Assembly: GCA_017619445.1 (NCBI GenBank)
Contig: JAFZSI010000079.1
Span: forward strand, 1-60,912
Reading direction: 5' to 3'
Origin: Prevotella sp.
GTDB taxonomy: Bacteria > Bacteroidota > Bacteroidia > Bacteroidales > Bacteroidaceae
DNA length: 60,912 bases
The notes below the pieces were generated by a model. That model had not been told where the DNA came from, did no database searches, and saw only the letters and a list, made by a program, of their open reading frames with translations. Shown piece by piece: positions 1-60,912 of this stretch. Position numbers and translations under genes: made by a program. The number at the start of each line of letters is the position of its first letter. The first letter of the stretch is position 1.

Positions 1-3000
1 CCCGTATTCAAAAGTGGCAATGGTGGAGTCACCGGGCACACCCTTCTCCATGCGCCCTATCTTGCCAAGGGCATTATAGGTGTATGCCACGCCGATGCTG
101 TCGGCGCTGCCCAGCATGTCGGTCTCTGTCACGGCGTGGGGCCGCGGGCCGTCGTAGTCGTAGCTGCCCGTGCCCGTCTTGCTCAGGATGTTGCCGTTAG
201 AATCGTAGGTGACATTGATGACCCTGGGGCGGGCCTTTGTCATCGGCCCTACGGGGCCTATCTGGGCGGATACTTTTTTCAGACGGTCAAGGCTGTCGTA
301 CTGAAAGCTGTCGCCAAACAGCTGCATCCCCGTCCTTTCCGTCAGGTTGCCCGTCTGCGTGTCGTAGCCGAAGGTCATGCTGCTCACGCTTGTCTGTCCG
401 TGCTGGGTCGCCAGTGCGGTGAGGTAGCCCTGCGGGTCGTGGGTCTGGGTGCGGGTGAGCGCGCCGCCGCCGAGATTCTCTGTACGGACAAGGCCGTTGT
501 TGCCTTGCAGCTGCCACACCACGGTGTCGTTGACGGACATCTGGTACTCATGGCCGTTGCCGTCGTACTGGTAGGTGGCGGTCACGTTGTCTGGGTATGA
601 CTTTGAGGACAGCTGCCCCAGGCTGTTGTAGGTGTAGCTGAAGGTGAGCGGCGAGCCGCCTGTCAGGGTGCGGGTCTCGGTGAGCAGCCGCCCGTAGGGG
701 TCGTGGGTGTAGCCGATGGTGCCCGTGGCGTTGGCCATGCCGGTGAGCAGCATGTTCTCCGCGCCGGAGGTGCCGTAGGTGTAGGTGGTCACGTCGGTGC
801 CGGCGGTGTGCTGCGTGGTGCGCCCGAAGGCGTCGTAGGCGGTGGCGGAGATGATTCCGCGCGCGTCGGTCTGGCTGACCACGCGCCCTGCCGCGTCATA
901 GGTGTAGGTGGTGGTGCCCGCGTCGGGGTCGTCGAGCGAGGTCTGGTTGCCGCAGCCGTCGTACTCCATGCTCACGGTGCTGTTTCCCACGGTGGCCGTG
1001 GCGGGCTTTCCGCAGGAGGAATAGGTGTAGCTCACCCCGCTCAGGGGGTCGCTGGCTTCCGTCACGTTGCCCCATGCGTCGAAGTACCGGGTGCGGCTGC
1101 GCCCTGCAGCGTCGGTGGTGGTCTGCACACGGTTGCCGTAGGACAAGGAGGTGCTCTGCCCGTTGGAGGAGACGGTGGAGCTGAGGCGCCCCAGCGCGTC
1201 GTAGCTCATGGTCTGTGTCACAGCGAGCTGGCCGCTGGTACTCACCTTTGAGGAGACGAGTCCGCGGCTGTTGTAGTACGTGGTGTCTCTCTCCATCGCG
1301 CCGCCGGGGCCTACGGTCTCTGTCAGGGTCTCGCGCCCGCGGCTGTCGTACCATGTGCGCTGCCACGGCTGGCCGCTGGCGGTCTGATACACGTAGTACC
1401 TGCGGTCCGGTGTGCTGCCCCAGCCCCGGCTCACCGTCGTGCTGAGACCGTCGGGCGTGATGGTCTGCGACAGGTTGCCCCAGCCGTCGTAGGTGTACGA
1501 GGTGACAAGGGGACTGGAGCTGTCGGTGTGGTCGGTCTCGGTAATCAGGCGTCCGAAGGCATCATACTCGTAGCTCATGCTGACGGATGCGGGCGTGGTG
1601 GCGGTGCCCGTCACCTGGTTCCATATATTACGGCTGTACTGGGTGGTGAGCGGGGTGATGCCGCTGCCCGTGGTATTCTCGCTGGTCACATGGCCGCTGT
1701 TGTTGTAGGTATAGCTGTGGGTCAGTGCCAGGGAGGTGCCGTAGTGCTCCGTCACATGGAGGGGCATGCCATGGCCGTTGTAGGTGTAGTGGGTTGTCGT
1801 GCTGAAGGGGGCCGTGTCGTCCTCATGCCGCTGCTCCACCGTGACATTCGCAGGCTGGCGGCGCCAGCCGCTTTCGGTGTAACCGCTCCATCTCGTCTCA
1901 CGGTACATGGCCGGCGAGCCGTAAGCGGTGTGTTCTGTCAGCGGATCGCCATGGGCACAGTCGAAGGCATAGGTGGTGACGGTCTCATTGCCCCAGATGT
2001 CGGTGTCGGTCTTGGTGTCGGGGTGCAGCCAGTAGTTCCCGTATTGAGGGGTGTATATGGTCTGTCTCAGCACTGAGGTGGCTGTGCAGCTGCCCTGTGT
2101 GGTGGTAGTGGTGGCACGTTGCGGCACGAACCACTGCAGGTTCAGACTGTCAAGAACGGTGGCCGTGATCCCGGCGGCGTTTACGTCAGTGACCGAGGTG
2201 GCGGAGAAGCCTATCAGACCCCTGCCCCTCAGGTGGGCCTTCAGTCCGCCGTAGGCGTAGCTCATGACGGCGGTTCCCGCCGCGCCGTTGCCGGCAAGGG
2301 TGCCGCTGACCACATGGAGGGGCACGGTGAGGTCGGCCACGGGATAGGAGGCACCGCTTCCCGGGGTGTAGATGCTGCTGCCGACCAGCGAGGCGTAGCT
2401 GACGCTGGTGCGGTTGCCGAAGCCGTCGGTGAGGGCGGTGAGCTTGCCGCTGGCAGGGGTGAACGACGGCTTCAGGTAGAGCCACAGCGGCTTTATGGTA
2501 GCGGCATCGCGGAGGGTGTCGCCGTCTGTCCCGCCGTCGGCGGTCTCATCAGGAAGCTCTGCGTCAGCCGTCTCCTGCGGCTCGTCGCCTGCATATTCGG
2601 TTTCTTCCTCAATGATGAGCGTCTCGCCCTCGGCGAGAACAATGCCGGGTGCCTCGGCGGCGGTGGCCACGACGTTGGTGCGGAGGTGGCTGCCGTAGTT
2701 TATCAGCTGCACCTCGCCGTTGCCCGTAAAGTCGCCCGGCATGAGGTTGTACGCCCGTGCGTCGTCCTCGTCGTAGGTGCGGGTCTTGCGCTTGAGCACA
2801 AGGGTGGTGCCTGTGGAGCGAAGCCAGCAGATGTCGGTATGGTCAAATCCGTAGCTCCATGATGGTGTTCCGTGATACTCGTAATATGCCTTGACAATCA
2901 CAAGGTCGGACTTACCGTCATGGTCAGCGTCATAGACCAGGAAGGAGAAACGGTCGTCGTCCTTCAACGTGCCTGTCTTGTCGAATACGCCATTCAGCTC

Positions 3001-4836
3001 ACATGCCTGCATATTGCTGAAAGTGCCGTCGCCATTGTTCAGGGCGAAATAGTACTTGGCCTCGCCGGGAATGTTATAGACGAAGTCTGTCAGGCCGTCG
3101 CCGTTGAAGTCGCCCTGGTACATGTGGCGCGTGTAGCCTATGCTGGTGCCGGTGAAGCTGTTGGAATTGCTGAAGGGCGGGGAGGTCTGATGGGTGCCGC
3201 AGCCGTTGTTGAAGAATACCTTGTAGCCGCCCTCATAGAACACTATCAAATCCTGCAGGCCGTCGTTGTTGTAGTCGGCTGTGAAGACAGTCTGCGGCGT
3301 GGAGGAAAGGGAAACCGTGCAGCTGTCGTGCAGAAGACGGGAATAATGGGGTGAGGCACTGTCGTATCTCACCATGCGGCACTTGTAAGTGCTGTTGCTG
3401 ACGGGACTGCGGTCAACAAACAGGACCTCGGCCCGTCCGTCATTGTCAATGTCTGCAAGGACGTGGTTGGTGGCACCGGCACTGCCGCTCACGCTGATGT
3501 CGAGACAGTTAAATCCGCAACTGCCGCTCATCTTGATGACCAGTCCCGGGATGTAGCCGATGCTGACACTCTGGTTGCCTTGTTTCAACAGCACCAGGTC
3601 GTTGATGCCGTCGCCGTCTATGTCGGAGCCGTTAAGGCCTTGCGTGACCGAGAAAAGCGCATAGTTGCCGTAATTGTAGTCGGCTGCAATGTCGTACTGG
3701 GGTAGGGCGTGGAATGTGCCCGCGGACGACTCGTTCCTGTGAATCTTTATAAACGCGTGCTTGCTGCCGTTGCTCGTATATTCAATCTTTTCGCAGAGGT
3801 CGCTGAGCCCGTCGCCAGTCAGGTCGGAGGCCATGAACTGGCGAGAGGTGATGGATGTGCCGCCTTGAAGGCTCACAGGCGTGGCATCCACGGCCTCCAC
3901 TGTGGGCGTGGCAGGGGGAAGTCCCCTCCACTCTGCCAGTATGGGCGGAAGCTGCTCGCCGCCGCCGTTCTTCTCAACAACGGACGACAGGCGGGAATAA
4001 CAGCGGTCGGTGGAGTCGGCATCCATGATGTATGAGAGGATGTACTGGCGATAGACGTTCGTGCCGCTTTTCGAGGTGACGTTTTTCAGCCTGCGCCCCA
4101 TCTGGCCGGGCTTGTTGTCCAGGCGGAACGGCTCTGCGTCGGTACGGCCCTCGTAAGTGAGCTCAATGCTCTCGTTGCCGTATGGGCCGTACTGTATCTT
4201 TTTCAGATACACAAAATACTGGTCGTGCTCGTAGGAGAACTCCACCTCCTCATTTTGCGCGTTGGTAATCTTGGACAGATACCACGCGCTTGTAACAAGT
4301 GAGCCGTTCCTCAGGAAAGTCTGCTGGCTGCCGTTAGCACTACCGTAGATGTATTTCAGGCCACCGGGTGTGAGCACCTCAAACCAAGTGTTGTCCGGCC
4401 CCACATTCGCCGTGACCGTCGTATAGGGATCACCCTCAACGGTATAGACGGCGCCGTCCGCGCCGGGTGTGCCAGACTTCAGTATCAGACGTTTGCCGTC
4501 GAGCGACAGCGCGTCGGCGGCGGTATAGCTGATGCCGCTGCTCGTCTGGTCGTGGAAAAGGTCTTTGGGCACACGGGTGATGACGGACAGCCCGCCGATG
4601 CTCGTCCCGAAGCCGGCGATGCCGTTGCCCCCCTGGCTGTTGTATTCAATGCTCACAGACGGGGACAGCTTATTGGTGGTGGGAGGGGCTTCGATGGCTA
4701 TGGTGAAGGCACCGCCTCCCAAGGGGGATACGGCGAAAGAACAGGGAGGGGAGCCGACGGAACAGCTGTTCTGGGCTGCGGCGGGCAAAAGCCACAGCAG
4801 CAGTGACGAAAGGATTATTGAATATGGTTTTATCAT
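1..4836 (-). CDS. SpvB/FG-GAP/RHS-repeat giant secreted protein (3' part outside window)
   Basis: The minus-strand frame is open from the ATG at 4836-4834 to the left edge, giving 1,612 codons with no stop, so the gene continues outside. Residues about 1-21 form a signal peptide (MIKPYSIILSSLLLWLLPAA). Residues about 30-300 look like an SpvB/TcdB N-terminal domain (SVSIEYNSQGGNGIAGFG). Residues about 300-700 carry several FG-GAP/VCBS-like repeats (DLTGDGLSDL, DIDGDGINDL, DFNGDGLTDF). From about residue 850 onward there are many RHS/YD repeats (YTYDGWGNL, YEYDAFGRL, YTYDAAGRV). This layout is known from Tc-toxin B/C proteins and RHS polymorphic toxins, where the repeats form a shell around a variable C-terminal cargo. 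That cargo end is not visible here. The gene is visibly GC-richer than its neighbours and may have a foreign origin. A cell-surface or toxin role is inference. Confidence 0.9.
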   Translation of the reverse strand, partial: MIKPYSIILSSLLLWLLPAAAQNSCSVGSPPCSFAVSPLGGGAFTIAIEAPPTTNKLSPSVSIEYNSQGGNGIAGFGTSIGGLSVITRVPKDLFHDQTSSGISYTAADALSLDGKRLILKSGTPGADGAVYTVEGDPYTTVTANVGPDNTWFEVLTPGGLKYIYGSANGSQQTFLRNGSLVTSAWYLSKITNAQNEEVEFSYEHDQYFVYLKKIQYGPYGNESIELTYEGRTDAEPFRLDNKPGQMGRRLKNVTSKSGTNVYRQYILSYIMDADSTDRCYSRLSSVVEKNGGGEQLPPILAEWRGLPPATPTVEAVDATPVSLQGGTSITSRQFMASDLTGDGLSDLCEKIEYTSNGSKHAFIKIHRNESSAGTFHALPQYDIAADYNYGNYALFSVTQGLNGSDIDGDGINDLVLLKQGNQSVSIGYIPGLVIKMSGSCGFNCLDISVSGSAGATNHVLADIDNDGRAEVLFVDRSPVSNSTYKCRMVRYDSASPHYSRLLHDSCTVSLSSTPQTVFTADYNNDGLQDLIVFYEGGYKVFFNNGCGTHQTSPPFSNSNSFTGTSIGYTRHMYQGDFNGDGLTDFVYNIPGEAKYYFALNNGDGTFSNMQACELNGVFDKTGTLKDDDRFSFLVYDADHDGKSDLVIVKAYYEYHGTPSWSYGFDHTDICWLRSTGTTLVLKRKTRTYDEDDARAYNLMPGDFTGNGEVQLINYGSHLRTNVVATAAEAPGIVLAEGETLIIEEETEYAGDEPQETADAELPDETADGGTDGDTLRDAATIKPLWLYLKPSFTPASGKLTALTDGFGNRTSVSYASLVGSSIYTPGSGASYPVADLTVPLHVVSGTLAGNGAAGTAVMSYAYGGLKAHLRGRGLIGFSATSVTDVNAAGITATVLDSLNLQWFVPQRATTTTTQGSCTATSVLRQTIYTPQYGNYWLHPDTKTDTDIWGNETVTTYAFDCAHGDPLTEHTAYGSPAMYRETRWSGYTESGWRRQPANVTVEQRHEDDTAPFSTTTHYTYNGHGMPLHVTEHYGTSLALTHSYTYNNSGHVTSENTTGSGITPLTTQYSRNIWNQVTGTATTPASVSMSYEYDAFGRLITETDHTDSSSPLVTSYTYDGWGNLSQTITPDGLSTTVSRGWGSTPDRRYYVYQTASGQPWQRTWYDSRGRETLTETVGPGGAMERDTTYYNSRGLVSSKVSTSGQLAVTQTMSYDALGRLSSTVSSNGQSTSLSYGNRVQTTTDAAGRSRTRYFDAWGNVTEASDPLSGVSYTYSSCGKPATATVGNSTVSMEYDGCGNQTSLDDPDAGTTTYTYDAAGRVVSQTDARGIISATAYDAFGRTTQHTAGTDVTTYTYGTSGAENMLLTGMANATGTIGYTHDPYGRLLTETRTLTGGSPLTFSYTYNSLGQLSSKSYPDNVTATYQYDGNGHEYQMSVNDTVVWQLQGNNGLVRTENLGGGALTRTQTHDPQGYLTALATQHGQTSVSSMTFGYDTQTGNLTERTGMQLFGDSFQYDSLDRLKKVSAQIGPVGPMTKARPRVINVTYDSNGNILSKTGTGSYDYDGPRPHAVTETDMLGSADSIGVAYTYNALGKIGRMEKGVPGDSTIATFEYG

Positions 4837-4857
4837 GGTGCTGTCAAAGGGCAGGGG

Positions 4858-5292
4858 CTACTTCTTGATGATTTTCCAGATGAGCGGCTTGCCGCCGGCA
4901 ACGACACGCAACAGGTATAGGCCGGCGGGAACGGGGGAGAGGTCGAGCGTGGCTGTGGCTGAGGATTCCCTGCAAGCCATGACCAGTGAGCCCGAGGAGG
5001 TTAACAGCGAGATGTCCATAGGGAGGCTGCCCGTCGTGCCCGACGTGCGTACGGAAAGTATACCACTGGTGGGGTTGGGACCAACCGTGAAAGTAAGGCC
5101 ACCTGACACCTGAACGCTGTCAACTCCGGTCGATGCTGAAGGGGATTTCCTCTCCGAACGCACTGAGGAGGGTATCACATAAGCGCGCCCAGTGCGGTTG
5201 CCGGCGGCATCATAAGTATAGACTATCCTACCCTGTGCCAGGCACAGCAGCGGCACGGACAAAAAGGCGGTCAACAATACTCGTCGTCTCAT
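4858..5292 (-). CDS. Small T9SS type A sorting-domain protein with one YD repeat
   Basis: The protein has about 144 residues from the ATG at 5292. An upstream ATG at 5328 would add 12 residues before an otherwise normal signal peptide (MRRRVLLTAFLSVPLLCLAQ) and is less likely. Directly after the signal comes a single RHS/YD motif (IVYTYDAAGNRTGRAY). After a Ser-rich linker there is a complete type IX secretion C-terminal sorting domain (TVGPNPTSGILSV ... LDLSPVPAGLYLLRVVAGGK ... IIKK). Such domains direct export through the Bacteroidota outer membrane. There is no room for any other domain. The gene ends 21 bases before the giant RHS gene starts on the same strand, so the two are probably co-transcribed. 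It could be a relict of a longer RHS protein or a small surface partner of the giant protein. Confidence 0.85.
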   Translation of the reverse strand: MRRRVLLTAFLSVPLLCLAQGRIVYTYDAAGNRTGRAYVIPSSVRSERKSPSASTGVDSVQVSGGLTFTVGPNPTSGILSVRTSGTTGSLPMDISLLTSSGSLVMACRESSATATLDLSPVPAGLYLLRVVAGGKPLIWKIIKK

Positions 5293-5503
5293 GGCAGAGG
5301 TTACTTTATAACAATGTTTATCGCACAAGTGCGAATCTGGTTACAAAAATAAGAAAAATAATCGTATGCGCAAAGATTTATAAGTACATTTTGTAAACCC
5401 ATGGAGTACACATTTTTCACTTTTCAGTTCACTTTTTTCACTTTTGGAGTACACAAAGTACACGCAAAGGGCTGAAAACGCCGATGAAATGGGCGATTTT
5501 TGC

Positions 5504-6109
5504 TTATGAGGTGTTAGTTGTTTCGTGCAGAAGGTTTATCTCACACAGAGGTAGGGAGGAAACTGAGGGATTGGTTCCGAAAATGGAGGGATTTGTTTCG
5601 AGACTGTCAGAGACGGACGAAAGAACCAAAACGAGGGAACTGTCCGAAATAGGTTTGACATCTTTCAACTCCGTTTCCTCAGTTCCTCTGTGTGAATAGA
5701 CTTCTCTGCGGGAGGCACGAGCAGGCAAGTCGGCGCGGGTAAATCGGAGGTTGTGGTAAAGGGGTTGGCGGCCGTGGCGGCTCTCGGCGAGGACATGGAG
5801 ACGCACGGCGCGGATATGGCGTTTTTGGTCGAATTCATCGGGATTATCCACCTTTTGACTGTCTATCTCAAGCTTAAGCAGACCCCAGTCATCAAGACGC
5901 ACACGGTCGCCGTGGCGCAGGTGACTGCCAACGCTGAACGAGAGGGCTTCGAGCACGGCAATGACTGTGCCGCGCGAGCAGCCCACGCGACGGCTCACCT
6001 CGCGCACAATCCGGGCGGTTTCAACGGTGTTTTCGTGCACTGCCACGGCCTTCCAGCGACCGTAGTTCTTCAGGGTGGGACGGGTTTCTTTAGTGATTCT
6101 GTATTTCAT
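5504..6109 (-). CDS. HU-family (HU-HIG type) DNA-binding protein with an element-derived tail
   Basis: The protein has 201 residues. Residues about 1-130 resemble the Bacteroidota HU-HIG DNA-binding family (YRITKETRPTLKNYGRWKAV, then a helical region with CSRGTVIAVLEALSFSV and GDRVRLDDWGLLKLEI). These proteins bind DNA as nucleoid proteins. From about residue 138 (VYSHRGTEETE to the end) the sequence is encoded by the inverted-repeat element at 5541-5695 and has no HU character. The original stop was therefore probably lost or displaced when the element arrived. The gene stands alone, facing away from mraZ, and its upstream region holds 21-bp repeats. The HU call is fairly secure; whether the tail is tolerated or functional is unknown. 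Confidence 0.75.
   Translation of the reverse strand: MKYRITKETRPTLKNYGRWKAVAVHENTVETARIVREVSRRVGCSRGTVIAVLEALSFSVGSHLRHGDRVRLDDWGLLKLEIDSQKVDNPDEFDQKRHIRAVRLHVLAESRHGRQPLYHNLRFTRADLPARASRREVYSHRGTEETELKDVKPISDSSLVLVLSSVSDSLETNPSIFGTNPSVSSLPLCEINLLHETTNTS
5541..5695. repeat. Inverted-repeat element overlapping the 3' end of the HU gene
   Basis: The segment starts with TCACACAGAGG and ends with CCTCTGTGTGA, and a second matching block (AACTGAGG against CCTCAGTT) lies just inside both ends. The result is a stretch of about 155 bp with imperfect inverted ends, like a small non-autonomous element. It lies wholly within the reading frame of the HU-like gene and encodes its unusual C-terminal tail. 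Confidence 0.6.
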
Positions 6110-6160
6110 GTTTTTGACAAAGAGTTTTTTGACAGAGAGACAAAGAGAGGTTTTAAGATT

Positions 6161-6280
6161 TATGTTAGTATGTTACTATGTCTGAAAACCATTACTATGT
6201 CTTATGTTAGTATGTTACTATGTCTGAAAGCCCATGTTACTTTGTCCAAGCCAAGGTTAGCCTGTCTAAAGCGTAGCGTT
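6161..6280. repeat. 21-bp-period array (two exact-spaced 30-bp copies, then degenerate units)
   Basis: A 30-bp sequence beginning TATGTTAGTATGTTACTATG occurs at 6161-6190 and again at 6203-6232. The two copies are 42 bp apart (2 x 21) and differ at one base. More degenerate 21-bp units follow (CCAAGCCAAGGTTAGCCTGT, then AAAGCGTAGCGTTGCGGTTG) and lead straight into the TCTAGA module at 6293. The same ACTATGTCTRAAA motif recurs at 47.5 kb, 48.1 kb and 60.74 kb. Of the 520-base gap between the HU gene and mraZ, this array and the next two entries account for about half; the rest shows no gene. Confidence 0.75.
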
Positions 6281-6281
6281 G

Positions 6282-6335
6282 CGGTTGAATTTTCTAGAAA
6301 ATCTGAGCGCAAAGTTAGGGTTTGTTTTCGGCATG
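6282..6335 (+). repeat. TCTAGA palindromic module, copy 1
   Basis: The core TCTAGA lies at 6293-6298 within AATTTTCTAGAAAATCTGAG and is followed after exactly 12 bases by AAAG. The same TCTAGA-N12-AAAG arrangement occurs in five other copies in the window (16.76, 23.60, 33.55, 59.11 and 59.22 kb), and with AAAC at 10.99 kb. Confidence 0.8.
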
Positions 6336-6494
6336 GCAAAATATGCGGGCGTAACGGGCATGTTAACGGTGGTTAACAAGGGAATATGAGAATTTGAGGC
6401 GTATTGAGAAGGCTTCCGAACAAAGGAAATCGGGTTAGGAGTTGGGTGATAAAATGGTGGCAAATCAAGAAAATAGCACATTTTAAGAAAAAAA

Positions 6495-6537
6495 GTGGGA
6501 AAAAGTGGAGGATTGTGGGGAAAAATATGTAACTTTG
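6495..6537 (+). promoter_or_regulatory. Candidate MraZ operator (three 10-bp-spaced GTGGR boxes) and -7 promoter element
   Basis: GTGGGA at 6495-6500, GTGGAG at 6505-6510 and GTGGGG at 6515-6520 sit at exactly 10-base spacing. This matches the known MraZ operator type, TGGGN repeats separated by five bases, ahead of mraZ operons. A Bacteroidota -7 element (TAACTTTG, 6530-6537) follows immediately, so bound MraZ would cover the promoter. The distance to the mraZ start is 93 bases. A clear -33 TTTG at the usual distance is absent. Autoregulation by MraZ is inferred from the family. Confidence 0.65.
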
Positions 6538-6630
6538 AGGCCGAATTCCGATTGTTATATGCTGAAATGGCTTGGCCATGAAAGAGCCGCGTGAGAAAAG
6601 CGGCGGATTCATCGGACATTTGGTTGGATT

Positions 6631-7077
6631 ATGCATTTTTTAGGCAACATAGAAGCAAAGATTGACTCGAAGGGCAGGGCTTTTCTTCCTGCCGCTTTCC
6701 GCAAGGTGCTCGACAACGGGCACTGCGCTCAGTTGGTGCTGCGCAAGGACATCCATCAGGACTGCCTTGTGCTGTATCCCGATGTGGTCTGGAACATGCA
6801 GATGGACGTGCTGCGGGCATCGCTGAACCGCTGGAACAAGGAGCATCAGCAGATATTCCGCCAGTTTGTGGCCGACGCCGAGCTGATAGAGCTCGACGGC
6901 AACGGCCGTTTCCTGATTCCCAAGCGTTACCTGAAGATGGCGCACATAGAGCAAAGCCTGAAATTCGTGGGCGTTGACGACACCATAGAGATATGGAGCA
7001 ACGACGCTGGCAGCCAGCCGTTTATGGAAGCCGACGAATTCAGCAAGGCCATGGAAAGCATCATGGGCAAAGCGTGA
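6631..7077 (+). CDS. mraZ: MraZ, transcriptional regulator at the head of the dcw cluster
   Basis: The protein has 148 residues, the usual MraZ length. It carries two tandem AbrB-like half-domains: residues about 5-50 (GNIEAKIDSKGRAFLPAAFR) and about 80-125 (DAELIELDGNGRFLIPKRYL). Each contains the family's signature DxxGR-hydrophobic-xP motif. MraZ forms a ring that binds direct repeats in front of its own operon and also restrains the neighbouring RsmH. Three candidate binding boxes lie at 6495-6520. It is the first of 13 codirectional genes and is followed 27 bases later by rsmH. Confidence 0.97.
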   Translation: MHFLGNIEAKIDSKGRAFLPAAFRKVLDNGHCAQLVLRKDIHQDCLVLYPDVVWNMQMDVLRASLNRWNKEHQQIFRQFVADAELIELDGNGRFLIPKRYLKMAHIEQSLKFVGVDDTIEIWSNDAGSQPFMEADEFSKAMESIMGKA

Positions 7078-7104
7078 GCATTAGTACTCTCTTCATAACC
7101 GCGT

Positions 7105-8049
7105 ATGACAATCACCGCCGACAGCTATCATGTTCCTGTTCTCCTGCGGGAGAGCGTTGACGGGCTTTCAGTGAGGCCCGACGGCATTTACGTTGACGTG
7201 ACCTTCGGCGGTGGCGGTCATAGCACAGAGATTCTGAGCCGTCTGGGCGCGGACGGCCGTCTGTTTGGCTTCGACCAGGACGAGGATGTGCTGGGGCGCG
7301 TGCCGCGCGACAGCCGTTTTACGTTTGTGCGCAGCAACTTCCGCTACCTGCACAACTGGATGCGCTACTACGGCGTGGAGCAAATAGACGGTTTATTGGC
7401 CGATTTAGGCGTGTCGAGCCACCATTTTGACGACGAAAGCCGAGGTTTCTCGTTCCGTTTCGACGCACCGTTGGACATGCGCATGAACCGGCGGGCGCCA
7501 GTAACGGCAGCCGACATTGTGAACGGCTACGACGAGCAGCAGCTGGCCGACGTTTTCTGGCTCTATGGCGAACTGAGACAGTCGCGGCGCATGGCTGCAC
7601 GCATCGTAAAGGCGCGCGCCAAGCACAGGATTGAGACCACGCGCGACTTCATCGCAGCCGCCACGGGCCGAGAGCTGGGCGGCAACGGTGACGAACTGAC
7701 CGAGAGCCACGAGAAGAAAGACATGGCGCGGCTGTTTCAGGCGCTGCGCATTGAGGTGAACCACGAGATGAGCGCCTTGCAGGAGATGCTCGCAGCAGCC
7801 ACCAACCTGCTACGCCCGGGTGGACGGCTGGTAGTCATCACCTATCACTCGTTGGAGGACCGCATGGTGAAAAACGTGATGAAATCGGGAAATATTGAGG
7901 GGCGTGTGAAGCAGGATTTCTTCGGACGCGCCGAATCGCCCTTCACGTTGGTGAACAACAAGGTGACTACGCCAAGCCCCGAGGAGCAGGCGGCCAATCC
8001 GCGCAGCCGAAGCGCCAAACTGAGGGTGGCGGAAAGGGTTGCTGAGTGA
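7105..8049 (+). CDS. rsmH: RsmH, 16S rRNA (cytosine-1402 N4) methyltransferase
   Basis: The protein has 314 residues and the full family layout. It starts YHVPVLLRE and has the S-adenosylmethionine loop GGGGHS at residues 35-40. It also has DLGVSSHHFD near residue 101 and the C-terminal NPRSRSAKLRVAERV. The enzyme methylates C1402 in the P site of the 30S subunit. The gene lies between mraZ and ftsL, its conserved position in dcw clusters. The stop overlaps the first bases of a heptamer array. Confidence 0.97.
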   Translation: MTITADSYHVPVLLRESVDGLSVRPDGIYVDVTFGGGGHSTEILSRLGADGRLFGFDQDEDVLGRVPRDSRFTFVRSNFRYLHNWMRYYGVEQIDGLLADLGVSSHHFDDESRGFSFRFDAPLDMRMNRRAPVTAADIVNGYDEQQLADVFWLYGELRQSRRMAARIVKARAKHRIETTRDFIAAATGRELGGNGDELTESHEKKDMARLFQALRIEVNHEMSALQEMLAAATNLLRPGGRLVVITYHSLEDRMVKNVMKSGNIEGRVKQDFFGRAESPFTLVNNKVTTPSPEEQAANPRSRSAKLRVAERVAE

Positions 8050-8098
8050 GGAGTTAGGAATTAGGAGTTAGGAGTTAAGAGATAAGGGTTAGGAGTTT
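8049..8098. repeat. 7-bp tandem array, GTTAGGA type
   Basis: Units read in a strict 7-base register between rsmH and ftsL: GTTAGGA, ATTAGGA, GTTAGGA, GTTAAGA, GATAAGG, GTTAGGA, GTTTTGA. The array fills nearly the whole gap and ends about 10 bases before the ftsL start codon. Confidence 0.8.
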
Positions 8099-8108
8099 TG
8101 AACTATTT

Positions 8109-8726
8109 ATGAGCGACGAGATAAAAGACACGAAGAACGACGAGCTGAAGACGCAAGCTGCGACAGACAGCGAACTGAAGGCGCAGGCGGCATCGGGCGA
8201 CAAGGACACCAGCATGGAGGAACAGACCATTGTTCCGCCACAAACGCTGGTGAAAGGCCGCAGGAATGCCCGCAAGGTAAGCGTCGAAGCTGTGGAGAAC
8301 GACGAGACCGAGGACGAGGACGAGGAATTGGACGACGAGGACTTCGGCACAGCCCTGAAAGAAGCCATTCAGGAACAGGCGCGCGAGGACGAGCCTACGC
8401 TCACGTCGAACATCACGCTCAGAAAGATTCTGGGCGGCGACTTCCTGACGGCATCGATGATCAGGCGCCAGATTGGCATCATTCTGATTATCGTGGCCTT
8501 CACCATCGTCTATATCTCCAACCGCTACAGCTGCCAGCACAACCTGCTGGAGATTGACCGTCTGAACAAAGAATTGCAGGATGCCAAGTACAAGGCACTG
8601 TCGTCGAGCAGCGCGCTCACCGAGAAATGCCGCGAGAGCCACGTGCTCGACATGCTGAAGGCCAACAACGACAGTCTGCTGCACATTGCCGACCAGCCAC
8701 CTTATATAATATACGTTCCAGAATGA
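8109..8726 (+). CDS. ftsL: FtsL-like division protein with a long acidic cytoplasmic N-terminus
   Basis: The protein has 205 residues. Residues 1-115 are a charged, low-complexity cytoplasmic part with a run of Asp/Glu (ETEDEDEELDDEDFG). A single membrane helix follows at about 122-137 (GIILIIVAFTIVYIS). A short periplasmic coiled coil (NLLEIDRLNKELQDAKYKAL) and a tail come after it. This is the FtsL/DivIC topology of the Bacteroidota family, whose N-terminus is longer than in E. coli FtsL. FtsL works with FtsQ and DivIC/FtsB to activate the FtsW-FtsI synthase. The gene overlaps ftsI by four bases (ATGA), which suggests translational coupling. The call rests mainly on topology and position. 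Confidence 0.85.
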   Translation: MSDEIKDTKNDELKTQAATDSELKAQAASGDKDTSMEEQTIVPPQTLVKGRRNARKVSVEAVENDETEDEDEELDDEDFGTALKEAIQEQAREDEPTLTSNITLRKILGGDFLTASMIRRQIGIILIIVAFTIVYISNRYSCQHNLLEIDRLNKELQDAKYKALSSSSALTEKCRESHVLDMLKANNDSLLHIADQPPYIIYVPE

Positions 8727-10888
8727 GTAGTTTGTTTGACAGAAAGAAAATCGTACCGCGCTACAAGATGATAGCCTACGTGATGCTGTTGCTCGGCATC
8801 ACCATCATCGCGCGTGCGCTCTACATCAGCACCGTCAAGCGCGACTACTGGATGCAGGTGGCCTCAAGACTGAAAAAAGACAGCGTGGTGGTGAAGCCCG
8901 TGCGTGGCAACATCCTGAGTTGCGACGGCAGGCTGATGGCCAGCTCGTTGCCCGAGTTCAAGATGTATATGGACTTCCAGGCACTGCAGGATGCGGGCAA
9001 CGACTCGCTGTGGCACGACAAACTGGACAGCATCTGCAACGGCCTCAACCAGATTTTCCCGGAGAAATCGGCGGCTGAGTTCCGCGCATTGCTGGAACAG
9101 GGTTACAACAAGAAGGCGCGCAACATGGCCATCTGGCCTAAGCGCGTGAACTACAGCACCTACACCGAGGTGAAGCGGCTGCCGGTGTTCAACCTCATCT
9201 CCTACAAGGGCGGATTCCACGCCGAGGAGTTCAACGCCCGCAAACGGCCCTTCGGAAGCTTAGGCTCGCGCACCGTGGGCGACATGTACGGTGCGAAAGA
9301 CACGGCCCGCTTCGGCCTGGAACTGTCGTACGACACCATTCTGCGCGGCACCAACGGACTGATTCACCGCAACAAGGTGCTCAACAAATACCTCGACATC
9401 ATGGACACGCCGCCCATTGACGGAGCCGACATCGTCACCACGCTCGACGTGGGCATTCAGGACCTTGCCGAGCGCGCTGTCATAGACGAGCTGCGCGAAA
9501 TCAACGGCAATGTGGGCGTGGCCATCGTCATGGAGGTGGCCACGGGCGACATCAAGGCCATCGTCAACATGGAAAAATGCATGATTGACGGCAAGGTGGA
9601 GTACCGCGAACTGAAAAACCATGCCGTGAGCGACTTGTTAGAGCCTGGCTCCGTGTTCAAGACCGCCTCGATGATGGTGGCACTCGATGACGGCATGTGC
9701 GACACTACAAAGATGATTGACACGGGCGGCGGCGTCTATCACATGCACGGACGCGACATGAAGGACCACAACTGGCGGCGCGGAGGCTACGGCCGCATCT
9801 CGCTGGCACGGGGTCTGGAGGTCAGCTCGAACATTGTGGTAAGCCGCATCATCGACGAATACTACGGTGCCCATCCCGAACGGTTTGTCAGCCGCATTCA
9901 CGACCTGGGCATTGCCGAAGACCTGCACATACCGCTCAAAGGCTCGAGCGCGGCGTGGATTCGCCGACCGAAAATGGACAAGACCGGCAAGCATTGGGCC
10001 AACTGGAGCAAGACGGCACTGCCCTGGATGAGCATAGGCTACGAGACACAGATTCCGCCCATCTCTACGCTGACGTTCTACAATGCCATAGCCAACAACG
10101 GCAAGATGGTGGCGCCGCGGTTTGTGAAGTGTGTGCAGAAGGACGGGCAGATTCTGCGCGAATACCCCGTGCGCGTCATCAAGGAGCACATTGCCAAGCC
10201 GCAGACGGTGAAGACCATTCAGACCATCCTGGAGCATGTGGTGAGCCAGGGCCTTGGCCGCAAGGCCGGGTCGCAGTCGTTCAAGGTGGCAGGCAAGACC
10301 GGCACGGCCCAGATTGCCAAGGGCGGCGGCTATCACACGGGTACGGTGAACTATCTGCTGAGTTTCGCAGGTTTCTTCCCCGCCGACGCGCCACGCTACA
10401 GCTGCATTGTGTGCATACAGAAGTCTGGACTGCCCGCATCGGGCGGCGGCATGAGCGGCGTGGTGTTCCATCACATAGCCGAGGGCATCATGGCGCAGAA
10501 CCTCAAGCTCAGCGTGGTTGACGCCAAAGACTCGGCATCGGTGTTGCTGCCCGACATCAAGAGCGGCAACATTCTGGCCGCCGACTATGTGCTGTCGCAC
10601 CTGAACATCAGGGCCGACGACGGCTGGAACGGCAAATTTGCCGAGGGCGCGCCCATCTGGGGCCGCGGCGTGATGAACAGCCACGCCGTACAGTTAGAGA
10701 AAGTGAAGCACTATGGCAATGCCCACATTCCCGACGTGCGCGGCATGGGTGCGCGCGATGCTGTGTTCCTCATAGAGAGCCGCGGCGTGAAAGTACGCAT
10801 CGAAGGGCGTGGTAAAGTGACCGAACAGAGTCTCCCGCCGGGCCATGCCATCAAGAAAGGCGAGACCTGCACGCTCAAACTCAAGTGA
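8723..10888 (+). CDS. ftsI: FtsI/PBP3, septal peptidoglycan transpeptidase with PASTA domain
   Basis: The protein has 721 residues from the ATG that overlaps the ftsL stop. An in-frame upstream start at 8627 would read through ftsL and is rejected. A membrane anchor is at about residues 14-34. The PBP dimerisation domain follows, then the transpeptidase with SVFK (Ser310 nucleophile, Lys313), SSN at 368-370 and KTGT at 525-528. The last 60 residues form a PASTA-like domain (IPDVRGMGARDAVFLIESRG), common in Bacteroidota FtsI. The enzyme cross-links septal peptidoglycan made by FtsW. It lies between ftsL and murE as usual for the cluster. Confidence 0.97.
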   Translation: MSSLFDRKKIVPRYKMIAYVMLLLGITIIARALYISTVKRDYWMQVASRLKKDSVVVKPVRGNILSCDGRLMASSLPEFKMYMDFQALQDAGNDSLWHDKLDSICNGLNQIFPEKSAAEFRALLEQGYNKKARNMAIWPKRVNYSTYTEVKRLPVFNLISYKGGFHAEEFNARKRPFGSLGSRTVGDMYGAKDTARFGLELSYDTILRGTNGLIHRNKVLNKYLDIMDTPPIDGADIVTTLDVGIQDLAERAVIDELREINGNVGVAIVMEVATGDIKAIVNMEKCMIDGKVEYRELKNHAVSDLLEPGSVFKTASMMVALDDGMCDTTKMIDTGGGVYHMHGRDMKDHNWRRGGYGRISLARGLEVSSNIVVSRIIDEYYGAHPERFVSRIHDLGIAEDLHIPLKGSSAAWIRRPKMDKTGKHWANWSKTALPWMSIGYETQIPPISTLTFYNAIANNGKMVAPRFVKCVQKDGQILREYPVRVIKEHIAKPQTVKTIQTILEHVVSQGLGRKAGSQSFKVAGKTGTAQIAKGGGYHTGTVNYLLSFAGFFPADAPRYSCIVCIQKSGLPASGGGMSGVVFHHIAEGIMAQNLKLSVVDAKDSASVLLPDIKSGNILAADYVLSHLNIRADDGWNGKFAEGAPIWGRGVMNSHAVQLEKVKHYGNAHIPDVRGMGARDAVFLIESRGVKVRIEGRGKVTEQSLPPGHAIKKGETCTLKLK

Positions 10889-10945
10889 GTTTGGAGTTAA
10901 GAACTACGAGTTACGAGTTTAAAGTTACGAGTTACGAGAATAAAC
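10889..10945. repeat. 7-bp tandem array, GTTACGA type
   Basis: Between ftsI and murE the units GTTTGGA, GTTAAGA, ACTACGA, GTTACGA, GTTTAAA, GTTACGA, GTTACGA follow one another in a 7-base register. The unit differs by one or two bases from the GTTAGGA array after rsmH. Confidence 0.75.
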
Positions 10946-10980
10946 CTAAGGTTTACGGCAACAAAGAATAGAGTTGGACC

Positions 10981-11014
10981 TAAATTTTCTAGAAAATATG
11001 AAACTAAACGAGTT
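10981..11014 (+). repeat. TCTAGA palindromic module, copy 2, merged with the murE start
   Basis: TCTAGA lies at 10988-10993 in AAATTTTCTAGAAAATATG. The murE ATG (10998) occupies the place where other copies have TTTG or TCTG. After the usual 12 bases the copy reads AAAC in place of AAAG, which is already murE codon 4. The module therefore overlaps the first codons of an essential gene. Confidence 0.65.
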
Positions 11015-12449
11015 GCTTAAAAACATCGCGCCGCTGAACATCGTCGGGAAGACCGACGTTGAGATTACTGGCATCAACATTGACTCGCGGCGCATTGCGC
11101 CCGGCCATATCTTCGTGGCCATCAAGGGAACTCAGGTGGACGGGCATACGTTTATCGGCAAGGCCGAGGAGCAGGGCGCGGCTGCCGTGCTGTGCGAAGC
11201 TGTGCCCGCAACGCCGAAGGAGGGTGTCACCTACGTGCAGGTGGCCTCTACCGAGGATGCCGTGGGGCGCGTGGCAACGGTTTTCTATGGCGAGCCGTCG
11301 AAGAAGCTCCGCCTGGTGGGCGTGACGGGCACCAACGGCAAAACCACCATCGCCACCTTATTATATAATATGTTCCGCCGCATGGGCCACAAGTGCGGCC
11401 TGCTGTCCACGGTGTGCAACTACATTGAGGACGAGCCGATTGCGGCAAGCCACACCACGCCCGACCCCATTGAGCTGAATGCCTTGCTGGCCCGCATGGT
11501 GGATGCCGGCTGCGAATATGCGTTCATGGAGTGCAGCAGCCATGCCATCGACCAGAAACGCATTGGCGGGCTGACGTTTGCTGGGGGTATCTTCACCAAC
11601 CTGACGCGCGACCACATGGATTACCACAAAACCGTGGAGAACTATCGCAACGCCAAGAAGGCATTCTTCGACGCGCTGCCCAAAACTGCCTTCGCCCTGA
11701 CCAACGCCGACGACAAGAATGGCATGGTGATGCTGCAGAACACCAAGGCAATGAAAAAGACCTACTCCACGCGCGGCATGGCCGACTTCAGAGCGCGCAT
11801 ATTGGAGTGTCATTTCGAGGGAATGTATCTCGAAATAGACGGTCACGAGGTTGGCGTTCAGTTCATTGGAAAGTTCAACGTAAGCAATTTGTTGGCCGTT
11901 TATGGCGCTGCGGTGCTGTTGGGCAAGAAACCCGAAGACATTCTTTTAGTGATGAGCACGCTGAAAAGCGTGAGCGGACGGTTGGAACCCATCCACTCGC
12001 CCGAGGGATTCACGGCCATTGTGGATTATGCCCACACGCCCGACGCACTGGAGAATGTGCTCAACGCCATTCACGAGGTGCTCAACGGCAAGGGACGCGT
12101 CATCACCGTCTGCGGTGCCGGCGGCAACCGCGACAAGGGTAAGCGCCCGCTGATGGCCCAGGAAGCCGTCAAACAGAGCGACAAGGTGATTATCACGAGC
12201 GACAACCCTCGTTTCGAGGAGCCTCAGGACATCATCAACGACATGCTGGCGGGTCTCAATGCCCAGCAAATGAAACGTGTGCTCAGCATTGCCGACCGTC
12301 GCGAGGCCATCCGCACCGCCTGTATGTTGGCACAGAAGGGCGATGTGATTCTCATTGCCGGCAAAGGCCACGAGGACTATCAGGAGATTAAGGGCGTGAA
12401 GCACCACTTCGACGACCGCGAGGAAGTACGCAAGATTTTTGCCCAATAA
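10998..12449 (+). CDS. murE: MurE, UDP-MurNAc-tripeptide synthetase (meso-DAP adding)
   Basis: The protein has 483 residues from the ATG at 10998. An alternative TTG at 10974 would translate the palindromic repeat (DLNFLEN) and is rejected. It is a three-domain Mur ligase with the ATP loop GTNGKTT at 111-117. The central domain has TTPDPIELN, and the C-terminal domain has the DNPR motif at 402-405. DNPR is the family marker for meso-diaminopimelate over lysine. The enzyme adds meso-DAP to UDP-MurNAc-L-Ala-D-Glu in the cytoplasm. It is followed by mraY; no murF lies between them or elsewhere in the window. Confidence 0.97.
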
Positions 12450-12517
12450 GCCCCCGCAAACCTGCTGACAGATAAAGAGAATTGTAAATAGTTAATCAGT
12501 AAATAGTCAATAAGAAG

Positions 12518-13789
12518 ATGTTATACTATCTGTTTCGATTTCTTGAGCAATACGACATACCGGGTGCGCACGTCTGGTCGTACATTTCGTTCCGCGCCAT
12601 TCTCACATTGATTTGCTCGCTGCTGATTTCGGCATGGTTCGGCGAGCATTTCATCAAGTACATGAAACGCAGGAAAATTGCCGAGACGGCTCGCGACGCG
12701 AGCATCGACCCCTTCGGCACGCAGAAGAAAGGCGTTCCCACCATGGGCGGCATCATCATCATCGTGTCGATACTGGTGCCGGTGCTGCTGCTCGGCCGTA
12801 TGCGCAACATCTATCTCATCCTGATGATTATCACCACCATCTGGCTGGGATTCCTGGGCTTTATGGACGACTATATCAAGATTTTCCGCCACGACAAAGA
12901 GGGTTTGAAAGGCAAATACAAGATAGTTGGCCAGGTGTCGATAGGCTTCATCGTGGGTATTGTGCTCTACCTGAGTCCCGATGCGGTGGTTCGCGAGAAT
13001 GTAAGTGTGCCTAAGACAACACAGGAGGTGGTGGTGAAACACGAACAACAGGCGGTGAAATCGCTTAAAACGACGGTTCCGTTCTTTAAAAACCACAACC
13101 TCGACTACTCGCAGGTGATGTCGTTCTTCGGCAAGCACCGTTCGGGAGCCGGATGGGTGCTGTTTGTGCTGATGACCATCCTGGTGGTGACGGCCGTTTC
13201 CAACGGAGCCAACCTGAACGACGGCATGGACGGCATGTGTGCGGGCAACGCGGCCATTGTTGGGGTGGCCTTGGGCATATTGGCCTACGTGTCGGCGCAC
13301 GTGGGCTTTGCCAGTTATTTCGACATCATGTATATTCCTGGCTCTCAGGAGTTGGTGATTTTCATGTGCGCGTTTGTCGGGGCCATGATTGGTTTCCTGT
13401 GGTACAATGCCTTCCCCGCCCAGGTGTTTATGGGCGACACGGGCTCATTGACCATTGGCGGCATCATCGGTGTGTGCGCCGTCATCATCCACAAGGAGTT
13501 GCTGTTGCCCATTCTCTGCGGCATCTTCTTCGTTGAGAGCCTGAGCGTCATCATACAGACGCAGATGTTCAAATACTACAAGCGCAAGGGGCAGCGAGTG
13601 AGGGTTTTCCGTGCCACACCCATCCACGACAACTTCCGCAAACTGGACTCTCAGCTCGACGAGACCAGTCGCTATATTTTCAAGAACTGGCCCGAGCGCC
13701 AGTTCCACGAGTCGAAAATCACTTTCCGCTTCTGGATTGTGACCATCATCCTTGCCGCCCTGACCATCATCACGCTGAAGATGAGATAA
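12518..13789 (+). CDS. mraY: MraY, lipid I synthase, with a variant HHH motif
   Basis: The protein has 423 residues, longer than the roughly 360 of E. coli. It is a polytopic membrane enzyme that moves phospho-MurNAc-pentapeptide onto undecaprenyl phosphate. Recognisable sites are GFMDDYIK (the DDxxK-type active-site region), NLNDGMDG and MGDTGSLTIGG. A periplasmic or loop insertion of about 60 residues (VPKTTQEVVVKHEQQAVKSL onward) explains much of the extra length. The cytoplasmic motif that is normally HHH reads PIHDNF here (His370, Asp371, Asn372) and is followed by a further insertion. The first, most important His is kept. Identity is certain; the variant motif may be a lineage trait. 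Confidence 0.96.
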   Translation: MLYYLFRFLEQYDIPGAHVWSYISFRAILTLICSLLISAWFGEHFIKYMKRRKIAETARDASIDPFGTQKKGVPTMGGIIIIVSILVPVLLLGRMRNIYLILMIITTIWLGFLGFMDDYIKIFRHDKEGLKGKYKIVGQVSIGFIVGIVLYLSPDAVVRENVSVPKTTQEVVVKHEQQAVKSLKTTVPFFKNHNLDYSQVMSFFGKHRSGAGWVLFVLMTILVVTAVSNGANLNDGMDGMCAGNAAIVGVALGILAYVSAHVGFASYFDIMYIPGSQELVIFMCAFVGAMIGFLWYNAFPAQVFMGDTGSLTIGGIIGVCAVIIHKELLLPILCGIFFVESLSVIIQTQMFKYYKRKGQRVRVFRATPIHDNFRKLDSQLDETSRYIFKNWPERQFHESKITFRFWIVTIILAALTIITLKMR

Positions 13790-13870
13790 TGAGAATACAG
13801 AATTAAACGACATAACGAAATTTCGGCATTTCAACATTTCGACACAACGACAAAAAAGTTAAACAAGAAT

Positions 13871-15202
13871 ATGAAGAGAATAGTGATACTTGGAGCCGGT
13901 GAGAGCGGAGCCGGAGCAGCCGTACTGGCCAAGAAAGAAGGGTTCGACGTGTTTGTCTCTGACATGTCGGCCATCAAGGACAAATATAAGCAAATGCTTG
14001 ACGACCACGGCGTTGAATGGGAGGAAGGCCAGCACACCGAGGCTAAGATTCTGAATGCCGACGAGGTAATCAAGAGTCCAGGAATCCCCGACACGGCTCC
14101 CATGGTGAAGAAACTGCGCGAGCAGGGCACGCACATCATCAGCGAGATTGAGTTTGCGGGCCGCTACACCCGCTCGAAGATGATTTGCATCACGGGCTCG
14201 AACGGCAAGACCACCACCACGTCGCTCATCTACCACATTTTCCGCAACGCAGGCTACGATGCCGGGCTTGCCGGCAACATTGGCAACTCCTTAGCCCTGC
14301 AAGTGGCCGAGGACCCGCACGAATACTACATCATTGAGCTGAGTTCGTTTCAGCTTGACAACATGTATGACTTCCGCGCCAACATTGCCATTCTTCTGAA
14401 CATCACTCCCGACCATCTGGACCGCTACGACAACTGTATGCAGAACTATGTGGACTCCAAAATGCGCATCATACAGAACCAGACCGAGCAGGACGCGTTC
14501 GTTTATTGGAACGACGACCCCATCATCAAGCGCGAACTGGAGAAATACGACATCAAGGCTGTGCAATGTCCCTTCTCAGAGTTGAAGGAGCGCGGAAGCA
14601 TCGGTTATATTGAAGAGGGGCAGTACAAAATAGAGTACCCCACCCCGTTCAACATGGAACAGGAGGAGCTGAGCCTCACGGGCAAGCACAACATCTACAA
14701 CTCGCTCGCGGCGGGCATCGCATCCAACATCAGCGGCATTCGCAAAGAGTGCATCCGAAAGAGCCTGAGCGACTTCCCGGGCGTGGAGCACCGCTTGGAA
14801 CGTGTGACTACGGTGCGCGGTGTCAACTATGTGAACGACTCGAAGGCCACCAACGTGGATGCCTGCTGGTATGCGCTGGAAAGTATGCGCACCAAGGTGA
14901 TTCTCATCATAGGCGGCAAGGACAAGGGCAACGACTATAACGCCATCAAGGAACTGGTGCAGAAAAAGTGCTCGGGGCTGGTTTATCTCGGAGCCGACAA
15001 CACCAAACTGCACAACTTCTTCGACCCGTTAGGCATTCCCGTGCGCGACACCCACTCCATGCGCGAGTGTGTGGAAGCCTGCTACGAAATGGCCCAGCCT
15101 GGCGAAACGGTGCTGCTGAGCCCCTGCTGCGCCTCGTTCGACCTGTTCAAGAACATGGAAGACCGCGGCGAGCAGTTCAAGACGCTGGTAAGAAACCTGT
15201 AA
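13871..15202 (+). CDS. murD: MurD, UDP-MurNAc-L-Ala:D-Glu ligase
   Basis: The protein has 443 residues. The N-terminal dinucleotide-like fold begins KRIVILGAGESG. The ATP loop GSNGKTT is at 109-115. The central domain contains LSSFQLDNMYDFRANIAILLNITPDHLDRY. The C-terminal domain contains VNDSKATNVDACWYALESM and LLSPCCASFDLF. The enzyme adds D-glutamate to UDP-MurNAc-L-Ala in the cytoplasm. It follows mraY after an 81-base gap and precedes ftsW, the standard order. Confidence 0.97.
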   Translation: MKRIVILGAGESGAGAAVLAKKEGFDVFVSDMSAIKDKYKQMLDDHGVEWEEGQHTEAKILNADEVIKSPGIPDTAPMVKKLREQGTHIISEIEFAGRYTRSKMICITGSNGKTTTTSLIYHIFRNAGYDAGLAGNIGNSLALQVAEDPHEYYIIELSSFQLDNMYDFRANIAILLNITPDHLDRYDNCMQNYVDSKMRIIQNQTEQDAFVYWNDDPIIKRELEKYDIKAVQCPFSELKERGSIGYIEEGQYKIEYPTPFNMEQEELSLTGKHNIYNSLAAGIASNISGIRKECIRKSLSDFPGVEHRLERVTTVRGVNYVNDSKATNVDACWYALESMRTKVILIIGGKDKGNDYNAIKELVQKKCSGLVYLGADNTKLHNFFDPLGIPVRDTHSMRECVEACYEMAQPGETVLLSPCCASFDLFKNMEDRGEQFKTLVRNL

Positions 15203-15203
15203 G

Positions 15204-15311
15204 AGTTAGGAGTTTGAAGCAAGGGGGCTTGCCCCCTTGTTAAGAGTTAGGAGTTAAGAGTTAAATTGTAAATTGTCAAATTGGAGTTCCTTGAGCTCAG
15301 CGAAAAAATTG
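15204..15311. repeat. Composite repeat block: heptamers, a GC hairpin and the CCTTGAGC element
   Basis: After the murD stop come GTTAGGA and GTTTGAA. A strong hairpin with 9-bp arms (CAAGGGGGC at 15220-15228, GCCCCCTTG at 15231-15239) follows. Then come GTTAAGA, GTTAGGA, GTTAAGA and AATTGTA-type heptamers, and finally GGAGTTCCTTGAGC with GCGAAAAAATTG at 15283-15311. The last piece recurs in reverse at 54229-54258, nearly base for base. It overlaps the annotated ftsW start. The hairpin lacks a T-run, so it is not a clear terminator. Confidence 0.7.
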
Positions 15312-16600
15312 TAAAGGTGTTCGACAAGATATTCAGCAAGAAATTCAAAGGCGACGGCATCATCTGGATGGTGTTCTTCCTGCTATGCATCATCAGCATT
15401 GTCGAGGTGTATAGTGCTTCGAGCGTGCTCACCTACAAGAGCGGCAACTACTGGAGCCCGATGATAAAACATGCGGGCCTGCTGTTGGTGGGCGTGTTCT
15501 GCATGGTGGTGGTGATGAACGTGAAGTGCAAGTACTTCAAAATAGTCACCCCGTTCATGCTGGGCTTCTCCCTGTTCACGCTGGTATGGGTGCTGCTGGC
15601 CGGTCATAGCACCAACGGCGCACAGCGATGGATAAGCCTGGTTGGCATTCAGTTCCAGCCGTCGGAAATAGCCAAAGGGGCCATGATTCTGGCGGTGGCA
15701 CAGATTCTGAGCGCCATGCAGACCGAGCGGGGAGCCGACAAGCGGGCGTTCAAATACATCCTGATTGTCTGTTCAGTCATCGTGCCGCTCATCATGCTTG
15801 AGAACCTCTCCACAGCCGTACTTCTCTGCGCGGTCATCGTGATGATGATGTTCATCGGACGCGTGCCGCTCGGTCAGATTGGCAAGCTGCTGGGCGTCGT
15901 GATGCTGGCTGGAGCCTTCTTAATCGCCACCATTATGATTGTGGGCAACGAGGAGGAGGCCAAAGACCCCAAACTGGCCATGACGGAGGCTGCCGAGGCC
16001 GAGGTAGAGAAACCGGGAGCGCTGGACAAACTGTTCCACCGTGCAGACACGTGGAAATCGCGCATCAACAACTTCCTTAACAGCAAGGAGGTGGCTCCAA
16101 ACGAGTTCGACCTCGACAAGGACGCGCAGGTGGCTCATGCCAACATCGCCATCGCGTCGAGCAACATCGTGGGCAAAGGCCCGGGCAACTCCGTAGAGCG
16201 CGACTTTCTCTCGCAGGCATTCTCCGACTTCATCTATGCCATCATCATCGAGGAGATGGGCATCATTGGCGCCATCGTGGTATGCCTGCTCTACATCATA
16301 CTGCTGTTCCGTACAGCCACCATCGCCAACCGCTGCGTCAACACCTTCCCCGCCCTGCTCATCATGGGACTGGCGCTGCTACTGGTCACCCAGGCCATGT
16401 TCAACATGCTTGTGGCCGTAGGACTGGTGCCCGTCACCGGACAGCCACTGCCACTCATCAGCAAGGGCGGCACATCGACCATCATCAACTGCATCTACAT
16501 GGGGGCCATCCTCAGCGTCAGCTACTCGGCAAGGAAAAAAGACGAGCTTGAACCTGCCAACACCAACGGCAAAACGCGGCTCGCCGTAAGCAAGGCCTGA
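15281..16600 (+). CDS. ftsW: FtsW, septal peptidoglycan glycosyltransferase (SEDS family)
   Basis: The protein has 439 residues if it starts at TTG 15281. It has about ten membrane helices and a large loop at about 215-285 (NEEEAKDPKLAMTEAAEAEV onward). SEDS motifs include GAQRWISLVGIQFQPSEIAK, and the C-terminal end has PVTGQPLPLISKGGTS. FtsW polymerises lipid II at the septum with FtsI. The start is uncertain. The first 10-12 codons (EFLELSEKIV) are encoded by a dispersed element also found in non-coding DNA at 54.2 kb. There is no ATG before the first helix; GTG at 15317 is a good alternative (427 residues). Confidence 0.93.
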   Translation: MEFLELSEKIVKVFDKIFSKKFKGDGIIWMVFFLLCIISIVEVYSASSVLTYKSGNYWSPMIKHAGLLLVGVFCMVVVMNVKCKYFKIVTPFMLGFSLFTLVWVLLAGHSTNGAQRWISLVGIQFQPSEIAKGAMILAVAQILSAMQTERGADKRAFKYILIVCSVIVPLIMLENLSTAVLLCAVIVMMMFIGRVPLGQIGKLLGVVMLAGAFLIATIMIVGNEEEAKDPKLAMTEAAEAEVEKPGALDKLFHRADTWKSRINNFLNSKEVAPNEFDLDKDAQVAHANIAIASSNIVGKGPGNSVERDFLSQAFSDFIYAIIIEEMGIIGAIVVCLLYIILLFRTATIANRCVNTFPALLIMGLALLLVTQAMFNMLVAVGLVPVTGQPLPLISKGGTSTIINCIYMGAILSVSYSARKKDELEPANTNGKTRLAVSKA

Positions 16601-16612
16601 GTGGCAGGCAGC

Positions 16613-16738
16613 AAGGCACGAAACAAATAGACCAAGGCACGAGATAAAAACAGCAAAGCACGGAATAAAAACAACAAAGCATAGAGATAAGACAATAAAG
16701 CATAGAGTTGAAACAACAAAGCATTGAACGGGCGAAAC
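16613..16738. repeat. 21-bp tandem array, six units, downstream of ftsW
   Basis: Units starting AAGGCACGA, AAGGCACGA, AAAGCACGG, AAAGCATAG, AAAGCATAG and AAAGCATTG begin at 16613, 16634, 16655, 16676, 16697 and 16718. The spacing is 21 bases every time. A seventh degenerate unit (AAACCATTGC) leads into the TCTAGA module at 16764. The array and module occupy most of the 328-base gap between ftsW and murG; the murG promoter fills the end. Confidence 0.85.
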
Positions 16739-16754
16739 AAACCATTGCTTTATT

Positions 16755-16800
16755 GCAAAATTCTCTAGAAAATTTGAATGTAAAGTAAGCCGTTGTTTTC
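16755..16800 (+). repeat. TCTAGA palindromic module, copy 3
   Basis: TCTAGA lies at 16764-16769 in AAATTCTCTAGAAAATTTG, followed after 12 bases by AAAG. It directly continues the 21-bp array. Confidence 0.8.
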
Positions 16801-16903
16801 ACGACGCAAAACGAGGCTTTCGCCACGTGCGGCACGGAATCAAAAAAACCAGGAAACAAGAAAATAATTGGCAGAAATATAGCGGAAAGAAAAACTTTTT
16901 TCG

Positions 16904-16911
16904 TACTTTTG
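16904..16911 (+). promoter_or_regulatory. Bacteroidota -7 element ahead of murG
   Basis: TACTTTTG matches TAnnTTTG exactly, 17 bases before the murG ATG. No clean TTTG lies about 20 bases further upstream. Together with the 21-bp array this suggests a second promoter inside the dcw cluster, serving murG to ftsZ. Confidence 0.5.
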
Positions 16912-16928
16912 CAGAAATTCGAGAAACT

Positions 16929-18035
16929 ATGAGCGAAGCACTGAGAATCATCGTCAGCGGAGGCGGCACGGGGGGCCACATTTTCCCTGCCATCTCTATT
17001 GCCAACGCCATCAAGCTGAAGCGGCCTGATGCTGAAATTCTGTTTGTGGGCGCCGAAGGCCGCATGGAGATGACGCGCGTGCCGCAGGCCGGATATGAGA
17101 TTAAAGGCCTGCCCATCAGCGGTTTCAACCGCTCGAACCTGCTGAAGAACCTGTCGTTGCCTTTCAAGATGTGGAAGAGCAACCAGATGGTGAAACAAAT
17201 CATCCGCGAGTTTCGCCCCAAGGCCGCTGTGGGTGTTGGCGGCTATGCCAGCTTCCCCACCCTGAAAGCCGCCATGGGCATGGGCATTCCCTGCCTTTTG
17301 CAGGAGCAAAACTCGTTTGCAGGCAAGACCAACAAGATGCTGGCGCGCAAGGCAGCCAAAGTGTGCGTGGCCTACGAGGGCATGGAGAAATTCTTCCCCG
17401 CCGAGAAAATTCTCATGACGGGAAATCCCGTGCGCAAAGCATTGCTGCGGACGGCCATCAGCCACGATGATGCCGTGCGGAGCTTTAAACTGGACCCGCA
17501 GAAGAAAACCATCCTATTGGTGGGCGGCAGTTTGGGCGCGCGAACCATCAACGAGAGCATTCTGCAACACCTCGACCTGGTTGAGAAGTCGGGCGTGCAG
17601 TTCATCTGGCAGACAGGCAAGTACTACAGCGCAGCCATTGCCGAGCAAATGAAAGGCAAGGAACTGCCCATGCTCCATATTACCGATTTCATCGGCGATA
17701 TGGGCGCTGCCTACCGCGCAGCCGACCTGGTCATCAGCCGTGCCGGAGCTGGCTCAATCAGCGAGTTCTGCCTGTTGGGCAAGCCCGTCATCCTGGTGCC
17801 GAGTCCCAATGTGGCTGAGGACCACCAGACGAAAAACGCCATGGCATTGGTGAGCAAGGACGCTGCTCTCTACATGAAGGATGCCGACGCGCCCGCAGAA
17901 TTGCTGAAACTGGCCATCGAAACCGTAAACGACGAAAGCCGTCTGGCCACGCTCAGCCAGAACATCCTGAAACTGGCGTTGCCCGACGCTGCCGACGTGA
18001 TTGCCGACGAGGTGATTCGCCTGGCGGAAATTTAA
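16929..18035 (+). CDS. murG: MurG, lipid II-forming GlcNAc transferase
   Basis: The protein has 368 residues from the ATG at 16929. An upstream in-frame start at 16827 would add 34 Lys/Arg-rich residues across the promoter and is rejected. The N-terminal lipid-I loop GGGTGGH is at 11-17 and HIFPAISIA follows. NSFAGKTNKML, GGSLGARTINES and AGAGSISEFCLLGKPVILVPSP are the expected second-loop and UDP-GlcNAc sites. The peripheral membrane enzyme adds GlcNAc to lipid I on the cytoplasmic face. Confidence 0.97.
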   Translation: MSEALRIIVSGGGTGGHIFPAISIANAIKLKRPDAEILFVGAEGRMEMTRVPQAGYEIKGLPISGFNRSNLLKNLSLPFKMWKSNQMVKQIIREFRPKAAVGVGGYASFPTLKAAMGMGIPCLLQEQNSFAGKTNKMLARKAAKVCVAYEGMEKFFPAEKILMTGNPVRKALLRTAISHDDAVRSFKLDPQKKTILLVGGSLGARTINESILQHLDLVEKSGVQFIWQTGKYYSAAIAEQMKGKELPMLHITDFIGDMGAAYRAADLVISRAGAGSISEFCLLGKPVILVPSPNVAEDHQTKNAMALVSKDAALYMKDADAPAELLKLAIETVNDESRLATLSQNILKLALPDAADVIADEVIRLAEI

Positions 18036-18140
18036 AGAGGAGAGAGGAGAGAGGAGAGACGAGAGAGGATACAATTGATAATTGATATTTTTTCATTTGT
18101 CCGCTAACTCCCGTAAACTTCCAATAACTCCCGCCAACTC
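18036..18140. repeat. 7-bp array (AGAGGAG) followed by a 10-bp array (CCGCTAACTC)
   Basis: Right after murG, AGAGGAG, AGAGGAG, AGAGGAG, AGACGAG, AGAGGAT, ACAATTG and ATAATTG run in a 7-base register. From 18101 the register changes to 10: CCGCTAACTC, CCGTAAACTT, CCAATAACTC, CCGCCAACTC. The decamer is the reverse complement of the GAGTTAGCGG unit found before ftsZ. Confidence 0.75.
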
Positions 18141-18170
18141 CTTATTTACAAAGAAACAAAAACGAAGTAA

Positions 18171-19547
18171 ATGGAACTGAAAAATATAAAAGCTGTCTAT
18201 TTTATTGGTGCCGGTGGCATTGGAATGAGTGCCATCGCGCGCTACTTCATCGGCCGCGGCGTGGTGGTTGCTGGTTACGACAAGACGCCCTCTACGCTTA
18301 CGGCTCAGTTGGAGAAGGAAGGCATGCTGATACACTATGAGGAGAACGTTGACGAGATTCCCCACGCATGCAAGAAACAGGCTTCGACGCTCGTCATCTA
18401 CACACCCGCCATTCCAGAAACACACAAGGAACTGCAATACTTCCGCGAGGGCGGATTCGAGATAGAAAAGCGCGCACAGGTGCTCGGCACGCTCACACGC
18501 GCAGCCAAAGGCCTCTGCTTCGCAGGCACACACGGCAAGACAACCACTTCCACCATGTGCGCCCACATCATGCACCAGAGCCAGATGGACTGCAACGCCT
18601 TCCTGGGTGGCATATCCAAGAACTACGGCACCAACTATATTCTGAGCAAGAACAGCCCATACGTGGTGATTGAGGCCGACGAGTACGACCGCTCGTTCCA
18701 CTGGCTGCGCCCGTGGATGAGTGCCATCACCAGCACCGACCCCGACCACCTGGATATCTACGGAACAAAAGAGGCATACTTGGAGAGTTTCCGCCACTAC
18801 ACCACGCTCATTCAACCCGGGGGCGCGCTGGTCATACACCGGGGACTGGAAATGAAGCCCGACGTGCAGCCTGGCGTCACCATCTACGAATACAGCCGCG
18901 AGGAGGGTGACTTCCACGCCGAAAACGTGGTGATTGACAACGGCGACATCACCTTCGACTTCATTTCGCCCGTGGAGAATGTTACGGGGGTGAAACTGGG
19001 ACAGCCCATCCCCATCAACATAGAAAACGCCATAGCCGCCATGGCCATAGCACAGCTAAACGGCTGCACAGCCAACGAACTGCGCTACGGAATGCGCACC
19101 TACGGAGGCGTTGACCGCCGCTTCGACTTCAAGATAAAGGACGACCGCCACGTGCTACTCAGCGACTACGCCCATCACCCGAAGGAAATCTACCAGAGTG
19201 CTAAGAGTATTCGCGAGCTTTACAAGAACCGCCGTATCACGGCCATCTTCCAGCCGCACCTCTACACACGTACACGCGACTTCTACCGCGACTTTGCCGA
19301 CGCGTTGAGCCAGTTGGACGAGGTAATTCTGTGCGACATCTATCCCGCACGCGAGGAACCCATTCCTGGCGTAACGTCGCAGCTCATCTACGACAACCTG
19401 CGGCCGGGCGTAGAGAAGAGCATGATTCACAAGGAAGACGTGCCCCAACTCTTAAAGAGCCGCGACTTCGACGTGCTCGTCATACTTGGCGCGGGCGACC
19501 TGGACAACTATGTTCCGCAAATAACAAAAATATTGCAACAGAAATAA
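18171..19547 (+). CDS. murC: MurC, UDP-MurNAc:L-alanine ligase
   Basis: The protein has 458 residues. It starts with the MurC nucleotide fold FIGAGGIGMSAIARYF (residues 11-26) and has the ATP loop GTHGKTTT at 119-126. Substrate-domain motifs such as VVIEADEYDRSFHWLRP and DYAHHPKEI follow. It catalyses the first amino-acid addition to UDP-MurNAc. The stop codon directly abuts the ftsQ start, so the pair is translationally linked. Confidence 0.97.
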   Translation: MELKNIKAVYFIGAGGIGMSAIARYFIGRGVVVAGYDKTPSTLTAQLEKEGMLIHYEENVDEIPHACKKQASTLVIYTPAIPETHKELQYFREGGFEIEKRAQVLGTLTRAAKGLCFAGTHGKTTTSTMCAHIMHQSQMDCNAFLGGISKNYGTNYILSKNSPYVVIEADEYDRSFHWLRPWMSAITSTDPDHLDIYGTKEAYLESFRHYTTLIQPGGALVIHRGLEMKPDVQPGVTIYEYSREEGDFHAENVVIDNGDITFDFISPVENVTGVKLGQPIPINIENAIAAMAIAQLNGCTANELRYGMRTYGGVDRRFDFKIKDDRHVLLSDYAHHPKEIYQSAKSIRELYKNRRITAIFQPHLYTRTRDFYRDFADALSQLDEVILCDIYPAREEPIPGVTSQLIYDNLRPGVEKSMIHKEDVPQLLKSRDFDVLVILGAGDLDNYVPQITKILQQK

Positions 19548-20351
19548 ATGCACATCAACTGGAAGAAAACCATCATTGCCGTACTCGACATTGCCCTGGC
19601 CGTGTATCTGGTGTTTGCCTTCACCTCGTTCAATAAACCCGACGAGACAGCGAAGGTGTGCACCAAGGTGGCCATCAACATTGCCGACGAAAACACCAAC
19701 GGATTTCTCAGCGCTGCAGAAATAAAGAAAATACTGCAACGCAACAAAATCTATCCGCTGGAAAAGCACATGGCTTTCGTGGAGCCAAGAGGCATTGAGG
19801 ACATTCTGAAAACCAGTCCCTTCGTGAAAACCGCCGAATGCTACAAAACACAAGACGGACACGTGTGCATCAACATCACACAGCGGCTGCCCATCGTGCG
19901 CATCAAAAGCAACAACGGCGACGACTATTACCTGGACGACCAGGGAGGCATCATGCCAAACTCCAAATACACGTCCGACCTCATCATCGCAACAGGCAGC
20001 ATCAACAAAGCCTTCGCAAAAAACTATCTCGGATGGCTCAGCCAGACGCTCATGGGCAACGACTTGTGGAGAAACCTGGTGGAACAAATCAACATACTGC
20101 CCGACAAGGGCGTGGAACTGGTTCCGCGCGTGGGCGACAACATTGTCTTCATCGGCTATCTGCCTGAATCGCACAAAACAGATGAACGGCGACAACTCGT
20201 AACACAGTACGTAAGCAAGAAAATGGAACGCTTGGAGAAGTTCTACCGCTACGGACTGAGCCAGGCTGGTTGGAACAAATATGCCTACATCAGCCTGGAG
20301 TTTGACAACCAGATAATCTGCAAAAAAGGAGTAAAAGGAGGAGTGCCTTGA
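19548..20351 (+). CDS. ftsQ: FtsQ, divisome POTRA-domain membrane protein
   Basis: The protein has 267 residues: a short cytoplasmic tail, one membrane helix at about 7-26 (TIIAVLDIALAVYLVFAFTS) and a periplasmic part. The periplasmic part begins with a POTRA-like domain (VEPRGIEDILKTSPFVKTAE) and a beta domain (CINITQRLPIVRIKS, DDYYLDDQGGIMP). FtsQ links FtsA-side assembly to FtsL/DivIC. It lies between murC and ftsA; a ddl gene, present in many clusters, is absent. The last codons and the stop (GGAGTGCCTTGA) fall in the dispersed CCTTGAGC element, which may have set the present C-terminus. Confidence 0.9.
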   Translation: MHINWKKTIIAVLDIALAVYLVFAFTSFNKPDETAKVCTKVAINIADENTNGFLSAAEIKKILQRNKIYPLEKHMAFVEPRGIEDILKTSPFVKTAECYKTQDGHVCINITQRLPIVRIKSNNGDDYYLDDQGGIMPNSKYTSDLIIATGSINKAFAKNYLGWLSQTLMGNDLWRNLVEQINILPDKGVELVPRVGDNIVFIGYLPESHKTDERRQLVTQYVSKKMERLEKFYRYGLSQAGWNKYAYISLEFDNQIICKKGVKGGVP

Positions 20352-20367
20352 GCGAAGCGAAAAAAGA
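20341..20367 (+). repeat. CCTTGAGC element across the ftsQ stop
   Basis: GGAGTGCCTTGAGCGAAGCG followed by AAAAAAG matches the element found at 15283, 47543 (reverse), 48151 (reverse) and 54229 (reverse). The TGA inside CCTTGAGC is the ftsQ stop codon. Confidence 0.6.
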
Positions 20368-20415
20368 GAAAAGAATAAGGAACGAAACATATAAAAATCA
20401 AACAAGAATAACGTT

Positions 20416-21867
20416 ATGCCAGCAAGGGATTTTATCGTAGCCATCGAACTCGGCTCATCAAAGATGACCGGTATCGCCGGAAAGAAGAACCTCGACGGAA
20501 GCATCCAGGTTCTGGCTGTTGTGAAAGAGGACTCATCCTCGTTCATACGCAAAGGCGTCGTTTACAATATCGACAAGACTGCCCAAAGCCTGACGAATAT
20601 TGTAAAGAAACTAACCAACACTCTCAAGACTGAGATTGCTCATGTATATGTAGGCGTGGGCGGACAGAGCATCCACAGCGTCAAAAACGAAATAACAAAA
20701 GACTTGCCTGCCGACACCGTCGTCAAACAGGAAATGGTCAACGAACTCATGGACCAAAACCGCAACATGACGTACCCGGACCTGGAAATCCTCGATGCGG
20801 CCACACAGGAGTATAAGGTTGACTCGCAATACCAGCTCGACCCAGTAGGCATACAGTGCACCAGGCTCACAGGAAACTTCCTGAACATTCTCTGGCGGAA
20901 AATGTTCTACAGAAACCTCAACAAGTGCTTCGACCAGGCCGGCATTGCCATTGCCGAGATGTATCTCGCACCGTTGGCACTGGCAGACAGCGTGCTCACC
21001 GACGCGGAGAAACGCTCAGGATGCGCACTCGTTGACCTGGGAGCCGACACCACCACCGTCTCGGTTTATTACAAGAACATCTTGCGCCACCTCGCCGTCA
21101 TTCCGCTCGGAGGTTCAAACATCACAAAGGACATCGCATCGCTGCAGATGGAGGAAAGCGAGGCCGAGAAGATGAAAATCAAGTATGGCAGTGCCTACAC
21201 CGACAACAACGACATCGACAATACACTCATGTTGCCCATCGATGCAGAACGCTCGGTGGAAAGCCGCAAGTTCATCGACATCGTTGAGGCCAGACTCGAG
21301 GAAATCATCGCCAACGTGTGGTATCAGGTGCCCAACGAGTATGCCGACAAACTGCTCGGAGGTATCATTCTCACCGGCGGAGGCTCGAACATGAAGAACA
21401 TTGAGAAGGCTTTCCGCAACCACACAAACGTGGAGAAAATCAGAACTGCCAAATTCGTGCTCAACTCCATACAGGCCAACTCGCCCGACATTACCAACCA
21501 CAACGGCATGATGAACACCGTTTTAGGTCTGCTGGCAAAGGGCGATATGAACTGCGCCGGCGACCCCATCAACGAGAACGGCAGCCTGTTCGACACAAAG
21601 CCTACAGGCACCACAACGGCTGACATTCACAACAAACCGCGCACCGCCAACGAGATAAAGAGCGGCGTGGTGATTACAGAAGCTGAGAAACTGAAGGCCG
21701 AGGAAGAACGCCGCCGCGCTGAGGAAGAAGAAGCCGCCCGCAAAGCCAAAGAAGAAGCCGAGCGCAAGGCCGAGGAAGAACGCAAGCGCAAAGAAAATGC
21801 GGGCATGAAGAACACCTTCAGCCGATTCAAAAAATTCGTGGACAAATTCCTTACCGAGGAAGAATAA
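20416..21867 (+). CDS. ftsA: FtsA, actin-like FtsZ membrane anchor
   Basis: The protein has 483 residues. Actin-fold signatures are AIELGSSKMTGIAGK at the start, the 1C-like region around VYVGVGGQSIHS, CALVDLGADTTTVSVYY, and ILTGGGSNMKNIEKAF for the second phosphate region. FtsA tethers FtsZ filaments to the inner membrane. A charged helical stretch (about 425-462, EEERRRAEEEEAARKAKEEA onward) precedes the final amphipathic helix (FSRFKKFVDKF), the membrane-targeting sequence. It lies just before ftsZ as expected. Confidence 0.97.
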   Translation: MPARDFIVAIELGSSKMTGIAGKKNLDGSIQVLAVVKEDSSSFIRKGVVYNIDKTAQSLTNIVKKLTNTLKTEIAHVYVGVGGQSIHSVKNEITKDLPADTVVKQEMVNELMDQNRNMTYPDLEILDAATQEYKVDSQYQLDPVGIQCTRLTGNFLNILWRKMFYRNLNKCFDQAGIAIAEMYLAPLALADSVLTDAEKRSGCALVDLGADTTTVSVYYKNILRHLAVIPLGGSNITKDIASLQMEESEAEKMKIKYGSAYTDNNDIDNTLMLPIDAERSVESRKFIDIVEARLEEIIANVWYQVPNEYADKLLGGIILTGGGSNMKNIEKAFRNHTNVEKIRTAKFVLNSIQANSPDITNHNGMMNTVLGLLAKGDMNCAGDPINENGSLFDTKPTGTTTADIHNKPRTANEIKSGVVITEAEKLKAEEERRRAEEEEAARKAKEEAERKAEEERKRKENAGMKNTFSRFKKFVDKFLTEEE

Positions 21868-21890
21868 AGGATGAATTCATAATAAAAGGA

Positions 21891-22015
21891 GTTAGCGGGA
21901 GTTAGCGGAAGTTAACGGGAATTAGCGGACAAATGCTTTTCTCTCTCCTCTCTCCTCTTTCCTCTCTCCTCTTTTATATTAATTGTAAATTGTAAATTGT
22001 CAAATTGTAAATAAT
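21891..22015. repeat. 10-bp array (GTTAGCGGGA) then 7-bp arrays (CTCTCTC, AATTGTA) before ftsZ
   Basis: GTTAGCGGGA, GTTAGCGGAA, GTTAACGGGA and ATTAGCGGAC run at exactly 10 bases from 21891. After ACAAATGCTT come heptamers CTCTCTC, CTCTCTC, CTCTTTC, CTCTCTC, CTCTTTT. Then ATTGTAA, ATTGTAA, ATTGTCA, AATTGTA run up to the ftsZ start. Almost the entire 148-base ftsA-ftsZ gap is periodic sequence. Confidence 0.8.
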
Positions 22016-23347
22016 ATGATGTCAGACAACAATATCCCAGTAGATGTTCTGGACTTCGGAGAGCCAGACAAAGACCAAAGCATCATCAAAGTCATCGGTG
22101 TGGGAGGCGGAGGAGGAAATGCCGTCAACCACATGTATCGCGAAGGCATTCACGACGTGACCTTCGTGCTCTGCAACACCGACAACCAGGCACTCAACGA
22201 CAGCCCCGTGCCCGTGCACCTGCAACTGGGCAAGGAAGGACTTGGAGCAGGCAACAAGCCCGAGAAAGCCCGCAAGGCTGCCGAGGAGAGCATCGACGAA
22301 GTGCGCAACATGCTCAACGACGGCACCAAGATGGCATTCATCACCGCCGGCATGGGTGGAGGCACCGGCACAGGCGCGGCTCCCGTCATTGCGCGCGAGT
22401 CTAAGAACCTCGGCATTCTCACCGTTGGCATCGTCACCATTCCCTTCCGTTTCGAGGGCGACCGCAAGATTGACCAGGCACTCGACGGTGTGGAGGAAAT
22501 GTCGAAGCACGTGGATGCCCTGCTCGTCATCAACAACGAGCGACTGCGCGAAATCTATCCCGAGCTTACCGTGCTCGACGCCTTCGGAAAAGCCGACGAC
22601 ACACTTTCGGTTGCAGCCAAGTCCATCGCTGAAATCATTACCGTGCACGGACTCATCAACCTTGACTTCAACGACGTGAAAACCGTATTGAAGGACGGTG
22701 GTGTGGCCATCATGTCAACAGGTTACGGCGAGGGCGAGTCGCGCGTAAAGAAAGCCATTGACGACGCGCTCAACTCACCACTGCTCAACGACAACGACGT
22801 GTTCAACTCAAAGAAAATCCTCCTCAGCATCACCTTCTGCAACGACAAGAGCGGCGGCGGGCTGATGATGGACGAGATGACCGACGTCAACGACTTCATG
22901 GCCAAGTTCGGCAACGACTTCGAGATTAAATGGGGTATTGCAACCGACCCCGAGCTGGGCGAAAAGGTGAAAGTAACCATCCTCGCAACAGGCTTCGGCA
23001 TCGAGGATGTGGATGGCATGACCAGCCACTTCAATCGCCGCACACAAGAGGAGCAAGACCGACTGGCAGAAGAAGAGGAGAAGCGCGAGGAACGCCGCGA
23101 ACGCCGCAACCGCTTCTACGGCAAGGACGGCAACAACAAGCAGTACAAGCGCCGCCCGCACATCTTCATGTTCAGAACGGAAGACCTGGACAACGACAAC
23201 GTCATCTCCGACGTTGAATCGTCGCCCACCTACAAGCGCACGCGCCAGGTGCTCGAGAGCATACGGGGCAAGGCTTCGGGCAACACCAATGCCGATAACA
23301 ACGCAAAGAACGAGGAGCCCGTACAGGGAGTCATCAGTTTCACTTAA
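22016..23347 (+). CDS. ftsZ: FtsZ, tubulin-like division GTPase
   Basis: The protein has 443 residues (or 442 from the second ATG). It has VIGVGGGGGNAVNHM, the tubulin signature GMGGGTGTGAAPV and the T7 loop LINLDFNDVKTV. The protein polymerises into the Z ring. A charged linker (EEEEKREERRERRNR) follows residue 340. The tail does not show the E. coli-type conserved C-terminal peptide. The segment ESSPTYKRTR near 401-410 may serve as the FtsA-binding site. The gene ends the dcw run and is followed by a strong terminator. Confidence 0.97.
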   Translation: MMSDNNIPVDVLDFGEPDKDQSIIKVIGVGGGGGNAVNHMYREGIHDVTFVLCNTDNQALNDSPVPVHLQLGKEGLGAGNKPEKARKAAEESIDEVRNMLNDGTKMAFITAGMGGGTGTGAAPVIARESKNLGILTVGIVTIPFRFEGDRKIDQALDGVEEMSKHVDALLVINNERLREIYPELTVLDAFGKADDTLSVAAKSIAEIITVHGLINLDFNDVKTVLKDGGVAIMSTGYGEGESRVKKAIDDALNSPLLNDNDVFNSKKILLSITFCNDKSGGGLMMDEMTDVNDFMAKFGNDFEIKWGIATDPELGEKVKVTILATGFGIEDVDGMTSHFNRRTQEEQDRLAEEEEKREERRERRNRFYGKDGNNKQYKRRPHIFMFRTEDLDNDNVISDVESSPTYKRTRQVLESIRGKASGNTNADNNAKNEEPVQGVISFT

Positions 23348-23404
23348 CCACCTTTCCCCTTTGGGGTGGTCAGAAGGGGTTTAAGTGGGGGCTTCCCAAC
23401 ACCC

Positions 23405-23443
23405 AAAAGACATGGTTACCAAAAGTAGCCATGTCTTTTTTTT
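23405..23443 (+). terminator. Rho-independent terminator after ftsZ
   Basis: AAAAGACATGG at the left and CCATGTCTTTT at the right pair around TTACCAAAAGTAG, and the right arm runs into eight T's. It lies 58 bases after the ftsZ stop and closes the dcw cluster. Confidence 0.85.
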
Positions 23444-23465
23444 CTGCAAGACAAACAAAAGAAAT

Positions 23466-23650
23466 GCGATGCGTCGCGTTGTAAAAACAATGCGTCGCGT
23501 AGCAAAAACAATGTGCTACTTCAGCGACGCAAAGCAAAGGTTTATAAAAACAAAGTATAGGTTTACAAATCCAAAGTATAGGTTTACGATTAAATTCTCT
23601 AGAAAATTTGCAGGTAAAGCATTGCATTGTGAAAACGATGTGAAGGTATG
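23466..23650 (+). repeat. 21-bp-period array with TCTAGA module, copy 4
   Basis: Consecutive 21-base units read ATGCGTCGCGTTGTAAAAAC(A), ATGCGTCGCGTAGCAAAAAC(A), ATGTGCTACTTCAGCGACGC(A), AAGCAAAGGTTTATAAAAAC(A), AAGTATAGGTTTACAAATCC(A) and AAGTATAGGTTTACGATTAA(A). TTCTCTAGAAAATTTGCAGG(T) comes next with TCTAGA at 23598-23603, and then AAAGCATTGCATTGTG. The module is itself one unit of the array. The 500-base gap between ftsZ and the C10 peptidase gene contains this, two terminators and no gene. Confidence 0.85.
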
Positions 23651-23739
23651 TTGTCGTAAACATACAAGTCAGGATGATGAAGTGTGTTGGCAATGCTTGC
23701 ACGCCTGAAACCCGACGTACAATTTTTGGCACAGGCATG

Positions 23740-23776
23740 AAAAAAGCGCGGGGCTGCACAATGTGCTGCCTCGCGC
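23740..23776 (-). terminator. Rho-independent terminator after the C10 peptidase gene
   Basis: GCGCGGGGCTGCACA (23746-23760) pairs with TGTGCTGCCTCGCGC (23762-23776), 13 of 15 positions matching. On the minus strand the hairpin is followed by TTTTTT (23740-23745). It lies about 70 bases past the peptidase stop. Confidence 0.75.
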
Positions 23777-23847
23777 GGTTGTCTGTCAAACCATTTCTAT
23801 AATCCACTCCAGCCCCCCAAGGAGAGGGGGAGATGGAGTTTGAAATG

Positions 23848-25578
23848 CTACTTGAGCACCTTTTTCACGGTCTTTCCGTTCTTGAGCATCAGGATACCGT
23901 TGGCGGGAACGTCGTCAAGACTGAAAGACTTCGCAGGAGCCTCATAGACTTTCTGTCCGGCGGCGTTATAGACGCGTGTCATGCCGTCGCCGTTGTTTGT
24001 GGTGATGCTGCTCAGGCGGATTTGCTCAATGCCCGTCTGAGCTGTCCAGTTGGCGTTTTTCTCGTCCTTCAGCGAGATTTTGCTTCCGTTGATGGTGAGC
24101 AGGTAGCTGTTGCTGTTGCTCTCGTGGCAGCGGATGGGCTGCGGCTCGACGTCCTTCGAGGTATCGAAGGAGGCCATGTAGATGCGGTAGGTGCCGTCTT
24201 CTGTCAGCGCGTTGGACACATTGATGCCACTGAAATCGAGGTTACGATAGTAGCAGTTTCCGTTCTCGTCCTCGTTGAGGTACTCTATGCGTTCCACGCT
24301 CTTCGAACTGAGCTCTACGGTTTCGCCTGTGGCAAGATTCTGCGCCATGAGCATAAGATTGCCGGTGAATGTATGGTAGTCGAAGTTCATGACGTATGCG
24401 CTGGCACTGATTTTGCCGGTACGATAGCTGGCTGTCATACCATCATACGTGCCCCAGAAAGACTGGAAGGTAACGTCCTCATCATTTTTACGAACGAGCA
24501 CCATTTCCTGACCCAGGGTGTATCCGTTGAGCGAGGCAATGTCGAAATAACCGTCGGACTTGCCTTCCCAACCCCAGTTGACATGCACCTGGCCGTCTTT
24601 GTTATAGCCGTCGAGCACAAACTCGTGGCCACTTCCGTTGGTGCCTTTGTTTGCACCGTAGAGAACGGGATGGCGGTCGCTGAGCTCGAAGTAGATTTTC
24701 TCCATCCACTCGTCAACGGGGAACGTTTCACGAACGTAGTAGTGCTGATTTTCGTTGTAGTAGAAACGTTTGCTCAGCACGTCGGCAGCGTCGTGGGTGA
24801 AGGCACCACTACCCGAACGGGTGTATTGCATCTTCACAGCATAGCCGCAGTGCTTCATGAGCGTGGAAACGGCGTCGCGCTGAGCCTGTGTCCATGACTT
24901 GCCTTTATAAACAGGCAGCATATTGTCCCAGTCGTAAGGCTTCTTGGCCAGATTGTCAGAGAGTTTCTGCGAGGCATCGCTTCCTTCGGGCGTGAAATAG
25001 TAGGAGATGGAACCTTTTCCTTTCTCGGGCCAGCGGTGGAAGTACATGATTTGCGCCATGGCTGTGGCCACACAGCCAGTGACATAGTGCACCTCTGTGC
25101 CGCCACTGTTGTAGGTGGGAGTCTGGTCGTTGAACGGTGTGTCCTGTCCCCATTGCGACACCATCAGTTCGGTTACACTCTCAGGCAGGCCTGCATCGGC
25201 AGGGCTGACGGCCTTGAGGGGTATGCCGTGGGCAGCATTGTAGGCCAGTTGCTCGTTCATGGCATCGAGCCACCAGCGGAAACCGGGGGCCATGTCGTTC
25301 TCGTCGAGTGCGCGGTCGGAATAGCCGAGCACAGGGTTAAACATGTCGTCGTTGGCAATGACAGCAAAGCCTGCCTCGCAGCCGACGATGGTGAGCTGCT
25401 GGCGCTCCTCAATGACGCGCATCTGCATTTGTGCCGGCACGCGCTTGAGTCCGTTAGCACTGTACTGTGCGGCAATGGCCGTGCGGGCAGCCGTAAACAT
25501 TTCTTGCTGACTGCGCTGTTTTGCCGTTACTGAAACTGCTCCTACCAAGAGGAGGAGGAAAAGAATTCTTGCTCTCAT
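23848..25578 (-). CDS. C10-family (streptopain-like) cysteine peptidase with T9SS tail
   Basis: The protein has 576 residues: a signal peptide (to about residue 19), then a Spi/pro-domain-like region (about 20-125), then the peptidase. The catalytic Cys is in VTGCVATAMAQ (Cys169) and the His in GSGHEFVLDGY (His318); NWGWEGKSDGYF follows. These are the marks of clan CA family C10, which includes streptopain, interpain A and the periodontain/PrtT group. The final residues (RVYNAAGQKVYEAP to VKKVLK) are a short T9SS sorting domain, so surface display or secretion is likely. The gene is monocistronic, with its own terminator and a 15-bp hairpin in its leader. Confidence 0.93.
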   Translation of the reverse strand: MRARILFLLLLVGAVSVTAKQRSQQEMFTAARTAIAAQYSANGLKRVPAQMQMRVIEERQQLTIVGCEAGFAVIANDDMFNPVLGYSDRALDENDMAPGFRWWLDAMNEQLAYNAAHGIPLKAVSPADAGLPESVTELMVSQWGQDTPFNDQTPTYNSGGTEVHYVTGCVATAMAQIMYFHRWPEKGKGSISYYFTPEGSDASQKLSDNLAKKPYDWDNMLPVYKGKSWTQAQRDAVSTLMKHCGYAVKMQYTRSGSGAFTHDAADVLSKRFYYNENQHYYVRETFPVDEWMEKIYFELSDRHPVLYGANKGTNGSGHEFVLDGYNKDGQVHVNWGWEGKSDGYFDIASLNGYTLGQEMVLVRKNDEDVTFQSFWGTYDGMTASYRTGKISASAYVMNFDYHTFTGNLMLMAQNLATGETVELSSKSVERIEYLNEDENGNCYYRNLDFSGINVSNALTEDGTYRIYMASFDTSKDVEPQPIRCHESNSNSYLLTINGSKISLKDEKNANWTAQTGIEQIRLSSITTNNGDGMTRVYNAAGQKVYEAPAKSFSLDDVPANGILMLKNGKTVKKVLK

Positions 25579-25603
25579 AGGTTTAAATGGTTTTAAGACG
25601 GGT

Positions 25604-25642
25604 AAAGAGGAAAGACCATTTTTCAGGTGGTCTTCCCTCTTT
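25604..25642. other. Long hairpin in the leader of the peptidase gene
   Basis: AAAGAGGAAAGACCA (25604-25618) and TGGTCTTCCCTCTTT (25628-25642) pair at 14 of 15 positions around a nine-base loop. It lies 26 bases before the peptidase start on the minus strand. It has no following T-run, so it is either a leader structure of the peptidase mRNA or the transcript end of the lipoprotein operon. Confidence 0.5.
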
Positions 25643-25671
25643 GGTTATTCATTCTTTACTTACATTATTCA

Positions 25672-25810
25672 CGGGAGTTATCAGGAGTTATATGAATTCT
25701 GCGAATTCATTGGGAGTTAAAGGAAGTTAGCGGACAATAGTCTAGCTATTGTCAGTTAACTCCCGGAGCGGTTGTAAAACCGCGATAACTTCAGTTAACT
25801 CCCGATACCT
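25672..25810. repeat. Decamer array of GGGAGTTA type with three nested perfect hairpins
   Basis: GGGAGTTATC and related decamers occur in both orientations. Between them lie three separate palindromes: ATGAATTC/GAATTCAT (25692-25710, loop TGC), GACAATAG/CTATTGTC (25733-25753, loop TCTAG) and GCGGTT/AACCGC (25768-25783, loop GTAA). The block fills the gap between the lipoprotein and peptidase genes. Confidence 0.65.
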
Positions 25811-25830
25811 CCATGAATAATTATTGATTT

Positions 25831-26754
25831 TTACTTCTTCAATACGAGGTCAGTGAAATAACCCCACAAGCCAGTGTAATCGTCATTTCCGCTGAAGTAC
25901 TCGTAGTATGCGAGGCTTCCGCCATGAGTGTCGAAATTGATTGTGGTGCTAATGCCACCATCTTCCTCAACCTTCCACTCAGCATCGATGGGATCATTCA
26001 GCAGGTCATCAACCAGGTTGAAGTTCACCCAGCACCACTTGGTGTTGTAGCCTTCATAGAAAGCAAGTGGGTCTGTGGTGTTCATCATGTCGAACGAGAG
26101 CGTACCTGTGCGGGTGTTCTTGTCGAACGTGTAGTACAGATAGGTGCTTGCATCAAGACCTGAAATAATCTTGCCGATGGTGACATACAGACGGTTGTCG
26201 TAGTCGGGATCATCCTCGTCGCTTGCACCAGAGATGGTTACATCATACGACACGGCATTTCCCTTGTAGTTCTTACCCGTCAGCTTCCACTTGCCGAAGA
26301 ACTTCTCATAGAAGGCGGCATCGTTGTCGCGGAGCACGATGTTCACTTCGCTGCGCTGCAGCTGGCCTCCCTCGACGGAAGTAATCTTGAGCTTGAACTC
26401 ACGCGGGTCGTTGATTTCAGCATCGTCAACGGTCTTAATCTGCACGTTGAGGGTAGCTGTCTTGGTGGTGTCGTTAAGCAGTGTGAGAGTCTTGCCGGTA
26501 ATCAGGTAGTGAGTGTCCTCAACAGCCGGATTAGAACCGACAGGCTCGGCAGCCACCGTCAGTTTGATATCGCCATTGCGTACACCTGCGATTTCAATAG
26601 GAACATTGATATAGCCGGCATTCTCCTTGACGGTGATTTTCTCTGAGGCGAAACCTACGGTAGTGCTGTTCGAGTTGATGGGCTGGTCGTCATCAGAGCA
26701 CGATGCCATCAGCACGGCAGCCACTGTCAGCATGAAAATCTTTATATATTTCAT
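25831..26754 (-). CDS. SusCD-associated surface lipoprotein with a Calx-beta-like domain
   Basis: The protein has 307 residues. The signal peptide ends in a lipobox (LMASC, Cys19). It is followed by SDDDQ, acidic residues of the kind that direct lipoproteins to the cell surface in this phylum. Residues about 30-150 resemble a Calx-beta repeat (VTVKENAGYINVPIEI-like strand pattern, DTHYLITGKTLTLLNDTTKT, INDPREFKLKITS). The remainder is beta-rich and aromatic with no catalytic motif seen. It is the third gene of the susC-susD operon, so a role in holding an extracellular glycan or peptide is likely. The substrate is unknown. Confidence 0.75.
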   Translation of the reverse strand: MKYIKIFMLTVAAVLMASCSDDDQPINSNSTTVGFASEKITVKENAGYINVPIEIAGVRNGDIKLTVAAEPVGSNPAVEDTHYLITGKTLTLLNDTTKTATLNVQIKTVDDAEINDPREFKLKITSVEGGQLQRSEVNIVLRDNDAAFYEKFFGKWKLTGKNYKGNAVSYDVTISGASDEDDPDYDNRLYVTIGKIISGLDASTYLYYTFDKNTRTGTLSFDMMNTTDPLAFYEGYNTKWCWVNFNLVDDLLNDPIDAEWKVEEDGGISTTINFDTHGGSLAYYEYFSGNDDYTGLWGYFTDLVLKK

Positions 26755-26791
26755 ATCTTTTCAATCTTTTAGTTAATGATTAAACGGTAGA

Positions 26792-28354
26792 TTAATAGCC
26801 AGGATTCTGGACAATCTGCGGGTTAGCGTCGATTTCAGCCTTGGGAATCGGGAAGATCATCTTCGGATCGTTGGCAGCCTTAGAGAGTTTGGTGGTTACA
26901 GTAGAACCAGGGAACAAGCAGAGGTCGTCCTGCTGTGTGGAAGTACGGTTAACACCCATGTGCCAGCGCTTGAGGTCGAACAGACGTGTGCCCTCGCAAA
27001 CCATTTCGCGGCGGCGCTCGTTCTTCAGTTCGTTCATCAGCTCAGTGGCGTTGCCGTAGGATTTCTCGGTGAAGTCGGCGAAACGGTTGGCCTGCAGCTC
27101 GTTGAGATATTTGGCAGCCTCAGCAACATTGCCAGACATGGCGTAGGCCTCAGCAGCGATGAGATACATCTCAGCAATGCGGAACACCTTGGGCTCGGTC
27201 TGGAAACGTCCGTTCTCTGTCTTCACAACATTCTGGTGGATGTTGGAGTCATCGGGATATTTGTTCATCTCAAGAACAGTGCCGCTACTACCGCTGGTAG
27301 TGGTAATGGTCTCAGCCTTGAAATAAGCATCGATACGCAAGTCATCACTAGTGAACACACCAATAAAGTCACCGCTGGGGATGTAGTCGGGTGTGCTGCC
27401 TGCTGTGTAGGGCAGGAAATAACGACCGTTCTGTCCAGCCAGCTCGTTGGTTGACGGGATGGGCAACTGCCAGATGGCCTCAGGCGCGTTATCATTGTGC
27501 CACATGTCAACCAGCTCGTCAGCATCAGCACACAGGGCATAAGCACCTGTATTGATAAGCTGAACAGCCTTGGCGGCAGCTGTTGCATAGTCGTCCATAG
27601 CAAGAGCTACGCGGGCTTCAAAAGCAGTAATCAAATCCTGGCTGACGTATGCCAAAGGATTGGTTTTGTTGAGCGAAGTGGTCTCAGCCGGAATGAGCGG
27701 CTTGGCTGCCTCAATGTCGCTCTTAATCTGCTGATAGGTCTCAGCAAGCGTGGCACGTGCGGGATACTTAGAGTTGTCTGACGTAGGCTCATACTTGATG
27801 GAGTAAGCCACACCGCTGTTAGCAGCTGTAGCAGAGCTGGCCTCATAGTCAGCGCAGAAGTACTGAGCGAGGTTGTAGAGGCAGAATGCCCTGATGAAAT
27901 AGGCCTCACCAATAATCTGGTGGATTTCCTGCTGGATAGCAGCAATTTCCTCGGGGTCTTCCTCCTCGCCAATAATGTCGGTACTATTCAGGTCAACATC
28001 GGCCGAGTAGTCGATAATGTAGTTGCAACGGCCGATAACGCCCTGGAATCCAGCCCAGATGCTTTCAAAGTCATCGGTCTGGGCGTTGAACTGCCAGCGG
28101 TACATGTCACCATATGTGTTTGAGAAGCCCACAACAGCATTGAAGTTGTCGGTCATCAGCTCAGTAGTCAACAGGTAACCACCGCTTGTAAGTCCTCTCA
28201 ACGGTGAATAGAGACCCGTTCTCATGTTTACAAAGTCAGTGTAGGTCTTAAGTGCCTCAGAGTCAGGTATTGCATTGTAAGGTTTCATGTCCATATCGCA
28301 GGAAGAAAGCCCGAACGAGAATACTGCAATCAAAAAAACATATATTTTTTTCAT
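26792..28354 (-). CDS. SusD/RagB-family outer-membrane lipoprotein
   Basis: The protein has 520 residues. The lipobox is GLSSC (Cys19). The RagB/SusD fold is recognised from the N-terminal helical part (FVNMRTGLYSPLRGL, GRCNYIID), then GEAYFIRAFCLYNLAQYF and VFRIAEMYLIAAEAYAMSGN. The C-terminal NERRREMVCEGTRLFDLKRW and MIFPIPKAEIDANPQIVQNPGY complete it. SusD caps the SusC channel and captures ligand. The gene follows susC after 24 bases, on the same strand. Confidence 0.95.
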   Translation of the reverse strand: MKKIYVFLIAVFSFGLSSCDMDMKPYNAIPDSEALKTYTDFVNMRTGLYSPLRGLTSGGYLLTTELMTDNFNAVVGFSNTYGDMYRWQFNAQTDDFESIWAGFQGVIGRCNYIIDYSADVDLNSTDIIGEEEDPEEIAAIQQEIHQIIGEAYFIRAFCLYNLAQYFCADYEASSATAANSGVAYSIKYEPTSDNSKYPARATLAETYQQIKSDIEAAKPLIPAETTSLNKTNPLAYVSQDLITAFEARVALAMDDYATAAAKAVQLINTGAYALCADADELVDMWHNDNAPEAIWQLPIPSTNELAGQNGRYFLPYTAGSTPDYIPSGDFIGVFTSDDLRIDAYFKAETITTTSGSSGTVLEMNKYPDDSNIHQNVVKTENGRFQTEPKVFRIAEMYLIAAEAYAMSGNVAEAAKYLNELQANRFADFTEKSYGNATELMNELKNERRREMVCEGTRLFDLKRWHMGVNRTSTQQDDLCLFPGSTVTTKLSKAANDPKMIFPIPKAEIDANPQIVQNPGY

Positions 28355-28378
28355 ATATCTGTTCTCCTTATAATTAGA

Positions 28379-31369
28379 TTAGAATGTGAGTTGAGCACCG
28401 ATAGAATATTGGCGTGTGTTAGGATAGTTACCCAGTGTGATGTTTGAGTTCACCTCGGGGTCGAATCCCTTATAGCCAGTGAAAGTCAAGAGGTTACGTC
28501 CGATGACGAAGATCTTTGCATCTTTCAGGATGCGAGTCTTTGCAAGCAGACTCTTCGGGAAGGTGTAAGAGAGCTGCAACATCTTCAGACGTACGAAAGA
28601 AGCCTCCTCGAGCAAGTGAGTATCGAACTCAACGTCGGCATCGGCAGCAGGAATGGTTGTCACCTGTCCGGGTGTTGTCCACATGTTGAACATCTCAACC
28701 GACTGGTTAGAGTCTGTTGCAAAGGCGGCGTTCTCGCTGAAGTAGCGCTCGTTGTTAATCATGTAGCGGTCGAACATTCCGGTGAACTGAGCGTCGAGCT
28801 GGATGCCCTTCCAAGAGAGTGAGGTCATCACACCACCCGACCAGGGAGCGTACTGGTTTTTGCCAGTCATCACAGCATCGTCGTCAGAATAAACCTTTGT
28901 CTCGTTGCCGTTCTTATCGAGCCAAACGTTCTGTCCGTCGCGCGGGTCAACATGGCTCCAGCGCACATCGTAGAACTCTCCGTAAGGATGGCCCACTTCC
29001 ATTCTAAGTCCGGTATTACCGACGGTGAAGTAGTCAAGGCCCTGGAAGAGCTTCAGGATTTTGTTCTTGTTGTAGTTTCCGTTAACACTGAGTGTCCAGT
29101 TCCAGTCGCGGCTCTTGAGGATTTCGAACTCCAGGTTGAAGTCGATACCACGGTTGCGCATCTCTGCCACGTTACCCCAGCCACCCGAGAATCCGGTGGT
29201 GTAGGAATAAGGAATCTCCATCAACATGTCGCTTGTAATCTTGTTGTAGTACTCAACGTCGAAATTGACGCGGTTGAACAAACGTCCAGAGAGTGCCACG
29301 TTGAAGGTCTTCACAGTTTCCCAAGTGAGGTCGGGGTTAGAAGGATTGGCAATGGCCGTACCAGAAACACCGTTGAAGAGAGGACCAGTACCTACCAGAC
29401 CGAGTGCCAGATAGGGGCTGATGCCCGAGTTACCGGTTGAACCGTAACTGACCTTCAATGACAGGTCGTTGAGCCAGTTCTTGGTGTTTTTCATAAACTT
29501 CATTGAGGAAATCTTCCACATGGCAGCTGCAGCACCGAATGTAGCCCAGCGGTTGTTCTCACCGAAGAGCGAGCTACCGTCGCGGCGGGCACTGAGGTCA
29601 ATGAAGAAACGGTCTTCGAAAGCATAGTTGAGAGCACCGAACCAAGAGTTGCGGCTCTCCTCAATCAAATATGTTGAACCACCTCCAGGAACCACTGCCG
29701 ATGAAGCAGCTGTAGGCAACATCAGACGCACGTCGGTCTGTCCGTCGGTTTCGAGTCTGAATGCACGGTCCTTGGAATAGGTTGACTCCTGTCCGAGCAG
29801 TACGGTGATGTCGTGCACCTTGCCAAGTGTGAATTTGTACTCTGCCGTGTTGGTGACGGTCCACTGATAGTAGCGCTCGAAGTCGTCGCGGGTAGAACCT
29901 GCGCCCTCAAACGGGCCAACGGGCAAGCACTGGTAAGTATAGGTGTAGTCAAGAGCTTCCAGACCCACGGCCGAACGGAGGTTCATACCCTTGATGGGAG
30001 TAATGTTGACATACGCGTTCTCATTGATATTGAGACGATTGTTGTGCGAAGGCTGAATCTCACTCAGATAGTAGGGGTTGTAGTAGCCCAGCATGTCGAA
30101 TGTGTCGAGGCGCTTGCCATAGCCTCCAAAGGTAGAGTTGGCATAATCCTCAGGGTCGAGACCGATAATCTCGTAGTAGCTCTGGATAGGCAGGTACAAA
30201 CGGGCTGCGAACACCTTGTTATAAACAGAGTTGGTGCTGCCGCCGAATGCGGTGGTTGCTGACTTGGTGTAAGCCAGGTTGCTGTTGGCACCCACTTTGA
30301 GCCACTTTGTGATGGTGCTCTCAAGGTTGATACGCAGAGTTTCGCGGCGCATGTTCGAGTCGTCCATAATACCCTCGGCCTGATAGTGACCGTAAGAAAG
30401 CAGGTATGACATATTGGTTGAGCCACCCACAACGCTTGCGGTTACCTCAGATGTGGGAGCGTTCTTACCGAAGAAGATGTCAGACCAGTCGGTAGATATG
30501 CCGTTCTTAATGTAATAATTCTTCATGGCCTGGAAACTCTCGTTGGTCTTGTTGGCCGGGTCAAGAATCTCCTGGAAGTTCAGCCACTGCTCAGCGTTCA
30601 TCATGGTCACATGGTCGCCAGTCATCTGCGAGATACCGTACTGAGCGGTCACGCTGACTTGCGGCTGCTGACCATACTTACCGCGCTTTGAGGTAAGGAT
30701 GATGACACCGTTTGCAGCACGCGAACCGTAGATGGCTGTTGACGAAGCGTCTTTCAGCACGGTCATTGACTCGATGTCGTTGGGGTTCAGCGTCTGGAAT
30801 GTTGAAGATGTGATTTCGCTACCGTCCAGGATGTAAAGCGGTGTGGTGGATGCGTTGATAGAGGTCACACCGCGGAGGCGCATCGACACGCTGGCCGAGG
30901 GCTCACCCGATGATGTGAACACTTGCAGACCTGACACCTGTCCTTGCAGTGCGTCACCGATATTGGCAACGGGGCGGTTCTGGAATTTGTCTGCCGTCAC
31001 CGTCTCCACCGAACCGGCGATGGTTCCGAGCTTCTTGGCAGAACCGTAACCAGTTACAACCAAAGCGTCGAGCATGGTGTTGCTCGGCTTCAGTGTCACA
31101 TTCACGTTAGACCTGATGGCCACCGTCTGTGTCTCGTAACCGATATACGACACTTCCAGCTGCTTTGCACTCTGTGGTGCCGACAGACTGAATTTTCCTG
31201 TGTGGTCAGTAATGGTTCCCACGTTGGTTCCCACCACGCGGATAGTAGCACCGATGACGGGCTCTCCGTCTTCTGCAGATACCACGGAACCAGAGACTCT
31301 TGTCTGTGCCAGTGCCATTCCTACCGAAAGGAAAAGGCAGGCCAAAAACATTGTTAGTCTTTTTTCCAT
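28379..31369 (-). CDS. SusC/RagA-family TonB-linked outer-membrane transporter
   Basis: The protein has 996 residues with a signal peptide to about residue 21 (FLACLFLSVGMALAQ). A carboxypeptidase-like regulatory domain follows (GSVVSAEDGEPVIGATIRV). The SusC plug motif DALVVTGYGSAKK, DALQGQVSGLQVF, PLYILDGSEI and GSRAANGVIILTSKRGK come next. A 22-strand barrel then ends in QYSIGAQLTF. SusC imports ligands held by SusD using TonB energy. It is the first gene of the operon, with a consensus promoter 195-227 bases upstream. No glycoside hydrolase or ECF/anti-sigma pair sits in the operon, so the ligand may be a peptide as well as a glycan. Confidence 0.96.
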   Translation of the reverse strand: MEKRLTMFLACLFLSVGMALAQTRVSGSVVSAEDGEPVIGATIRVVGTNVGTITDHTGKFSLSAPQSAKQLEVSYIGYETQTVAIRSNVNVTLKPSNTMLDALVVTGYGSAKKLGTIAGSVETVTADKFQNRPVANIGDALQGQVSGLQVFTSSGEPSASVSMRLRGVTSINASTTPLYILDGSEITSSTFQTLNPNDIESMTVLKDASSTAIYGSRAANGVIILTSKRGKYGQQPQVSVTAQYGISQMTGDHVTMMNAEQWLNFQEILDPANKTNESFQAMKNYYIKNGISTDWSDIFFGKNAPTSEVTASVVGGSTNMSYLLSYGHYQAEGIMDDSNMRRETLRINLESTITKWLKVGANSNLAYTKSATTAFGGSTNSVYNKVFAARLYLPIQSYYEIIGLDPEDYANSTFGGYGKRLDTFDMLGYYNPYYLSEIQPSHNNRLNINENAYVNITPIKGMNLRSAVGLEALDYTYTYQCLPVGPFEGAGSTRDDFERYYQWTVTNTAEYKFTLGKVHDITVLLGQESTYSKDRAFRLETDGQTDVRLMLPTAASSAVVPGGGSTYLIEESRNSWFGALNYAFEDRFFIDLSARRDGSSLFGENNRWATFGAAAAMWKISSMKFMKNTKNWLNDLSLKVSYGSTGNSGISPYLALGLVGTGPLFNGVSGTAIANPSNPDLTWETVKTFNVALSGRLFNRVNFDVEYYNKITSDMLMEIPYSYTTGFSGGWGNVAEMRNRGIDFNLEFEILKSRDWNWTLSVNGNYNKNKILKLFQGLDYFTVGNTGLRMEVGHPYGEFYDVRWSHVDPRDGQNVWLDKNGNETKVYSDDDAVMTGKNQYAPWSGGVMTSLSWKGIQLDAQFTGMFDRYMINNERYFSENAAFATDSNQSVEMFNMWTTPGQVTTIPAADADVEFDTHLLEEASFVRLKMLQLSYTFPKSLLAKTRILKDAKIFVIGRNLLTFTGYKGFDPEVNSNITLGNYPNTRQYSIGAQLTF

Positions 31370-31564
31370 AAATTCTCTCTCGTTTTATTAATTAAACTTA
31401 AATATTAATGTGCTTTTGCGTTTTTAGGTATTATTATATGAGGTTATTTGACCGTATTTTCAATACTCATACTTCATTAGTTTTTATCTGTTTGCCTGTT
31501 TTTTACCTTAGTGAGCACTCTCTTTTGGTGATTTTTTACAGGTTTACAGAAAGCATACACTTTG

Positions 31565-31596
31565 CAAAAGTAGTGTATTTCCTTAACACAGACAAA
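31565..31596 (-). promoter_or_regulatory. Consensus Bacteroidota promoter for the susC operon
   Basis: On the minus strand TTTG (31596-31593) is followed after 20 bases by TACTTTTG (31572-31565), an exact TTTG-N20-TAnnTTTG arrangement. Transcription would start near 31557, giving a leader of roughly 190 bases before susC. The gap 31370-31739 otherwise holds AT-rich leader sequence and the palindrome at 31690. Confidence 0.8.
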
Positions 31597-31689
31597 TAAA
31601 ATTATAAAAAACACACACCGTTAAACATTTTTTAAAAGAAAATGTTAAAAAAACCGTTCCTATTCCACGTTTTAGTAAATAGAAAGTAG

Positions 31690-31709
31690 GTACGCGCGTA
31701 CGCGCGTAC
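31690..31709. other. Perfect 20-bp alternating palindrome GTACGCGCGTACGCGCGTAC
   Basis: The sequence is its own reverse complement over all 20 bases and is made of GTAC and CGCG steps, an alternating purine-pyrimidine tract. It lies 30 bases after the WYL regulator stop and about 95 bases upstream of the susC -33 box. No T-run follows, so it is more like an operator or structural site than a terminator. Confidence 0.75.
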
Positions 31710-31739
31710 TTAATTATTAATGCCAGTCTTCGTTGTGCC

Positions 31740-32657
31740 CTACCAGTTTTCCACGCCATACTTGCGGGCGCTTTTGCCGATTTTGTAGGCGAGATAGTCG
31801 CGGAAGTCGTCGTTCTCTATCACGTCGATATCATCGGTCAACCCGAGCACAAATCGGCCAATGCCCACAAAACTGCACACGGGTATGTCGAGCAACCAAT
31901 GGCTGCTGTCGATGGGCGTGAGGTATTTCTCGGCGCGCGGGTATTCCTCGGTCAGCACGTGGTGGGCCAGCAACCCCAACTGCAGTTTCACCTGCTGCTG
32001 TTCCTCATCGGTGAACATGAAAATGTCGGTAAACATCTGCCGATGCTCATCTTCGTGGCTCCAGCGCAGGTCGAGCAGCTCCACATCTTCCATACGCGCC
32101 AGTTTGAAAGTCTTGTTCATGCCGCTTGACAGCTCGTAGCAGCGCACCTCGTTGTTGTTGTTCATCAGCAGGAACGGCTCCACAACCCGGTCTTTGCGCG
32201 TGTTGCCGTGGGGCGATGAGTAGTTCTTGAGCACGACCATCTGTTTGTATTTAATGGCGGTGTAGAGCTGGCTCACGTGGTGGGCAGTGCGCTGGCGCAT
32301 CTCGTCGTTGGCAAGGATATTGAAGTCGTAGAAACGGTCGAGCTTGCGCTTGGCCTCCTCCACCACGGCGTTGCGCACCTCCACCTGCTCTAACAGCTGG
32401 CGAATGGTGACTGCCTCGTCCTCGGTGAACGAGATGCGGTCCACCAGACGGGCGAAGAAAGGCGACGAGCGGTCGATGGCATAGCCGCGCCCTCGCTTCT
32501 CAATCACAAAACCGCAGTCGCGGTAGAACTCCAGGTAATAATAGAAGGTGCGGCGCGAGAGTCCTGTACGCTCGCATATCTGTTCAACGCTGAGGCTGCG
32601 GTTCTCGGCGAGCAACAGCAGCAGCTCCAACTGTTTTTCAAGTTTGTCGTGTCGCAT
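31740..32657 (-). CDS. WYL-domain transcriptional regulator
   Basis: The protein has 305 residues. Residues about 5-60 form a winged helix-turn-helix (LSVEQICERTGLSRRTFYYYLEFYRD). Residues about 130-215 are a WYL-like sensing domain (VVLKNYSSPHGNTRKDRVVEPFLLMNNNNEVRCYELSSG). The C-terminal part is the WCX-type extension (PRAEKYLTPIDSSHWLLDIPV). Such regulators sense nucleic acid or nucleotide ligands and act as repressors or activators in many bacteria. The target is unknown. The susC promoter immediately downstream is a candidate, and rnhB lies upstream. Confidence 0.85.
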   Translation of the reverse strand: MRHDKLEKQLELLLLLAENRSLSVEQICERTGLSRRTFYYYLEFYRDCGFVIEKRGRGYAIDRSSPFFARLVDRISFTEDEAVTIRQLLEQVEVRNAVVEEAKRKLDRFYDFNILANDEMRQRTAHHVSQLYTAIKYKQMVVLKNYSSPHGNTRKDRVVEPFLLMNNNNEVRCYELSSGMNKTFKLARMEDVELLDLRWSHEDEHRQMFTDIFMFTDEEQQQVKLQLGLLAHHVLTEEYPRAEKYLTPIDSSHWLLDIPVCSFVGIGRFVLGLTDDIDVIENDDFRDYLAYKIGKSARKYGVENW

Positions 32658-32782
32658 GGGGGTGAGGGGTTGTGGGAAGGATGGGAGTTATGGGATTGAT
32701 GGGAACGATGGGAGGGGATGGGAAATATGAGAACAGGGATGGGAAATATGGGAACGGGGATGGGAAGCGCGACGGTGCACCG

Positions 32783-33385
32783 TCAGAAATCAAAGCTCAG
32801 CTCCACGGGCGGCAACAGCGTGAAACTCATGCGGTGGTAGGGCGTGGGGCCGTACTGACGGATGGCGTCGCGGTGCTTCTGCGTGGGATAGCCCTTGTTG
32901 TGCTGCCAGTCGTACTGCGGATACTCCTCGGCCAGGCGGTCCATGTAGTCGTCGCGGTAGGTCTTGGCCAGAATCGATGCCGCGGCAATCGACAGATACT
33001 TGCCGTCGCCCTTCACGATGCAGGTGTGGGGAATGCCGTTGTAGGGTCTGAAACGGTTGCCGTCCACGATGATGGCCTCGGGGCGCAGCCGCAGCTGGTC
33101 CAATGCGCGGTGCATGGCCAGGAAACTCGCGTTCAGGATGTTTATCTTGTCAATCTCCGCCGGTGTCACTACGCCCACAGCCCACGCCAAAGCGTCGCGC
33201 TCAATGATTGCACGCAGTTCGTGACGCTTGCGGTCGGTCAGCTGCTTCGAGTCGTTGAGCTCGTCGTTCTGGTAGTCGGGCGGCAAAATCACAGCCGCAG
33301 CATAGACGCTGCCCGCGAGACACCCGCGGCCTGCCTCGTCGCATCCCGCCTCTGTCTTGCCCTCAAAAAAATGGTTCTTCAGCAT
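32783..33385 (-). CDS. rnhB: RnhB, ribonuclease HII
   Basis: The protein has 200 residues from the ATG at 33385; a TTG nine bases upstream is not needed. The active-site motif CDEAGRGCLAG has Asp16 and Glu17. Further motifs are NDSKQLTDRKRHELR, NILNASFLAMHRAL, VDGNRFRPY and AAASILAKTYRDDYM. The enzyme removes ribonucleotides misincorporated in DNA. The gene ends 125 bases before the WYL gene start; that gap holds a GGGATGGGAA-type simple repeat. Confidence 0.97.
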   Translation of the reverse strand: MLKNHFFEGKTEAGCDEAGRGCLAGSVYAAAVILPPDYQNDELNDSKQLTDRKRHELRAIIERDALAWAVGVVTPAEIDKINILNASFLAMHRALDQLRLRPEAIIVDGNRFRPYNGIPHTCIVKGDGKYLSIAAASILAKTYRDDYMDRLAEEYPQYDWQHNKGYPTQKHRDAIRQYGPTPYHRMSFTLLPPVELSFDF

Positions 33386-33504
33386 CGTTGGCAATTGTTT
33401 GGTGGTTGAATGCAGCGCTTGTGGGCCGCATACTGCATAGAAAACGACGGCGCGGCCGTTTTATTGCGCTTTAGAATCCTAAACCAACGCTTTGTTTTTC
33501 CATC

Positions 33505-33597
33505 TATATGCTTTACGGGCGTAAAGTGCAGGTTTATGTATAAATTCTCTAGAAAATTTGCGCGTAAAGTGCAACTTTGTTTCCGGCACTCAAATCT
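33505..33597 (+). repeat. TCTAGA palindromic module, copy 5, with flanking 21-bp units
   Basis: TCTAGA lies at 33548-33553 in AAATTCTCTAGAAAATTTG, followed after 12 bases by AAAG. The next unit AAAGTGCAACTTTG can fold on itself (AAAGT-GCA-ACTTT). Upstream units start AAACCAACG and AAAGTGCAGG at about 21-base spacing. The 600-base stretch 33386-33985 contains this and no convincing gene. Confidence 0.75.
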
Positions 33598-33985
33598 TGG
33601 CAGACGTAACATGTCTTTTGAAGTCCGCAAAAAGAGGCGCGGGCGAGGCTATGGCCTCATTGAAGCACCTCATCAACGGCTTGGCTGGTCCCAGGAGCGT
33701 TAAAAAGCGTGAAAAACACGGGATTTTAACATTTGAAATTCATTTTGTGAACATATTGTGCACAAAACCGCGGTTATTTTGCAGCAGAAACAAGAAAACA
33801 GAGCACAATTCTGTTGAAACAGGGCAAAATTCTGTAGAAAAAACAAGAAAAAGAAAGGAACAATCAATATGGTTAAGCATCTTGCACTGACTTCCGAGGC
33901 CTCCGCATGGCAGGCCAATGAGCGCAACACATCCATAGATGTGCTCAACACGTCCTTAGTATTCACCAAAAAAGCTTTCGAAACA

Positions 33986-34189
33986 ATGAAGAAAACCATC
34001 AACCCCATCCGCAAATACTACTCCAGCGTGCTGGAGCGGCCTTTGGACACGCGGCAGACGCTGCTGCTGATACATTCGCAGGTTGCCTTTGCGCTGGCCG
34101 CCTTTCCCGTGGAGTGCCCGCTGCTGCTGCGCGCTGCCTTCGCCCTGTGGTTCGGGTGGAGCGTCCGCGTGTGCAAGCAAAACCTCTGA
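33986..34189 (+). CDS. Small basic hypothetical protein
   Basis: The protein would have 67 residues (MKKTINPIRKYYSSVLERPL to VRVCKQNL). A longer in-frame version from 33869 adds 39 residues of ordinary-looking sequence. The protein has a basic N-terminus, then a hydrophobic region (TLLLIHSQVAFALAAFPVEC, LLLRAAFALWFGW) that could form one or two membrane helices. It is not recognised. A strong 18-bp hairpin 50 bases past the stop would suit it as a transcript end, which supports a real gene. Confidence 0.45.
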   Translation: MKKTINPIRKYYSSVLERPLDTRQTLLLIHSQVAFALAAFPVECPLLLRAAFALWFGWSVRVCKQNL

Positions 34190-34238
34190 GCCCACCCGCC
34201 ACTTCCACCCCGCCGTACATGGCTCTTGCTGCGCACAA

Positions 34239-34280
34239 AACCAAGTGCGGACCAGTTTCGAGACTGGTCCGCACTTGGTT
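34239..34280. repeat. Perfect 18-bp inverted repeat
   Basis: AACCAAGTGCGGACCAGT (34239-34256) is followed by a six-base loop (TTCGAG) and its exact reverse complement (34263-34280). It sits between the convergent small genes at 33986 (+) and 34322 (-). No T-run follows on either strand. It could be a bidirectional transcription barrier or a repetitive palindrome. Confidence 0.8.
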
Positions 34281-34321
34281 CATTGTTGGTTGGTTGCAAA
34301 AGTCCTACGTTCATGTTGCCC

Positions 34322-34531
34322 TTATGGCCTGCATGTATAGTATCCAAAAATCAGATAGATCCGGTTGTTGACTGCATAGTCTGACCGATACTGGTCTTCT
34401 ATACGAAGTTCATCACCTTGTCCGTAAAGGTCGTTGCCTTTTTCATCAGAAAGACCTGGTTCGCTCTGCTGACAGAAGATGTTCTTTACGAATTGTTTTA
34501 CCGATACCAGGATTTTGCTTATTGTTTTCAT
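34322..34531 (-). CDS. Small hypothetical peptide gene
   Basis: The protein has 69 residues (MKTISKILVSVKQFVKNIFC, then an acidic middle part EPGSLSDEKGN-like with DELRIEDQYRSDY, ending FGYYTCRP). The N-terminal helix is amphipathic and not a classic signal peptide. It starts 62 bases after the 57-residue secreted peptide gene on the same strand, probably in one transcript from the promoter at 34837-34868. The family is not recognised. Confidence 0.45.
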   Translation of the reverse strand: MKTISKILVSVKQFVKNIFCQQSEPGLSDEKGNDLYGQGDELRIEDQYRSDYAVNNRIYLIFGYYTCRP

Positions 34532-34593
34532 AATTGTGAGTTTTATTGATTTTATAATGTTTTCTATACTATGCAGACCCTTTCCTGCTCATT

Positions 34594-34767
34594 TTACCAG
34601 TGGGGGCCGCGGAGGGTGAACTGGTCGTTGGCCACTGTGCGCATGTCGTCGCTTACGCAGTATGCAACTTGCTCCTCTTGAGTGTCTCTTACACTGTTGG
34701 AAGCTACAAGGCTGAGGCTGAAAAGTGAGGCGGCCATCAGCAGGCTGAAAATAATGTTCGTTTTCAT
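34594..34767 (-). CDS. 57-residue secreted peptide
   Basis: The ATG is at 34767-34765 and the TAA at 34596-34594. The product starts with a clear signal peptide (MKTNIIFSLLMAASLFSLSL). The mature part has about 35 residues and contains DTQEEQVAYC, SDDMRTVAND and ends FTLRGPHW. It has a single Cys. A textbook Bacteroidota promoter lies 70-101 bases upstream, which makes expression likely. Its size and layout (leader, short acidic core, aromatic end) suit an exported peptide or a peptide natural-product precursor, but no known family was recognised and no maturation enzyme is nearby. Confidence 0.6.
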   Translation of the reverse strand: MKTNIIFSLLMAASLFSLSLVASNSVRDTQEEQVAYCVSDDMRTVANDQFTLRGPHW

Positions 34768-34836
34768 AATCGTAGGGTTTTAAATTGTTTTTTTTATTAA
34801 TTGTTTTTTTTATCGTTTTTGTTTTTATTTCTGATG

Positions 34837-34868
34837 CAAAGGTAGTACAGGAAAACAGACCTTCCAAA
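34837..34868 (-). promoter_or_regulatory. Consensus Bacteroidota promoter for the small peptide genes
   Basis: On the minus strand TTTG (34868-34865), 20 bases, then TACCTTTG (34844-34837): an exact match to the phylum's housekeeping promoter. The gap 34768-35092 also holds T-rich leader sequence and a hairpin at 35035-35064; no other gene is seen. Confidence 0.8.
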
Positions 34869-35034
34869 CAATTCTCACTTTTTCGCCTTCGTTCGTTGCG
34901 TCACGGTTTCCCATTTGCGACAAACGGCGCGAACACCCCAGAAATCTGTCGCACGGGGGCGAAAAAAGACGGAAAACAGGGAAAAAAGAGAAAGATGCGC
35001 AGACAGCCAACCATCTGCACACCCTAAAACGCAA

Positions 35035-35064
35035 TCAGCAGCCCTACTTGCGCAGGACTGCTGA
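35035..35064 (-). terminator. Probable terminator of the small beta-barrel gene
   Basis: TCAGCAGCCCT and AGGACTGCTGA pair at 10 of 11 positions around an eight-base loop. On the minus strand the hairpin is followed by TTGCGTTTT. It lies 29 bases past the stop of the gene at 35093. Confidence 0.5.
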
Positions 35065-35092
35065 CATTAAAGACTTGAATGAATGATTTATG

Positions 35093-35689
35093 TTAGAATT
35101 TCACGCGTAAACCAGCGAGCAACATTCCCTGTTCTCCGTAACCAACCTCAGCAAAGCCGCAGATGCTACTGCCCACCTCGATTCCTACAGCTGAAACCTG
35201 GAAGCCGAATTTTGTTTCGTTGCTGCTTTCGCTTCTGTTGTCCGACTGGACCGTTTCTTTACTGTTGCAGAAAGTAATGCCAAGACCCACCTTTGAATAC
35301 ATGCCGAAGTTTTTCTTCTTCAGCCACTGGTATTTGACAGCGGGCAGAATGCTATAGATGTTCTTGGTATAGTCGCCATGCTTCTCACTCCCGAAGTACT
35401 CGTCGCCAGTCACACGAACCCAGGTACCAATGACACCAACACTCAGTTTCGGGGCTACTTTGTGGAAATACTCCACGGCCAGCGGACCAAATTCTTTTTC
35501 GTTTTTCGTACTAACAGAACCAAGCGTAATAAATGCTGTGCCAATTTTGCCGAAACCATCACCTATGGTCGAAGCGCCTGCGCCGCCGTAAGAAACAGAT
35601 ACCTCGTTTTGTGCTTCTTCCTGAGCCTGAACATTCATAGCGTTGCAAAACATCATAGCTGCAATCATACTCAATACCATCTTTTTCAT
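35093..35689 (-). CDS. Small outer-membrane beta-barrel protein
   Basis: The protein has 198 residues with a signal peptide (MKKMVLSMIAAMMFCNAMNVQA). Alternating hydrophobic strands follow (EVSVSYGGAG, PKLSVGVIGTWVRV, SILPAVKYQWLKKKNFGMYSK), ending in GMLLAGLRVKF. The aromatic C-terminal residue is typical of outer-membrane barrels. About eight strands fit the length, similar to OmpX/OmpA-like porins. It has its own promoter and a terminator, so it is a single-gene unit. The function is unknown. Confidence 0.75.
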   Translation of the reverse strand: MKKMVLSMIAAMMFCNAMNVQAQEEAQNEVSVSYGGAGASTIGDGFGKIGTAFITLGSVSTKNEKEFGPLAVEYFHKVAPKLSVGVIGTWVRVTGDEYFGSEKHGDYTKNIYSILPAVKYQWLKKKNFGMYSKVGLGITFCNSKETVQSDNRSESSNETKFGFQVSAVGIEVGSSICGFAEVGYGEQGMLLAGLRVKF

Positions 35690-35815
35690 TTTTGTAATCT
35701 CCTTTTGTTTTTAAAATTGTTATTAATATTTTTATTGATTATCTTTTGTTGTTGTCTTCAGGTTTTGGGGTTGCCTTTTTGGTGGTCGGCTGCCCGTTGT
35801 TTCCTTTTGACAATG

Positions 35816-35848
35816 CAAAGATACACACATGTTCTGCGTCGCGCCAAA
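35816..35848 (-). promoter_or_regulatory. Bacteroidota promoter for the small beta-barrel gene
   Basis: On the minus strand TTTG (35848-35845) and TATCTTTG (35823-35816) are separated by 21 bases. The leader would be about 120 bases. The rest of the 310-base gap up to sufS shows nothing recognisable. Confidence 0.65.
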
Positions 35849-35999
35849 AAAATATTTAAGAAAAGCATGAAACCCGTCGGACAATGCCCCGCATTTCGGA
35901 CAAACAGGGGAAATGGTGTCGTTTTTTGTCCGATTGGCATAAAAAAAGCGAAAGAAAACGCAACATTTTCTTCCGCCAGAATTTGGAAACCTAAAAAGT

Positions 36000-37220
36000 T
36001 CAGAACATGGAGGCCACACGACGAATGCCTGCCACGAGCGCGTCGATTTCCTCGCGCGTGTTGTAAAGCGCAAACGAGGCGCGCACGGTGCCGCTGATGC
36101 CCAGACGGTCCATCAGCGGCTGAGCGCAATGGTGGCCGGTGCGCACGGCAATGCCAAGGCGGTCGAGCAATGTGCCGATGTCTAAATGGTGGATGCTGCC
36201 CACATTGAACGACACTACGGCGTCGCGGCTGTCGGCTTCGGGACCATAGATGTGGATACCGTCGATGGTCTGCAGCTGTTGCAGGCAGTAGCGGGTGAGG
36301 TCTTTTTCGTGTGCCTCGATGGAATCGAGGCCTACCGTACGGAGATAGTTGATGGCGGTGGCTAAGCCGTGGGTAGCCACGAAGTCGGGAGTGCCGGCCT
36401 CAAACTTGAAGGGCAGCCGCTCGAAGGTGGTGCGCTCCCAAGTCACCTTGTCAATCATCTCGCCACCACCCTGATACGGGGGCAGGCGGTCGAGCCATTC
36501 TTCCTTGCCGTAGAGCACACCGATGCCCGTGGGACCGTACATCTTGTGGCCGCTGAAAGCCAGGAAGTCGCAATCCAATGCCTGCACGTCAATCGCAAAG
36601 TGGGGCGCGCTCTGGGCCGCATCCACCAGCACAGGAATGCCGCGCTCATGGGCCATCTTCACCAGCTCCTTCACGGGGTTCACGGTGCCCAGCACGTTGC
36701 TCACGTGGGCGATGCTCAGCAGCTTGGTTCTCTCTGTCAGGTGTGCTGCGACTGAGTCGCAGCCTACAAGACGACCGTCGTCGCTGATGGGCAGGTGGCG
36801 CACGACGATGCCCTTGCGCTGCGCCTGCAACTGCCAGGGCACAATGTTGGAGTGGTGCTCCATCTCGGTCACCAGCACCTCGTCGCCCTCGCTCATCTGA
36901 CTGTCGCAGAACGAGCTTGCCACCAGGTTGATGGCCTCTGTTGTGCCGCGGGTGAACACAATCTCCTCGGTCTTTGCGGCGTTGATGAAAGCGCGCACCG
37001 TCTCGCGCGCTGCCTCGTGCAGGTCGGTGGCCTGCTGCGACAGATAGTGCACACCACGATGGACATTGGCGTTGACATTCAGGTACTCGTCGCGCATGGC
37101 ATCGAGCACACAGAGCGGCTTCTGCGTGGTGGCCGCGTTGTCGAGATAGACCAGCGGGCGGCCATACACCTCGCGGCTCAGAATGGGAAAATCCTCACGT
37201 ACTTTATTTATATTATACAT
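36000..37220 (-). CDS. sufS: SufS, cysteine desulfurase
   Basis: The protein has 406 residues, the SufS/CsdA (group II) length. Motifs are YLDNAATTQKP near the N-terminus, TRGTTEAINLV, EHHSNIVPWQ, the PLP lysine in FSGHKMYGPTGIG (Lys226) and the persulfide cysteine in RTGHHCAQPLM (Cys365). It takes sulfur from cysteine for Fe-S assembly on SufBCD. In most Bacteroidota it directly follows sufD; here 11.7 kb of accessory genes separate it from sufD. No SufE/SufU was seen nearby. Confidence 0.96.
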   Translation of the reverse strand: MYNINKVREDFPILSREVYGRPLVYLDNAATTQKPLCVLDAMRDEYLNVNANVHRGVHYLSQQATDLHEAARETVRAFINAAKTEEIVFTRGTTEAINLVASSFCDSQMSEGDEVLVTEMEHHSNIVPWQLQAQRKGIVVRHLPISDDGRLVGCDSVAAHLTERTKLLSIAHVSNVLGTVNPVKELVKMAHERGIPVLVDAAQSAPHFAIDVQALDCDFLAFSGHKMYGPTGIGVLYGKEEWLDRLPPYQGGGEMIDKVTWERTTFERLPFKFEAGTPDFVATHGLATAINYLRTVGLDSIEAHEKDLTRYCLQQLQTIDGIHIYGPEADSRDAVVSFNVGSIHHLDIGTLLDRLGIAVRTGHHCAQPLMDRLGISGTVRASFALYNTREEIDALVAGIRRVASMF

Positions 37221-37264
37221 AGTCTTGCGTTGTTGTTTGTCTATATGAATTATTCGGGTTTATA

Positions 37265-39736
37265 TCAGAATCGATAGGAAAGTGATGCAATCAATGTGCG
37301 TCCTCTCTGGAACAAAGGAGTGTTCAAATAATTTGTTCCACAAATGTAATGATATGTATCGAAGATGTTCTCGCAGTCGAGTGAAAGCTGCAGTTGCTGC
37401 TTATAACAATACTTGACACCGAGGTCGAAAACAGATTCTTCGGATACAAAAGCGTCGTCTATCTCAATCACTTCATAGTTCAATTTCCTGCCGTTGAATT
37501 TGAAGTGGCTATAGACCTTGAGCTCGTGTGGAGTGGTCTGGACCAGCTTCCAGGCTCCATGAAGATTGAGCATGAAATGAGGAACACCGCACACCATCTT
37601 CCTGGATACGTTATAGTTGTATTGTTGGGAACTAATATCTTTACTGTAATAGAGCGAGAAGTTGGCTGAGAACCGATTGAACGCATAACTGGCAGAGCAC
37701 TCGATGCCGGCATTTTTGAGTTGTCCGGAGTTTTTGCCAGTAAAATTGTCTCTTACAAAATAGCAAAACAAATTGGAATACTTGTTATAAAAGAAGTTGG
37801 CCTCATAATTGAGATGCACCGACGGAATTGTACCCATGGCCGTGAGTTGCACGGCAGACAAATGCTGAGGGTCCAACGTGTAATATTCGCTCTTTGTAAT
37901 GTAGCGGTCATAAAAAGATAAGTCTGCAAAGGCCTCAGAATAAGACAGTTTGAGACTGAAACGTCCATTAGGAACATACATCATGGAGAGTCGTGGTGAG
38001 AAAGTTTTGACCACATCGTCTTCTTGCCTGTATTTGAGATCGTAGCGAAAACCTGCGTTTAGGATGAGTTGCGGCAGGAAATAGTGTTTGTCCTGTATAA
38101 AGAAAGACAAACTGTTGTCCTTGCCATAGTCTATGAGACTTTCTTCTGCAGTATAGCCTTCATTAATATTCATACCCTTCCCCCATATACTTTGCCCTGA
38201 AAGGAGCGAGAAGTGCTCAAATTGACCGCCTGCCAACAAGTTTCCCTTCATACTGCCGAGCAGGTAATCGGCAGAGGCTTTTACCACCCCCCCCATCGTA
38301 TGCTCTTTATAAAGAGTGTAAGCCCACTCTCCCTCTTTTTCTTCTGTCATAATGACGAAATTGCCGTTTTCATCCAAAACATATTCTTCTCCCTCCATGG
38401 CAGGATAGGTATAAACGAGCGAATCGTATTGCACTTTATAACTGAAAGAGGAATACCAGTCGCTGTAGAGCGAGGCATTCAGGAATAGTTTTCTGAACTG
38501 TTTTGAATAGCCAATCTCAGCATGAACCGATTCCATCCCCTTGCCTGGTTTAGTGCCACAGACAGGCGGGTATTTGTCGTAGTTATAACCGCCATAGAAC
38601 ATGGTGTGCTGCATCACCTTATTAAAACTTTTCTTGCTGAACAACAGGTCAAAACCCTTGAGCTTGAATGTCAGACCGACATCGTATGATGGAGTATCTT
38701 TGTAGACATCGACGTATGTTATATCTGGACTGATGAAGACCCTTTTTATTTCTTCATATTCCTCAATCGAAGAAAACCTATTTACATAATAGCCCTTACC
38801 ATCGCCAAAACTGCGTTTCTGTCCGTCGGAATTGTAAATGGAAGCCCATGCGAAAATATCTGCATCCATGAACTGTGTGCCCATCGTGAAGTCTGCCTTG
38901 TGGGTATTGAAGGAGCCATATCCGTATTTTGCCTTTACACCATCGGCACTCCTTCCGTTCTTGGTGATGATATTGACCACCGCCGACAACGCCACATTAC
39001 CATACAGTGAGGATGCAGGCCCACGCAGCACTTCTATATGGTCAATCTTCTCTGTGCTGACAGAATAACTAACTGGGCCGGTGTTGTCGAAACGGGTGTT
39101 CAGACGATGACCGTTCTCCATAATCAAAATGTACTCTTGTCCATTGGCGTATGCTCCGTGCATGGACAGATTCACTCCTTCTTCTAAAGAGGCGACCTCT
39201 GCTATGCCAGGGACGTATGCTTCGAGTATATGCGCCAAGTTCTTGTTGTAGCCCAGTTCTTCTATCATTTCTGCGGTGATGATAGTAATAGGAACCGGAG
39301 CCTCGTTGATAGACTCACTTTGGCTGGATGCCGTGGTGATGGTGGTGGTGATGCCGTCCTTAAGCTTATTGATAAGATCCTGAAAACGGGCAGGGTCGTC
39401 GGTAGAGTTGTAATAGTTGTTCAGCTTCACCAGCTGTTCAGCATAGTATCGGGCTTCCTCATCCTGGTCCTCACTCAGATAGCAAAGTGCCAACAGACGA
39501 CAGACACTCTGTTTGAGATTGCCTTCAAAGCCCGCCAGATTGTCTTGCAGCAGTTGAATGGCCTGCTCAATGTGGCCTATTGCATATTCGCTCTCGGCTT
39601 GGAGATAGATTTGTCGTGAAGAGCTCTCTTGGGCGTGGGCACCAAGGGACGACAAGCAGAGCACCATTAACAAGACTGTGAAATGGTGAAATATTGGGAT
39701 GGTGAAATGGTATGATATGTGCAGCTTCTTGTTCAT
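37265..39736 (-). CDS. TonB-dependent outer-membrane receptor with N-terminal TPR-like region
   Basis: The protein has 823 residues. After a signal peptide (to AHAQ, about residue 35) comes a helical, TPR-like periplasmic region (RQIYLQAESEYAIGHIEQAI, LLALCYLSEDQDEEARYYAE). A TonB plug follows (APVPITIITAEMIEELGYN, KIDHIEVLRGPASSLYGNVA, AVVNIITKNG) and then a barrel ending GRTLIASLSYRF. It lacks the SusC extension and has no SusD partner. It is the last gene of a signalling operon, so it may import a signal-related ligand or act as the sensing end of the system. The helical N-terminus is unusual for this family and may contact the neighbouring sensor proteins. Confidence 0.9.
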   Translation of the reverse strand: MNKKLHISYHFTIPIFHHFTVLLMVLCLSSLGAHAQESSSRQIYLQAESEYAIGHIEQAIQLLQDNLAGFEGNLKQSVCRLLALCYLSEDQDEEARYYAEQLVKLNNYYNSTDDPARFQDLINKLKDGITTTITTASSQSESINEAPVPITIITAEMIEELGYNKNLAHILEAYVPGIAEVASLEEGVNLSMHGAYANGQEYILIMENGHRLNTRFDNTGPVSYSVSTEKIDHIEVLRGPASSLYGNVALSAVVNIITKNGRSADGVKAKYGYGSFNTHKADFTMGTQFMDADIFAWASIYNSDGQKRSFGDGKGYYVNRFSSIEEYEEIKRVFISPDITYVDVYKDTPSYDVGLTFKLKGFDLLFSKKSFNKVMQHTMFYGGYNYDKYPPVCGTKPGKGMESVHAEIGYSKQFRKLFLNASLYSDWYSSFSYKVQYDSLVYTYPAMEGEEYVLDENGNFVIMTEEKEGEWAYTLYKEHTMGGVVKASADYLLGSMKGNLLAGGQFEHFSLLSGQSIWGKGMNINEGYTAEESLIDYGKDNSLSFFIQDKHYFLPQLILNAGFRYDLKYRQEDDVVKTFSPRLSMMYVPNGRFSLKLSYSEAFADLSFYDRYITKSEYYTLDPQHLSAVQLTAMGTIPSVHLNYEANFFYNKYSNLFCYFVRDNFTGKNSGQLKNAGIECSASYAFNRFSANFSLYYSKDISSQQYNYNVSRKMVCGVPHFMLNLHGAWKLVQTTPHELKVYSHFKFNGRKLNYEVIEIDDAFVSEESVFDLGVKYCYKQQLQLSLDCENIFDTYHYICGTNYLNTPLFQRGRTLIASLSYRF

Positions 39737-39745
39737 CTCCTTAAA

Positions 39746-39850
39746 GGTTTGAGGTTTGAGGTTTGAGATTAAAAAATAAAATTCCTCTACTCCTTTTTAA
39801 ATTGTAAATTGTAAATTGTCAAATTGTAAATGACTTTACTCCTTTACTAC
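39746..39850. repeat. 7-bp (GGTTTGA, AATTGTA) and 8-bp (TTTACTCC) arrays
   Basis: GGTTTGA occurs three times in tandem from 39746. AAATTGT-type heptamers follow at about 39805-39832. Eight-base units TTTACTCC and TTTACTAC then run into the 3' end of the histidine kinase gene. The same 8-base units recur at about 45195-45250. Confidence 0.7.
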
Positions 39851-39851
39851 T

Positions 39852-40697
39852 TTACTCCTTTTTCTCCTTTACTCCTTTACTCCCCACAACAGGAATGGTT
39901 AATGTGAAAGTAGTACCTTCGCCTTCGGTGGATTCGAAGGATATTGTTCCTCCGTGCTTGTTTTCGATGATGTCGCGAGTGATACCCAAGCCGAGGCCTG
40001 TTCCTTGTCCCATAGGTTTCGTCGTGAAGAAATTCTCAAAGAGCCGCTGTTTCACTTCCTCTGTCATGCCTTCTCCGTTGTCGGCAATACTGATGATGAG
40101 GTTGGCTCCTTCAGCCTTGACGGCGACAGATATTTCGGGGTGATAATCTTCACCAGCAGACTGTTGCTTTTTCCAAACCGTATAGCAAGCATTGTTCATG
40201 ACGTTGAGCACAGCACGGCTCAGGTCCTGTGGAATCAACATCATCATGGGCAATCCCTCCTCATATTGCTCATGGATGGCGATGTTGAAATTCTTATTGT
40301 TGGCACGCATGGCATGATACGACAGCCACACATACTCCTTGACCATCTTACACACGTCGGTGGGCAGGAACTCGTTCTCTTTGCCCCTTGCCACCATCAA
40401 AATGTTATGGATGATACTGACAGCTCGCTCACCGTGCTCAACAATCTTGGCCATGTTCTCTCTCAGACTGGCAACGATGTCCTCAACATCCTCACGGTCT
40501 TCGTCGGGTAACTTGTCCTTGTTTTCCTCAACAATGTCAGCCAAGTCACTAAGCAGCCTGTCAGACATCTTGCTGAAGTTAATGACGAAGTTCAGCGGAT
40601 TCTGTATCTCGTGTGCAATGCCTGCGCTGAGTGTTCCCAAAGAAGCCAATTTCTCCTGCTGCTGGAGTTGCTGTTTGAGTTGTTCTGTCTGTTCCAT
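39852..40697 (-). CDS. Soluble histidine kinase
   Basis: The protein has 281 residues from the ATG at 40697; the upstream extension to 40739 lies in the preceding gene fragment. A short coiled coil (QTEQLKQQLQQQEKLASLG) leads into a HisKA domain with the phosphoacceptor in AGIAHEIQNPLNF (His29). The HATPase_c domain has NVMNNACYTVW (N box), ADNGEGM (D box) and GQGTGLGLGITRDII (G box). There are no membrane helices and no sensor domain. It sits right after the broken propeller sensor kinase and may supply the phosphorylation that protein lacks, with the upstream response regulator-phosphatase as target. Confidence 0.93.
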   Translation of the reverse strand: MEQTEQLKQQLQQQEKLASLGTLSAGIAHEIQNPLNFVINFSKMSDRLLSDLADIVEENKDKLPDEDREDVEDIVASLRENMAKIVEHGERAVSIIHNILMVARGKENEFLPTDVCKMVKEYVWLSYHAMRANNKNFNIAIHEQYEEGLPMMMLIPQDLSRAVLNVMNNACYTVWKKQQSAGEDYHPEISVAVKAEGANLIISIADNGEGMTEEVKQRLFENFFTTKPMGQGTGLGLGITRDIIENKHGGTISFESTEGEGTTFTLTIPVVGSKGVKEKKE

Positions 40698-40701
40698 AAT
40701 G

Positions 40702-41082
40702 CTATGCTTTTTTTTCTGGTAAGGTAACGATAAACTCACTATATTCGTCTTTGACAGACTTCACCTGGATGTCTCCACCATGATTCTGCACAATCTCACG
40801 GCTCAGGTACAGTCCCACGCCAGCCGCCTCGCCAGTGGTTTTTGTGGTGAAGAATGGGTCGAATATTTTCTCGATAATTGTTTCCTCAATACCGATGCCG
40901 TTGTCCCAGATGCTGATTTGTATGTTGTTGTCTTGATGGCTTATGTGCAAGGATATCTCAGGGGAGTATCTTTGAGGTTTGAGGTTGTTAGGTGTTGGGT
41001 GTTGGTTATTGGTTATTGGATATTGGTTATTGGGTGCTCTCTCCTCTCTCCTCTCTCTTTTGGGCTTTCTTGACAACTGCAT
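40702..41082 (-). pseudogene. Detached ATPase half of the propeller sensor kinase
   Basis: The 126-residue frame contains only the end of a HATPase_c domain: ISIWDNGIGIEE (D box), FDPFFTTKTTGEAAGVGLYLSREIV (G box) and a final strand. The N box and DHp parts are in the preceding gene, which ends at 41027 in another frame. The first 40 residues (RERREERAPNNQYPITNNQ) are pure translation of heptamer repeats. Joining the two frames gives one complete kinase. The split thus looks like a frameshift caused by repeat expansion in the loop between the N box and D box. It may be a dead fragment or the separately translated half of a switchable gene. Confidence 0.8.
40988..41057. repeat. Ten 7-bp units at the break in the sensor kinase gene
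   Basis: In one uninterrupted 7-base register: TTAGGTG, TTGGGTG, TTGGTTA, TTGGTTA, TTGGATA, TTGGTTA, TTGGGTG, CTCTCTC, CTCTCTC, CTCTCTC. The three identical CTCTCTC units are 41037-41057. Gain or loss of one unit shifts the frame by one base. Confidence 0.85.
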
Positions 41083-43585
41083 AGACTGCGTTGGCCAGCA
41101 GACTCATGAAGGTCTTGCTCAGCTGTTCGGCATTGCCGTGGATAGGAAGCAATTCTTCTGAATCATCAAAAACGGTCTTGATGCCATATTGTTCAATCTC
41201 CTGCTTATAATACTCGTGCAGCATCTCCTTGTCCTGACGGATTACGTCCATGAGATTCATCGGGGAAATACCACCCGAACGGTCTTTCAGCATCTCTTCC
41301 ATCGCCTTCAGCGTCCGCGTGGTGTTCTGTCCATGCTCACCAACTTTCTGCAGGTTGACCGTGAGCATACCCAGCACCTCCATCGTGTCCTCGTAGTTCT
41401 CCTCTATCCTCTCTCCTCTCTCCTCTTTCATTTCCTCCACATTTGCCTTGACATCCCTCACAAGACCCTCAGAGAGTTTGGCGAAGTTGTTGATGTAGTT
41501 CAGGGGGTTGAGAATGCGGTCAATAAGACCTTGCGTCAGTTTACCTGCCGTGGCCATCTTCTCCAGTCTCACCACCTCTGCCGAGCGTTCCTGCACAATG
41601 TTCTCCAGCCTTATCTTCTCTTTTTCCAACCTGCGCAGACGTAGCCGGAAGAAGGACCATACCAAGGCAAGCAGCATCAGCAGATAGAGCACATTCATGT
41701 ACCACCTCAAGTAGAATGGTGGACGGATTCGGAACCCAATGCTACTGATGTCCGTAACACGGTTGAAAGCATCGCGGGCCTGAACGTGGAAGGTGTAATT
41801 GCCGTGGTGCAGGTTTGCAAAGCTGGCCGAAGTGTTGGTAGTCCATGCGCTCCAGTTTCCATTGTCCAGCCGGTAACGGTATAAAGCCTGCCCGGCAACA
41901 CCAGGATGGTCGAGCGAGAAGGTGAAGTAGAGGTTGTTTTCCTTATGGCCAAGTCTGGGCAGCATCTCTGGCATCTCTCCGAATCCTCCCCAAAGAATGC
42001 TGTCGCCATTCAGTCTGACAGAACGGATATAGAGTTTCGGTTTCGAGTCAAGCGCGGGGTCTTTCACCTGCGTGTTGATGATGGTCAGTCCGTTATCATT
42101 GCCCAGCCACAACTCGTTCCCCTGTGTATGAATGGCACTGATTTTGCTCTCGCTGACAAGAGCCAGCAACTGGTTCAATTCACTCAACCGCTTGCCGTCT
42201 TTCCATCTGTAGAGCCCCTTGCCCTCGTTGTCAGTCAACCAGGTTACATCCTTGTCATCCACGTATGAAACGAGCGGATAAGGAAATGGTTTGGTGGATT
42301 CGGCACTGACAACGGTTGCCTTTCCACTAGTCATCACAACCGTCCGCATGGTCTGGTCGTTGAGGTTCTGGTTGTCGTTGTAAAGGCGGAACATATTGTC
42401 GCCCGACTTCTGACAAAACACCGCCCCATAAAGACTCTGCGCCCAGATGGAACCCTCGTTGTCTTTCACAATCTTCCTGACATTCTCTAAGTTGCAGACC
42501 TTCTTTCTGTTCTGCCCGTCAGCCTGAATCAGGTAAATGCCGTCGGTCTCGCCGCTGTATATGCGGCTTCCCTCGTCAAGCAGAGCCATGGAGTTGGCAG
42601 TAGTAAGGTGGCGTACATGCCAGTCAGGGTAGATTCTAAAAATGCCGTCGGCTGTTGCAACCAGCAGACTGTTGCCACTCTTTTTCAATGCCCAGCAAGC
42701 ATGTGGCACGTCAGTCACCCTCACAAAGCGATGGCCCTCCAGACGGCAAAGCCCCTCCCTGGTTCCTGCATAGATTCTGCCGTTGAAGGATTCGATGGCA
42801 AGAATTGAACCCGGCAACCCCTCGTATGAGGTGAAACGCGTGATGCTCGCGGGAATCTGAATGGCGAAGATACCCTTGTCTGTTGCTCCCCAAAGTTGCC
42901 CATGCCCGTCATAAACCACGTGTGCCACGTTGTCCGAACAGAGTCCGTTGGCATCGGTGAGCGTATAGAGCGCACGGTTCTTGTCGTCTGTGATAACTAA
43001 GCCCGCATTTTTCATCACTACAGCCCTCAATCCGTCGGCCAAAGGCACAGTCTCAACTTGGTCGTTCTGGGCGTTGGTTGTTTGGTCGTTTGCGAGGTTT
43101 TCTTTAACTACCTCTACCCTTTCACTCGTTCCCTCCTCTGCTCCTTTACTCCTTTGAACTTTGTACTTTGTGTTTTGGACTTTAAACAGCAAATCCCCGT
43201 CCTGCTCATAGATTTCCCTCACCTCGCCACGAAACAATTTTGGACTTCCAATTCTCTGCAGGGCAATGTCGCCATTTTCTTTTCTCACCACCTTGCCAAA
43301 ATAGTTGTAGCCACCCACCCAGATGGTGTTGTCTGCTGCCTTATAGACAATAGTAACGCGTGTAATGCCTGGTGTGTGGATGATGCGCCATTCAGCATGG
43401 TCATAATACAGCAAGCCCTCGAAATTGGCAACAAACACATTGCCGTGCTCGTCGGTCTCAATATCGAAGTTCGTGTTATTGGCATGATAGTCTTCTACCA
43501 TGAAATTGCGAATGAAAGGAATTCCCTGTCCATGAACCGTCAGGGCAAGAAGCAGGGCAGTCAAGGCCGTCAGAAGTCTTTTCAT
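41027..43585 (-). CDS. Propeller sensor protein with degenerate kinase core (His replaced; 3' truncated)
   Basis: The protein has 852 residues from the ATG at 43585 (signal MKRLLTALTALLLALTVHGQ). Two-component regulator propeller repeats fill about 30-560. A Y_Y_Y domain follows (ALYRYRLDNGNWSAW, NYTFHVQARDAFN). A membrane helix (WYMNVLYLLMLLALVWSFFR), a coiled coil and a DHp-like helix pair come next. Where active kinases have GIAHEIQNPLN, this protein reads GLIDRILNPLN: the phosphoacceptor His is Asp and the next Glu is Arg. The frame stops just after the N-box helix (LLANAVYAVVKKAQK), and the rest of the ATPase is in the gene at 40702. Residues about 145-190 (VQNTKYKVQRSKGAEEGTSE) are a repeat-derived insertion inside the propeller. 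Confidence 0.88.
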   Translation of the reverse strand: MKRLLTALTALLLALTVHGQGIPFIRNFMVEDYHANNTNFDIETDEHGNVFVANFEGLLYYDHAEWRIIHTPGITRVTIVYKAADNTIWVGGYNYFGKVVRKENGDIALQRIGSPKLFRGEVREIYEQDGDLLFKVQNTKYKVQRSKGAEEGTSERVEVVKENLANDQTTNAQNDQVETVPLADGLRAVVMKNAGLVITDDKNRALYTLTDANGLCSDNVAHVVYDGHGQLWGATDKGIFAIQIPASITRFTSYEGLPGSILAIESFNGRIYAGTREGLCRLEGHRFVRVTDVPHACWALKKSGNSLLVATADGIFRIYPDWHVRHLTTANSMALLDEGSRIYSGETDGIYLIQADGQNRKKVCNLENVRKIVKDNEGSIWAQSLYGAVFCQKSGDNMFRLYNDNQNLNDQTMRTVVMTSGKATVVSAESTKPFPYPLVSYVDDKDVTWLTDNEGKGLYRWKDGKRLSELNQLLALVSESKISAIHTQGNELWLGNDNGLTIINTQVKDPALDSKPKLYIRSVRLNGDSILWGGFGEMPEMLPRLGHKENNLYFTFSLDHPGVAGQALYRYRLDNGNWSAWTTNTSASFANLHHGNYTFHVQARDAFNRVTDISSIGFRIRPPFYLRWYMNVLYLLMLLALVWSFFRLRLRRLEKEKIRLENIVQERSAEVVRLEKMATAGKLTQGLIDRILNPLNYINNFAKLSEGLVRDVKANVEEMKEERGERIEENYEDTMEVLGMLTVNLQKVGEHGQNTTRTLKAMEEMLKDRSGGISPMNLMDVIRQDKEMLHEYYKQEIEQYGIKTVFDDSEELLPIHGNAEQLSKTFMSLLANAVYAVVKKAQKREERGESTQ

Positions 43586-43589
43586 GGGG

Positions 43590-45194
43590 TCATATCTTTG
43601 CTTGGTTGCCAATAAACGTTTCATATGGCACATCCTGTCCGATGTAGTAGTTCCATTCCTCTCGGGTGAGGTTGCGCTTCAGTTTTTTCTTGATGTTATC
43701 CACCATGACCGGCACAGAGATGTTGATGACACTCAGGTTGCCTTTCGCATCACCCACCCAGAAAGTGTGTTTCGGTGAGTCGTAATTGAAGTGCATAATC
43801 CAGTTGTTGGTAGAAACCAATGTCATTGGCTTTGCTTTCTCCATGTCAATCATCCAAAGATTCACACTTCCGTCGTAGCTGGAGGAAAAGAGTTGTTGGC
43901 CATTGATTTTCAATGTTGAGACGCGCGAACGATGGCCAACGAGTTGCTGTTTCTTTCCTGACTTGTTCAGCAACCAGATTGCGCCGTCGCTAAATCCGAA
44001 TGCTTCAATGCCATTTTTCTTCGAAGCGCAGTAGGCGGTCACTTTCCCTGTAAAGGGCACTTTCTGAGTGTCGTAGTTCTCCAGTCCTTTCATCTGGTGC
44101 ATCATGCCCTTGTCGTCAAAGAGCAGCGGCTGACCATCTTTGTGGGCACTCAGCACCACACGGAAGGGCAGTTGTTTGGTGTTGCTTACAACCTTGTGCT
44201 TCAAGTCTATCTGGGCAACTGCTTTATCTCCCACCACCAGCAGGCCTTTACCGCTGAGGTTATACAGCCGCACGGGATGCTCCACCTTGTCGAGCACGAT
44301 GGTGTTGATGGTCTTGAGGTCTTTCTGTATGATGACCAGATGGCCTGTGCGGCTAACGGCGTAGATGCTGCCTGAGTTCTGGTCAATCATTACGTCGCGG
44401 AAGTCATACCGACTATCTTTGAATAGAGCCTTTGTCTGCAATCGGTTGCCCTTTCGTTCGCTCAGGATAATCTCGCCATAGTTGCTCACAGAAACTACCG
44501 AGTTGTTCTGGCCCGCCATGCATTCCATGTTCATCACAGCACCATTGTGCTCCGTCCATGAAACCATGCTATGGCTCAAGTTCATGAGCGACTGAAAGAC
44601 TGCGGGATAGTAAATGTCGCCATTATAGCGCGAGGTGAAGAGATAGGAAGCATAGCCCAGCAAATTGGCAATGTCGGTGTTTCCTGCCTGCGCCTGAATG
44701 GAGGAGATAGAGGCTAAGGAGCGTCCCAGCGCGATGTAGCTCAGCGTGTCGGCCTTACTTTTCGAGAACTCAGCCTGAATGCGCTGATGCTCAGCCAACT
44801 GCCGTTGTTGTTCAGCCAGTCGCCGCTGGTCGTCGGCAACCGCAGAGGCTTCCAACGCCTTTTTCTCCGACGCCACAGCATTGCGCTCAGCCTCAAGGGC
44901 ATTCTGCCGTTCCTTTTCAGAGCGCAGACGCATATCATTGGCCACCCTGGTTTGTTGCAGGGCTTCCTCGCGCTTCTCGTCAGAAATCTCTCTCTGCTCG
45001 TTGGCGATATCCTCCATCTGGGCACTGATGCTACGGTCAATCGCCGAGCGCACCACCTGCTTCTTCATCGCTTCTGTCTGAGCCTTCAGGTCTTCCACCT
45101 TCTTGTGCTCCGACACCCAACCGATGATTCCTGCGGCGGCGACTCCTGCCAGAAGAACACCTGCACATGCCGTTATAATCTGCTTCTTGTTCAA
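43590..45194 (-). CDS. Membrane-anchored coiled-coil WD40-like propeller protein
   Basis: The protein has 534 residues. An N-terminal membrane helix (ITACAGVLLAGVAAAGIIGWV) is followed by a long Gln/Glu/Arg-rich coiled coil (about 30-160, EKKALEASAVADDQRRLAEQ). A WD40-like propeller is at about 200-490 (GHRSRVSTLKINGQQLFSSS, DGSVNLWMIDME). The C-terminal motif LTREEWNYYIGQDVPYE is typical of proteins with nSTAND/WD40 architecture. The propeller probably faces the cytoplasm if the helix is an uncleaved anchor. It ends four bases before the propeller sensor starts, so the two are co-translated. A scaffold role between phosphatase and sensor is inference. Confidence 0.8.
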   Translation of the reverse strand: MNKKQIITACAGVLLAGVAAAGIIGWVSEHKKVEDLKAQTEAMKKQVVRSAIDRSISAQMEDIANEQREISDEKREEALQQTRVANDMRLRSEKERQNALEAERNAVASEKKALEASAVADDQRRLAEQQRQLAEHQRIQAEFSKSKADTLSYIALGRSLASISSIQAQAGNTDIANLLGYASYLFTSRYNGDIYYPAVFQSLMNLSHSMVSWTEHNGAVMNMECMAGQNNSVVSVSNYGEIILSERKGNRLQTKALFKDSRYDFRDVMIDQNSGSIYAVSRTGHLVIIQKDLKTINTIVLDKVEHPVRLYNLSGKGLLVVGDKAVAQIDLKHKVVSNTKQLPFRVVLSAHKDGQPLLFDDKGMMHQMKGLENYDTQKVPFTGKVTAYCASKKNGIEAFGFSDGAIWLLNKSGKKQQLVGHRSRVSTLKINGQQLFSSSYDGSVNLWMIDMEKAKPMTLVSTNNWIMHFNYDSPKHTFWVGDAKGNLSVINISVPVMVDNIKKKLKRNLTREEWNYYIGQDVPYETFIGNQAKI

Positions 45195-45253
45195 TACTCC
45201 TTTACTACTTTACTCCTCTACTTCTTTCCTCCTTTACTACTTTACTACTCTCC

Positions 45254-46417
45254 TCAAACTCTCTTAATTGTGAGCAGCGTGATGTCGTCGCTTTGTTCAG
45301 CCTCTCCCACAAAGGCTTCCACGTCGGCCTTCACGGCATCTATCAACTGCCGGCAACCTGCCTGTGCGTTTTGCCTCAGCAACGCTTCCAACCGTTCCTC
45401 GCCATACTCCTTGCTCTCAGCATTGACAGCCTCAGTCACACCGTCGGTGTAAAGCAGCAGCGCGTCGCCATGTTCCAGCCGCAGGTTCCCCTCCTTGTAG
45501 GGGTAGTCCTCAACCACGCCAATGACAAGGTTCTCGGCAAGGGGCAGTTTGCTCAGGCTGCCATCGGCCTTGACAACATACGGCGGATTGTGCCCCGCGT
45601 TGACGTAGGCCACCTCGCCTGTTCTGACGTTGTAAATGCCATAGAAGGCGGTGACAAACATATTGTTGGCTCCCTCCTCAACCAGCAGGTCGTTGGTGTA
45701 GGAAACACATTCCTGCGGTCTCACGCCCCTGATGCCCGTGGCACGGATGAGCGTGCGGCAGACTGCCATGTAAATTGCCGCAGGAACCCCCTTTCCGCTG
45801 ACATCGGCAATCACGAAGCCTATCCTGTCGTCATCAATACGGAAGAAGTCGTAGAAGTCGCCCCCCACATCCTTCGCCGCATTCATCAAGGCGGCAATAT
45901 CCAGTTGCTGGGCATTCTCGGGGAAGGGTTTGTCAATGCGCGGCAGGATGGCCTGCTGAATCTCGCGGGCAGCGGCCAGGTCGCCTTTGATAGACTCCAG
46001 CTGCACATGCTCCTGTTGCATGGCCTTGATGTAGTTTATTTGCTCAATGGCCTTCTCAATAGTCAGGCTGAGGTCGTCGAGGTCGATGGGTTTCGTGGCA
46101 AAATCGAAGGCACCATTGTTCATCGCCTGGCGTATGTTGCCCATGTCGCCATAGGCAGACACCATGATGCACTTCAGCGCGGGGTTCTGCATCTCGTTGA
46201 TTTTCGTGAGCAGCGACAGGCCGTCCATCTCGGGCATGTTGATGTCGCTCAGGATGATGTCGAAATCTTTCTCCTTGAGCAGCATCGTGAGCGCCTCCAG
46301 CCCATTGTGCGCAAAACGGAACTCATACTCCCCCTTTCTGATTTTCCTTCTGAAATATTGTGTCAGCAACAGCTCAAGGTCGAGCTCATCGTCAACACTA
46401 AGTATCTTTATAGCCAT
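45254..46417 (-). CDS. Response regulator with SpoIIE/RsbU-type PP2C phosphatase output
   Basis: The protein has 387 residues. The receiver domain (1-120) has the acidic pair DDE at 9-11, the phosphoacceptor Asp58 in ILSDINMPEMDG and the Lys in FATKPID. A coiled linker (EHVQLESIKGDLAAAREIQQ) leads to a PP2C/SpoIIE domain (about 165-385) with DVGGDFYDFF, IADVSGKGVPAA, NAGHNPPYV and LLLYTDGVTEA. Such proteins dephosphorylate anti-sigma-factor antagonists or similar partners when phosphorylated. No anti-sigma or STAS partner gene is in the window. It is the first gene of the operon and diverges from the DUF2975 genes. Confidence 0.95.
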   Translation of the reverse strand: MAIKILSVDDELDLELLLTQYFRRKIRKGEYEFRFAHNGLEALTMLLKEKDFDIILSDINMPEMDGLSLLTKINEMQNPALKCIMVSAYGDMGNIRQAMNNGAFDFATKPIDLDDLSLTIEKAIEQINYIKAMQQEHVQLESIKGDLAAAREIQQAILPRIDKPFPENAQQLDIAALMNAAKDVGGDFYDFFRIDDDRIGFVIADVSGKGVPAAIYMAVCRTLIRATGIRGVRPQECVSYTNDLLVEEGANNMFVTAFYGIYNVRTGEVAYVNAGHNPPYVVKADGSLSKLPLAENLVIGVVEDYPYKEGNLRLEHGDALLLYTDGVTEAVNAESKEYGEERLEALLRQNAQAGCRQLIDAVKADVEAFVGEAEQSDDITLLTIKRV

Positions 46418-46669
46418 TGATTATGTTTTTATATTCCACGCGCGAAAATAATAAAAAAAACAAGAAAACTCTCAAACTTTTGGCAAAAACACACAAAATG
46501 CCCCGCTTTTTCTGCCAAACAGACATAAATGCGCCCCATACGGCGACTTTTTCCAAACAAAATCAGCGACTTTTGGTCTAGCGTGACAATTAGGACAGCT
46601 CGGTTTTTCGCGGGCCGTCTTTTGTTTTTTAGATAAGATCTTTGACTTTTCCCTTTTTCTAATAAAAAA

Positions 46670-46762
46670 TTATTGTTTTTCGATAAATTATTTCCTTTTT
46701 TCTTTGGCGGTTTGAAAAATAGTATTATCTTTGCACCGAAAATAATTATCGTTTAACAATAA
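46670..46762 (+). promoter_or_regulatory. Promoter of the DUF2975 operon flanked by inverted operator-like sites
   Basis: TTTG (46703-46706), 19 bases, TATCTTTG (46726-46733) form a consensus promoter. On its left TTATTGTTTTTCGATAAATT (46670 onward) and on its right the reverse complement TTATTGTTAAACGATAATTA (ending at 46762) are near-copies in opposite orientation. The fourth gene of the operon encodes a Cro/C1-type regulator that could bind both sites. The 358-base gap to the divergent response regulator gene holds this and otherwise AT-rich sequence. Confidence 0.65.
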
Positions 46763-46775
46763 AAACATATCAATT

Positions 46776-47489
46776 ATGAACAAAAAACTTAAAATCTACA
46801 GCACGCTGTTTGTGGTGGTGCTCATCGTTTTTGGACTAACCAGCATAATCCATTACGACTCATACACATGGACCGAACAGGAGGATGAGAAACTGGAGTT
46901 CGTGGAGAATTGTGAACAAACCGTGACCCGTGACACGCTGGAAAACGGGGTCGTCAAAACCACCTATAATACCCCCATCCAACGCACGGTTTCATATGAA
47001 GTATTTGTTCAGCCAAAACTAAAGCCTGGACGAAAGGAACTCATCTCCACTTCCATGGGTCAGACTTACAAGATAGATATGCAGAAGGTCAGCCTGACGG
47101 TTCCCGCATCCAAAACTCCATGGAAGTATTTCCCTGTCATATTCGTGGTCACTTCAATCATAGTCATCACGATAGTGCTCATCTGGATATTATATATGGT
47201 TTACAGGCTTATCCTGAACATCCGAAAGGGGAACATCTTTGTGGCGCAAGTGGCCAAATATCTGGAAACCACGGGAGTACTTCTGGCCGCTCTTTATCTT
47301 TACGGTTTGGCGAGTTCGTATATTCTATACCTGTTCTGCGCCAAGAACATTCATCTGGCTGACTATTTTATCGTGTTCAAGAATAACAGCAACATCATGT
47401 ATATCCTCACAGGCCTGGCCCTGATGATAATCTCTCAAATCATCCTCATGGGTAAGGATTTGAAGGAAGAACAGGAACTGACCATTTGA
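46776..47489 (+). CDS. DUF2975-family membrane protein, copy 1
   Basis: The protein has 237 residues with four predicted membrane helices: about 7-27, 115-140 (VIFVVTSIIVITIVLIWILY), 165-187 and 205-225. An extracytoplasmic domain of about 85 residues lies between the first two (TVTRDTLENGVVKTTYNTPI). The C-terminus LKEEQELTI is shared with the next two genes and is typical of DUF2975 proteins. The family is usually encoded next to a small Cro/C1 regulator, as here. The molecular function is unknown. Confidence 0.8.
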   Translation: MNKKLKIYSTLFVVVLIVFGLTSIIHYDSYTWTEQEDEKLEFVENCEQTVTRDTLENGVVKTTYNTPIQRTVSYEVFVQPKLKPGRKELISTSMGQTYKIDMQKVSLTVPASKTPWKYFPVIFVVTSIIVITIVLIWILYMVYRLILNIRKGNIFVAQVAKYLETTGVLLAALYLYGLASSYILYLFCAKNIHLADYFIVFKNNSNIMYILTGLALMIISQIILMGKDLKEEQELTI

Positions 47490-47496
47490 GATTTAG

Positions 47497-47571
47497 ACAT
47501 AGTAATTGGAGTTTAGACATAATAACATACTAACATATTAACTTTTTTCGCTTTGCTCAAGGAACTTCTCC
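47497..47571. repeat. ACATAGTAAC-type and CCTTGAGC-type repeats between DUF2975 genes 1 and 2
   Basis: TTTAGACATAGTAATTGGAG and TTTAGACATAATAACATACT are two near-copies about 20 bases apart. They are the reverse complement of the 6161 and 60.74-kb units. The CCTTGAGC element follows in reverse orientation (TTTTTTCGCTTTGCTCAAGG, 47543 onward), ending 23 bases before the next start codon. Confidence 0.75.
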
Positions 47572-47594
47572 TATAATATTAAAACAAAAAGAAC

Positions 47595-48062
47595 ATGAAA
47601 AAGAGACTGAATATTTTCTGTGTGCTGATGCTGTTGCTATTGGCTGCACAAGTGGTCATGACGTTTGTAACAGGTGCGGATGCATTTGCCGAGGGATGGC
47701 GCGAGGGCGCTTCGGCTGGGGCGGAGGCCAGCACTTGGGGCGGATTGTTGGAAACAATTGCAGGCTTGGTGGTGGTGATAGCAGCATTTTTCTCGTTTGG
47801 CTGTTTTGTCAACTTCATCCTGAATATCAACCGTAACAAGGTGTTTGTGTGGGACAACGTGCTCTTGCTTCGAAGGACGGGCATCGGCTTGTTTGTGGTG
47901 ATTCTGCTGATTTCTGTCTGTGAGCTTTTCAATGGCAAAAGTTTTACGGCGGTTTACGACAACTATTTCGACGTGCTGATATTCTGCGTGTTTAATCTGA
48001 TTGTGGCCGAGGCATTTGCTATCGGACTGAAACTGAAGGAAGAACAAGAACTAACCATTTGA
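47595..48062 (+). CDS. DUF2975-family membrane protein, copy 2
   Basis: The protein has 155 residues and four predicted helices without the large extracytoplasmic insertion of copy 1: N-terminal LNIFCVLMLLLLAAQVVMTF, then LLETIAGLVVVIAAFFSFGC, GIGLFVVILLISV and VLIFCVFNLIVAEAFAIGL. The ending LKLKEEQELTI is nearly identical to copy 1. The three genes probably arose by duplication. Confidence 0.8.
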   Translation: MKKRLNIFCVLMLLLLAAQVVMTFVTGADAFAEGWREGASAGAEASTWGGLLETIAGLVVVIAAFFSFGCFVNFILNINRNKVFVWDNVLLLRRTGIGLFVVILLISVCELFNGKSFTAVYDNYFDVLIFCVFNLIVAEAFAIGLKLKEEQELTI

Positions 48063-48065
48063 GAT

Positions 48066-48179
48066 TTTGACATAGTAACTGGAGTTTAGACATAGTAACA
48101 TACAAACATATTAACTTTACTATTATTTACTCCATTACTCCTTTTACCCCTTTTTTCGCTTTGCTCAAGGAACTTCTCC
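48066..48179. repeat. Second copy of the intergenic repeat pair, between DUF2975 genes 2 and 3
   Basis: TTTGACATAGTAACTGGAG and TTTAGACATAGTAACATAC are followed by TTTACTCC-like 8-mers. The reverse CCTTGAGC element at 48151-48179 is identical over 29 bases to the copy at 47543-47571. It again ends 27 bases before a start codon, so gene and intergenic repeat appear duplicated together. Confidence 0.8.
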
Positions 48180-48206
48180 AAAAAAAACAATTAAAGATAT
48201 AATAAT

Positions 48207-48701
48207 ATGAATACAACCCGTTTTTTTCGCAATGCAACCAAGAACTCTGCATCTGTCATCTTCTTCTTTTCTGCCTTAGGCATGTTGGGGTTATTTACAT
48301 GGGGCATCTGGGGCTTAATCCATGGGATGAGCAGCACTGAGTCGGATGAAGAATATTGCTATTACTTCAGCGATCTGGTGGGGACCATCGGCGCACTCAT
48401 GTTCACTTGCCTGTTTTTTATCATGCTGTACCTTATTTATATAAACAAGCAGTTTACGAAGTGGTGCGTCTGGCTCTTCTATGTGTTGGGCGCAACGTGT
48501 CTGGTCTATTTCATAGTGTCTGGTGAGGTTTACGAGCATCTGTTCAGTTTCGCTAACCAGGATAATATTCAGAAGATTGCTGTTCATGCTCGCAGGTTAT
48601 TGAATGCACCGGCAGGCTTCATGATTGTCTGCTTTTCATTCTTGCCGAAGTTGATAAGCGATGCAAAGAAACTGAAGGAAGAACAAGAACTGACCATCTA
48701 A
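48207..48701 (+). CDS. DUF2975-like membrane protein, copy 3
   Basis: The protein has 164 residues and four predicted helices (VIFFFSALGMLGLFTWGIWG, GTIGALMFTCLFFIMLYLIY, WLFYVLGATCLVYFIVSG, FMIVCFSFLPKLI). It is the most divergent of the three but ends KKLKEEQELTI like the others. It is followed 12 bases later by the regulator gene, the usual DUF2975 arrangement. Confidence 0.75.
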   Translation: MNTTRFFRNATKNSASVIFFFSALGMLGLFTWGIWGLIHGMSSTESDEEYCYYFSDLVGTIGALMFTCLFFIMLYLIYINKQFTKWCVWLFYVLGATCLVYFIVSGEVYEHLFSFANQDNIQKIAVHARRLLNAPAGFMIVCFSFLPKLISDAKKLKEEQELTI

Positions 48702-48713
48702 CCACCAGGCCTT

Positions 48714-48917
48714 ATGAGTATCATAGTAAATGTAGATGTGATGATGGCCAAGCGCAAAATGTCATCACAAGAACTGGCCGAGAGAATTGGCATCACACAG
48801 GCCAACCTCTCCATACTGAAGACGGGCAAAGCAAAGGCCATCCGTTTCTCCACCTTAGAGGCCATCTGTCAGGCACTCGACTGCCAGCCGGGCGACATAC
48901 TGGAGTATCGGGGTTGA
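48714..48917 (+). CDS. Small Cro/C1-type helix-turn-helix regulator
   Basis: The protein has 67 residues and is all one HTH domain: MSSQELAERIGITQANLSIL (helices 1-3 with the recognition helix ITQANLSILKTG), then TLEAICQALDCQPGDILEYR. This is the YozG-like class found next to DUF2975 genes. As the last gene of the operon it probably autoregulates at the paired sites around the promoter at 46703-46733. Its stop lies five bases from the convergent sufD stop, with no terminator between. Confidence 0.9.
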   Translation: MSIIVNVDVMMAKRKMSSQELAERIGITQANLSILKTGKAKAIRFSTLEAICQALDCQPGDILEYRG

Positions 48918-48922
48918 CTTCT

Positions 48923-50329
48923 TTACTTGCACAACTGGCAGCCTGCACACTTGTTCAGTTCGCCACGGAAACGCTTTTCCACCAAATAGTGGAGGCGGTC
49001 GCGGAGGGGAGCAAGCTGCATGTGGTCGATGACTTCATTGATGAAGGCGTTCTGCAGAAGAAGTTTGGCTTCGGCCAATGAGATGCCGCGCTGACGCATA
49101 TAGAAAAGGGCATCGTCGTTGAGCTGACCGACGGTTGAGCCATGCGCACATTTCACATCGTCGGCATAAATCTCGAGCATGGGCTGAGTGTACATACGCG
49201 CCTCGGGGGTGGCCGTCAGATTCTGATTGGTCATCTGCGAGGCGGTTTGCTGGGCACCATGCTCCACCAACACCTTACCGGCAAACGCACCAACTGCCTG
49301 TTCATCGAGCACGTATTTGTAAAGCTCGTTCGAGGTGCAATGGGGCACATGGTGGGTGATAAGCGTATTGTTGTCAACATGCTGCTGCTTGTCAGCAATC
49401 ACACAGCCGCTACAATAGCATTCGGCTCCCTCGCCACAGAGGTCAAGGTCGAGGCGATTACGTGTGATGCCGTTGTGCAGGGTGATGACATTGTGGTTCA
49501 CACGGCTGTTGGCCTGCTGGTTGATATATACATTGCTCACACGCACGCTCTTGTTGTGGGTTTCCTCCAAGCAGTACAGGTCGAGTGAGGCATTCTCACC
49601 CACAAAGGCTTCTGTCACCTGCGTGGCAAGGAAATCACAGTCGTCGGCAGCGTGGTCGCAGAAAAGCATTTTCAGTTCGGCACCTTCCTCCAGGATGATG
49701 AGCACACGACGGTTGACCATGAGGGAAAGACCTGTTTCCGCCTGCTCCTCCCCTCGGGGAGGTCGGGAGGGGGCCGGACTTTTCAGGATGTTGATGACCT
49801 GAATGGCGCGTTGCACCACAATTCCTTTGGGCACATACACCAGCAGACCGTCCTGCGCGAGCATGGTATTGAGTGCGGTGACACCGTCGTCGGTCTTGGC
49901 AAGGCGAGCATAATAGTTGGCAACAAATTCGGGATGGCTGGCAGCATACTCGCATAGCGAGCCAACCACTACGCCCTCGGGCAAAGCTGCTCCTCCCTTC
50001 GGGGAGGTAGGAATAGGACTGGCTTTGCTATGGAACGAGTCGTTAACCACGAAATAGAGCGAGGTGCTCAGGTTGGGCACATCGCAACGGAAGGCCTCGT
50101 AGGGGTTGACAGGAATCTGCAGCCGGTTGAGATTCAAGCCATAGTCGGGCGCGAAGAGTTGCTGTAAATCAGTGTACTTATAACGCTCCACTTTTTGCGA
50201 GGGAAAACCCTGACGGCAAAAAGCCTCGAAAGCAGCGTCGCGAACAGCATTCATCGGCCCGGCAGAATGGCTGTTAATCATCTGCCTGGCTTGCTTGTAA
50301 AGGTCTATATATTGTTGTTCACTATGCAT
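48923..50329 (-). CDS. sufD: SufD, Fe-S scaffold subunit, with two repeat-derived insertions
   Basis: The protein has 468 residues from the ATG at 50329; a TTG at 50380 would translate a heptamer repeat (IIDNRELRIS) and is rejected. The conserved SufD core is present: KVERYKYTDLQQLF near the N-terminus, EGAECYCSGCVIADKQQHVD and KVLVEHGAQQTASQMTNQNL. DDVKCAHGSTVGQLNDDALF, containing the conserved Cys-x-His, follows. Two Pro/Gly-rich stretches (SKASPIPTSPKGGAALPEG and SPAPSRPPRGEEQAETG) interrupt the N-terminal half and the early beta-helix. Both are encoded by CCTCCC-hairpin repeats. SufD partners SufB and SufC in the SufBC2D complex. Confidence 0.94.
   Translation of the reverse strand: MHSEQQYIDLYKQARQMINSHSAGPMNAVRDAAFEAFCRQGFPSQKVERYKYTDLQQLFAPDYGLNLNRLQIPVNPYEAFRCDVPNLSTSLYFVVNDSFHSKASPIPTSPKGGAALPEGVVVGSLCEYAASHPEFVANYYARLAKTDDGVTALNTMLAQDGLLVYVPKGIVVQRAIQVINILKSPAPSRPPRGEEQAETGLSLMVNRRVLIILEEGAELKMLFCDHAADDCDFLATQVTEAFVGENASLDLYCLEETHNKSVRVSNVYINQQANSRVNHNVITLHNGITRNRLDLDLCGEGAECYCSGCVIADKQQHVDNNTLITHHVPHCTSNELYKYVLDEQAVGAFAGKVLVEHGAQQTASQMTNQNLTATPEARMYTQPMLEIYADDVKCAHGSTVGQLNDDALFYMRQRGISLAEAKLLLQNAFINEVIDHMQLAPLRDRLHYLVEKRFRGELNKCAGCQLCK
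49742..50030. repeat. Two CCTCCC/GGGAGG hairpin repeats inside sufD
   Basis: CCTCCCC-TC-GGGGAGG (49747-49762) and CCTCCC-TTCG-GGGAGG (49992-50007) with similar flanks occur in frame in sufD. A non-coding relative, CCCTCCC-TTT-GGGAGGG, is at 54302-54318. Confidence 0.7.
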
Positions 50330-50384
50330 AACTGAAACCTGTGAAGTGCTAATTCTTAATTCTCGATTGTCAATTATCAATTAG

Positions 50385-51140
50385 CTACTCTTCTCCAATT
50401 TCTTCCTTTATCCAGTCGTAGCCGTGCTCCTGAATTTCCTTTGCCAATTCAGGGCCGCCTGTCTTCACAATGCGCCCTTTGTAGAGCACATGCACAAACT
50501 GCGGACGAATCATCTCTAACAGACGGTCGTAGTGGGTAATGACAATGCAGCTGCTCTCGGGTGTCTGCAGGGTGTTCACACCCTCGGCCACAATGCGCAT
50601 GGCATCGACATCAAGGCCGGAGTCCGTCTCGTCAAGGATGCTCAGTTTCGGTTCGAGCATGGCCATCTGGAATATTTCGTTGCGCTTTTTCTCACCGCCA
50701 CTGAAGCCTTCGTTCACAGAGCGGTTGGCCAGTTTGGAATCCAACTCAACAATCTTGCGCTTCTCGCGCATGAGTTTCAAAAACTCTGCGGCCTTCATGG
50801 GCTCCTGCCCATGATACTTACGTTTTTCGTTGATGGCAGCCTTCATGAAGTTGGTCATCGAAACGCCAGGAATCTCCACAGGATACTGGAACGAGAGAAA
50901 CAACCCCTCGTGGGCACGGTCCTCGGGTTTCATTTCCAGCAGGTTCTTGCCATTGAACCACGCCTCACCCTCTGTCACCTCGTAGGCAGGATTTCCCACA
51001 AGCGCCGCGCTCAGCGTAGATTTGCCCGAGCCGTTGGGGCCCATGATGGCATGTGTCTCACCGTCGTTCACAGTCAGGCTGATGCCCTTCAGTATCTCTT
51101 TCTCCCCGATACGGGCATGCAAATTCTTTACTATTAGCAC
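50385..51140 (-). CDS. sufC: SufC, Fe-S assembly ATPase
   Basis: The protein has 251 residues. ABC ATPase motifs are Walker A GPNGSGKSTLSAAL, the SufC-specific signature EGFSGGEKKRNEIFQ, Walker B LSILDETDSGLDVDA and the switch His in VITHYDRLL. Two SufC subunits drive conformational change in SufB-SufD. It precedes sufD on the same strand with a gap that holds a heptamer repeat. Its normal partner sufB is 8 kb upstream. Confidence 0.97.
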   Translation of the reverse strand: MLIVKNLHARIGEKEILKGISLTVNDGETHAIMGPNGSGKSTLSAALVGNPAYEVTEGEAWFNGKNLLEMKPEDRAHEGLFLSFQYPVEIPGVSMTNFMKAAINEKRKYHGQEPMKAAEFLKLMREKRKIVELDSKLANRSVNEGFSGGEKKRNEIFQMAMLEPKLSILDETDSGLDVDAMRIVAEGVNTLQTPESSCIVITHYDRLLEMIRPQFVHVLYKGRIVKTGGPELAKEIQEHGYDWIKEEIGEE

Positions 51141-51164
51141 TTTTGTTATTGTTTTTTTACGATT

Positions 51165-52235
51165 TTACTTCTCCTGAGTATATTCCATGTGTACACGCTC
51201 CCAAGTGATTCTTCCATCTTTCTTCACATGGACACGTACAAGATAGTCGCCCGGTTCTGGGCTGTTTCTCTCGCTCATCGAGTCGAGCGTCAGATAGGTA
51301 GTCATTCCGTTCTGCTGTTCATCCCACTTGTGCACATGGCCTAAAAAGACAATGTTGGCTTCCCACTTTTTAAACTGATTAAGCAAGAAGTATGTCTCCT
51401 CGCGGGCAAATGTTGAGGCAAACTGCAGTGACGAGGGTCGGAAGATATTGGTATGACTGAACACAAAAGTATTGCGAAAAATAGAACCCTCTTGATCGAT
51501 TGCAGATGCCATTTCCTTGCCGTCGAGCACACCCTCCTCAATCAGCCTTACCTGTTCCTCACCGAGGGTGCCATTGGCTGTGTCGAGGAAAATGAAATGG
51601 TCGTAGAGCAAAGGATCAAGACTGACCATCACGAAAACATCATAGAACGAAGAGTGGAAGATATTTGACCACAATGCCCAGCCATTGTGGGTGATGTCAT
51701 GATTGCCTACCACTGGATAGAAGGGGATTTGGATATCATGGAAATTATATGCCCTGTTGGTCAGAGTATCAACAAAGACGTAGCTGTTCGGGTCGTCCTT
51801 CATAAACTCATAAAACTCGTCATCCTCATCAACTGTATAAAACACCTCGTAATACTTATTTGCATACTTCCAGCGATACTCGTCAATCAGGTCTTCAAGC
51901 ACGACGTAGTATTCTGCCTTCGTGTCGGCGATGTCGCCGAGGTGAGCATAGAGAAGGTCATTGTTGTCGAGCCCCATCTGAAGCATCTCGCGCAATCGTC
52001 CGTCATCAGTAGTCAGATGACTATCTGCACCTACCAGGAAAGTATATTCATCTTTGTCAGATACATCATGAGTTTTGAATTCCAGCTTATGCTGGTAATA
52101 ATATTGGTGCGACATCTTCACACGATCCTCCACACCCGTGCCACTGACAAGTACACCAATGGGACTTACCTTCTCGCATGCCGTTAGCACCATCAAGGTT
52201 GCTGCGGCAATGATTAGAAACTGTATTTTCTTCAT
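51165..52235 (-). CDS. Metallophosphoesterase lipoprotein
   Basis: The protein has 356 residues from the ATG at 52235; starts further upstream overlap the previous gene. The lipobox LMVLTAC puts the lipidated Cys at residue 20. Calcineurin-like metal-site motifs are GADSH, HLGDIAD, VVGNHDITH and LGHVHKWDE, the complete set for a two-metal phosphoesterase. The substrate is unknown. It starts one base after the stop of the beta-barrel gene, so the two are coupled. Confidence 0.9.
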   Translation of the reverse strand: MKKIQFLIIAAATLMVLTACEKVSPIGVLVSGTGVEDRVKMSHQYYYQHKLEFKTHDVSDKDEYTFLVGADSHLTTDDGRLREMLQMGLDNNDLLYAHLGDIADTKAEYYVVLEDLIDEYRWKYANKYYEVFYTVDEDDEFYEFMKDDPNSYVFVDTLTNRAYNFHDIQIPFYPVVGNHDITHNGWALWSNIFHSSFYDVFVMVSLDPLLYDHFIFLDTANGTLGEEQVRLIEEGVLDGKEMASAIDQEGSIFRNTFVFSHTNIFRPSSLQFASTFAREETYFLLNQFKKWEANIVFLGHVHKWDEQQNGMTTYLTLDSMSERNSPEPGDYLVRVHVKKDGRITWERVHMEYTQEK

Positions 52236-52236
52236 T

Positions 52237-52947
52237 TTACCAAACATATTTGACACCTAACTTACCTGAAGTTTCATATTTGCTGGCCAACTGGCTCATA
52301 CTGCCGGCAGGGCGGATGTTGAACTCGCCAAAGAGCTTCATCTGCTTCATTAGCGGGGCATAGAAGTTCAGACCCCAGTTGATGTTCCAGTTCTCGTAGT
52401 AGAAATCATCGTAGTTGCGGAAGAACACACCAATGTTCCACGAGTGCCATCGGGGACGGATATGTGCACCAAAGCCGAAAGTAAAAGTCAAAGGCTCACT
52501 ATAGCCGAAGTCCAACGTCTGGAAATGGATATACGACTCACCTACGCGGAGGAAGAAGTAAGGCATCTCCCAGGTTATAGAGAGATTACCCACCGTCTCA
52601 TTGGTGTTCCATCGGTTATAGCGGTTGTACATTACCTTGCCGTCTAAATAGAATTCGCTCCAGCCAATGGGCAGCCGATAACCACCGTGAACAGCATTCG
52701 AATAGAGTTGCTTGCCAAACTGAGCCTGGGCATCGACAGCTACATGCCAACGGTCCGTGAAATGCCTCTGATAAGAGAGTGCTATTCCCCCGAAGCCTCC
52801 CGTAACCACATTGCGTCCGCCCATGACGTAACCCGTCATCTCATTCTTATGGCTGCCGTCGTATCGGTGAAGGCCATTATAGGCATTCTGCGCTTGCAAT
52901 GACATCACAGCGAAGACCAGAACTATTAAAAATACACCTTTTTTCAT
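52237..52947 (-). CDS. Outer-membrane beta-barrel protein
   Basis: The protein has 236 residues with a signal peptide (VFLIVLVFAVMSLQAQ). Many aromatic amphipathic strands follow (GGIALSYQRHFTDRWHVAVD, EMPYFFLRVGESYIHF, PRWHSWNIGVFFRNYDDFYY), and the end is SGKLGVKYVW with a C-terminal Trp. About ten to twelve strands fit the length. It is coupled to the metallophosphoesterase gene downstream, which suggests a shared surface role. No specific family was recognised. Confidence 0.7.
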   Translation of the reverse strand: MKKGVFLIVLVFAVMSLQAQNAYNGLHRYDGSHKNEMTGYVMGGRNVVTGGFGGIALSYQRHFTDRWHVAVDAQAQFGKQLYSNAVHGGYRLPIGWSEFYLDGKVMYNRYNRWNTNETVGNLSITWEMPYFFLRVGESYIHFQTLDFGYSEPLTFTFGFGAHIRPRWHSWNIGVFFRNYDDFYYENWNINWGLNFYAPLMKQMKLFGEFNIRPAGSMSQLASKYETSGKLGVKYVW

Positions 52948-53017
52948 TTACTATTTTCGGATTATTATGTTTTACTCAAGGAACTTATTTACTTTGAGAA
53001 TGAAGAATTATCAATTA

Positions 53018-54193
53018 TCACAGTCTTACGCCTACCGAGGCGTTCACAAACCAGTCGGTCAGACTGCCCTTGTTGCTTTCGTGCTTAAAACGAAAATCAT
53101 GCAACATCGCATTGGCGTTGAAAAACCAGTTGCCAAGATTGTAGGTCACCGACAGGCGTGCGTTGATGACAGGTATCATGCGACTGTGCTGTGTCACCTT
53201 TGGATTCTTCTCCATCGGCCACACGGAGAATGTTTTTCTCATGTACTCGTCGATGTCTTCTTCACTCATCTCCACGTCGGGTTCATCATACTCTGCAGTC
53301 TCTTCAGGCTCCACATACTTTTCAAGCATCATCTGGCGGAAGTTGGAGTTGTAGCGCCACACATCTAATCGGTTATACACCGTTGCCATCAACATGCCCA
53401 TCGCACTTACAAGCAGTCCCTTGCAAGGCACAAGGTTGTAAGCATAGCCTCCGCCCACACTCACTTGATATTGTTTCATCTTCCCGATGTCGTTCATAAA
53501 CAGAATGAAGTCGGCGTTTTGTCCTTCATCATAGGCCATCGTGGAGTGGTAGTACATCGCTCCGGCCATCAGCGAGCCTGCGGAGCGTTTCTGTATGACG
53601 CTCTGGTCGTAGGCTGCCGCGTATGAGAACCGCTTTCCGTTGAACAGGTAATAACCGTCGAGCGTCAACAGTCTCACCTTGATGGGATTGCTCAATGTAT
53701 AGTTGAACGAATACTCATTCCATTCGGGCATATATCCTGCCACATGCACGGTGGGCTCATTGGTACGAAACTTATGGATTCTCAAGTTTACGCCGTAGGC
53801 ACCACCCATTGCCCCGAGTTTGAAAATGCTACCTTTGTCGCCTCCTGTGTTTCTCGAGTACCCCAGTCCATATCCTCTGTATCCTGCCCACACACCCATG
53901 TATGTGGCCAAATCTGTCTTGATACGGGGTTCCCAGTTGATATCACCCCAATCATCAGAGAACATGGTCTTGCCGTCGAGCACGGCATTCATTTTCAGGT
54001 CGCTCTGGTTCAAGTTCCCCTGTAGAATCAGCTGCCACGGTTTTTCCGGCGCATCAATATAGCGTCGGTCAACACCGCTGACGCTCATTGAGTCAATAAA
54101 TGTGCCGACCTTCTTCAGGAAACCCAATACGCCCCCGTCTGCCGATGCCGACAAAGGAACAGCTATTAACAAAATGAGCAACAACCTTTTCAT
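53018..54193 (-). CDS. DUF4421-family outer-membrane protein
   Basis: The protein has 391 residues with a signal peptide (LLLILLIAVPLSASA). It shows the DUF4421 pattern: YIDAPEKPWQLILQGNLNQS, LATYMGVWAGYRGYGLGYSR, FNGKRFSYAAAYDQSVIQKR and GYAYNLVPCKGLLVSAMG. The last strand is WFVNASVGVRL. The family is predicted to be a beta-barrel of unknown function in Bacteroidota. It precedes the barrel and phosphoesterase genes on the same strand, separated by 70 bases that carry a partial CCTTGAGC element. Confidence 0.8.
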   Translation of the reverse strand: MKRLLLILLIAVPLSASADGGVLGFLKKVGTFIDSMSVSGVDRRYIDAPEKPWQLILQGNLNQSDLKMNAVLDGKTMFSDDWGDINWEPRIKTDLATYMGVWAGYRGYGLGYSRNTGGDKGSIFKLGAMGGAYGVNLRIHKFRTNEPTVHVAGYMPEWNEYSFNYTLSNPIKVRLLTLDGYYLFNGKRFSYAAAYDQSVIQKRSAGSLMAGAMYYHSTMAYDEGQNADFILFMNDIGKMKQYQVSVGGGYAYNLVPCKGLLVSAMGMLMATVYNRLDVWRYNSNFRQMMLEKYVEPEETAEYDEPDVEMSEEDIDEYMRKTFSVWPMEKNPKVTQHSRMIPVINARLSVTYNLGNWFFNANAMLHDFRFKHESNKGSLTDWFVNASVGVRL

Positions 54194-54199
54194 TTACAA

Positions 54200-54345
54200 T
54201 TGGACAATTTAAGGAATTTACAATTTGACAATTTTTTCGCGGAGCTCAAGGAACTCCAATTTACAATTTATTGTTACATTTGACAATTTGACAATTCTCT
54301 TCCCTCCCTTTGGGAGGGTTGGGGTGGGTTCTTGGGTTCCTCCTT
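54200..54345. repeat. AATTGTA heptamers, CCTTGAGC element and CCCTCCC hairpin
   Basis: The gap between the PAP2 and DUF4421 genes is made of repeat pieces. AATTTACAATTTGACAATTT heptamers surround the reverse CCTTGAGC element (54229-54258), which matches the ftsW start region. The CCCTCCC/GGGAGGG hairpin (54302-54318) follows. Confidence 0.7.
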
Positions 54346-54350
54346 TTCTC

Positions 54351-56162
54351 CTAAAAAGAAACTGTAAACGAGCCGCCGAGGATAAACGTGTGGCGGTTCT
54401 TCTTGATGCTGTGCGTCTCGGCAAATTCGTTTAATTGCTGAGGTTCAAAAAGGCTGCTGATGGGTGCTGCTTGATCACCAAAAGAGATGTCAATGGCATC
54501 AAGTGCGAATAACGCGGGATTGTACGTCATGGTGTAGGTCTTCTTCGAGTAGTCGTAGTCGAGGAACAAACGCCAAGCATAGTTCTCCTTATAGGCGTAG
54601 GTGAGCGAGATGCCCGTGCCGAACTTCATGGTGTTGTTGCCACCCAGGGTGAAGTAGTCATACTCCATAGAATATTTGCCTGGCTTGGGTACCGCCTTGA
54701 TAAAGGGATTATCCTCAACATCATCCATGAAACTCTCTATACCCAGATCACGCTTATTGCCCGAGACAGTTGCGTTGAGGTCCACCTCCTGCATGATGCT
54801 TCTGCCCACGAGCAGTTTCGAGCCGATGGCGAAACGCTTGGAGAGCGGCAGGTTGAAATACACGCCCAGGTCGGCAGAAAACTCCGTCAGATGGTCGCTC
54901 TTGATAGTAAAGAATGCATCTTCAATCAGCGGAGAGCCGTCACCGTCGATGAAGCGGCGGAATTGTTCATCATTATCGTAATCATTGCCATAGAGGCTCC
55001 CAACAAGGTCGTTCCAGGCGTATGACTCAATACCGTCCCATCCCTTGATAGGCGAGCTGTTGACACGCAGGCGGCCGCCCAGGCCAACGTACTTGTTGAA
55101 GAAGTAGGCTCCCTCTGCACCAACGGCCGTAGAGGCACCGAACCTGAGGTTCAGCACCTTGTCTCCGTCAAAGTCCTCAAGCTCGAACCTCGACATATCA
55201 AAGTCCAAGTCTTTGGAGCCGAAGCCAATGCCCATCGACACGGAGAAGAACGACGGGTGGTCGATGATGCTCTTCTGCCCGCTGATGTCGCCGCGCAGCA
55301 AACCGCGCCCCTTGAAAATCCAGTCGCTCAGCGCGTAAGCCAGCTCACCCGACATGATGCCAATACCCGCACCGCTGAGCACGTCGCTCACCCAGTGGCG
55401 GTTGTTCAGCACACGCATCACACCCGTAGCCGTGGCCACGCCATAGCCAGCCACCGAAAACCACGGCGAGCGTGTCAGTCCGTACTCCTTGTGCAGTATT
55501 GTGGCACCCACAAACGCAGTCGCCGTGTGACCGCTGGGCCACGAGTTGGCCGTAGAGCCGTCCGGGCGCATCTCCTTCGCCGTATATTTTATGCCGTTTA
55601 CGAATCCCGCCATGATGCCATAAGCCATAGCCGTAGAGGCAATGTAGCGCCCCCAGTCGCTACGGCCCTCATAACCCGCAATCTTCAAACCCGTAGTCAT
55701 CACCGGGCCGAAGAACTGAGAATAGTCGTCAATGCTCGTCTTGAAATCTGTCAGCAACGTGTGTTTGTTGTCCTTCGTATTCTGGCGAAACGACTTTTTC
55801 TCACCCTTCGCAATGATGCCCGCCACAAACAGCGGCACACCCGCAAACGTCAGGTCGTCCAACACCTTGTATGGTTTTACGCCCTCGTTGGTGCGCATCC
55901 ACGTCAACTGATACTTGTTGAGAGTTGAGAGTTGAGCGTTGAGCGTTGAGAGTTGGGTATTGGTTATTTGATATTGGTTATTGGATGCTCTCTCCTCTAC
56001 TCTACCAAACGGATTCTTCAATCCCATTTCTATGTTCATTACCGGTGCTGTCAGTTGCAGCTCGTTGACATTCTCATTAACGTCAACGCCTGGTGCTCCA
56101 TACGCCACGCTCACCATCATCAGCGCAACGGCCATTATGAGATATTTTTTCATATTTTTCAA
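54351..56162 (-). CDS. PAP2-family phosphatase fused to an outer-membrane barrel
   Basis: The protein has 603 residues with a signal peptide (YLIMAVALMMVSVAYG). The PAP2 domain (about 100-275) has all three signature parts: KYTAKEMRP (192-200), PSGH (209-212) and RVLNNRHWVSDVL with His256 and Asp260. These define lipid or sugar phosphatases such as LpxE/PgpB types. From about residue 290 the sequence changes to beta strands of barrel type (FFSVSMGIGFGSKDLDFD ... TFILGGSFTVSF, C-terminal Phe). Residues 59-85 (ASNNQYQITNTQLSTLNAQL onward) are translated from a heptamer array. A PAP2-barrel fusion would place the phosphatase at the outer membrane. Confidence 0.85.
   Translation of the reverse strand: MKNMKKYLIMAVALMMVSVAYGAPGVDVNENVNELQLTAPVMNIEMGLKNPFGRVEERASNNQYQITNTQLSTLNAQLSTLNKYQLTWMRTNEGVKPYKVLDDLTFAGVPLFVAGIIAKGEKKSFRQNTKDNKHTLLTDFKTSIDDYSQFFGPVMTTGLKIAGYEGRSDWGRYIASTAMAYGIMAGFVNGIKYTAKEMRPDGSTANSWPSGHTATAFVGATILHKEYGLTRSPWFSVAGYGVATATGVMRVLNNRHWVSDVLSGAGIGIMSGELAYALSDWIFKGRGLLRGDISGQKSIIDHPSFFSVSMGIGFGSKDLDFDMSRFELEDFDGDKVLNLRFGASTAVGAEGAYFFNKYVGLGGRLRVNSSPIKGWDGIESYAWNDLVGSLYGNDYDNDEQFRRFIDGDGSPLIEDAFFTIKSDHLTEFSADLGVYFNLPLSKRFAIGSKLLVGRSIMQEVDLNATVSGNKRDLGIESFMDDVEDNPFIKAVPKPGKYSMEYDYFTLGGNNTMKFGTGISLTYAYKENYAWRLFLDYDYSKKTYTMTYNPALFALDAIDISFGDQAAPISSLFEPQQLNEFAETHSIKKNRHTFILGGSFTVSF
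55919..55997. repeat. 7-bp array inside the PAP2-barrel gene
   Basis: In a 7-base register: TTGAGAG, TTGAGAG, TTGAGCG, TTGAGCG, TTGAGAG, TTGGGTA, TTGGTTA, TTTGATA, TTGGTTA, TTGGATG, CTCTCTC, CTCTACT. The TTGGTTA to CTCTCTC part is the same array as at the sensor kinase break (41002-41057). Confidence 0.85.
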
Positions 56163-56192
56163 TTATTAATGTAATAATGTGGCAAAGTTACG

Positions 56193-56576
56193 AAAAATCT
56201 GAGTAAGTAAGTGCATAGAAAACTTGTTTTCTTTGCCGAACGTGAAGATTTTATGCAAAAATCTGAGTAAGTAAGAGCAAAGAAAGCTCGTTTTCTTTGC
56301 CGAACGTGAAGATTTTATGCAAAAATCTGAGTAAGTGAGAGCAAAGAAAGCTCGTTTTCTTTGCCGAACGTGAAGATTTTATGCAAAAATCTGAGTAAGT
56401 AAGAGCAAAGAAAGCTCGTTTTCTTTGCCGAACGTGAAGATTTTATGCAAAAATCTGAGTAAGTAAGTGCAAAGAAAGCTCGTTTTCTTTGCCGAACGTG
56501 AAGATTTTATTAAAAATCTGAGTAAGTAAGTGCATAGAAAGCTTATTTTCTTTGCCGAACGTGAAGATTTTATCTA
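56193..56576. repeat. Six-copy 64-bp tandem repeat
   Basis: The word AAAATCTGAGTAAGTRAG recurs with ATCT at 56197, 56261, 56325, 56389, 56453 and 56516, that is, every 64 bases (63 for the last). Each unit contains an AGAAA.C..GTTTTCT-type inverted repeat and a constant TTTGCCGAACGTGAAGATTT. It fills most of the 479-base divergent gap between the PAP2 and GH53 genes. There are no unique spacers, so it is not CRISPR. Confidence 0.92.
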
Positions 56577-56606
56577 ATAAGCGAGCAAAAAACCAAGAGA
56601 ATCTTG

Positions 56607-56614
56607 TATCTTTG
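56607..56614 (+). promoter_or_regulatory. Bacteroidota -7 element of the GH53 gene
   Basis: TATCTTTG matches TAnnTTTG exactly, 28 bases before the ATG at 56642. No clear -33 TTTG is at the expected distance; the end of the 64-bp array lies there. Confidence 0.6.
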
Positions 56615-56641
56615 CACACAACAACTACTAACACAAATCAG

Positions 56642-57868
56642 ATGATGAAGAAAACGTGGATGTTCTTTCTGCTTTTGGTTGCACCTGTGCTCAATGCCAC
56701 GGCACAGACCACTCAGTTTGCCCGTGGGGCAGACATCAGCTGGGCAACAGAGATGGAGGCCGATGGTCGTGTGTTCCGCAATGCCAATGGTGAGGTGACA
56801 GACATTTTTGCACTTATGGGGCAAATAGGCATGAGTGCCGTGCGCCTGCGGGTATGGGTGAATCCTGAGAGATTTGGCTATGGGCCGTGGAGCGACAAGG
56901 CTGATGTCATTGCCAAGGCAAAACGTGCCCATGCCCAAGGGCTCGACGTAATGATAGACTTCCACTATAGCGATTTTTTCGCCGACCCGGGCAACCAGCG
57001 AGTGCCTCTCGACTGGGAGGGCTACACCATGGAGCAGCTCAAAACAGCTGTGGCCAACCACACGAAAGACGTGCTGCAAACGCTGAAAGACGAGGGCATC
57101 AATCCGAAGTGGGTACAGGTGGGCAACGAGACCAACAGCGGTATGCTCTGGGATTACGGCAAAATTGACTGGAACAAAAGCGGCAGCAACCGCTTCACCA
57201 ACTATGCTGCGGTAAGCAATGCCGGCTACGATGCCGTGAAAGCAGTATTCCCCGATGCCTATGTCATTGTCCACATCGGCGGAGCCCACAACGTGGCCGA
57301 TTATGATGGATGGTTCTTCAAAGAGTTTCGCGCTGCAGGCGGCAAGTTCGACATGATTGGCCTCTCCCACTATCCCGACTACAACAACTGGAGCAGCACC
57401 CAGCACGATGTTGTCAGCAACCCCAATGCCGAGGCGGGTGTGAAAACCATAGGCGAGCTGTTTGGCGTTCCCGTAATGATTTGCGAGACAGGTTTCAGTA
57501 ACTACGACCCGAAGAAAGCCTCAACAGTCATGCACGACCTGATGGCCCACATGAAAGCCATTCCCCATTGTGCGGGCGTGTTCTATTGGGAACCACAGGT
57601 AGATGGCCAATGGAAACCAGACTATTACAACCAGTTAGGATGGGGAGCCTACGGTATGGGAGCATTTACTACCGACGGAAAGCCCACAGCCGCCCTCGAT
57701 GCCTTCCGCGACGAAACCGACGGCATCGAAAACAATAACCGTGAAACAATAACCTATAACCGTTCTGCTGAGCAATGGTTCGACCTGCAGGGCCGTCGGC
57801 TCCACGCTCCGCAGAAAGGACTGACGATAGTAAAACTGGGGCAGCATAGTCGTATAATGAATAATTGA
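56642..57868 (+). CDS. GH53 arabinogalactan endo-beta-1,4-galactanase
   Basis: The protein has 408 residues from ATGATG at 56642; the longer frame from 56552 would translate the 64-bp repeat and promoter. The signal peptide is MFFLLLVAPVLNATA. The family-53 barrel has RGADISWATEMEADG, RLRVWVNPE, DFHYSDFFADPG, the acid/base Glu in QVGNETNSGMLW (Glu163) and the nucleophile Glu in ICETGFSNYD (Glu282). The last 35 residues (SAEQWFDLQGRRLHAPQKGL) resemble a short T9SS tail, so it may be secreted. It would cut beta-1,4-galactan side chains of pectin. It lies 16 bases before the acyltransferase gene. Confidence 0.95.
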   Translation: MMKKTWMFFLLLVAPVLNATAQTTQFARGADISWATEMEADGRVFRNANGEVTDIFALMGQIGMSAVRLRVWVNPERFGYGPWSDKADVIAKAKRAHAQGLDVMIDFHYSDFFADPGNQRVPLDWEGYTMEQLKTAVANHTKDVLQTLKDEGINPKWVQVGNETNSGMLWDYGKIDWNKSGSNRFTNYAAVSNAGYDAVKAVFPDAYVIVHIGGAHNVADYDGWFFKEFRAAGGKFDMIGLSHYPDYNNWSSTQHDVVSNPNAEAGVKTIGELFGVPVMICETGFSNYDPKKASTVMHDLMAHMKAIPHCAGVFYWEPQVDGQWKPDYYNQLGWGAYGMGAFTTDGKPTAALDAFRDETDGIENNNRETITYNRSAEQWFDLQGRRLHAPQKGLTIVKLGQHSRIMNN

Positions 57869-57884
57869 TGAATCGAAATCATAC

Positions 57885-59066
57885 ATGGACAAAAACAACA
57901 CATATCTCGCCTCAAAGCCGCGCTATGAGATTCTCGATGGACTGCGCGGCGTTGCCGCCACGCTCGTTGTGGCCTACCATCTGTTTGAAACCTATTACAG
58001 CGGCAAGCCCAACCAGCCGATAAACCACGGCTATCTGGCCGTCGATTTCTTTTTCGTACTGTCGGGCTTCGTTGTCGGCTATGCCTACGACGACCGCTGG
58101 GACAAGATGTCCACATGGAACTTCGTCAAGCGCCGTCTCATCCGCCTGCATCCCATGGTGATATTCGGCACCCTGTTCGGAGCCATCATGTACTACTTCA
58201 GCAGTTGCTCAACCTTTCCGCTCATCAACAACACACCGTGGTACATGGTGGTGTTCGTCATGCTCTGGTGCTTCACCATGATACCCCTGCCCAACACCAT
58301 GGACATCCGCGGCTGGGCCGAGACCAACCCCCTCAACGGCCCCGCATGGTCGTTGCAATGGGAATACGTGGCCAACCTGCTCTATGCGCTCGTCTTCCGC
58401 AGGCTCTCGAAGACTGCCCTCGCCCTGTGCGTCGCCCTCTTTGCCCTGCTCACCATCATTCTCTGCCTCAACATCGACGTGTTCGGATTCCTCGAGGAGC
58501 GCTCCTGGGCCGCCTACACCGTCGTTGGCGGATGGAGCACCACGCCCGGACAGTTGCAGGTGGGCCTCACCCGTCTGCTCTACCCCTTCTTCTGCGGACT
58601 GCTGCTCTCGCGCATGGGCTGGCTCATCAGGGTGAAGGGCGGATTCTGGTGGTGCTCGCTCATCATTGTCATTCTCTTCTGCATGCCCTGGCTCGGCATG
58701 GGCACCGAGGGACAGGCCCGCATCACCAACGGCATCTACGAGGCATGCTGCATCCTCGTCGCCTTCCCTCTCATCGTCGCCATCGGCGCAGGCAGCAGCG
58801 TAAAGGGCGGAAAGTCTGAAGCCATCAACCGGTTCCTCGGCGACATTTCCTACCCCCTCTACATCACCCACTATCCGCTCATCTACATGCAGATGTCGTG
58901 GGTTGACAGCCACAAGGACGCACCCCTCGCCACCCACATCTTCGTCGCCCTCTGCATATTCACCCTCGCCATCCTGGTGGCCTGCGCATCCTACAAGCTC
59001 TACGACCTGCCCGTCCGCACCTGGCTCCGCAACAGGCTGTTCAGGCCTGCCAATACAAATCCGTAG
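57885..59066 (+). CDS. Acyltransferase 3 (OafA/NodX type) membrane protein
   Basis: The protein has 393 residues with about ten membrane helices. The family motif is at the N-terminus: YEILDGLRGVAATLVVAYHL, then HGYLAVDFFFVLSGFVVGYA with the conserved Arg and His residues. The end has the typical ISYPLYITHYPLIYM. Such enzymes move acetyl or other acyl groups onto extracytoplasmic sugars. It is coupled to the GH53 gene, which suggests work on a surface glycan or modification of galactan fragments. Confidence 0.92.
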   Translation: MDKNNTYLASKPRYEILDGLRGVAATLVVAYHLFETYYSGKPNQPINHGYLAVDFFFVLSGFVVGYAYDDRWDKMSTWNFVKRRLIRLHPMVIFGTLFGAIMYYFSSCSTFPLINNTPWYMVVFVMLWCFTMIPLPNTMDIRGWAETNPLNGPAWSLQWEYVANLLYALVFRRLSKTALALCVALFALLTIILCLNIDVFGFLEERSWAAYTVVGGWSTTPGQLQVGLTRLLYPFFCGLLLSRMGWLIRVKGGFWWCSLIIVILFCMPWLGMGTEGQARITNGIYEACCILVAFPLIVAIGAGSSVKGGKSEAINRFLGDISYPLYITHYPLIYMQMSWVDSHKDAPLATHIFVALCIFTLAILVACASYKLYDLPVRTWLRNRLFRPANTNP

Positions 59067-59104
59067 AGAAACGCCGCCCGCCCAGCGTCAGGGTTTACCA
59101 TTGA

Positions 59105-59179
59105 ATTATCTAGAGAATCTGAGCACAAAGCCGCGCTTTGTCTCCGCCAAGTAATGTTTGGGGAAGACAAAGCGCGGCT
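59105..59179. terminator. TCTAGA module, copy 6, with a 14-bp perfect hairpin
   Basis: TCTAGA lies at 59109-59114, with AAAG after 12 bases. AGCCGCGCTTTGTC (59129-59142) then pairs exactly with GACAAAGCGCGGCT (59166-59179). It sits 40-110 bases after the acyltransferase stop and ahead of the convergent sufB stop. It is a plausible bidirectional transcription end, though without a T-run. Confidence 0.6.
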
Positions 59180-59204
59180 CTGCTATACCAACTGCACGGT
59201 TTAG

Positions 59205-59285
59205 GATGAAATATTCTAGAGAATTTGTGCGTAAAGCATTGCTTTGCATTCGCCAAGTGATGCTTTATAGGAATAAAGCACGGCT
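59205..59285 (+). repeat. TCTAGA palindromic module, copy 7
   Basis: TCTAGA lies at 59215-59220 in AAATATTCTAGAGAATTTG, with AAAG after 12 bases. AAAGCATTGCTTTG (self-pairing AAAGCA/TGCTTT) and AAAGCACGGCTTT follow. It is 106 bases from copy 6, about 5 x 21. Confidence 0.75.
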
Positions 59286-59299
59286 TTATGATTGTGGTG

Positions 59300-60742
59300 T
59301 TAGCCTACTGTGTTTTCAAGGGTAAGGCTGAGGAGTTTCTGTGCCTCTACGGCAAACTCCATGGGGAGCTTGTTGAGCACGTCCTTGGCGTAGCCGTTGA
59401 CAATGAGGCCGACGGCCTGCTCGGGGGGTATGCCGCGCTGTGCGCAGTAGAAGAGCTGCTGCTCGGAGATTTTGCTGGTGGTGGCCTCGTGCTCGACGAT
59501 GGCTGTGGGGTTGTGGACGTCGATGTAGGGGAAGGTGTGTGCGCCGCAGTTGCTGCCGAGCAGGAGTGAGTCGCAGCTGGAGTAGTTGCGGGCGTTGACG
59601 GCGGTGGCTGCCGCGCGTACGAGTCCGCGGTAGGAGTTTTGGGAGTGGCCAGCGCTGATGCCTTTTGAGATGATGGTGCTGCGTGTGCGCGGCCCGAGGT
59701 GTATCATCTTGGTGCCGGTGTCGGCTTCCTGATGGTTGTTGGTGACGGCCACGGAGTAGAACTCAGCCACGCTGTCGGCTCCGCGGAGCACGCAGGAGGG
59801 GTATTTCCAAGTGATGGCTGAGCCGGTCTCCACTTGTGTCCATGAGAGTTTGGAACGGTCACCTGCCAGAAGGCCGCGCTTGGTGACGAGGTTGAGCACT
59901 CCGCCGCGGCCCTGGCTGTCGCCGGGATACCAGTTTTGCACGGTGGAGTATTTTACTTCGGCGCGGTTGTTGACAATGATCTCGACGACGGCTGCGTGGA
60001 GCTGGTTCTCGTCGCGGCGGGGGGCTGTGCATCCTTCGAGGTAGCTGACGTAGGCGTCGTCGTCGGCAATGATGAGTGTGCGCTCAAACTGTCCGGTGCC
60101 GCTGGCGTTGATGCGGAAGTAGCTGCTGAGCTCCATGGGGCAGCGCACGCCGCGGGGGATATAGACGAAGGAGCCGTCGGAGAACACGGCGCTGTTGAGG
60201 GCTGCGAAGAAGTTGTCGCGGTAGGGTACGACGGTGCCGAGGTACTGGCGCACGAGGTCGGGGTGCTGTCGGATGGCCTCGCCTATGCTGCAGAAGATGA
60301 CGCCGCGCTCGCGGAGTTTTTCCTTGAAGGTGGTTTTCACGGAAACGGAGTCCATGATGGCATCGACGGCGGTGTTGCCGCTCAGGGCGAGCCGCTCTTC
60401 GAGGGGTATGCCGAGGCGGTCGAAGGTTTTTTCAAGTTCGGGGTCAATCTTGCCGTCGCCCTGAGGTTTCTTGGCCATGGGGTCGGCGTAGTAGCTGATG
60501 TCCTGATAGTCGATGGGGGGCACATGCACGTGTGCCCACCTGGGCTCGGTCTGCTCGCGCCAGTAGCGGAAGGCCTTGAGGCGGAACTGTAGCATCCACT
60601 CGGGCTCGCCTTTCTTCTGCGAGATGAGACGGACGATGTCCTCGTTCAGGCCCTTCTCAATGATTTCAGTATGCACATCGGTGGTGAAGCCGAACTCGTA
60701 GTTTTGTTCGGCAATGCGACGGACTATCTCGTTGTTGGACAT
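59300..60742 (-). CDS. sufB: SufB, Fe-S cluster scaffold subunit
   Basis: The protein has 480 residues from the ATG at 60742; an in-frame ATG at 60763 lies in a 21-bp repeat unit and would add SKTPVTM. The SufB core is clear: [77 protein letters not shown], and [20 protein letters not shown] near the end. It forms SufBC2D with SufC and SufD to build Fe-S clusters. It is separated from sufC by 8.2 kb of unrelated genes. Confidence 0.96.
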
Positions 60743-60775
60743 AGTAACTGGGGTTTTAGACATAGTAACATAACC
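60735..60775. repeat. 21-bp repeat unit around the sufB start
   Basis: On the minus strand GTTACTATGTCTAAAACCCC then AGTTACTATGTCC place two ACTATGTC motifs 21 bases apart. The second supplies the sufB start codon. The same unit forms the array at 6161-6232. Confidence 0.7.
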
Positions 60776-60883
60776 TGTTGGATGAATTAGATTTGCAAAA
60801 CATTTATGCTAAAAAAGTTGCACATATCATTGATTTTTAGTAACTTAGTGGTGTCCAAGCAACTAAGTACCATTATCGTAGAT

Positions 60884-60912
60884 ATGCACAACTTCGTTAC
60901 AAAGTTCGGAAA
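60884..60912 (+). CDS. Possible start of an IS982-like transposase (cut by the window edge)
   Basis: ATG at 60884 opens a frame reading MHNFVTKFG before the window ends. This resembles the N-terminus of IS982-family transposases from memory of the family, which is weak evidence. Between sufB and this ATG there are partly inverted sequences (AGTTGCACATATC at about 60819 and GATATGCACAACT at about 60881) that could belong to an element end. Confidence 0.25.

Follow-up and report, generated by a model that had tools for sequence, protein, structure and literature searches.

A dispersed 16-bp palindrome flanked by 21-bp-spaced units in Prevotella, and its association with an HU-HIG family protein

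What is the repeated module that is scattered along contig JAFZSI010000079.1 of a rumen Prevotella sp.? The window considered here is the whole 60,912-nucleotide stretch of this contig, for which a preliminary description had listed seven TCTAGA cores (at 6293, 10988, 16764, 23598, 33548, 59109, and 59215), each followed after 12 bases by AAAG or AAAC and associated with 21-bp tandem units. All seven cores were recovered at these positions, with no other TCTAGA in the window, and the 12-base gap was kept at 7/7 cores. The hexamer occurred 7 times versus a mean of 7.6 in shuffled sequences, and TCTAGA by itself is therefore without excess. The extended pattern (up to three mismatches) matched 10 times in the window and 0 times in 100 shuffles. 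Reading frames through the modules are not proteins, as had been proposed, and the literature that we searched likewise gave no description of a named element of this form. The overall reading given in that description held in part; it had missed the distinction between the core and species-specific units, the chromosomal spacing, and the neighboring HU-HIG gene.

The motif is confirmed as genuine and reaches far beyond the window. Its conserved core is the palindrome AATTYTCTAGARAATT, which occurs in 167 exact copies in the window's own genome (G000; 85% complete). A scan of this genome yielded 93 exact pattern matches (52 on the plus strand and 41 on the minus strand), and the reversed-pattern control yielded 0. 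CTAG is depleted 11-fold in G000 yet kept in the cores, where 93 of the 150 CTAGs in 0.83 Mb are located. The modules are dispersed between genes, as had been described: with gene positions taken from our own hexamer gene caller, 0/98 classifiable sampled cores in G000 and 0/45 in a related genome, G191, fell within genes, and the coding share exceeds 80% in both genomes. Cores were found in 85 of 398 genomes, a patchy distribution in which most core-bearing species have few copies.

Dyad units flank the core on a 21-bp lattice, and the module is symmetric about the core and not one-sided. Among strict units in 834,514 bases of G000, 145 of 146 distances of 18 to 45 bp were 21, 42, or 43 bp, the remaining one being 26 bp. 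The same lattice is seen in G191, and close core pairs (cores with at most one mismatch) are spaced mostly by 43+21k bp (22/25 in G000, 14/14 in G191, and 7/7 in G202). Core and lattice are thus conserved outside the window, in related species whose unit sequences are different. Neither outcome that the preliminary description named as refuting it, a lack of excess over shuffled sequence or a lack of conserved spacing elsewhere, was observed. Within the window, the units at 16612 and 23467 that had been called exact are exact in spacing and not in sequence. Identity between units at unlinked loci averaged 0.489, compared with 0.490 for column shuffles; unlinked units are no more alike than shuffled columns, and the half-site words therefore seem selected in place. 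A tail of alike arrays was also present, with 1.4% of unlinked two-unit pairs agreeing at 26 or more of 34 positions versus 0.04% in the null. The register and half-site constraint persists in diverged arrays.

Two known repeat types resemble this architecture. As far as the available text of PMC4596501 describes it, the BrickBuilt minisatellite MITE of Porphyromonas gingivalis is likewise a Bacteroidetes element whose tandem units lie between genes and span about two helical turns; it has a 23-nt unit, a leader and a tail with TIRs, and 19 copies, one of which adjoins a PF00216 DNA-binding gene. The arrays described here differ in their 21-bp, palindrome-symmetric units and 167 exact cores, and the logo revealed no leader, tail, TIR, or conserved outer ends. 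Strong gyrase sites, in the available part of PMC6379681, share the likeness of a symmetric motif (about 130 bp in Escherichia coli) with helically phased arms, whereas the arms here consist of specific half-site words, and these change from one species to the next. We rejected the idea that AAA/TTT helical phasing sets the arrays apart: 10.5-bp power is present in their mean profile, but the per-sequence power was 2.15 versus 2.68 in control intergenic DNA. Slippage could in principle have produced 21-bp repeats as a neutral minisatellite, as with the heptad repeats (7 x 3 = 21) of this genome, which are frequent in the window's gaps and one of which adjoins element 2. Conservation of the core across the genus, the register kept in diverged units, over-dispersion, and the link to HU-HIG (see below) all speak against this origin, which we disfavor as highly improbable.

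Table 1. Array elements and the candidate protein gene in the window
Feature	Positions	Strand	Description
Element 1	6162..6371	.	Core 6288-6303, 1 mismatch to consensus; arms in 21-bp register
Element 2	10899..10998	.	Core 10983-10998, 1 mismatch; abuts murE start codon
Element 3	16612..16800	.	Core 16759-16774; 21-bp units, seven left and one right
Element 4	23467..23635	.	Core 23593-23608; units on both sides
Element 5	33480..33584	.	Core 33543-33558
Element 6	59083..59292	.	Cores 59104-59119 (2 mismatches) and 59210-59225 (1 mismatch)
HU-HIG gene	5504..6109	-	201 aa; candidate trans-acting factor; start ~187 bp from core 6288-6303

The six elements of the window (Table 1) differ in how far they are shared with relatives. 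Element 1, in the gap that separates the HU-HIG gene from the leading gene of a cell-wall cluster, has an orthologous core in RUG107/G191 and UBA3776. The orthologous G191 gap of element 5 also holds a core, with CGTGAG-type units. For the gap of element 3, UBA3776 has a core with other units and G191 has none. G191 also lacks a core at element 2, the left arm of which grades into GAGTTAC heptads and the right half of which lies in coding sequence. Elements 4 and 6 occupy convergent gaps, that of element 4 being flanked by ftsZ and a gene for a C10 peptidase. The two cores of element 6 are 106 bp apart and have units on both their inner and outer sides. Overall, a G191 core was present in 3 of 10 G000 element gaps, and some gaps differ between the two genomes by an entire element. 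By eye, alignment of the seven gaps without a G191 core revealed no clean empty site. The positional orthology test gave a p value of 6e-4 over all 106 gaps, weakening to 0.02 for gaps of >150 bp and 0.07 for gaps of >250 bp, and we therefore do not lean on it.

The preliminary description had also suggested selection for changing but paired AAAG stems. This was contradicted: of the 239 units whose halves are in the dictionary, 44 were perfect palindromes, compared with 60.9 +/- 6.3 expected. Unit palindromes are under-represented and the halves do not covary; hairpin arms are therefore not the rule. A cruciform of the two arms was likewise rejected as a rule, the complementarity of left and right arms being no greater than that between arms of different elements. 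A long hairpin of both arms across the core (folding z of < -4) was predicted for 14 of 91 elements, most often in convergent gaps (7/25, versus 6/46 in tandem and 1/20 in divergent gaps; convergent versus rest, p = 0.03), and most copies lacked a stable hairpin. Elements also preferred convergent gaps in G000 (17/34 versus 47/204 among gaps of at least 150 bp; p = 0.003), a preference absent in G191 (p = 0.56). These two convergent-gap enrichments are what would be expected if the arrays were bidirectional transcription terminators or RNA structures. Most elements, however, fold no better than shuffles (median z of about -0.8 outside convergent gaps), the units avoid palindromes, 20 of the 91 elements lie in divergent gaps, and no Rfam family reached its gathering score anywhere in the window. 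We consider such a general role very improbable.

Arrays keep apart from one another along the chromosome. The lineage of the window and the relative nearest to it (the nearest of 318 genomes, 78 of 396 being unscored) have about one array per 10 to 17 kb, figures that are not unbiased because the 41 G000 stretches were partly picked for motif hits. On nine G000 contigs, 1 of 76 successive core distances fell between 0.4 and 4 kb. Intervals of <4 kb made up 2% of those in G000, compared with 21 to 27% under random placement (P <= 0.0005; the 4-kb limit was chosen after viewing distance percentiles). Two tests independent of this limit were also made. The 10th-percentile interval in G191 was 10.2 kb, compared with 3.6 to 4.6 kb under random placement (P of 0.0005 to 0.002). 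The coefficient of variation of intervals was only slightly lower than under random placement in G000 (P of 0.01 to 0.04) and not significantly so in G191 (P of 0.07 to 0.24).

The gene beside element 1 provided a clue to a protein partner. Its product matches Pfam HU-HIG (53.9 bits; cutoff, 26.2) and is predicted to adopt an HU fold over residues 1 to 127 (pLDDT, 92.6), which places it in the HU-HIG branch of the HU/IHF superfamily, alongside PDB 4fmr (BVU_2165), HU, and IHF; it differs from these in belonging to a subfamily that has its own invariant residues and is linked to one palindrome. We tested 30 of the 85 core-bearing genomes, namely, all 23 with at least 10 exact cores and 7 with 2 to 8. 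A close homologue (E <= 1e-25, a threshold set after seeing a gap between 1.4e-26 and 1.1e-12) occurred in 26 of these 30 and in 0 of 50 core-less genomes (Fisher, 4e-17), including 22 of the 23 genomes rich in cores, so that a dedicated protein is co-inherited with the dispersed palindrome. It was not found in four core-bearing genomes (G223, G329, G098, and G018).

The association is also positional. Counting those with at most two mismatches, cores lie upstream of HU-HIG itself, or of its VapE/HU-HIG operon, in 23 of the 26 genomes, and these are exact in 20. All six testable close copies in G000 have a core 153 to 343 bp upstream, compared with a base rate of 8.7% of genes. Two of these loci share 621 bp at 90% identity, gene and core included; the paralogues arose in part by duplication of a single segment that carries gene and core, and the adjacency therefore does not represent six independent events. 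Among four G191 copies, one has an upstream core with one mismatch, one has a core with three mismatches, and two have none. No core was found at the examined copies of G322 (two copies) and G217, the latter having its own core pair elsewhere, or upstream of L046, a remote HU homologue (28% identity) that was also in the sample. The VapE (BT4734-type) primase was rejected as the binding factor in G000, since no member of its family (PF08800) was found in that genome (85% complete), where cores and HU-HIG genes are plentiful, whereas 7 of the 17 core-less genomes in the same search do have one. In PADLOC, the VapE protein matched PrimPol and a DRT-associated model; two HU-HIG proteins scanned had no match. 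On this genomic association, the HU-HIG protein is the likely partner that would bind the core.

Because the palindrome tracks one HU-type protein, usually at that protein's own gene, it looks like part of a dedicated chromosome-binding system. In such a system, the arrays would be docking sites for a sequence-specific HU-HIG subfamily protein, a reading to which we give an even chance. The 16-bp palindrome would be the primary site, and the flanking dyad units, two helical turns apart, would position more dimers, of the same protein or of its paralogues, in register along one face of the helix, forming a stiff or wrapped nucleoprotein segment. In most core-bearing species, one of the few copies typically sits where the HU-HIG gene, or an operon of PrimPol-helicase (VapE) and HU-HIG, is controlled. 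From there, arrays could have spread into intergenic DNA, where they would most probably act as chromosome-architecture or topological-insulator sites; a subset may also form terminator-like hairpins. A more far-reaching version, which we hold only tentatively, is that an HU protein and its control-site array were domesticated from a PrimPol-helicase/HU mobile replicon as a chromatin system. The replication gene would have been lost, the HU gene would have multiplied to seven or more paralogues, and the spaced arrays, grown to hundreds, would now delimit chromosome domains of about 10 kb. From species to species the array words would be replaced, but the core and the two-turn lattice would persist; this would be a bacterial counterpart of satellite arrays that evolve fast within a conserved architecture.

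Systems such as MatP/matS and Noc/NBS combine a dedicated nucleoid protein with cognate palindromes scattered over the chromosome. The likeness lies in one dedicated protein family tied to one chromosome-wide palindrome. The present case differs in its candidate protein, from the HU superfamily and presumed to bind, in its 21-bp arrays with species-variable units, and in its density. In Prevotella, a nucleoid-type protein is thereby paired with recognizable arrays, spaced over the whole genome, as its candidate binding sites. This makes testable what barriers separate the topological domains of bacterial chromosomes, an open question in the available text of PMC6907758, and how a dispersed array family can change its words at unlinked places and keep its architecture. 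True binding would also mean that an HU paralogue has strong sequence specificity and would trace a route from the control site of a mobile replicon to chromosome architecture.

The main rival to docking is a mobile repeat. The arrays would be non-autonomous offspring of a PrimPol-helicase/HU-HIG element copied into intergenic DNA, with target immunity making the spacing gap and the units serving as transposase or initiator sites. In other species, the core pair stands at the head of a PrimPol-helicase/HU-HIG unit, with matches to phage-type helicase/primase; some pairs are flanked by further inverted iterons, and others are dispersed and lack these genes. The patchy presence among genomes, the gaps that differ from G191 by a whole element, the duplicated 621-bp segment, and the tail of alike arrays fit as well, and the exclusion distance resembles Mu cis-immunity, which the available part of PMC7350765 gives as strongest near 5 kb and decaying to 25 kb. 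Mu-transpos_C (PF09299) matched in 0/25 genomes, and the controls likewise had no match. Against mobility, the bulk of unlinked arrays are no more alike than shuffled ones, their register and half-sites stay constrained after divergence, and neither the logo nor the gap alignments revealed a consistent outer end. We judge this origin unlikely, if the most serious competitor.

REP/BIME elements, associated with RAYT, gyrase, and IHF, are another point of comparison. In the available text of PMC2817692, PMC3733652, PMC6379681, and PMC6907758, they comprise >100 intergenic palindromic repeats in mosaic arrays, differ in sequence between species, and are candidate topological insulators. The cores match them in copy number and intergenic location. 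A REP is a 20- to 40-nt stem-loop with a GTAG or CGTC tag at one end, whereas the logo and core analysis revealed a symmetric, loop-less core with neither tag at either end; here, looped hairpins are not the rule, the units form an over-dispersed 21-bp lattice, and the likely partner is HU-HIG rather than RAYT. A diverged RAYT-type Y1 transposase might nevertheless copy the palindromes: G000 encodes a RAYT-like protein (NCBIfam REP_Tyr_transpos, E = 1.1e-9, 38.3 bits; cutoff, 80), such proteins occur in 23 of the same 30 core-bearing genomes versus 22 of 50 core-less genomes (p = 0.005), and a core lies beside 3 of 6 copies examined in G191 and G202. They are, however, common in core-less genomes, none was found in G025, G088, G340, or G254 (18, 16, 18, and 11 cores, respectively), and a core was near 0 of 14 copies examined in G077, G038, G274, and G223. 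The RAYT-like protein was rejected as a necessary partner, and a REP-like copying system is very unlikely.

A viral reservoir was also considered and rejected. A single IMG/VR contig (L271, 4.5 kb) held a core pair in the gap range searched, and its genes do not look viral. Each of 21 other IMG/VR contigs held one strict core; the flanks of three (L277, L281, and L282) resembled the G077 type, and all the others appeared chance-like by eye.

The seven TCTAGA modules of the window stood at the positions reported in the preliminary description, and their extended motif was matched 10 times there versus never in 100 shuffles. The observation as a whole was confirmed and extended beyond the window. 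In the source assembly (G000; 2.87 Mb, 81 contigs, 85% complete), the original pattern had 93 exact matches, and 386 were obtained for an extended half-site pattern when as many as three mismatches were allowed; controls (for the original pattern, the reversed pattern) gave 0. The exact 16-bp core AATTYTCTAGARAATT was present in 167 copies.

The anatomy of the arrays was examined in 834,514 bases of G000 (the window plus 40 stretches), which contained 109 cores with two or fewer mismatches. In an alignment of the 102 cores with full flanks, conservation was symmetric about TTYTCTAGARAA, and both flanks carried AAAGC-NNN-GCTTT dyad units centered 22, 43, 64, 85, and 106 bases from the core middle. 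The half-site dictionary was small (AAAGC, AAAGT, AAACC, AACTC, and AACGC/T), and both halves belonged to it in 239 of 863 register units. The stem covariation that had been proposed did not hold up: unit halves were complementary no more often than expected by chance, and perfect unit palindromes were rarer among the 239 dictionary units (44 versus 60.9 ± 6.3 from shuffling). Distances of 18 to 45 bp between strict units were 21, 42, or 43 bp in 145 of 146 cases (26 bp in the other), and the longer distances among the 14 commonest were 63, 64, 84, 85, 105, 106, and 127 to 128 bp, with a stray 69. Close core pairs followed a 43 + 21k series in 22 of 25 cases (G000, one or no mismatch) and in 19 of 25 (nine contigs, up to two mismatches). 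Only 4 of 34 in-register clusters lacked a core within 300 bp, and 203 of 230 intergenic strict units lay within 150 bp of one. Most arrays are not recent copies of one another and some are, since the mean likeness of two-unit windows from unlinked loci equaled that of column shuffles (0.489 versus 0.490), yet 1.4% of unlinked pairs reached at least 26/34 (0.04% when shuffled) and 20 of 27,812 reached 30/34 (0 when shuffled).

None of the 98 classifiable cores in the G000 sample lay inside a gene (11 further cores at stretch edges were excluded). Strict units were mostly intergenic as well, with 230 between genes (1.57 per kb) versus 19 in coding sequence (0.03 per kb) and 59 in reversed sequence. 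The tetranucleotide CTAG was depleted approximately 11-fold (150 sites versus 1,689 expected under a first-order model), yet 93 of the 150 sites were in cores and 23 in coding sequence, which argues that the core is kept against strong avoidance. CTAG was also scarce in 60 of 64 comparison loci (observed/expected ratio, ≤0.34). Within the 834-kb sample, CTAG and GATC were each approximately 11-fold underrepresented (ratio, 0.09 each); GATC was near expectation in several related species (e.g., stretches L055 to L059).

The exact core was found in 85 of 398 same-genus genomes, 62 of which held fewer than 10 copies; elsewhere in the family, 2 of 279 genomes from other genera carried the strict palindrome. 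Among 318 scored genomes, G191 came out as the nearest (84% nucleotide identity over window positions 10998 to 13789); it had 106 exact cores. It keeps the core and the lattice, but its units are of the AACTC-ACG-RCGTT type; those of another genome, G202, are of the ATACAGCTAATA type. Of 106 orthologous gaps compared between G000 and G191, 10 had a G000 core; a G191 core occurred in 3 of these, a degenerate core with AAAG-type units in a fourth, and none in the other 96. This positional agreement was weak for gaps of >250 bp (P = 0.07). One shared gap held a two-core array in both genomes, with different unit types.

Along nine G000 contigs, 25 successive-core distances were <400 bp (one array), 50 were >4 kb, and one fell between (3,742 bp). 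When the 55 element-bearing gaps were placed at random among real gaps, with six gap-length floors, 21 to 27% of intervals were <4 kb, versus 2% (1/46) observed (P ≤ 0.0005 at each floor); the coefficient of variation was less extreme (P = 0.01 to 0.04). In G191 (cores with up to two mismatches, 0 of 45 in genes), the 10th percentile of 21 intervals was 10.2 kb versus 3.6 to 4.6 kb expected (P = 0.0005 to 0.002), with weaker results for intervals of <4 kb (P = 0.03 to 0.06) and the coefficient of variation (P = 0.14 to 0.24). Target immunity, as in Mu-like elements (PMC7350765), could also produce such an exclusion zone between arrays and is the main rival explanation. Overdispersion, together with the fact that arrays occupy gaps of all three orientations (convergent, divergent, and tandem), favors chromosome organization over promoter control at most sites. 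MatP/matS and Noc are among the systems that invite comparison.

A 621-bp similarity between two G000 element loci corresponded to a gene and its upstream core, the gene being a paralogue of the window's HU-superfamily (HU-HIG by Pfam) gene. We searched 30 core-bearing and 50 core-less genomes, sets fixed beforehand for another query. Some HU-HIG-like match (E ≤ 0.001) occurred in 72 of the 80. Close homologues (E ≤ 1e-25, 44 to 100% identity; a threshold chosen after the data were seen) occurred in 26 of 30 core-bearing versus 0 of 50 core-less genomes, where the best match had an E value of 1.1e-12; the four core-bearing genomes in which none was found were G223, G329, G098, and G018. Among the matches listed, G000 (seven genes) and G191 (four) exceeded all other genomes. 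A core (up to two mismatches) lay 153 to 343 bp upstream of 6/6 testable G000 copies, which are partly duplicates of one another (the seventh copy borders the end of its contig), versus a base rate of 8.7% for all G000 genes. In G191, one of four copies had an upstream core with one mismatch and another had one with three.

In other genomes, cores lay directly upstream (≤600 bp) of the HU-HIG gene; where they did not, gene coordinates pointed to an operon in which HU-HIG comes second, after a PrimPol-helicase (VapE) gene. A core pair preceded VapE at 9/9 loci with an uncut same-strand VapE, of which G202 was known beforehand and one pair had two mismatches per core. In total, cores preceded the gene (15) or the operon (8) in 23 of 26 genomes, with exact copies in 20; the examined loci of G322 and G217 had no upstream core, and that of G333 was cut by a contig end. 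Among the upstream core pairs inspected, those of G202, G218, G348, and G374 were 43 bp apart and 12 others were 65 bp apart; several enclosed one or two units of ~21 to 22 bp, their words differing again. In the VapE-type proteins, BT4734-like_N and VapE domains were recognized, along with matches to phage helicases/primases and to a PrimPol model; no PF08800 match was found in the 85% complete G000. In other species, several 65-bp core pairs were flanked by inverted arrays of 10- to 12-bp iterons (CCTACAT..., CTGACAT..., AAGGTTGTC...; L133, L136, L143 to L147, and L271), with VapE/HU-HIG genes nearby or absent; these look origin-like.

AlphaFold2, run on a 27-sequence alignment, gave a confident HU fold for residues 1 to 127 of the window protein (pLDDT, 92.6). 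The best solved-structure match was 4fmr (Bacteroides vulgatus), followed by HU, Hbb, and IHF chains, and the profile matched HU sequences (best E value, 1.1e-4). By eye, residues ~31 to 60 were the most variable between genomes, with well-conserved flanks; a switch of partner or of specificity may map to this variable region. HU-HIG domains have been described previously; a search mostly outside subscription papers found no publication on this subfamily.

A protein lattice is favored by the half-site dictionary, the strictness of the register, the freedom of the middle bases, and the retention of CTAG. In the simplest reading covering the data, a sequence-specific HU-HIG dimer would bind the palindrome, and further dimers would follow in register every two helical turns. 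The core at HU-HIG genes would probably serve autoregulation, and the pair at VapE operons possibly forms a control region resembling an origin. Some arrays, most often those in convergent gaps, also fold into strong hairpins and may act in transcription termination.

The arrays share an intergenic, mosaic character with REP/BIME sequences but lack their tagged stem-loop; BIMEs have been proposed as boundaries of topological domains (PMC6907758). The unit of BrickBuilt is 23 nt long, and that element includes a leader, a tail, and terminal inverted repeats (PMC4596501). Gyrase sites have phased arms (PMC6379681), but array phasing did not exceed that of other intergenic DNA. No publication on these arrays was found in a search that did not reach most subscription papers. 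We regard them as dispersed intergenic repeats with a candidate dedicated nucleoid-type protein; that they are categorically new seems rather doubtful.

Coordinates of genes and repeats in the window and of related sequences
Location	Strand	Feature	Remarks
Window 1-4722	-	Large protein, open at window edge	RHS repeats, FG-GAP repeats, weak SpvB-domain match
Window 5504-6109	-	HU-HIG gene	201 aa
Window 6490-6530		GTGGGA/GTGGAG-type direct repeats before first cell-wall cluster gene	Presumably MraZ boxes; conserved in L049, L053
Window 8044, 10894, 15239, 18036, 39745, 40991, 55917		Heptad microsatellites (GAGTTAG and similar)	In intergenic gaps
Window 23848-25500	-	Peptidase C10 with Spi-type inhibitor prodomain	Adjoins element 4
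Window 56193-56573		64-bp unit	Six head-to-tail copies, 96% matches
L037 4464		Core adjoined by unit similar to the 64-bp repeat
G000:C47:58982-60106		RAYT-like family member	Relatives in Prevotella; HUH-type HLH motif, similarity to Y1 transposases

The RAYT-like family, considered as an array partner, was neither necessary nor specific; its members have a long C-terminal part and occur in 45 of 80 genomes, often in several copies. Several of the heptad microsatellites stand directly behind a stop codon, and heptad arrays also occupy some gaps of the same gene cluster in L049 and L053.
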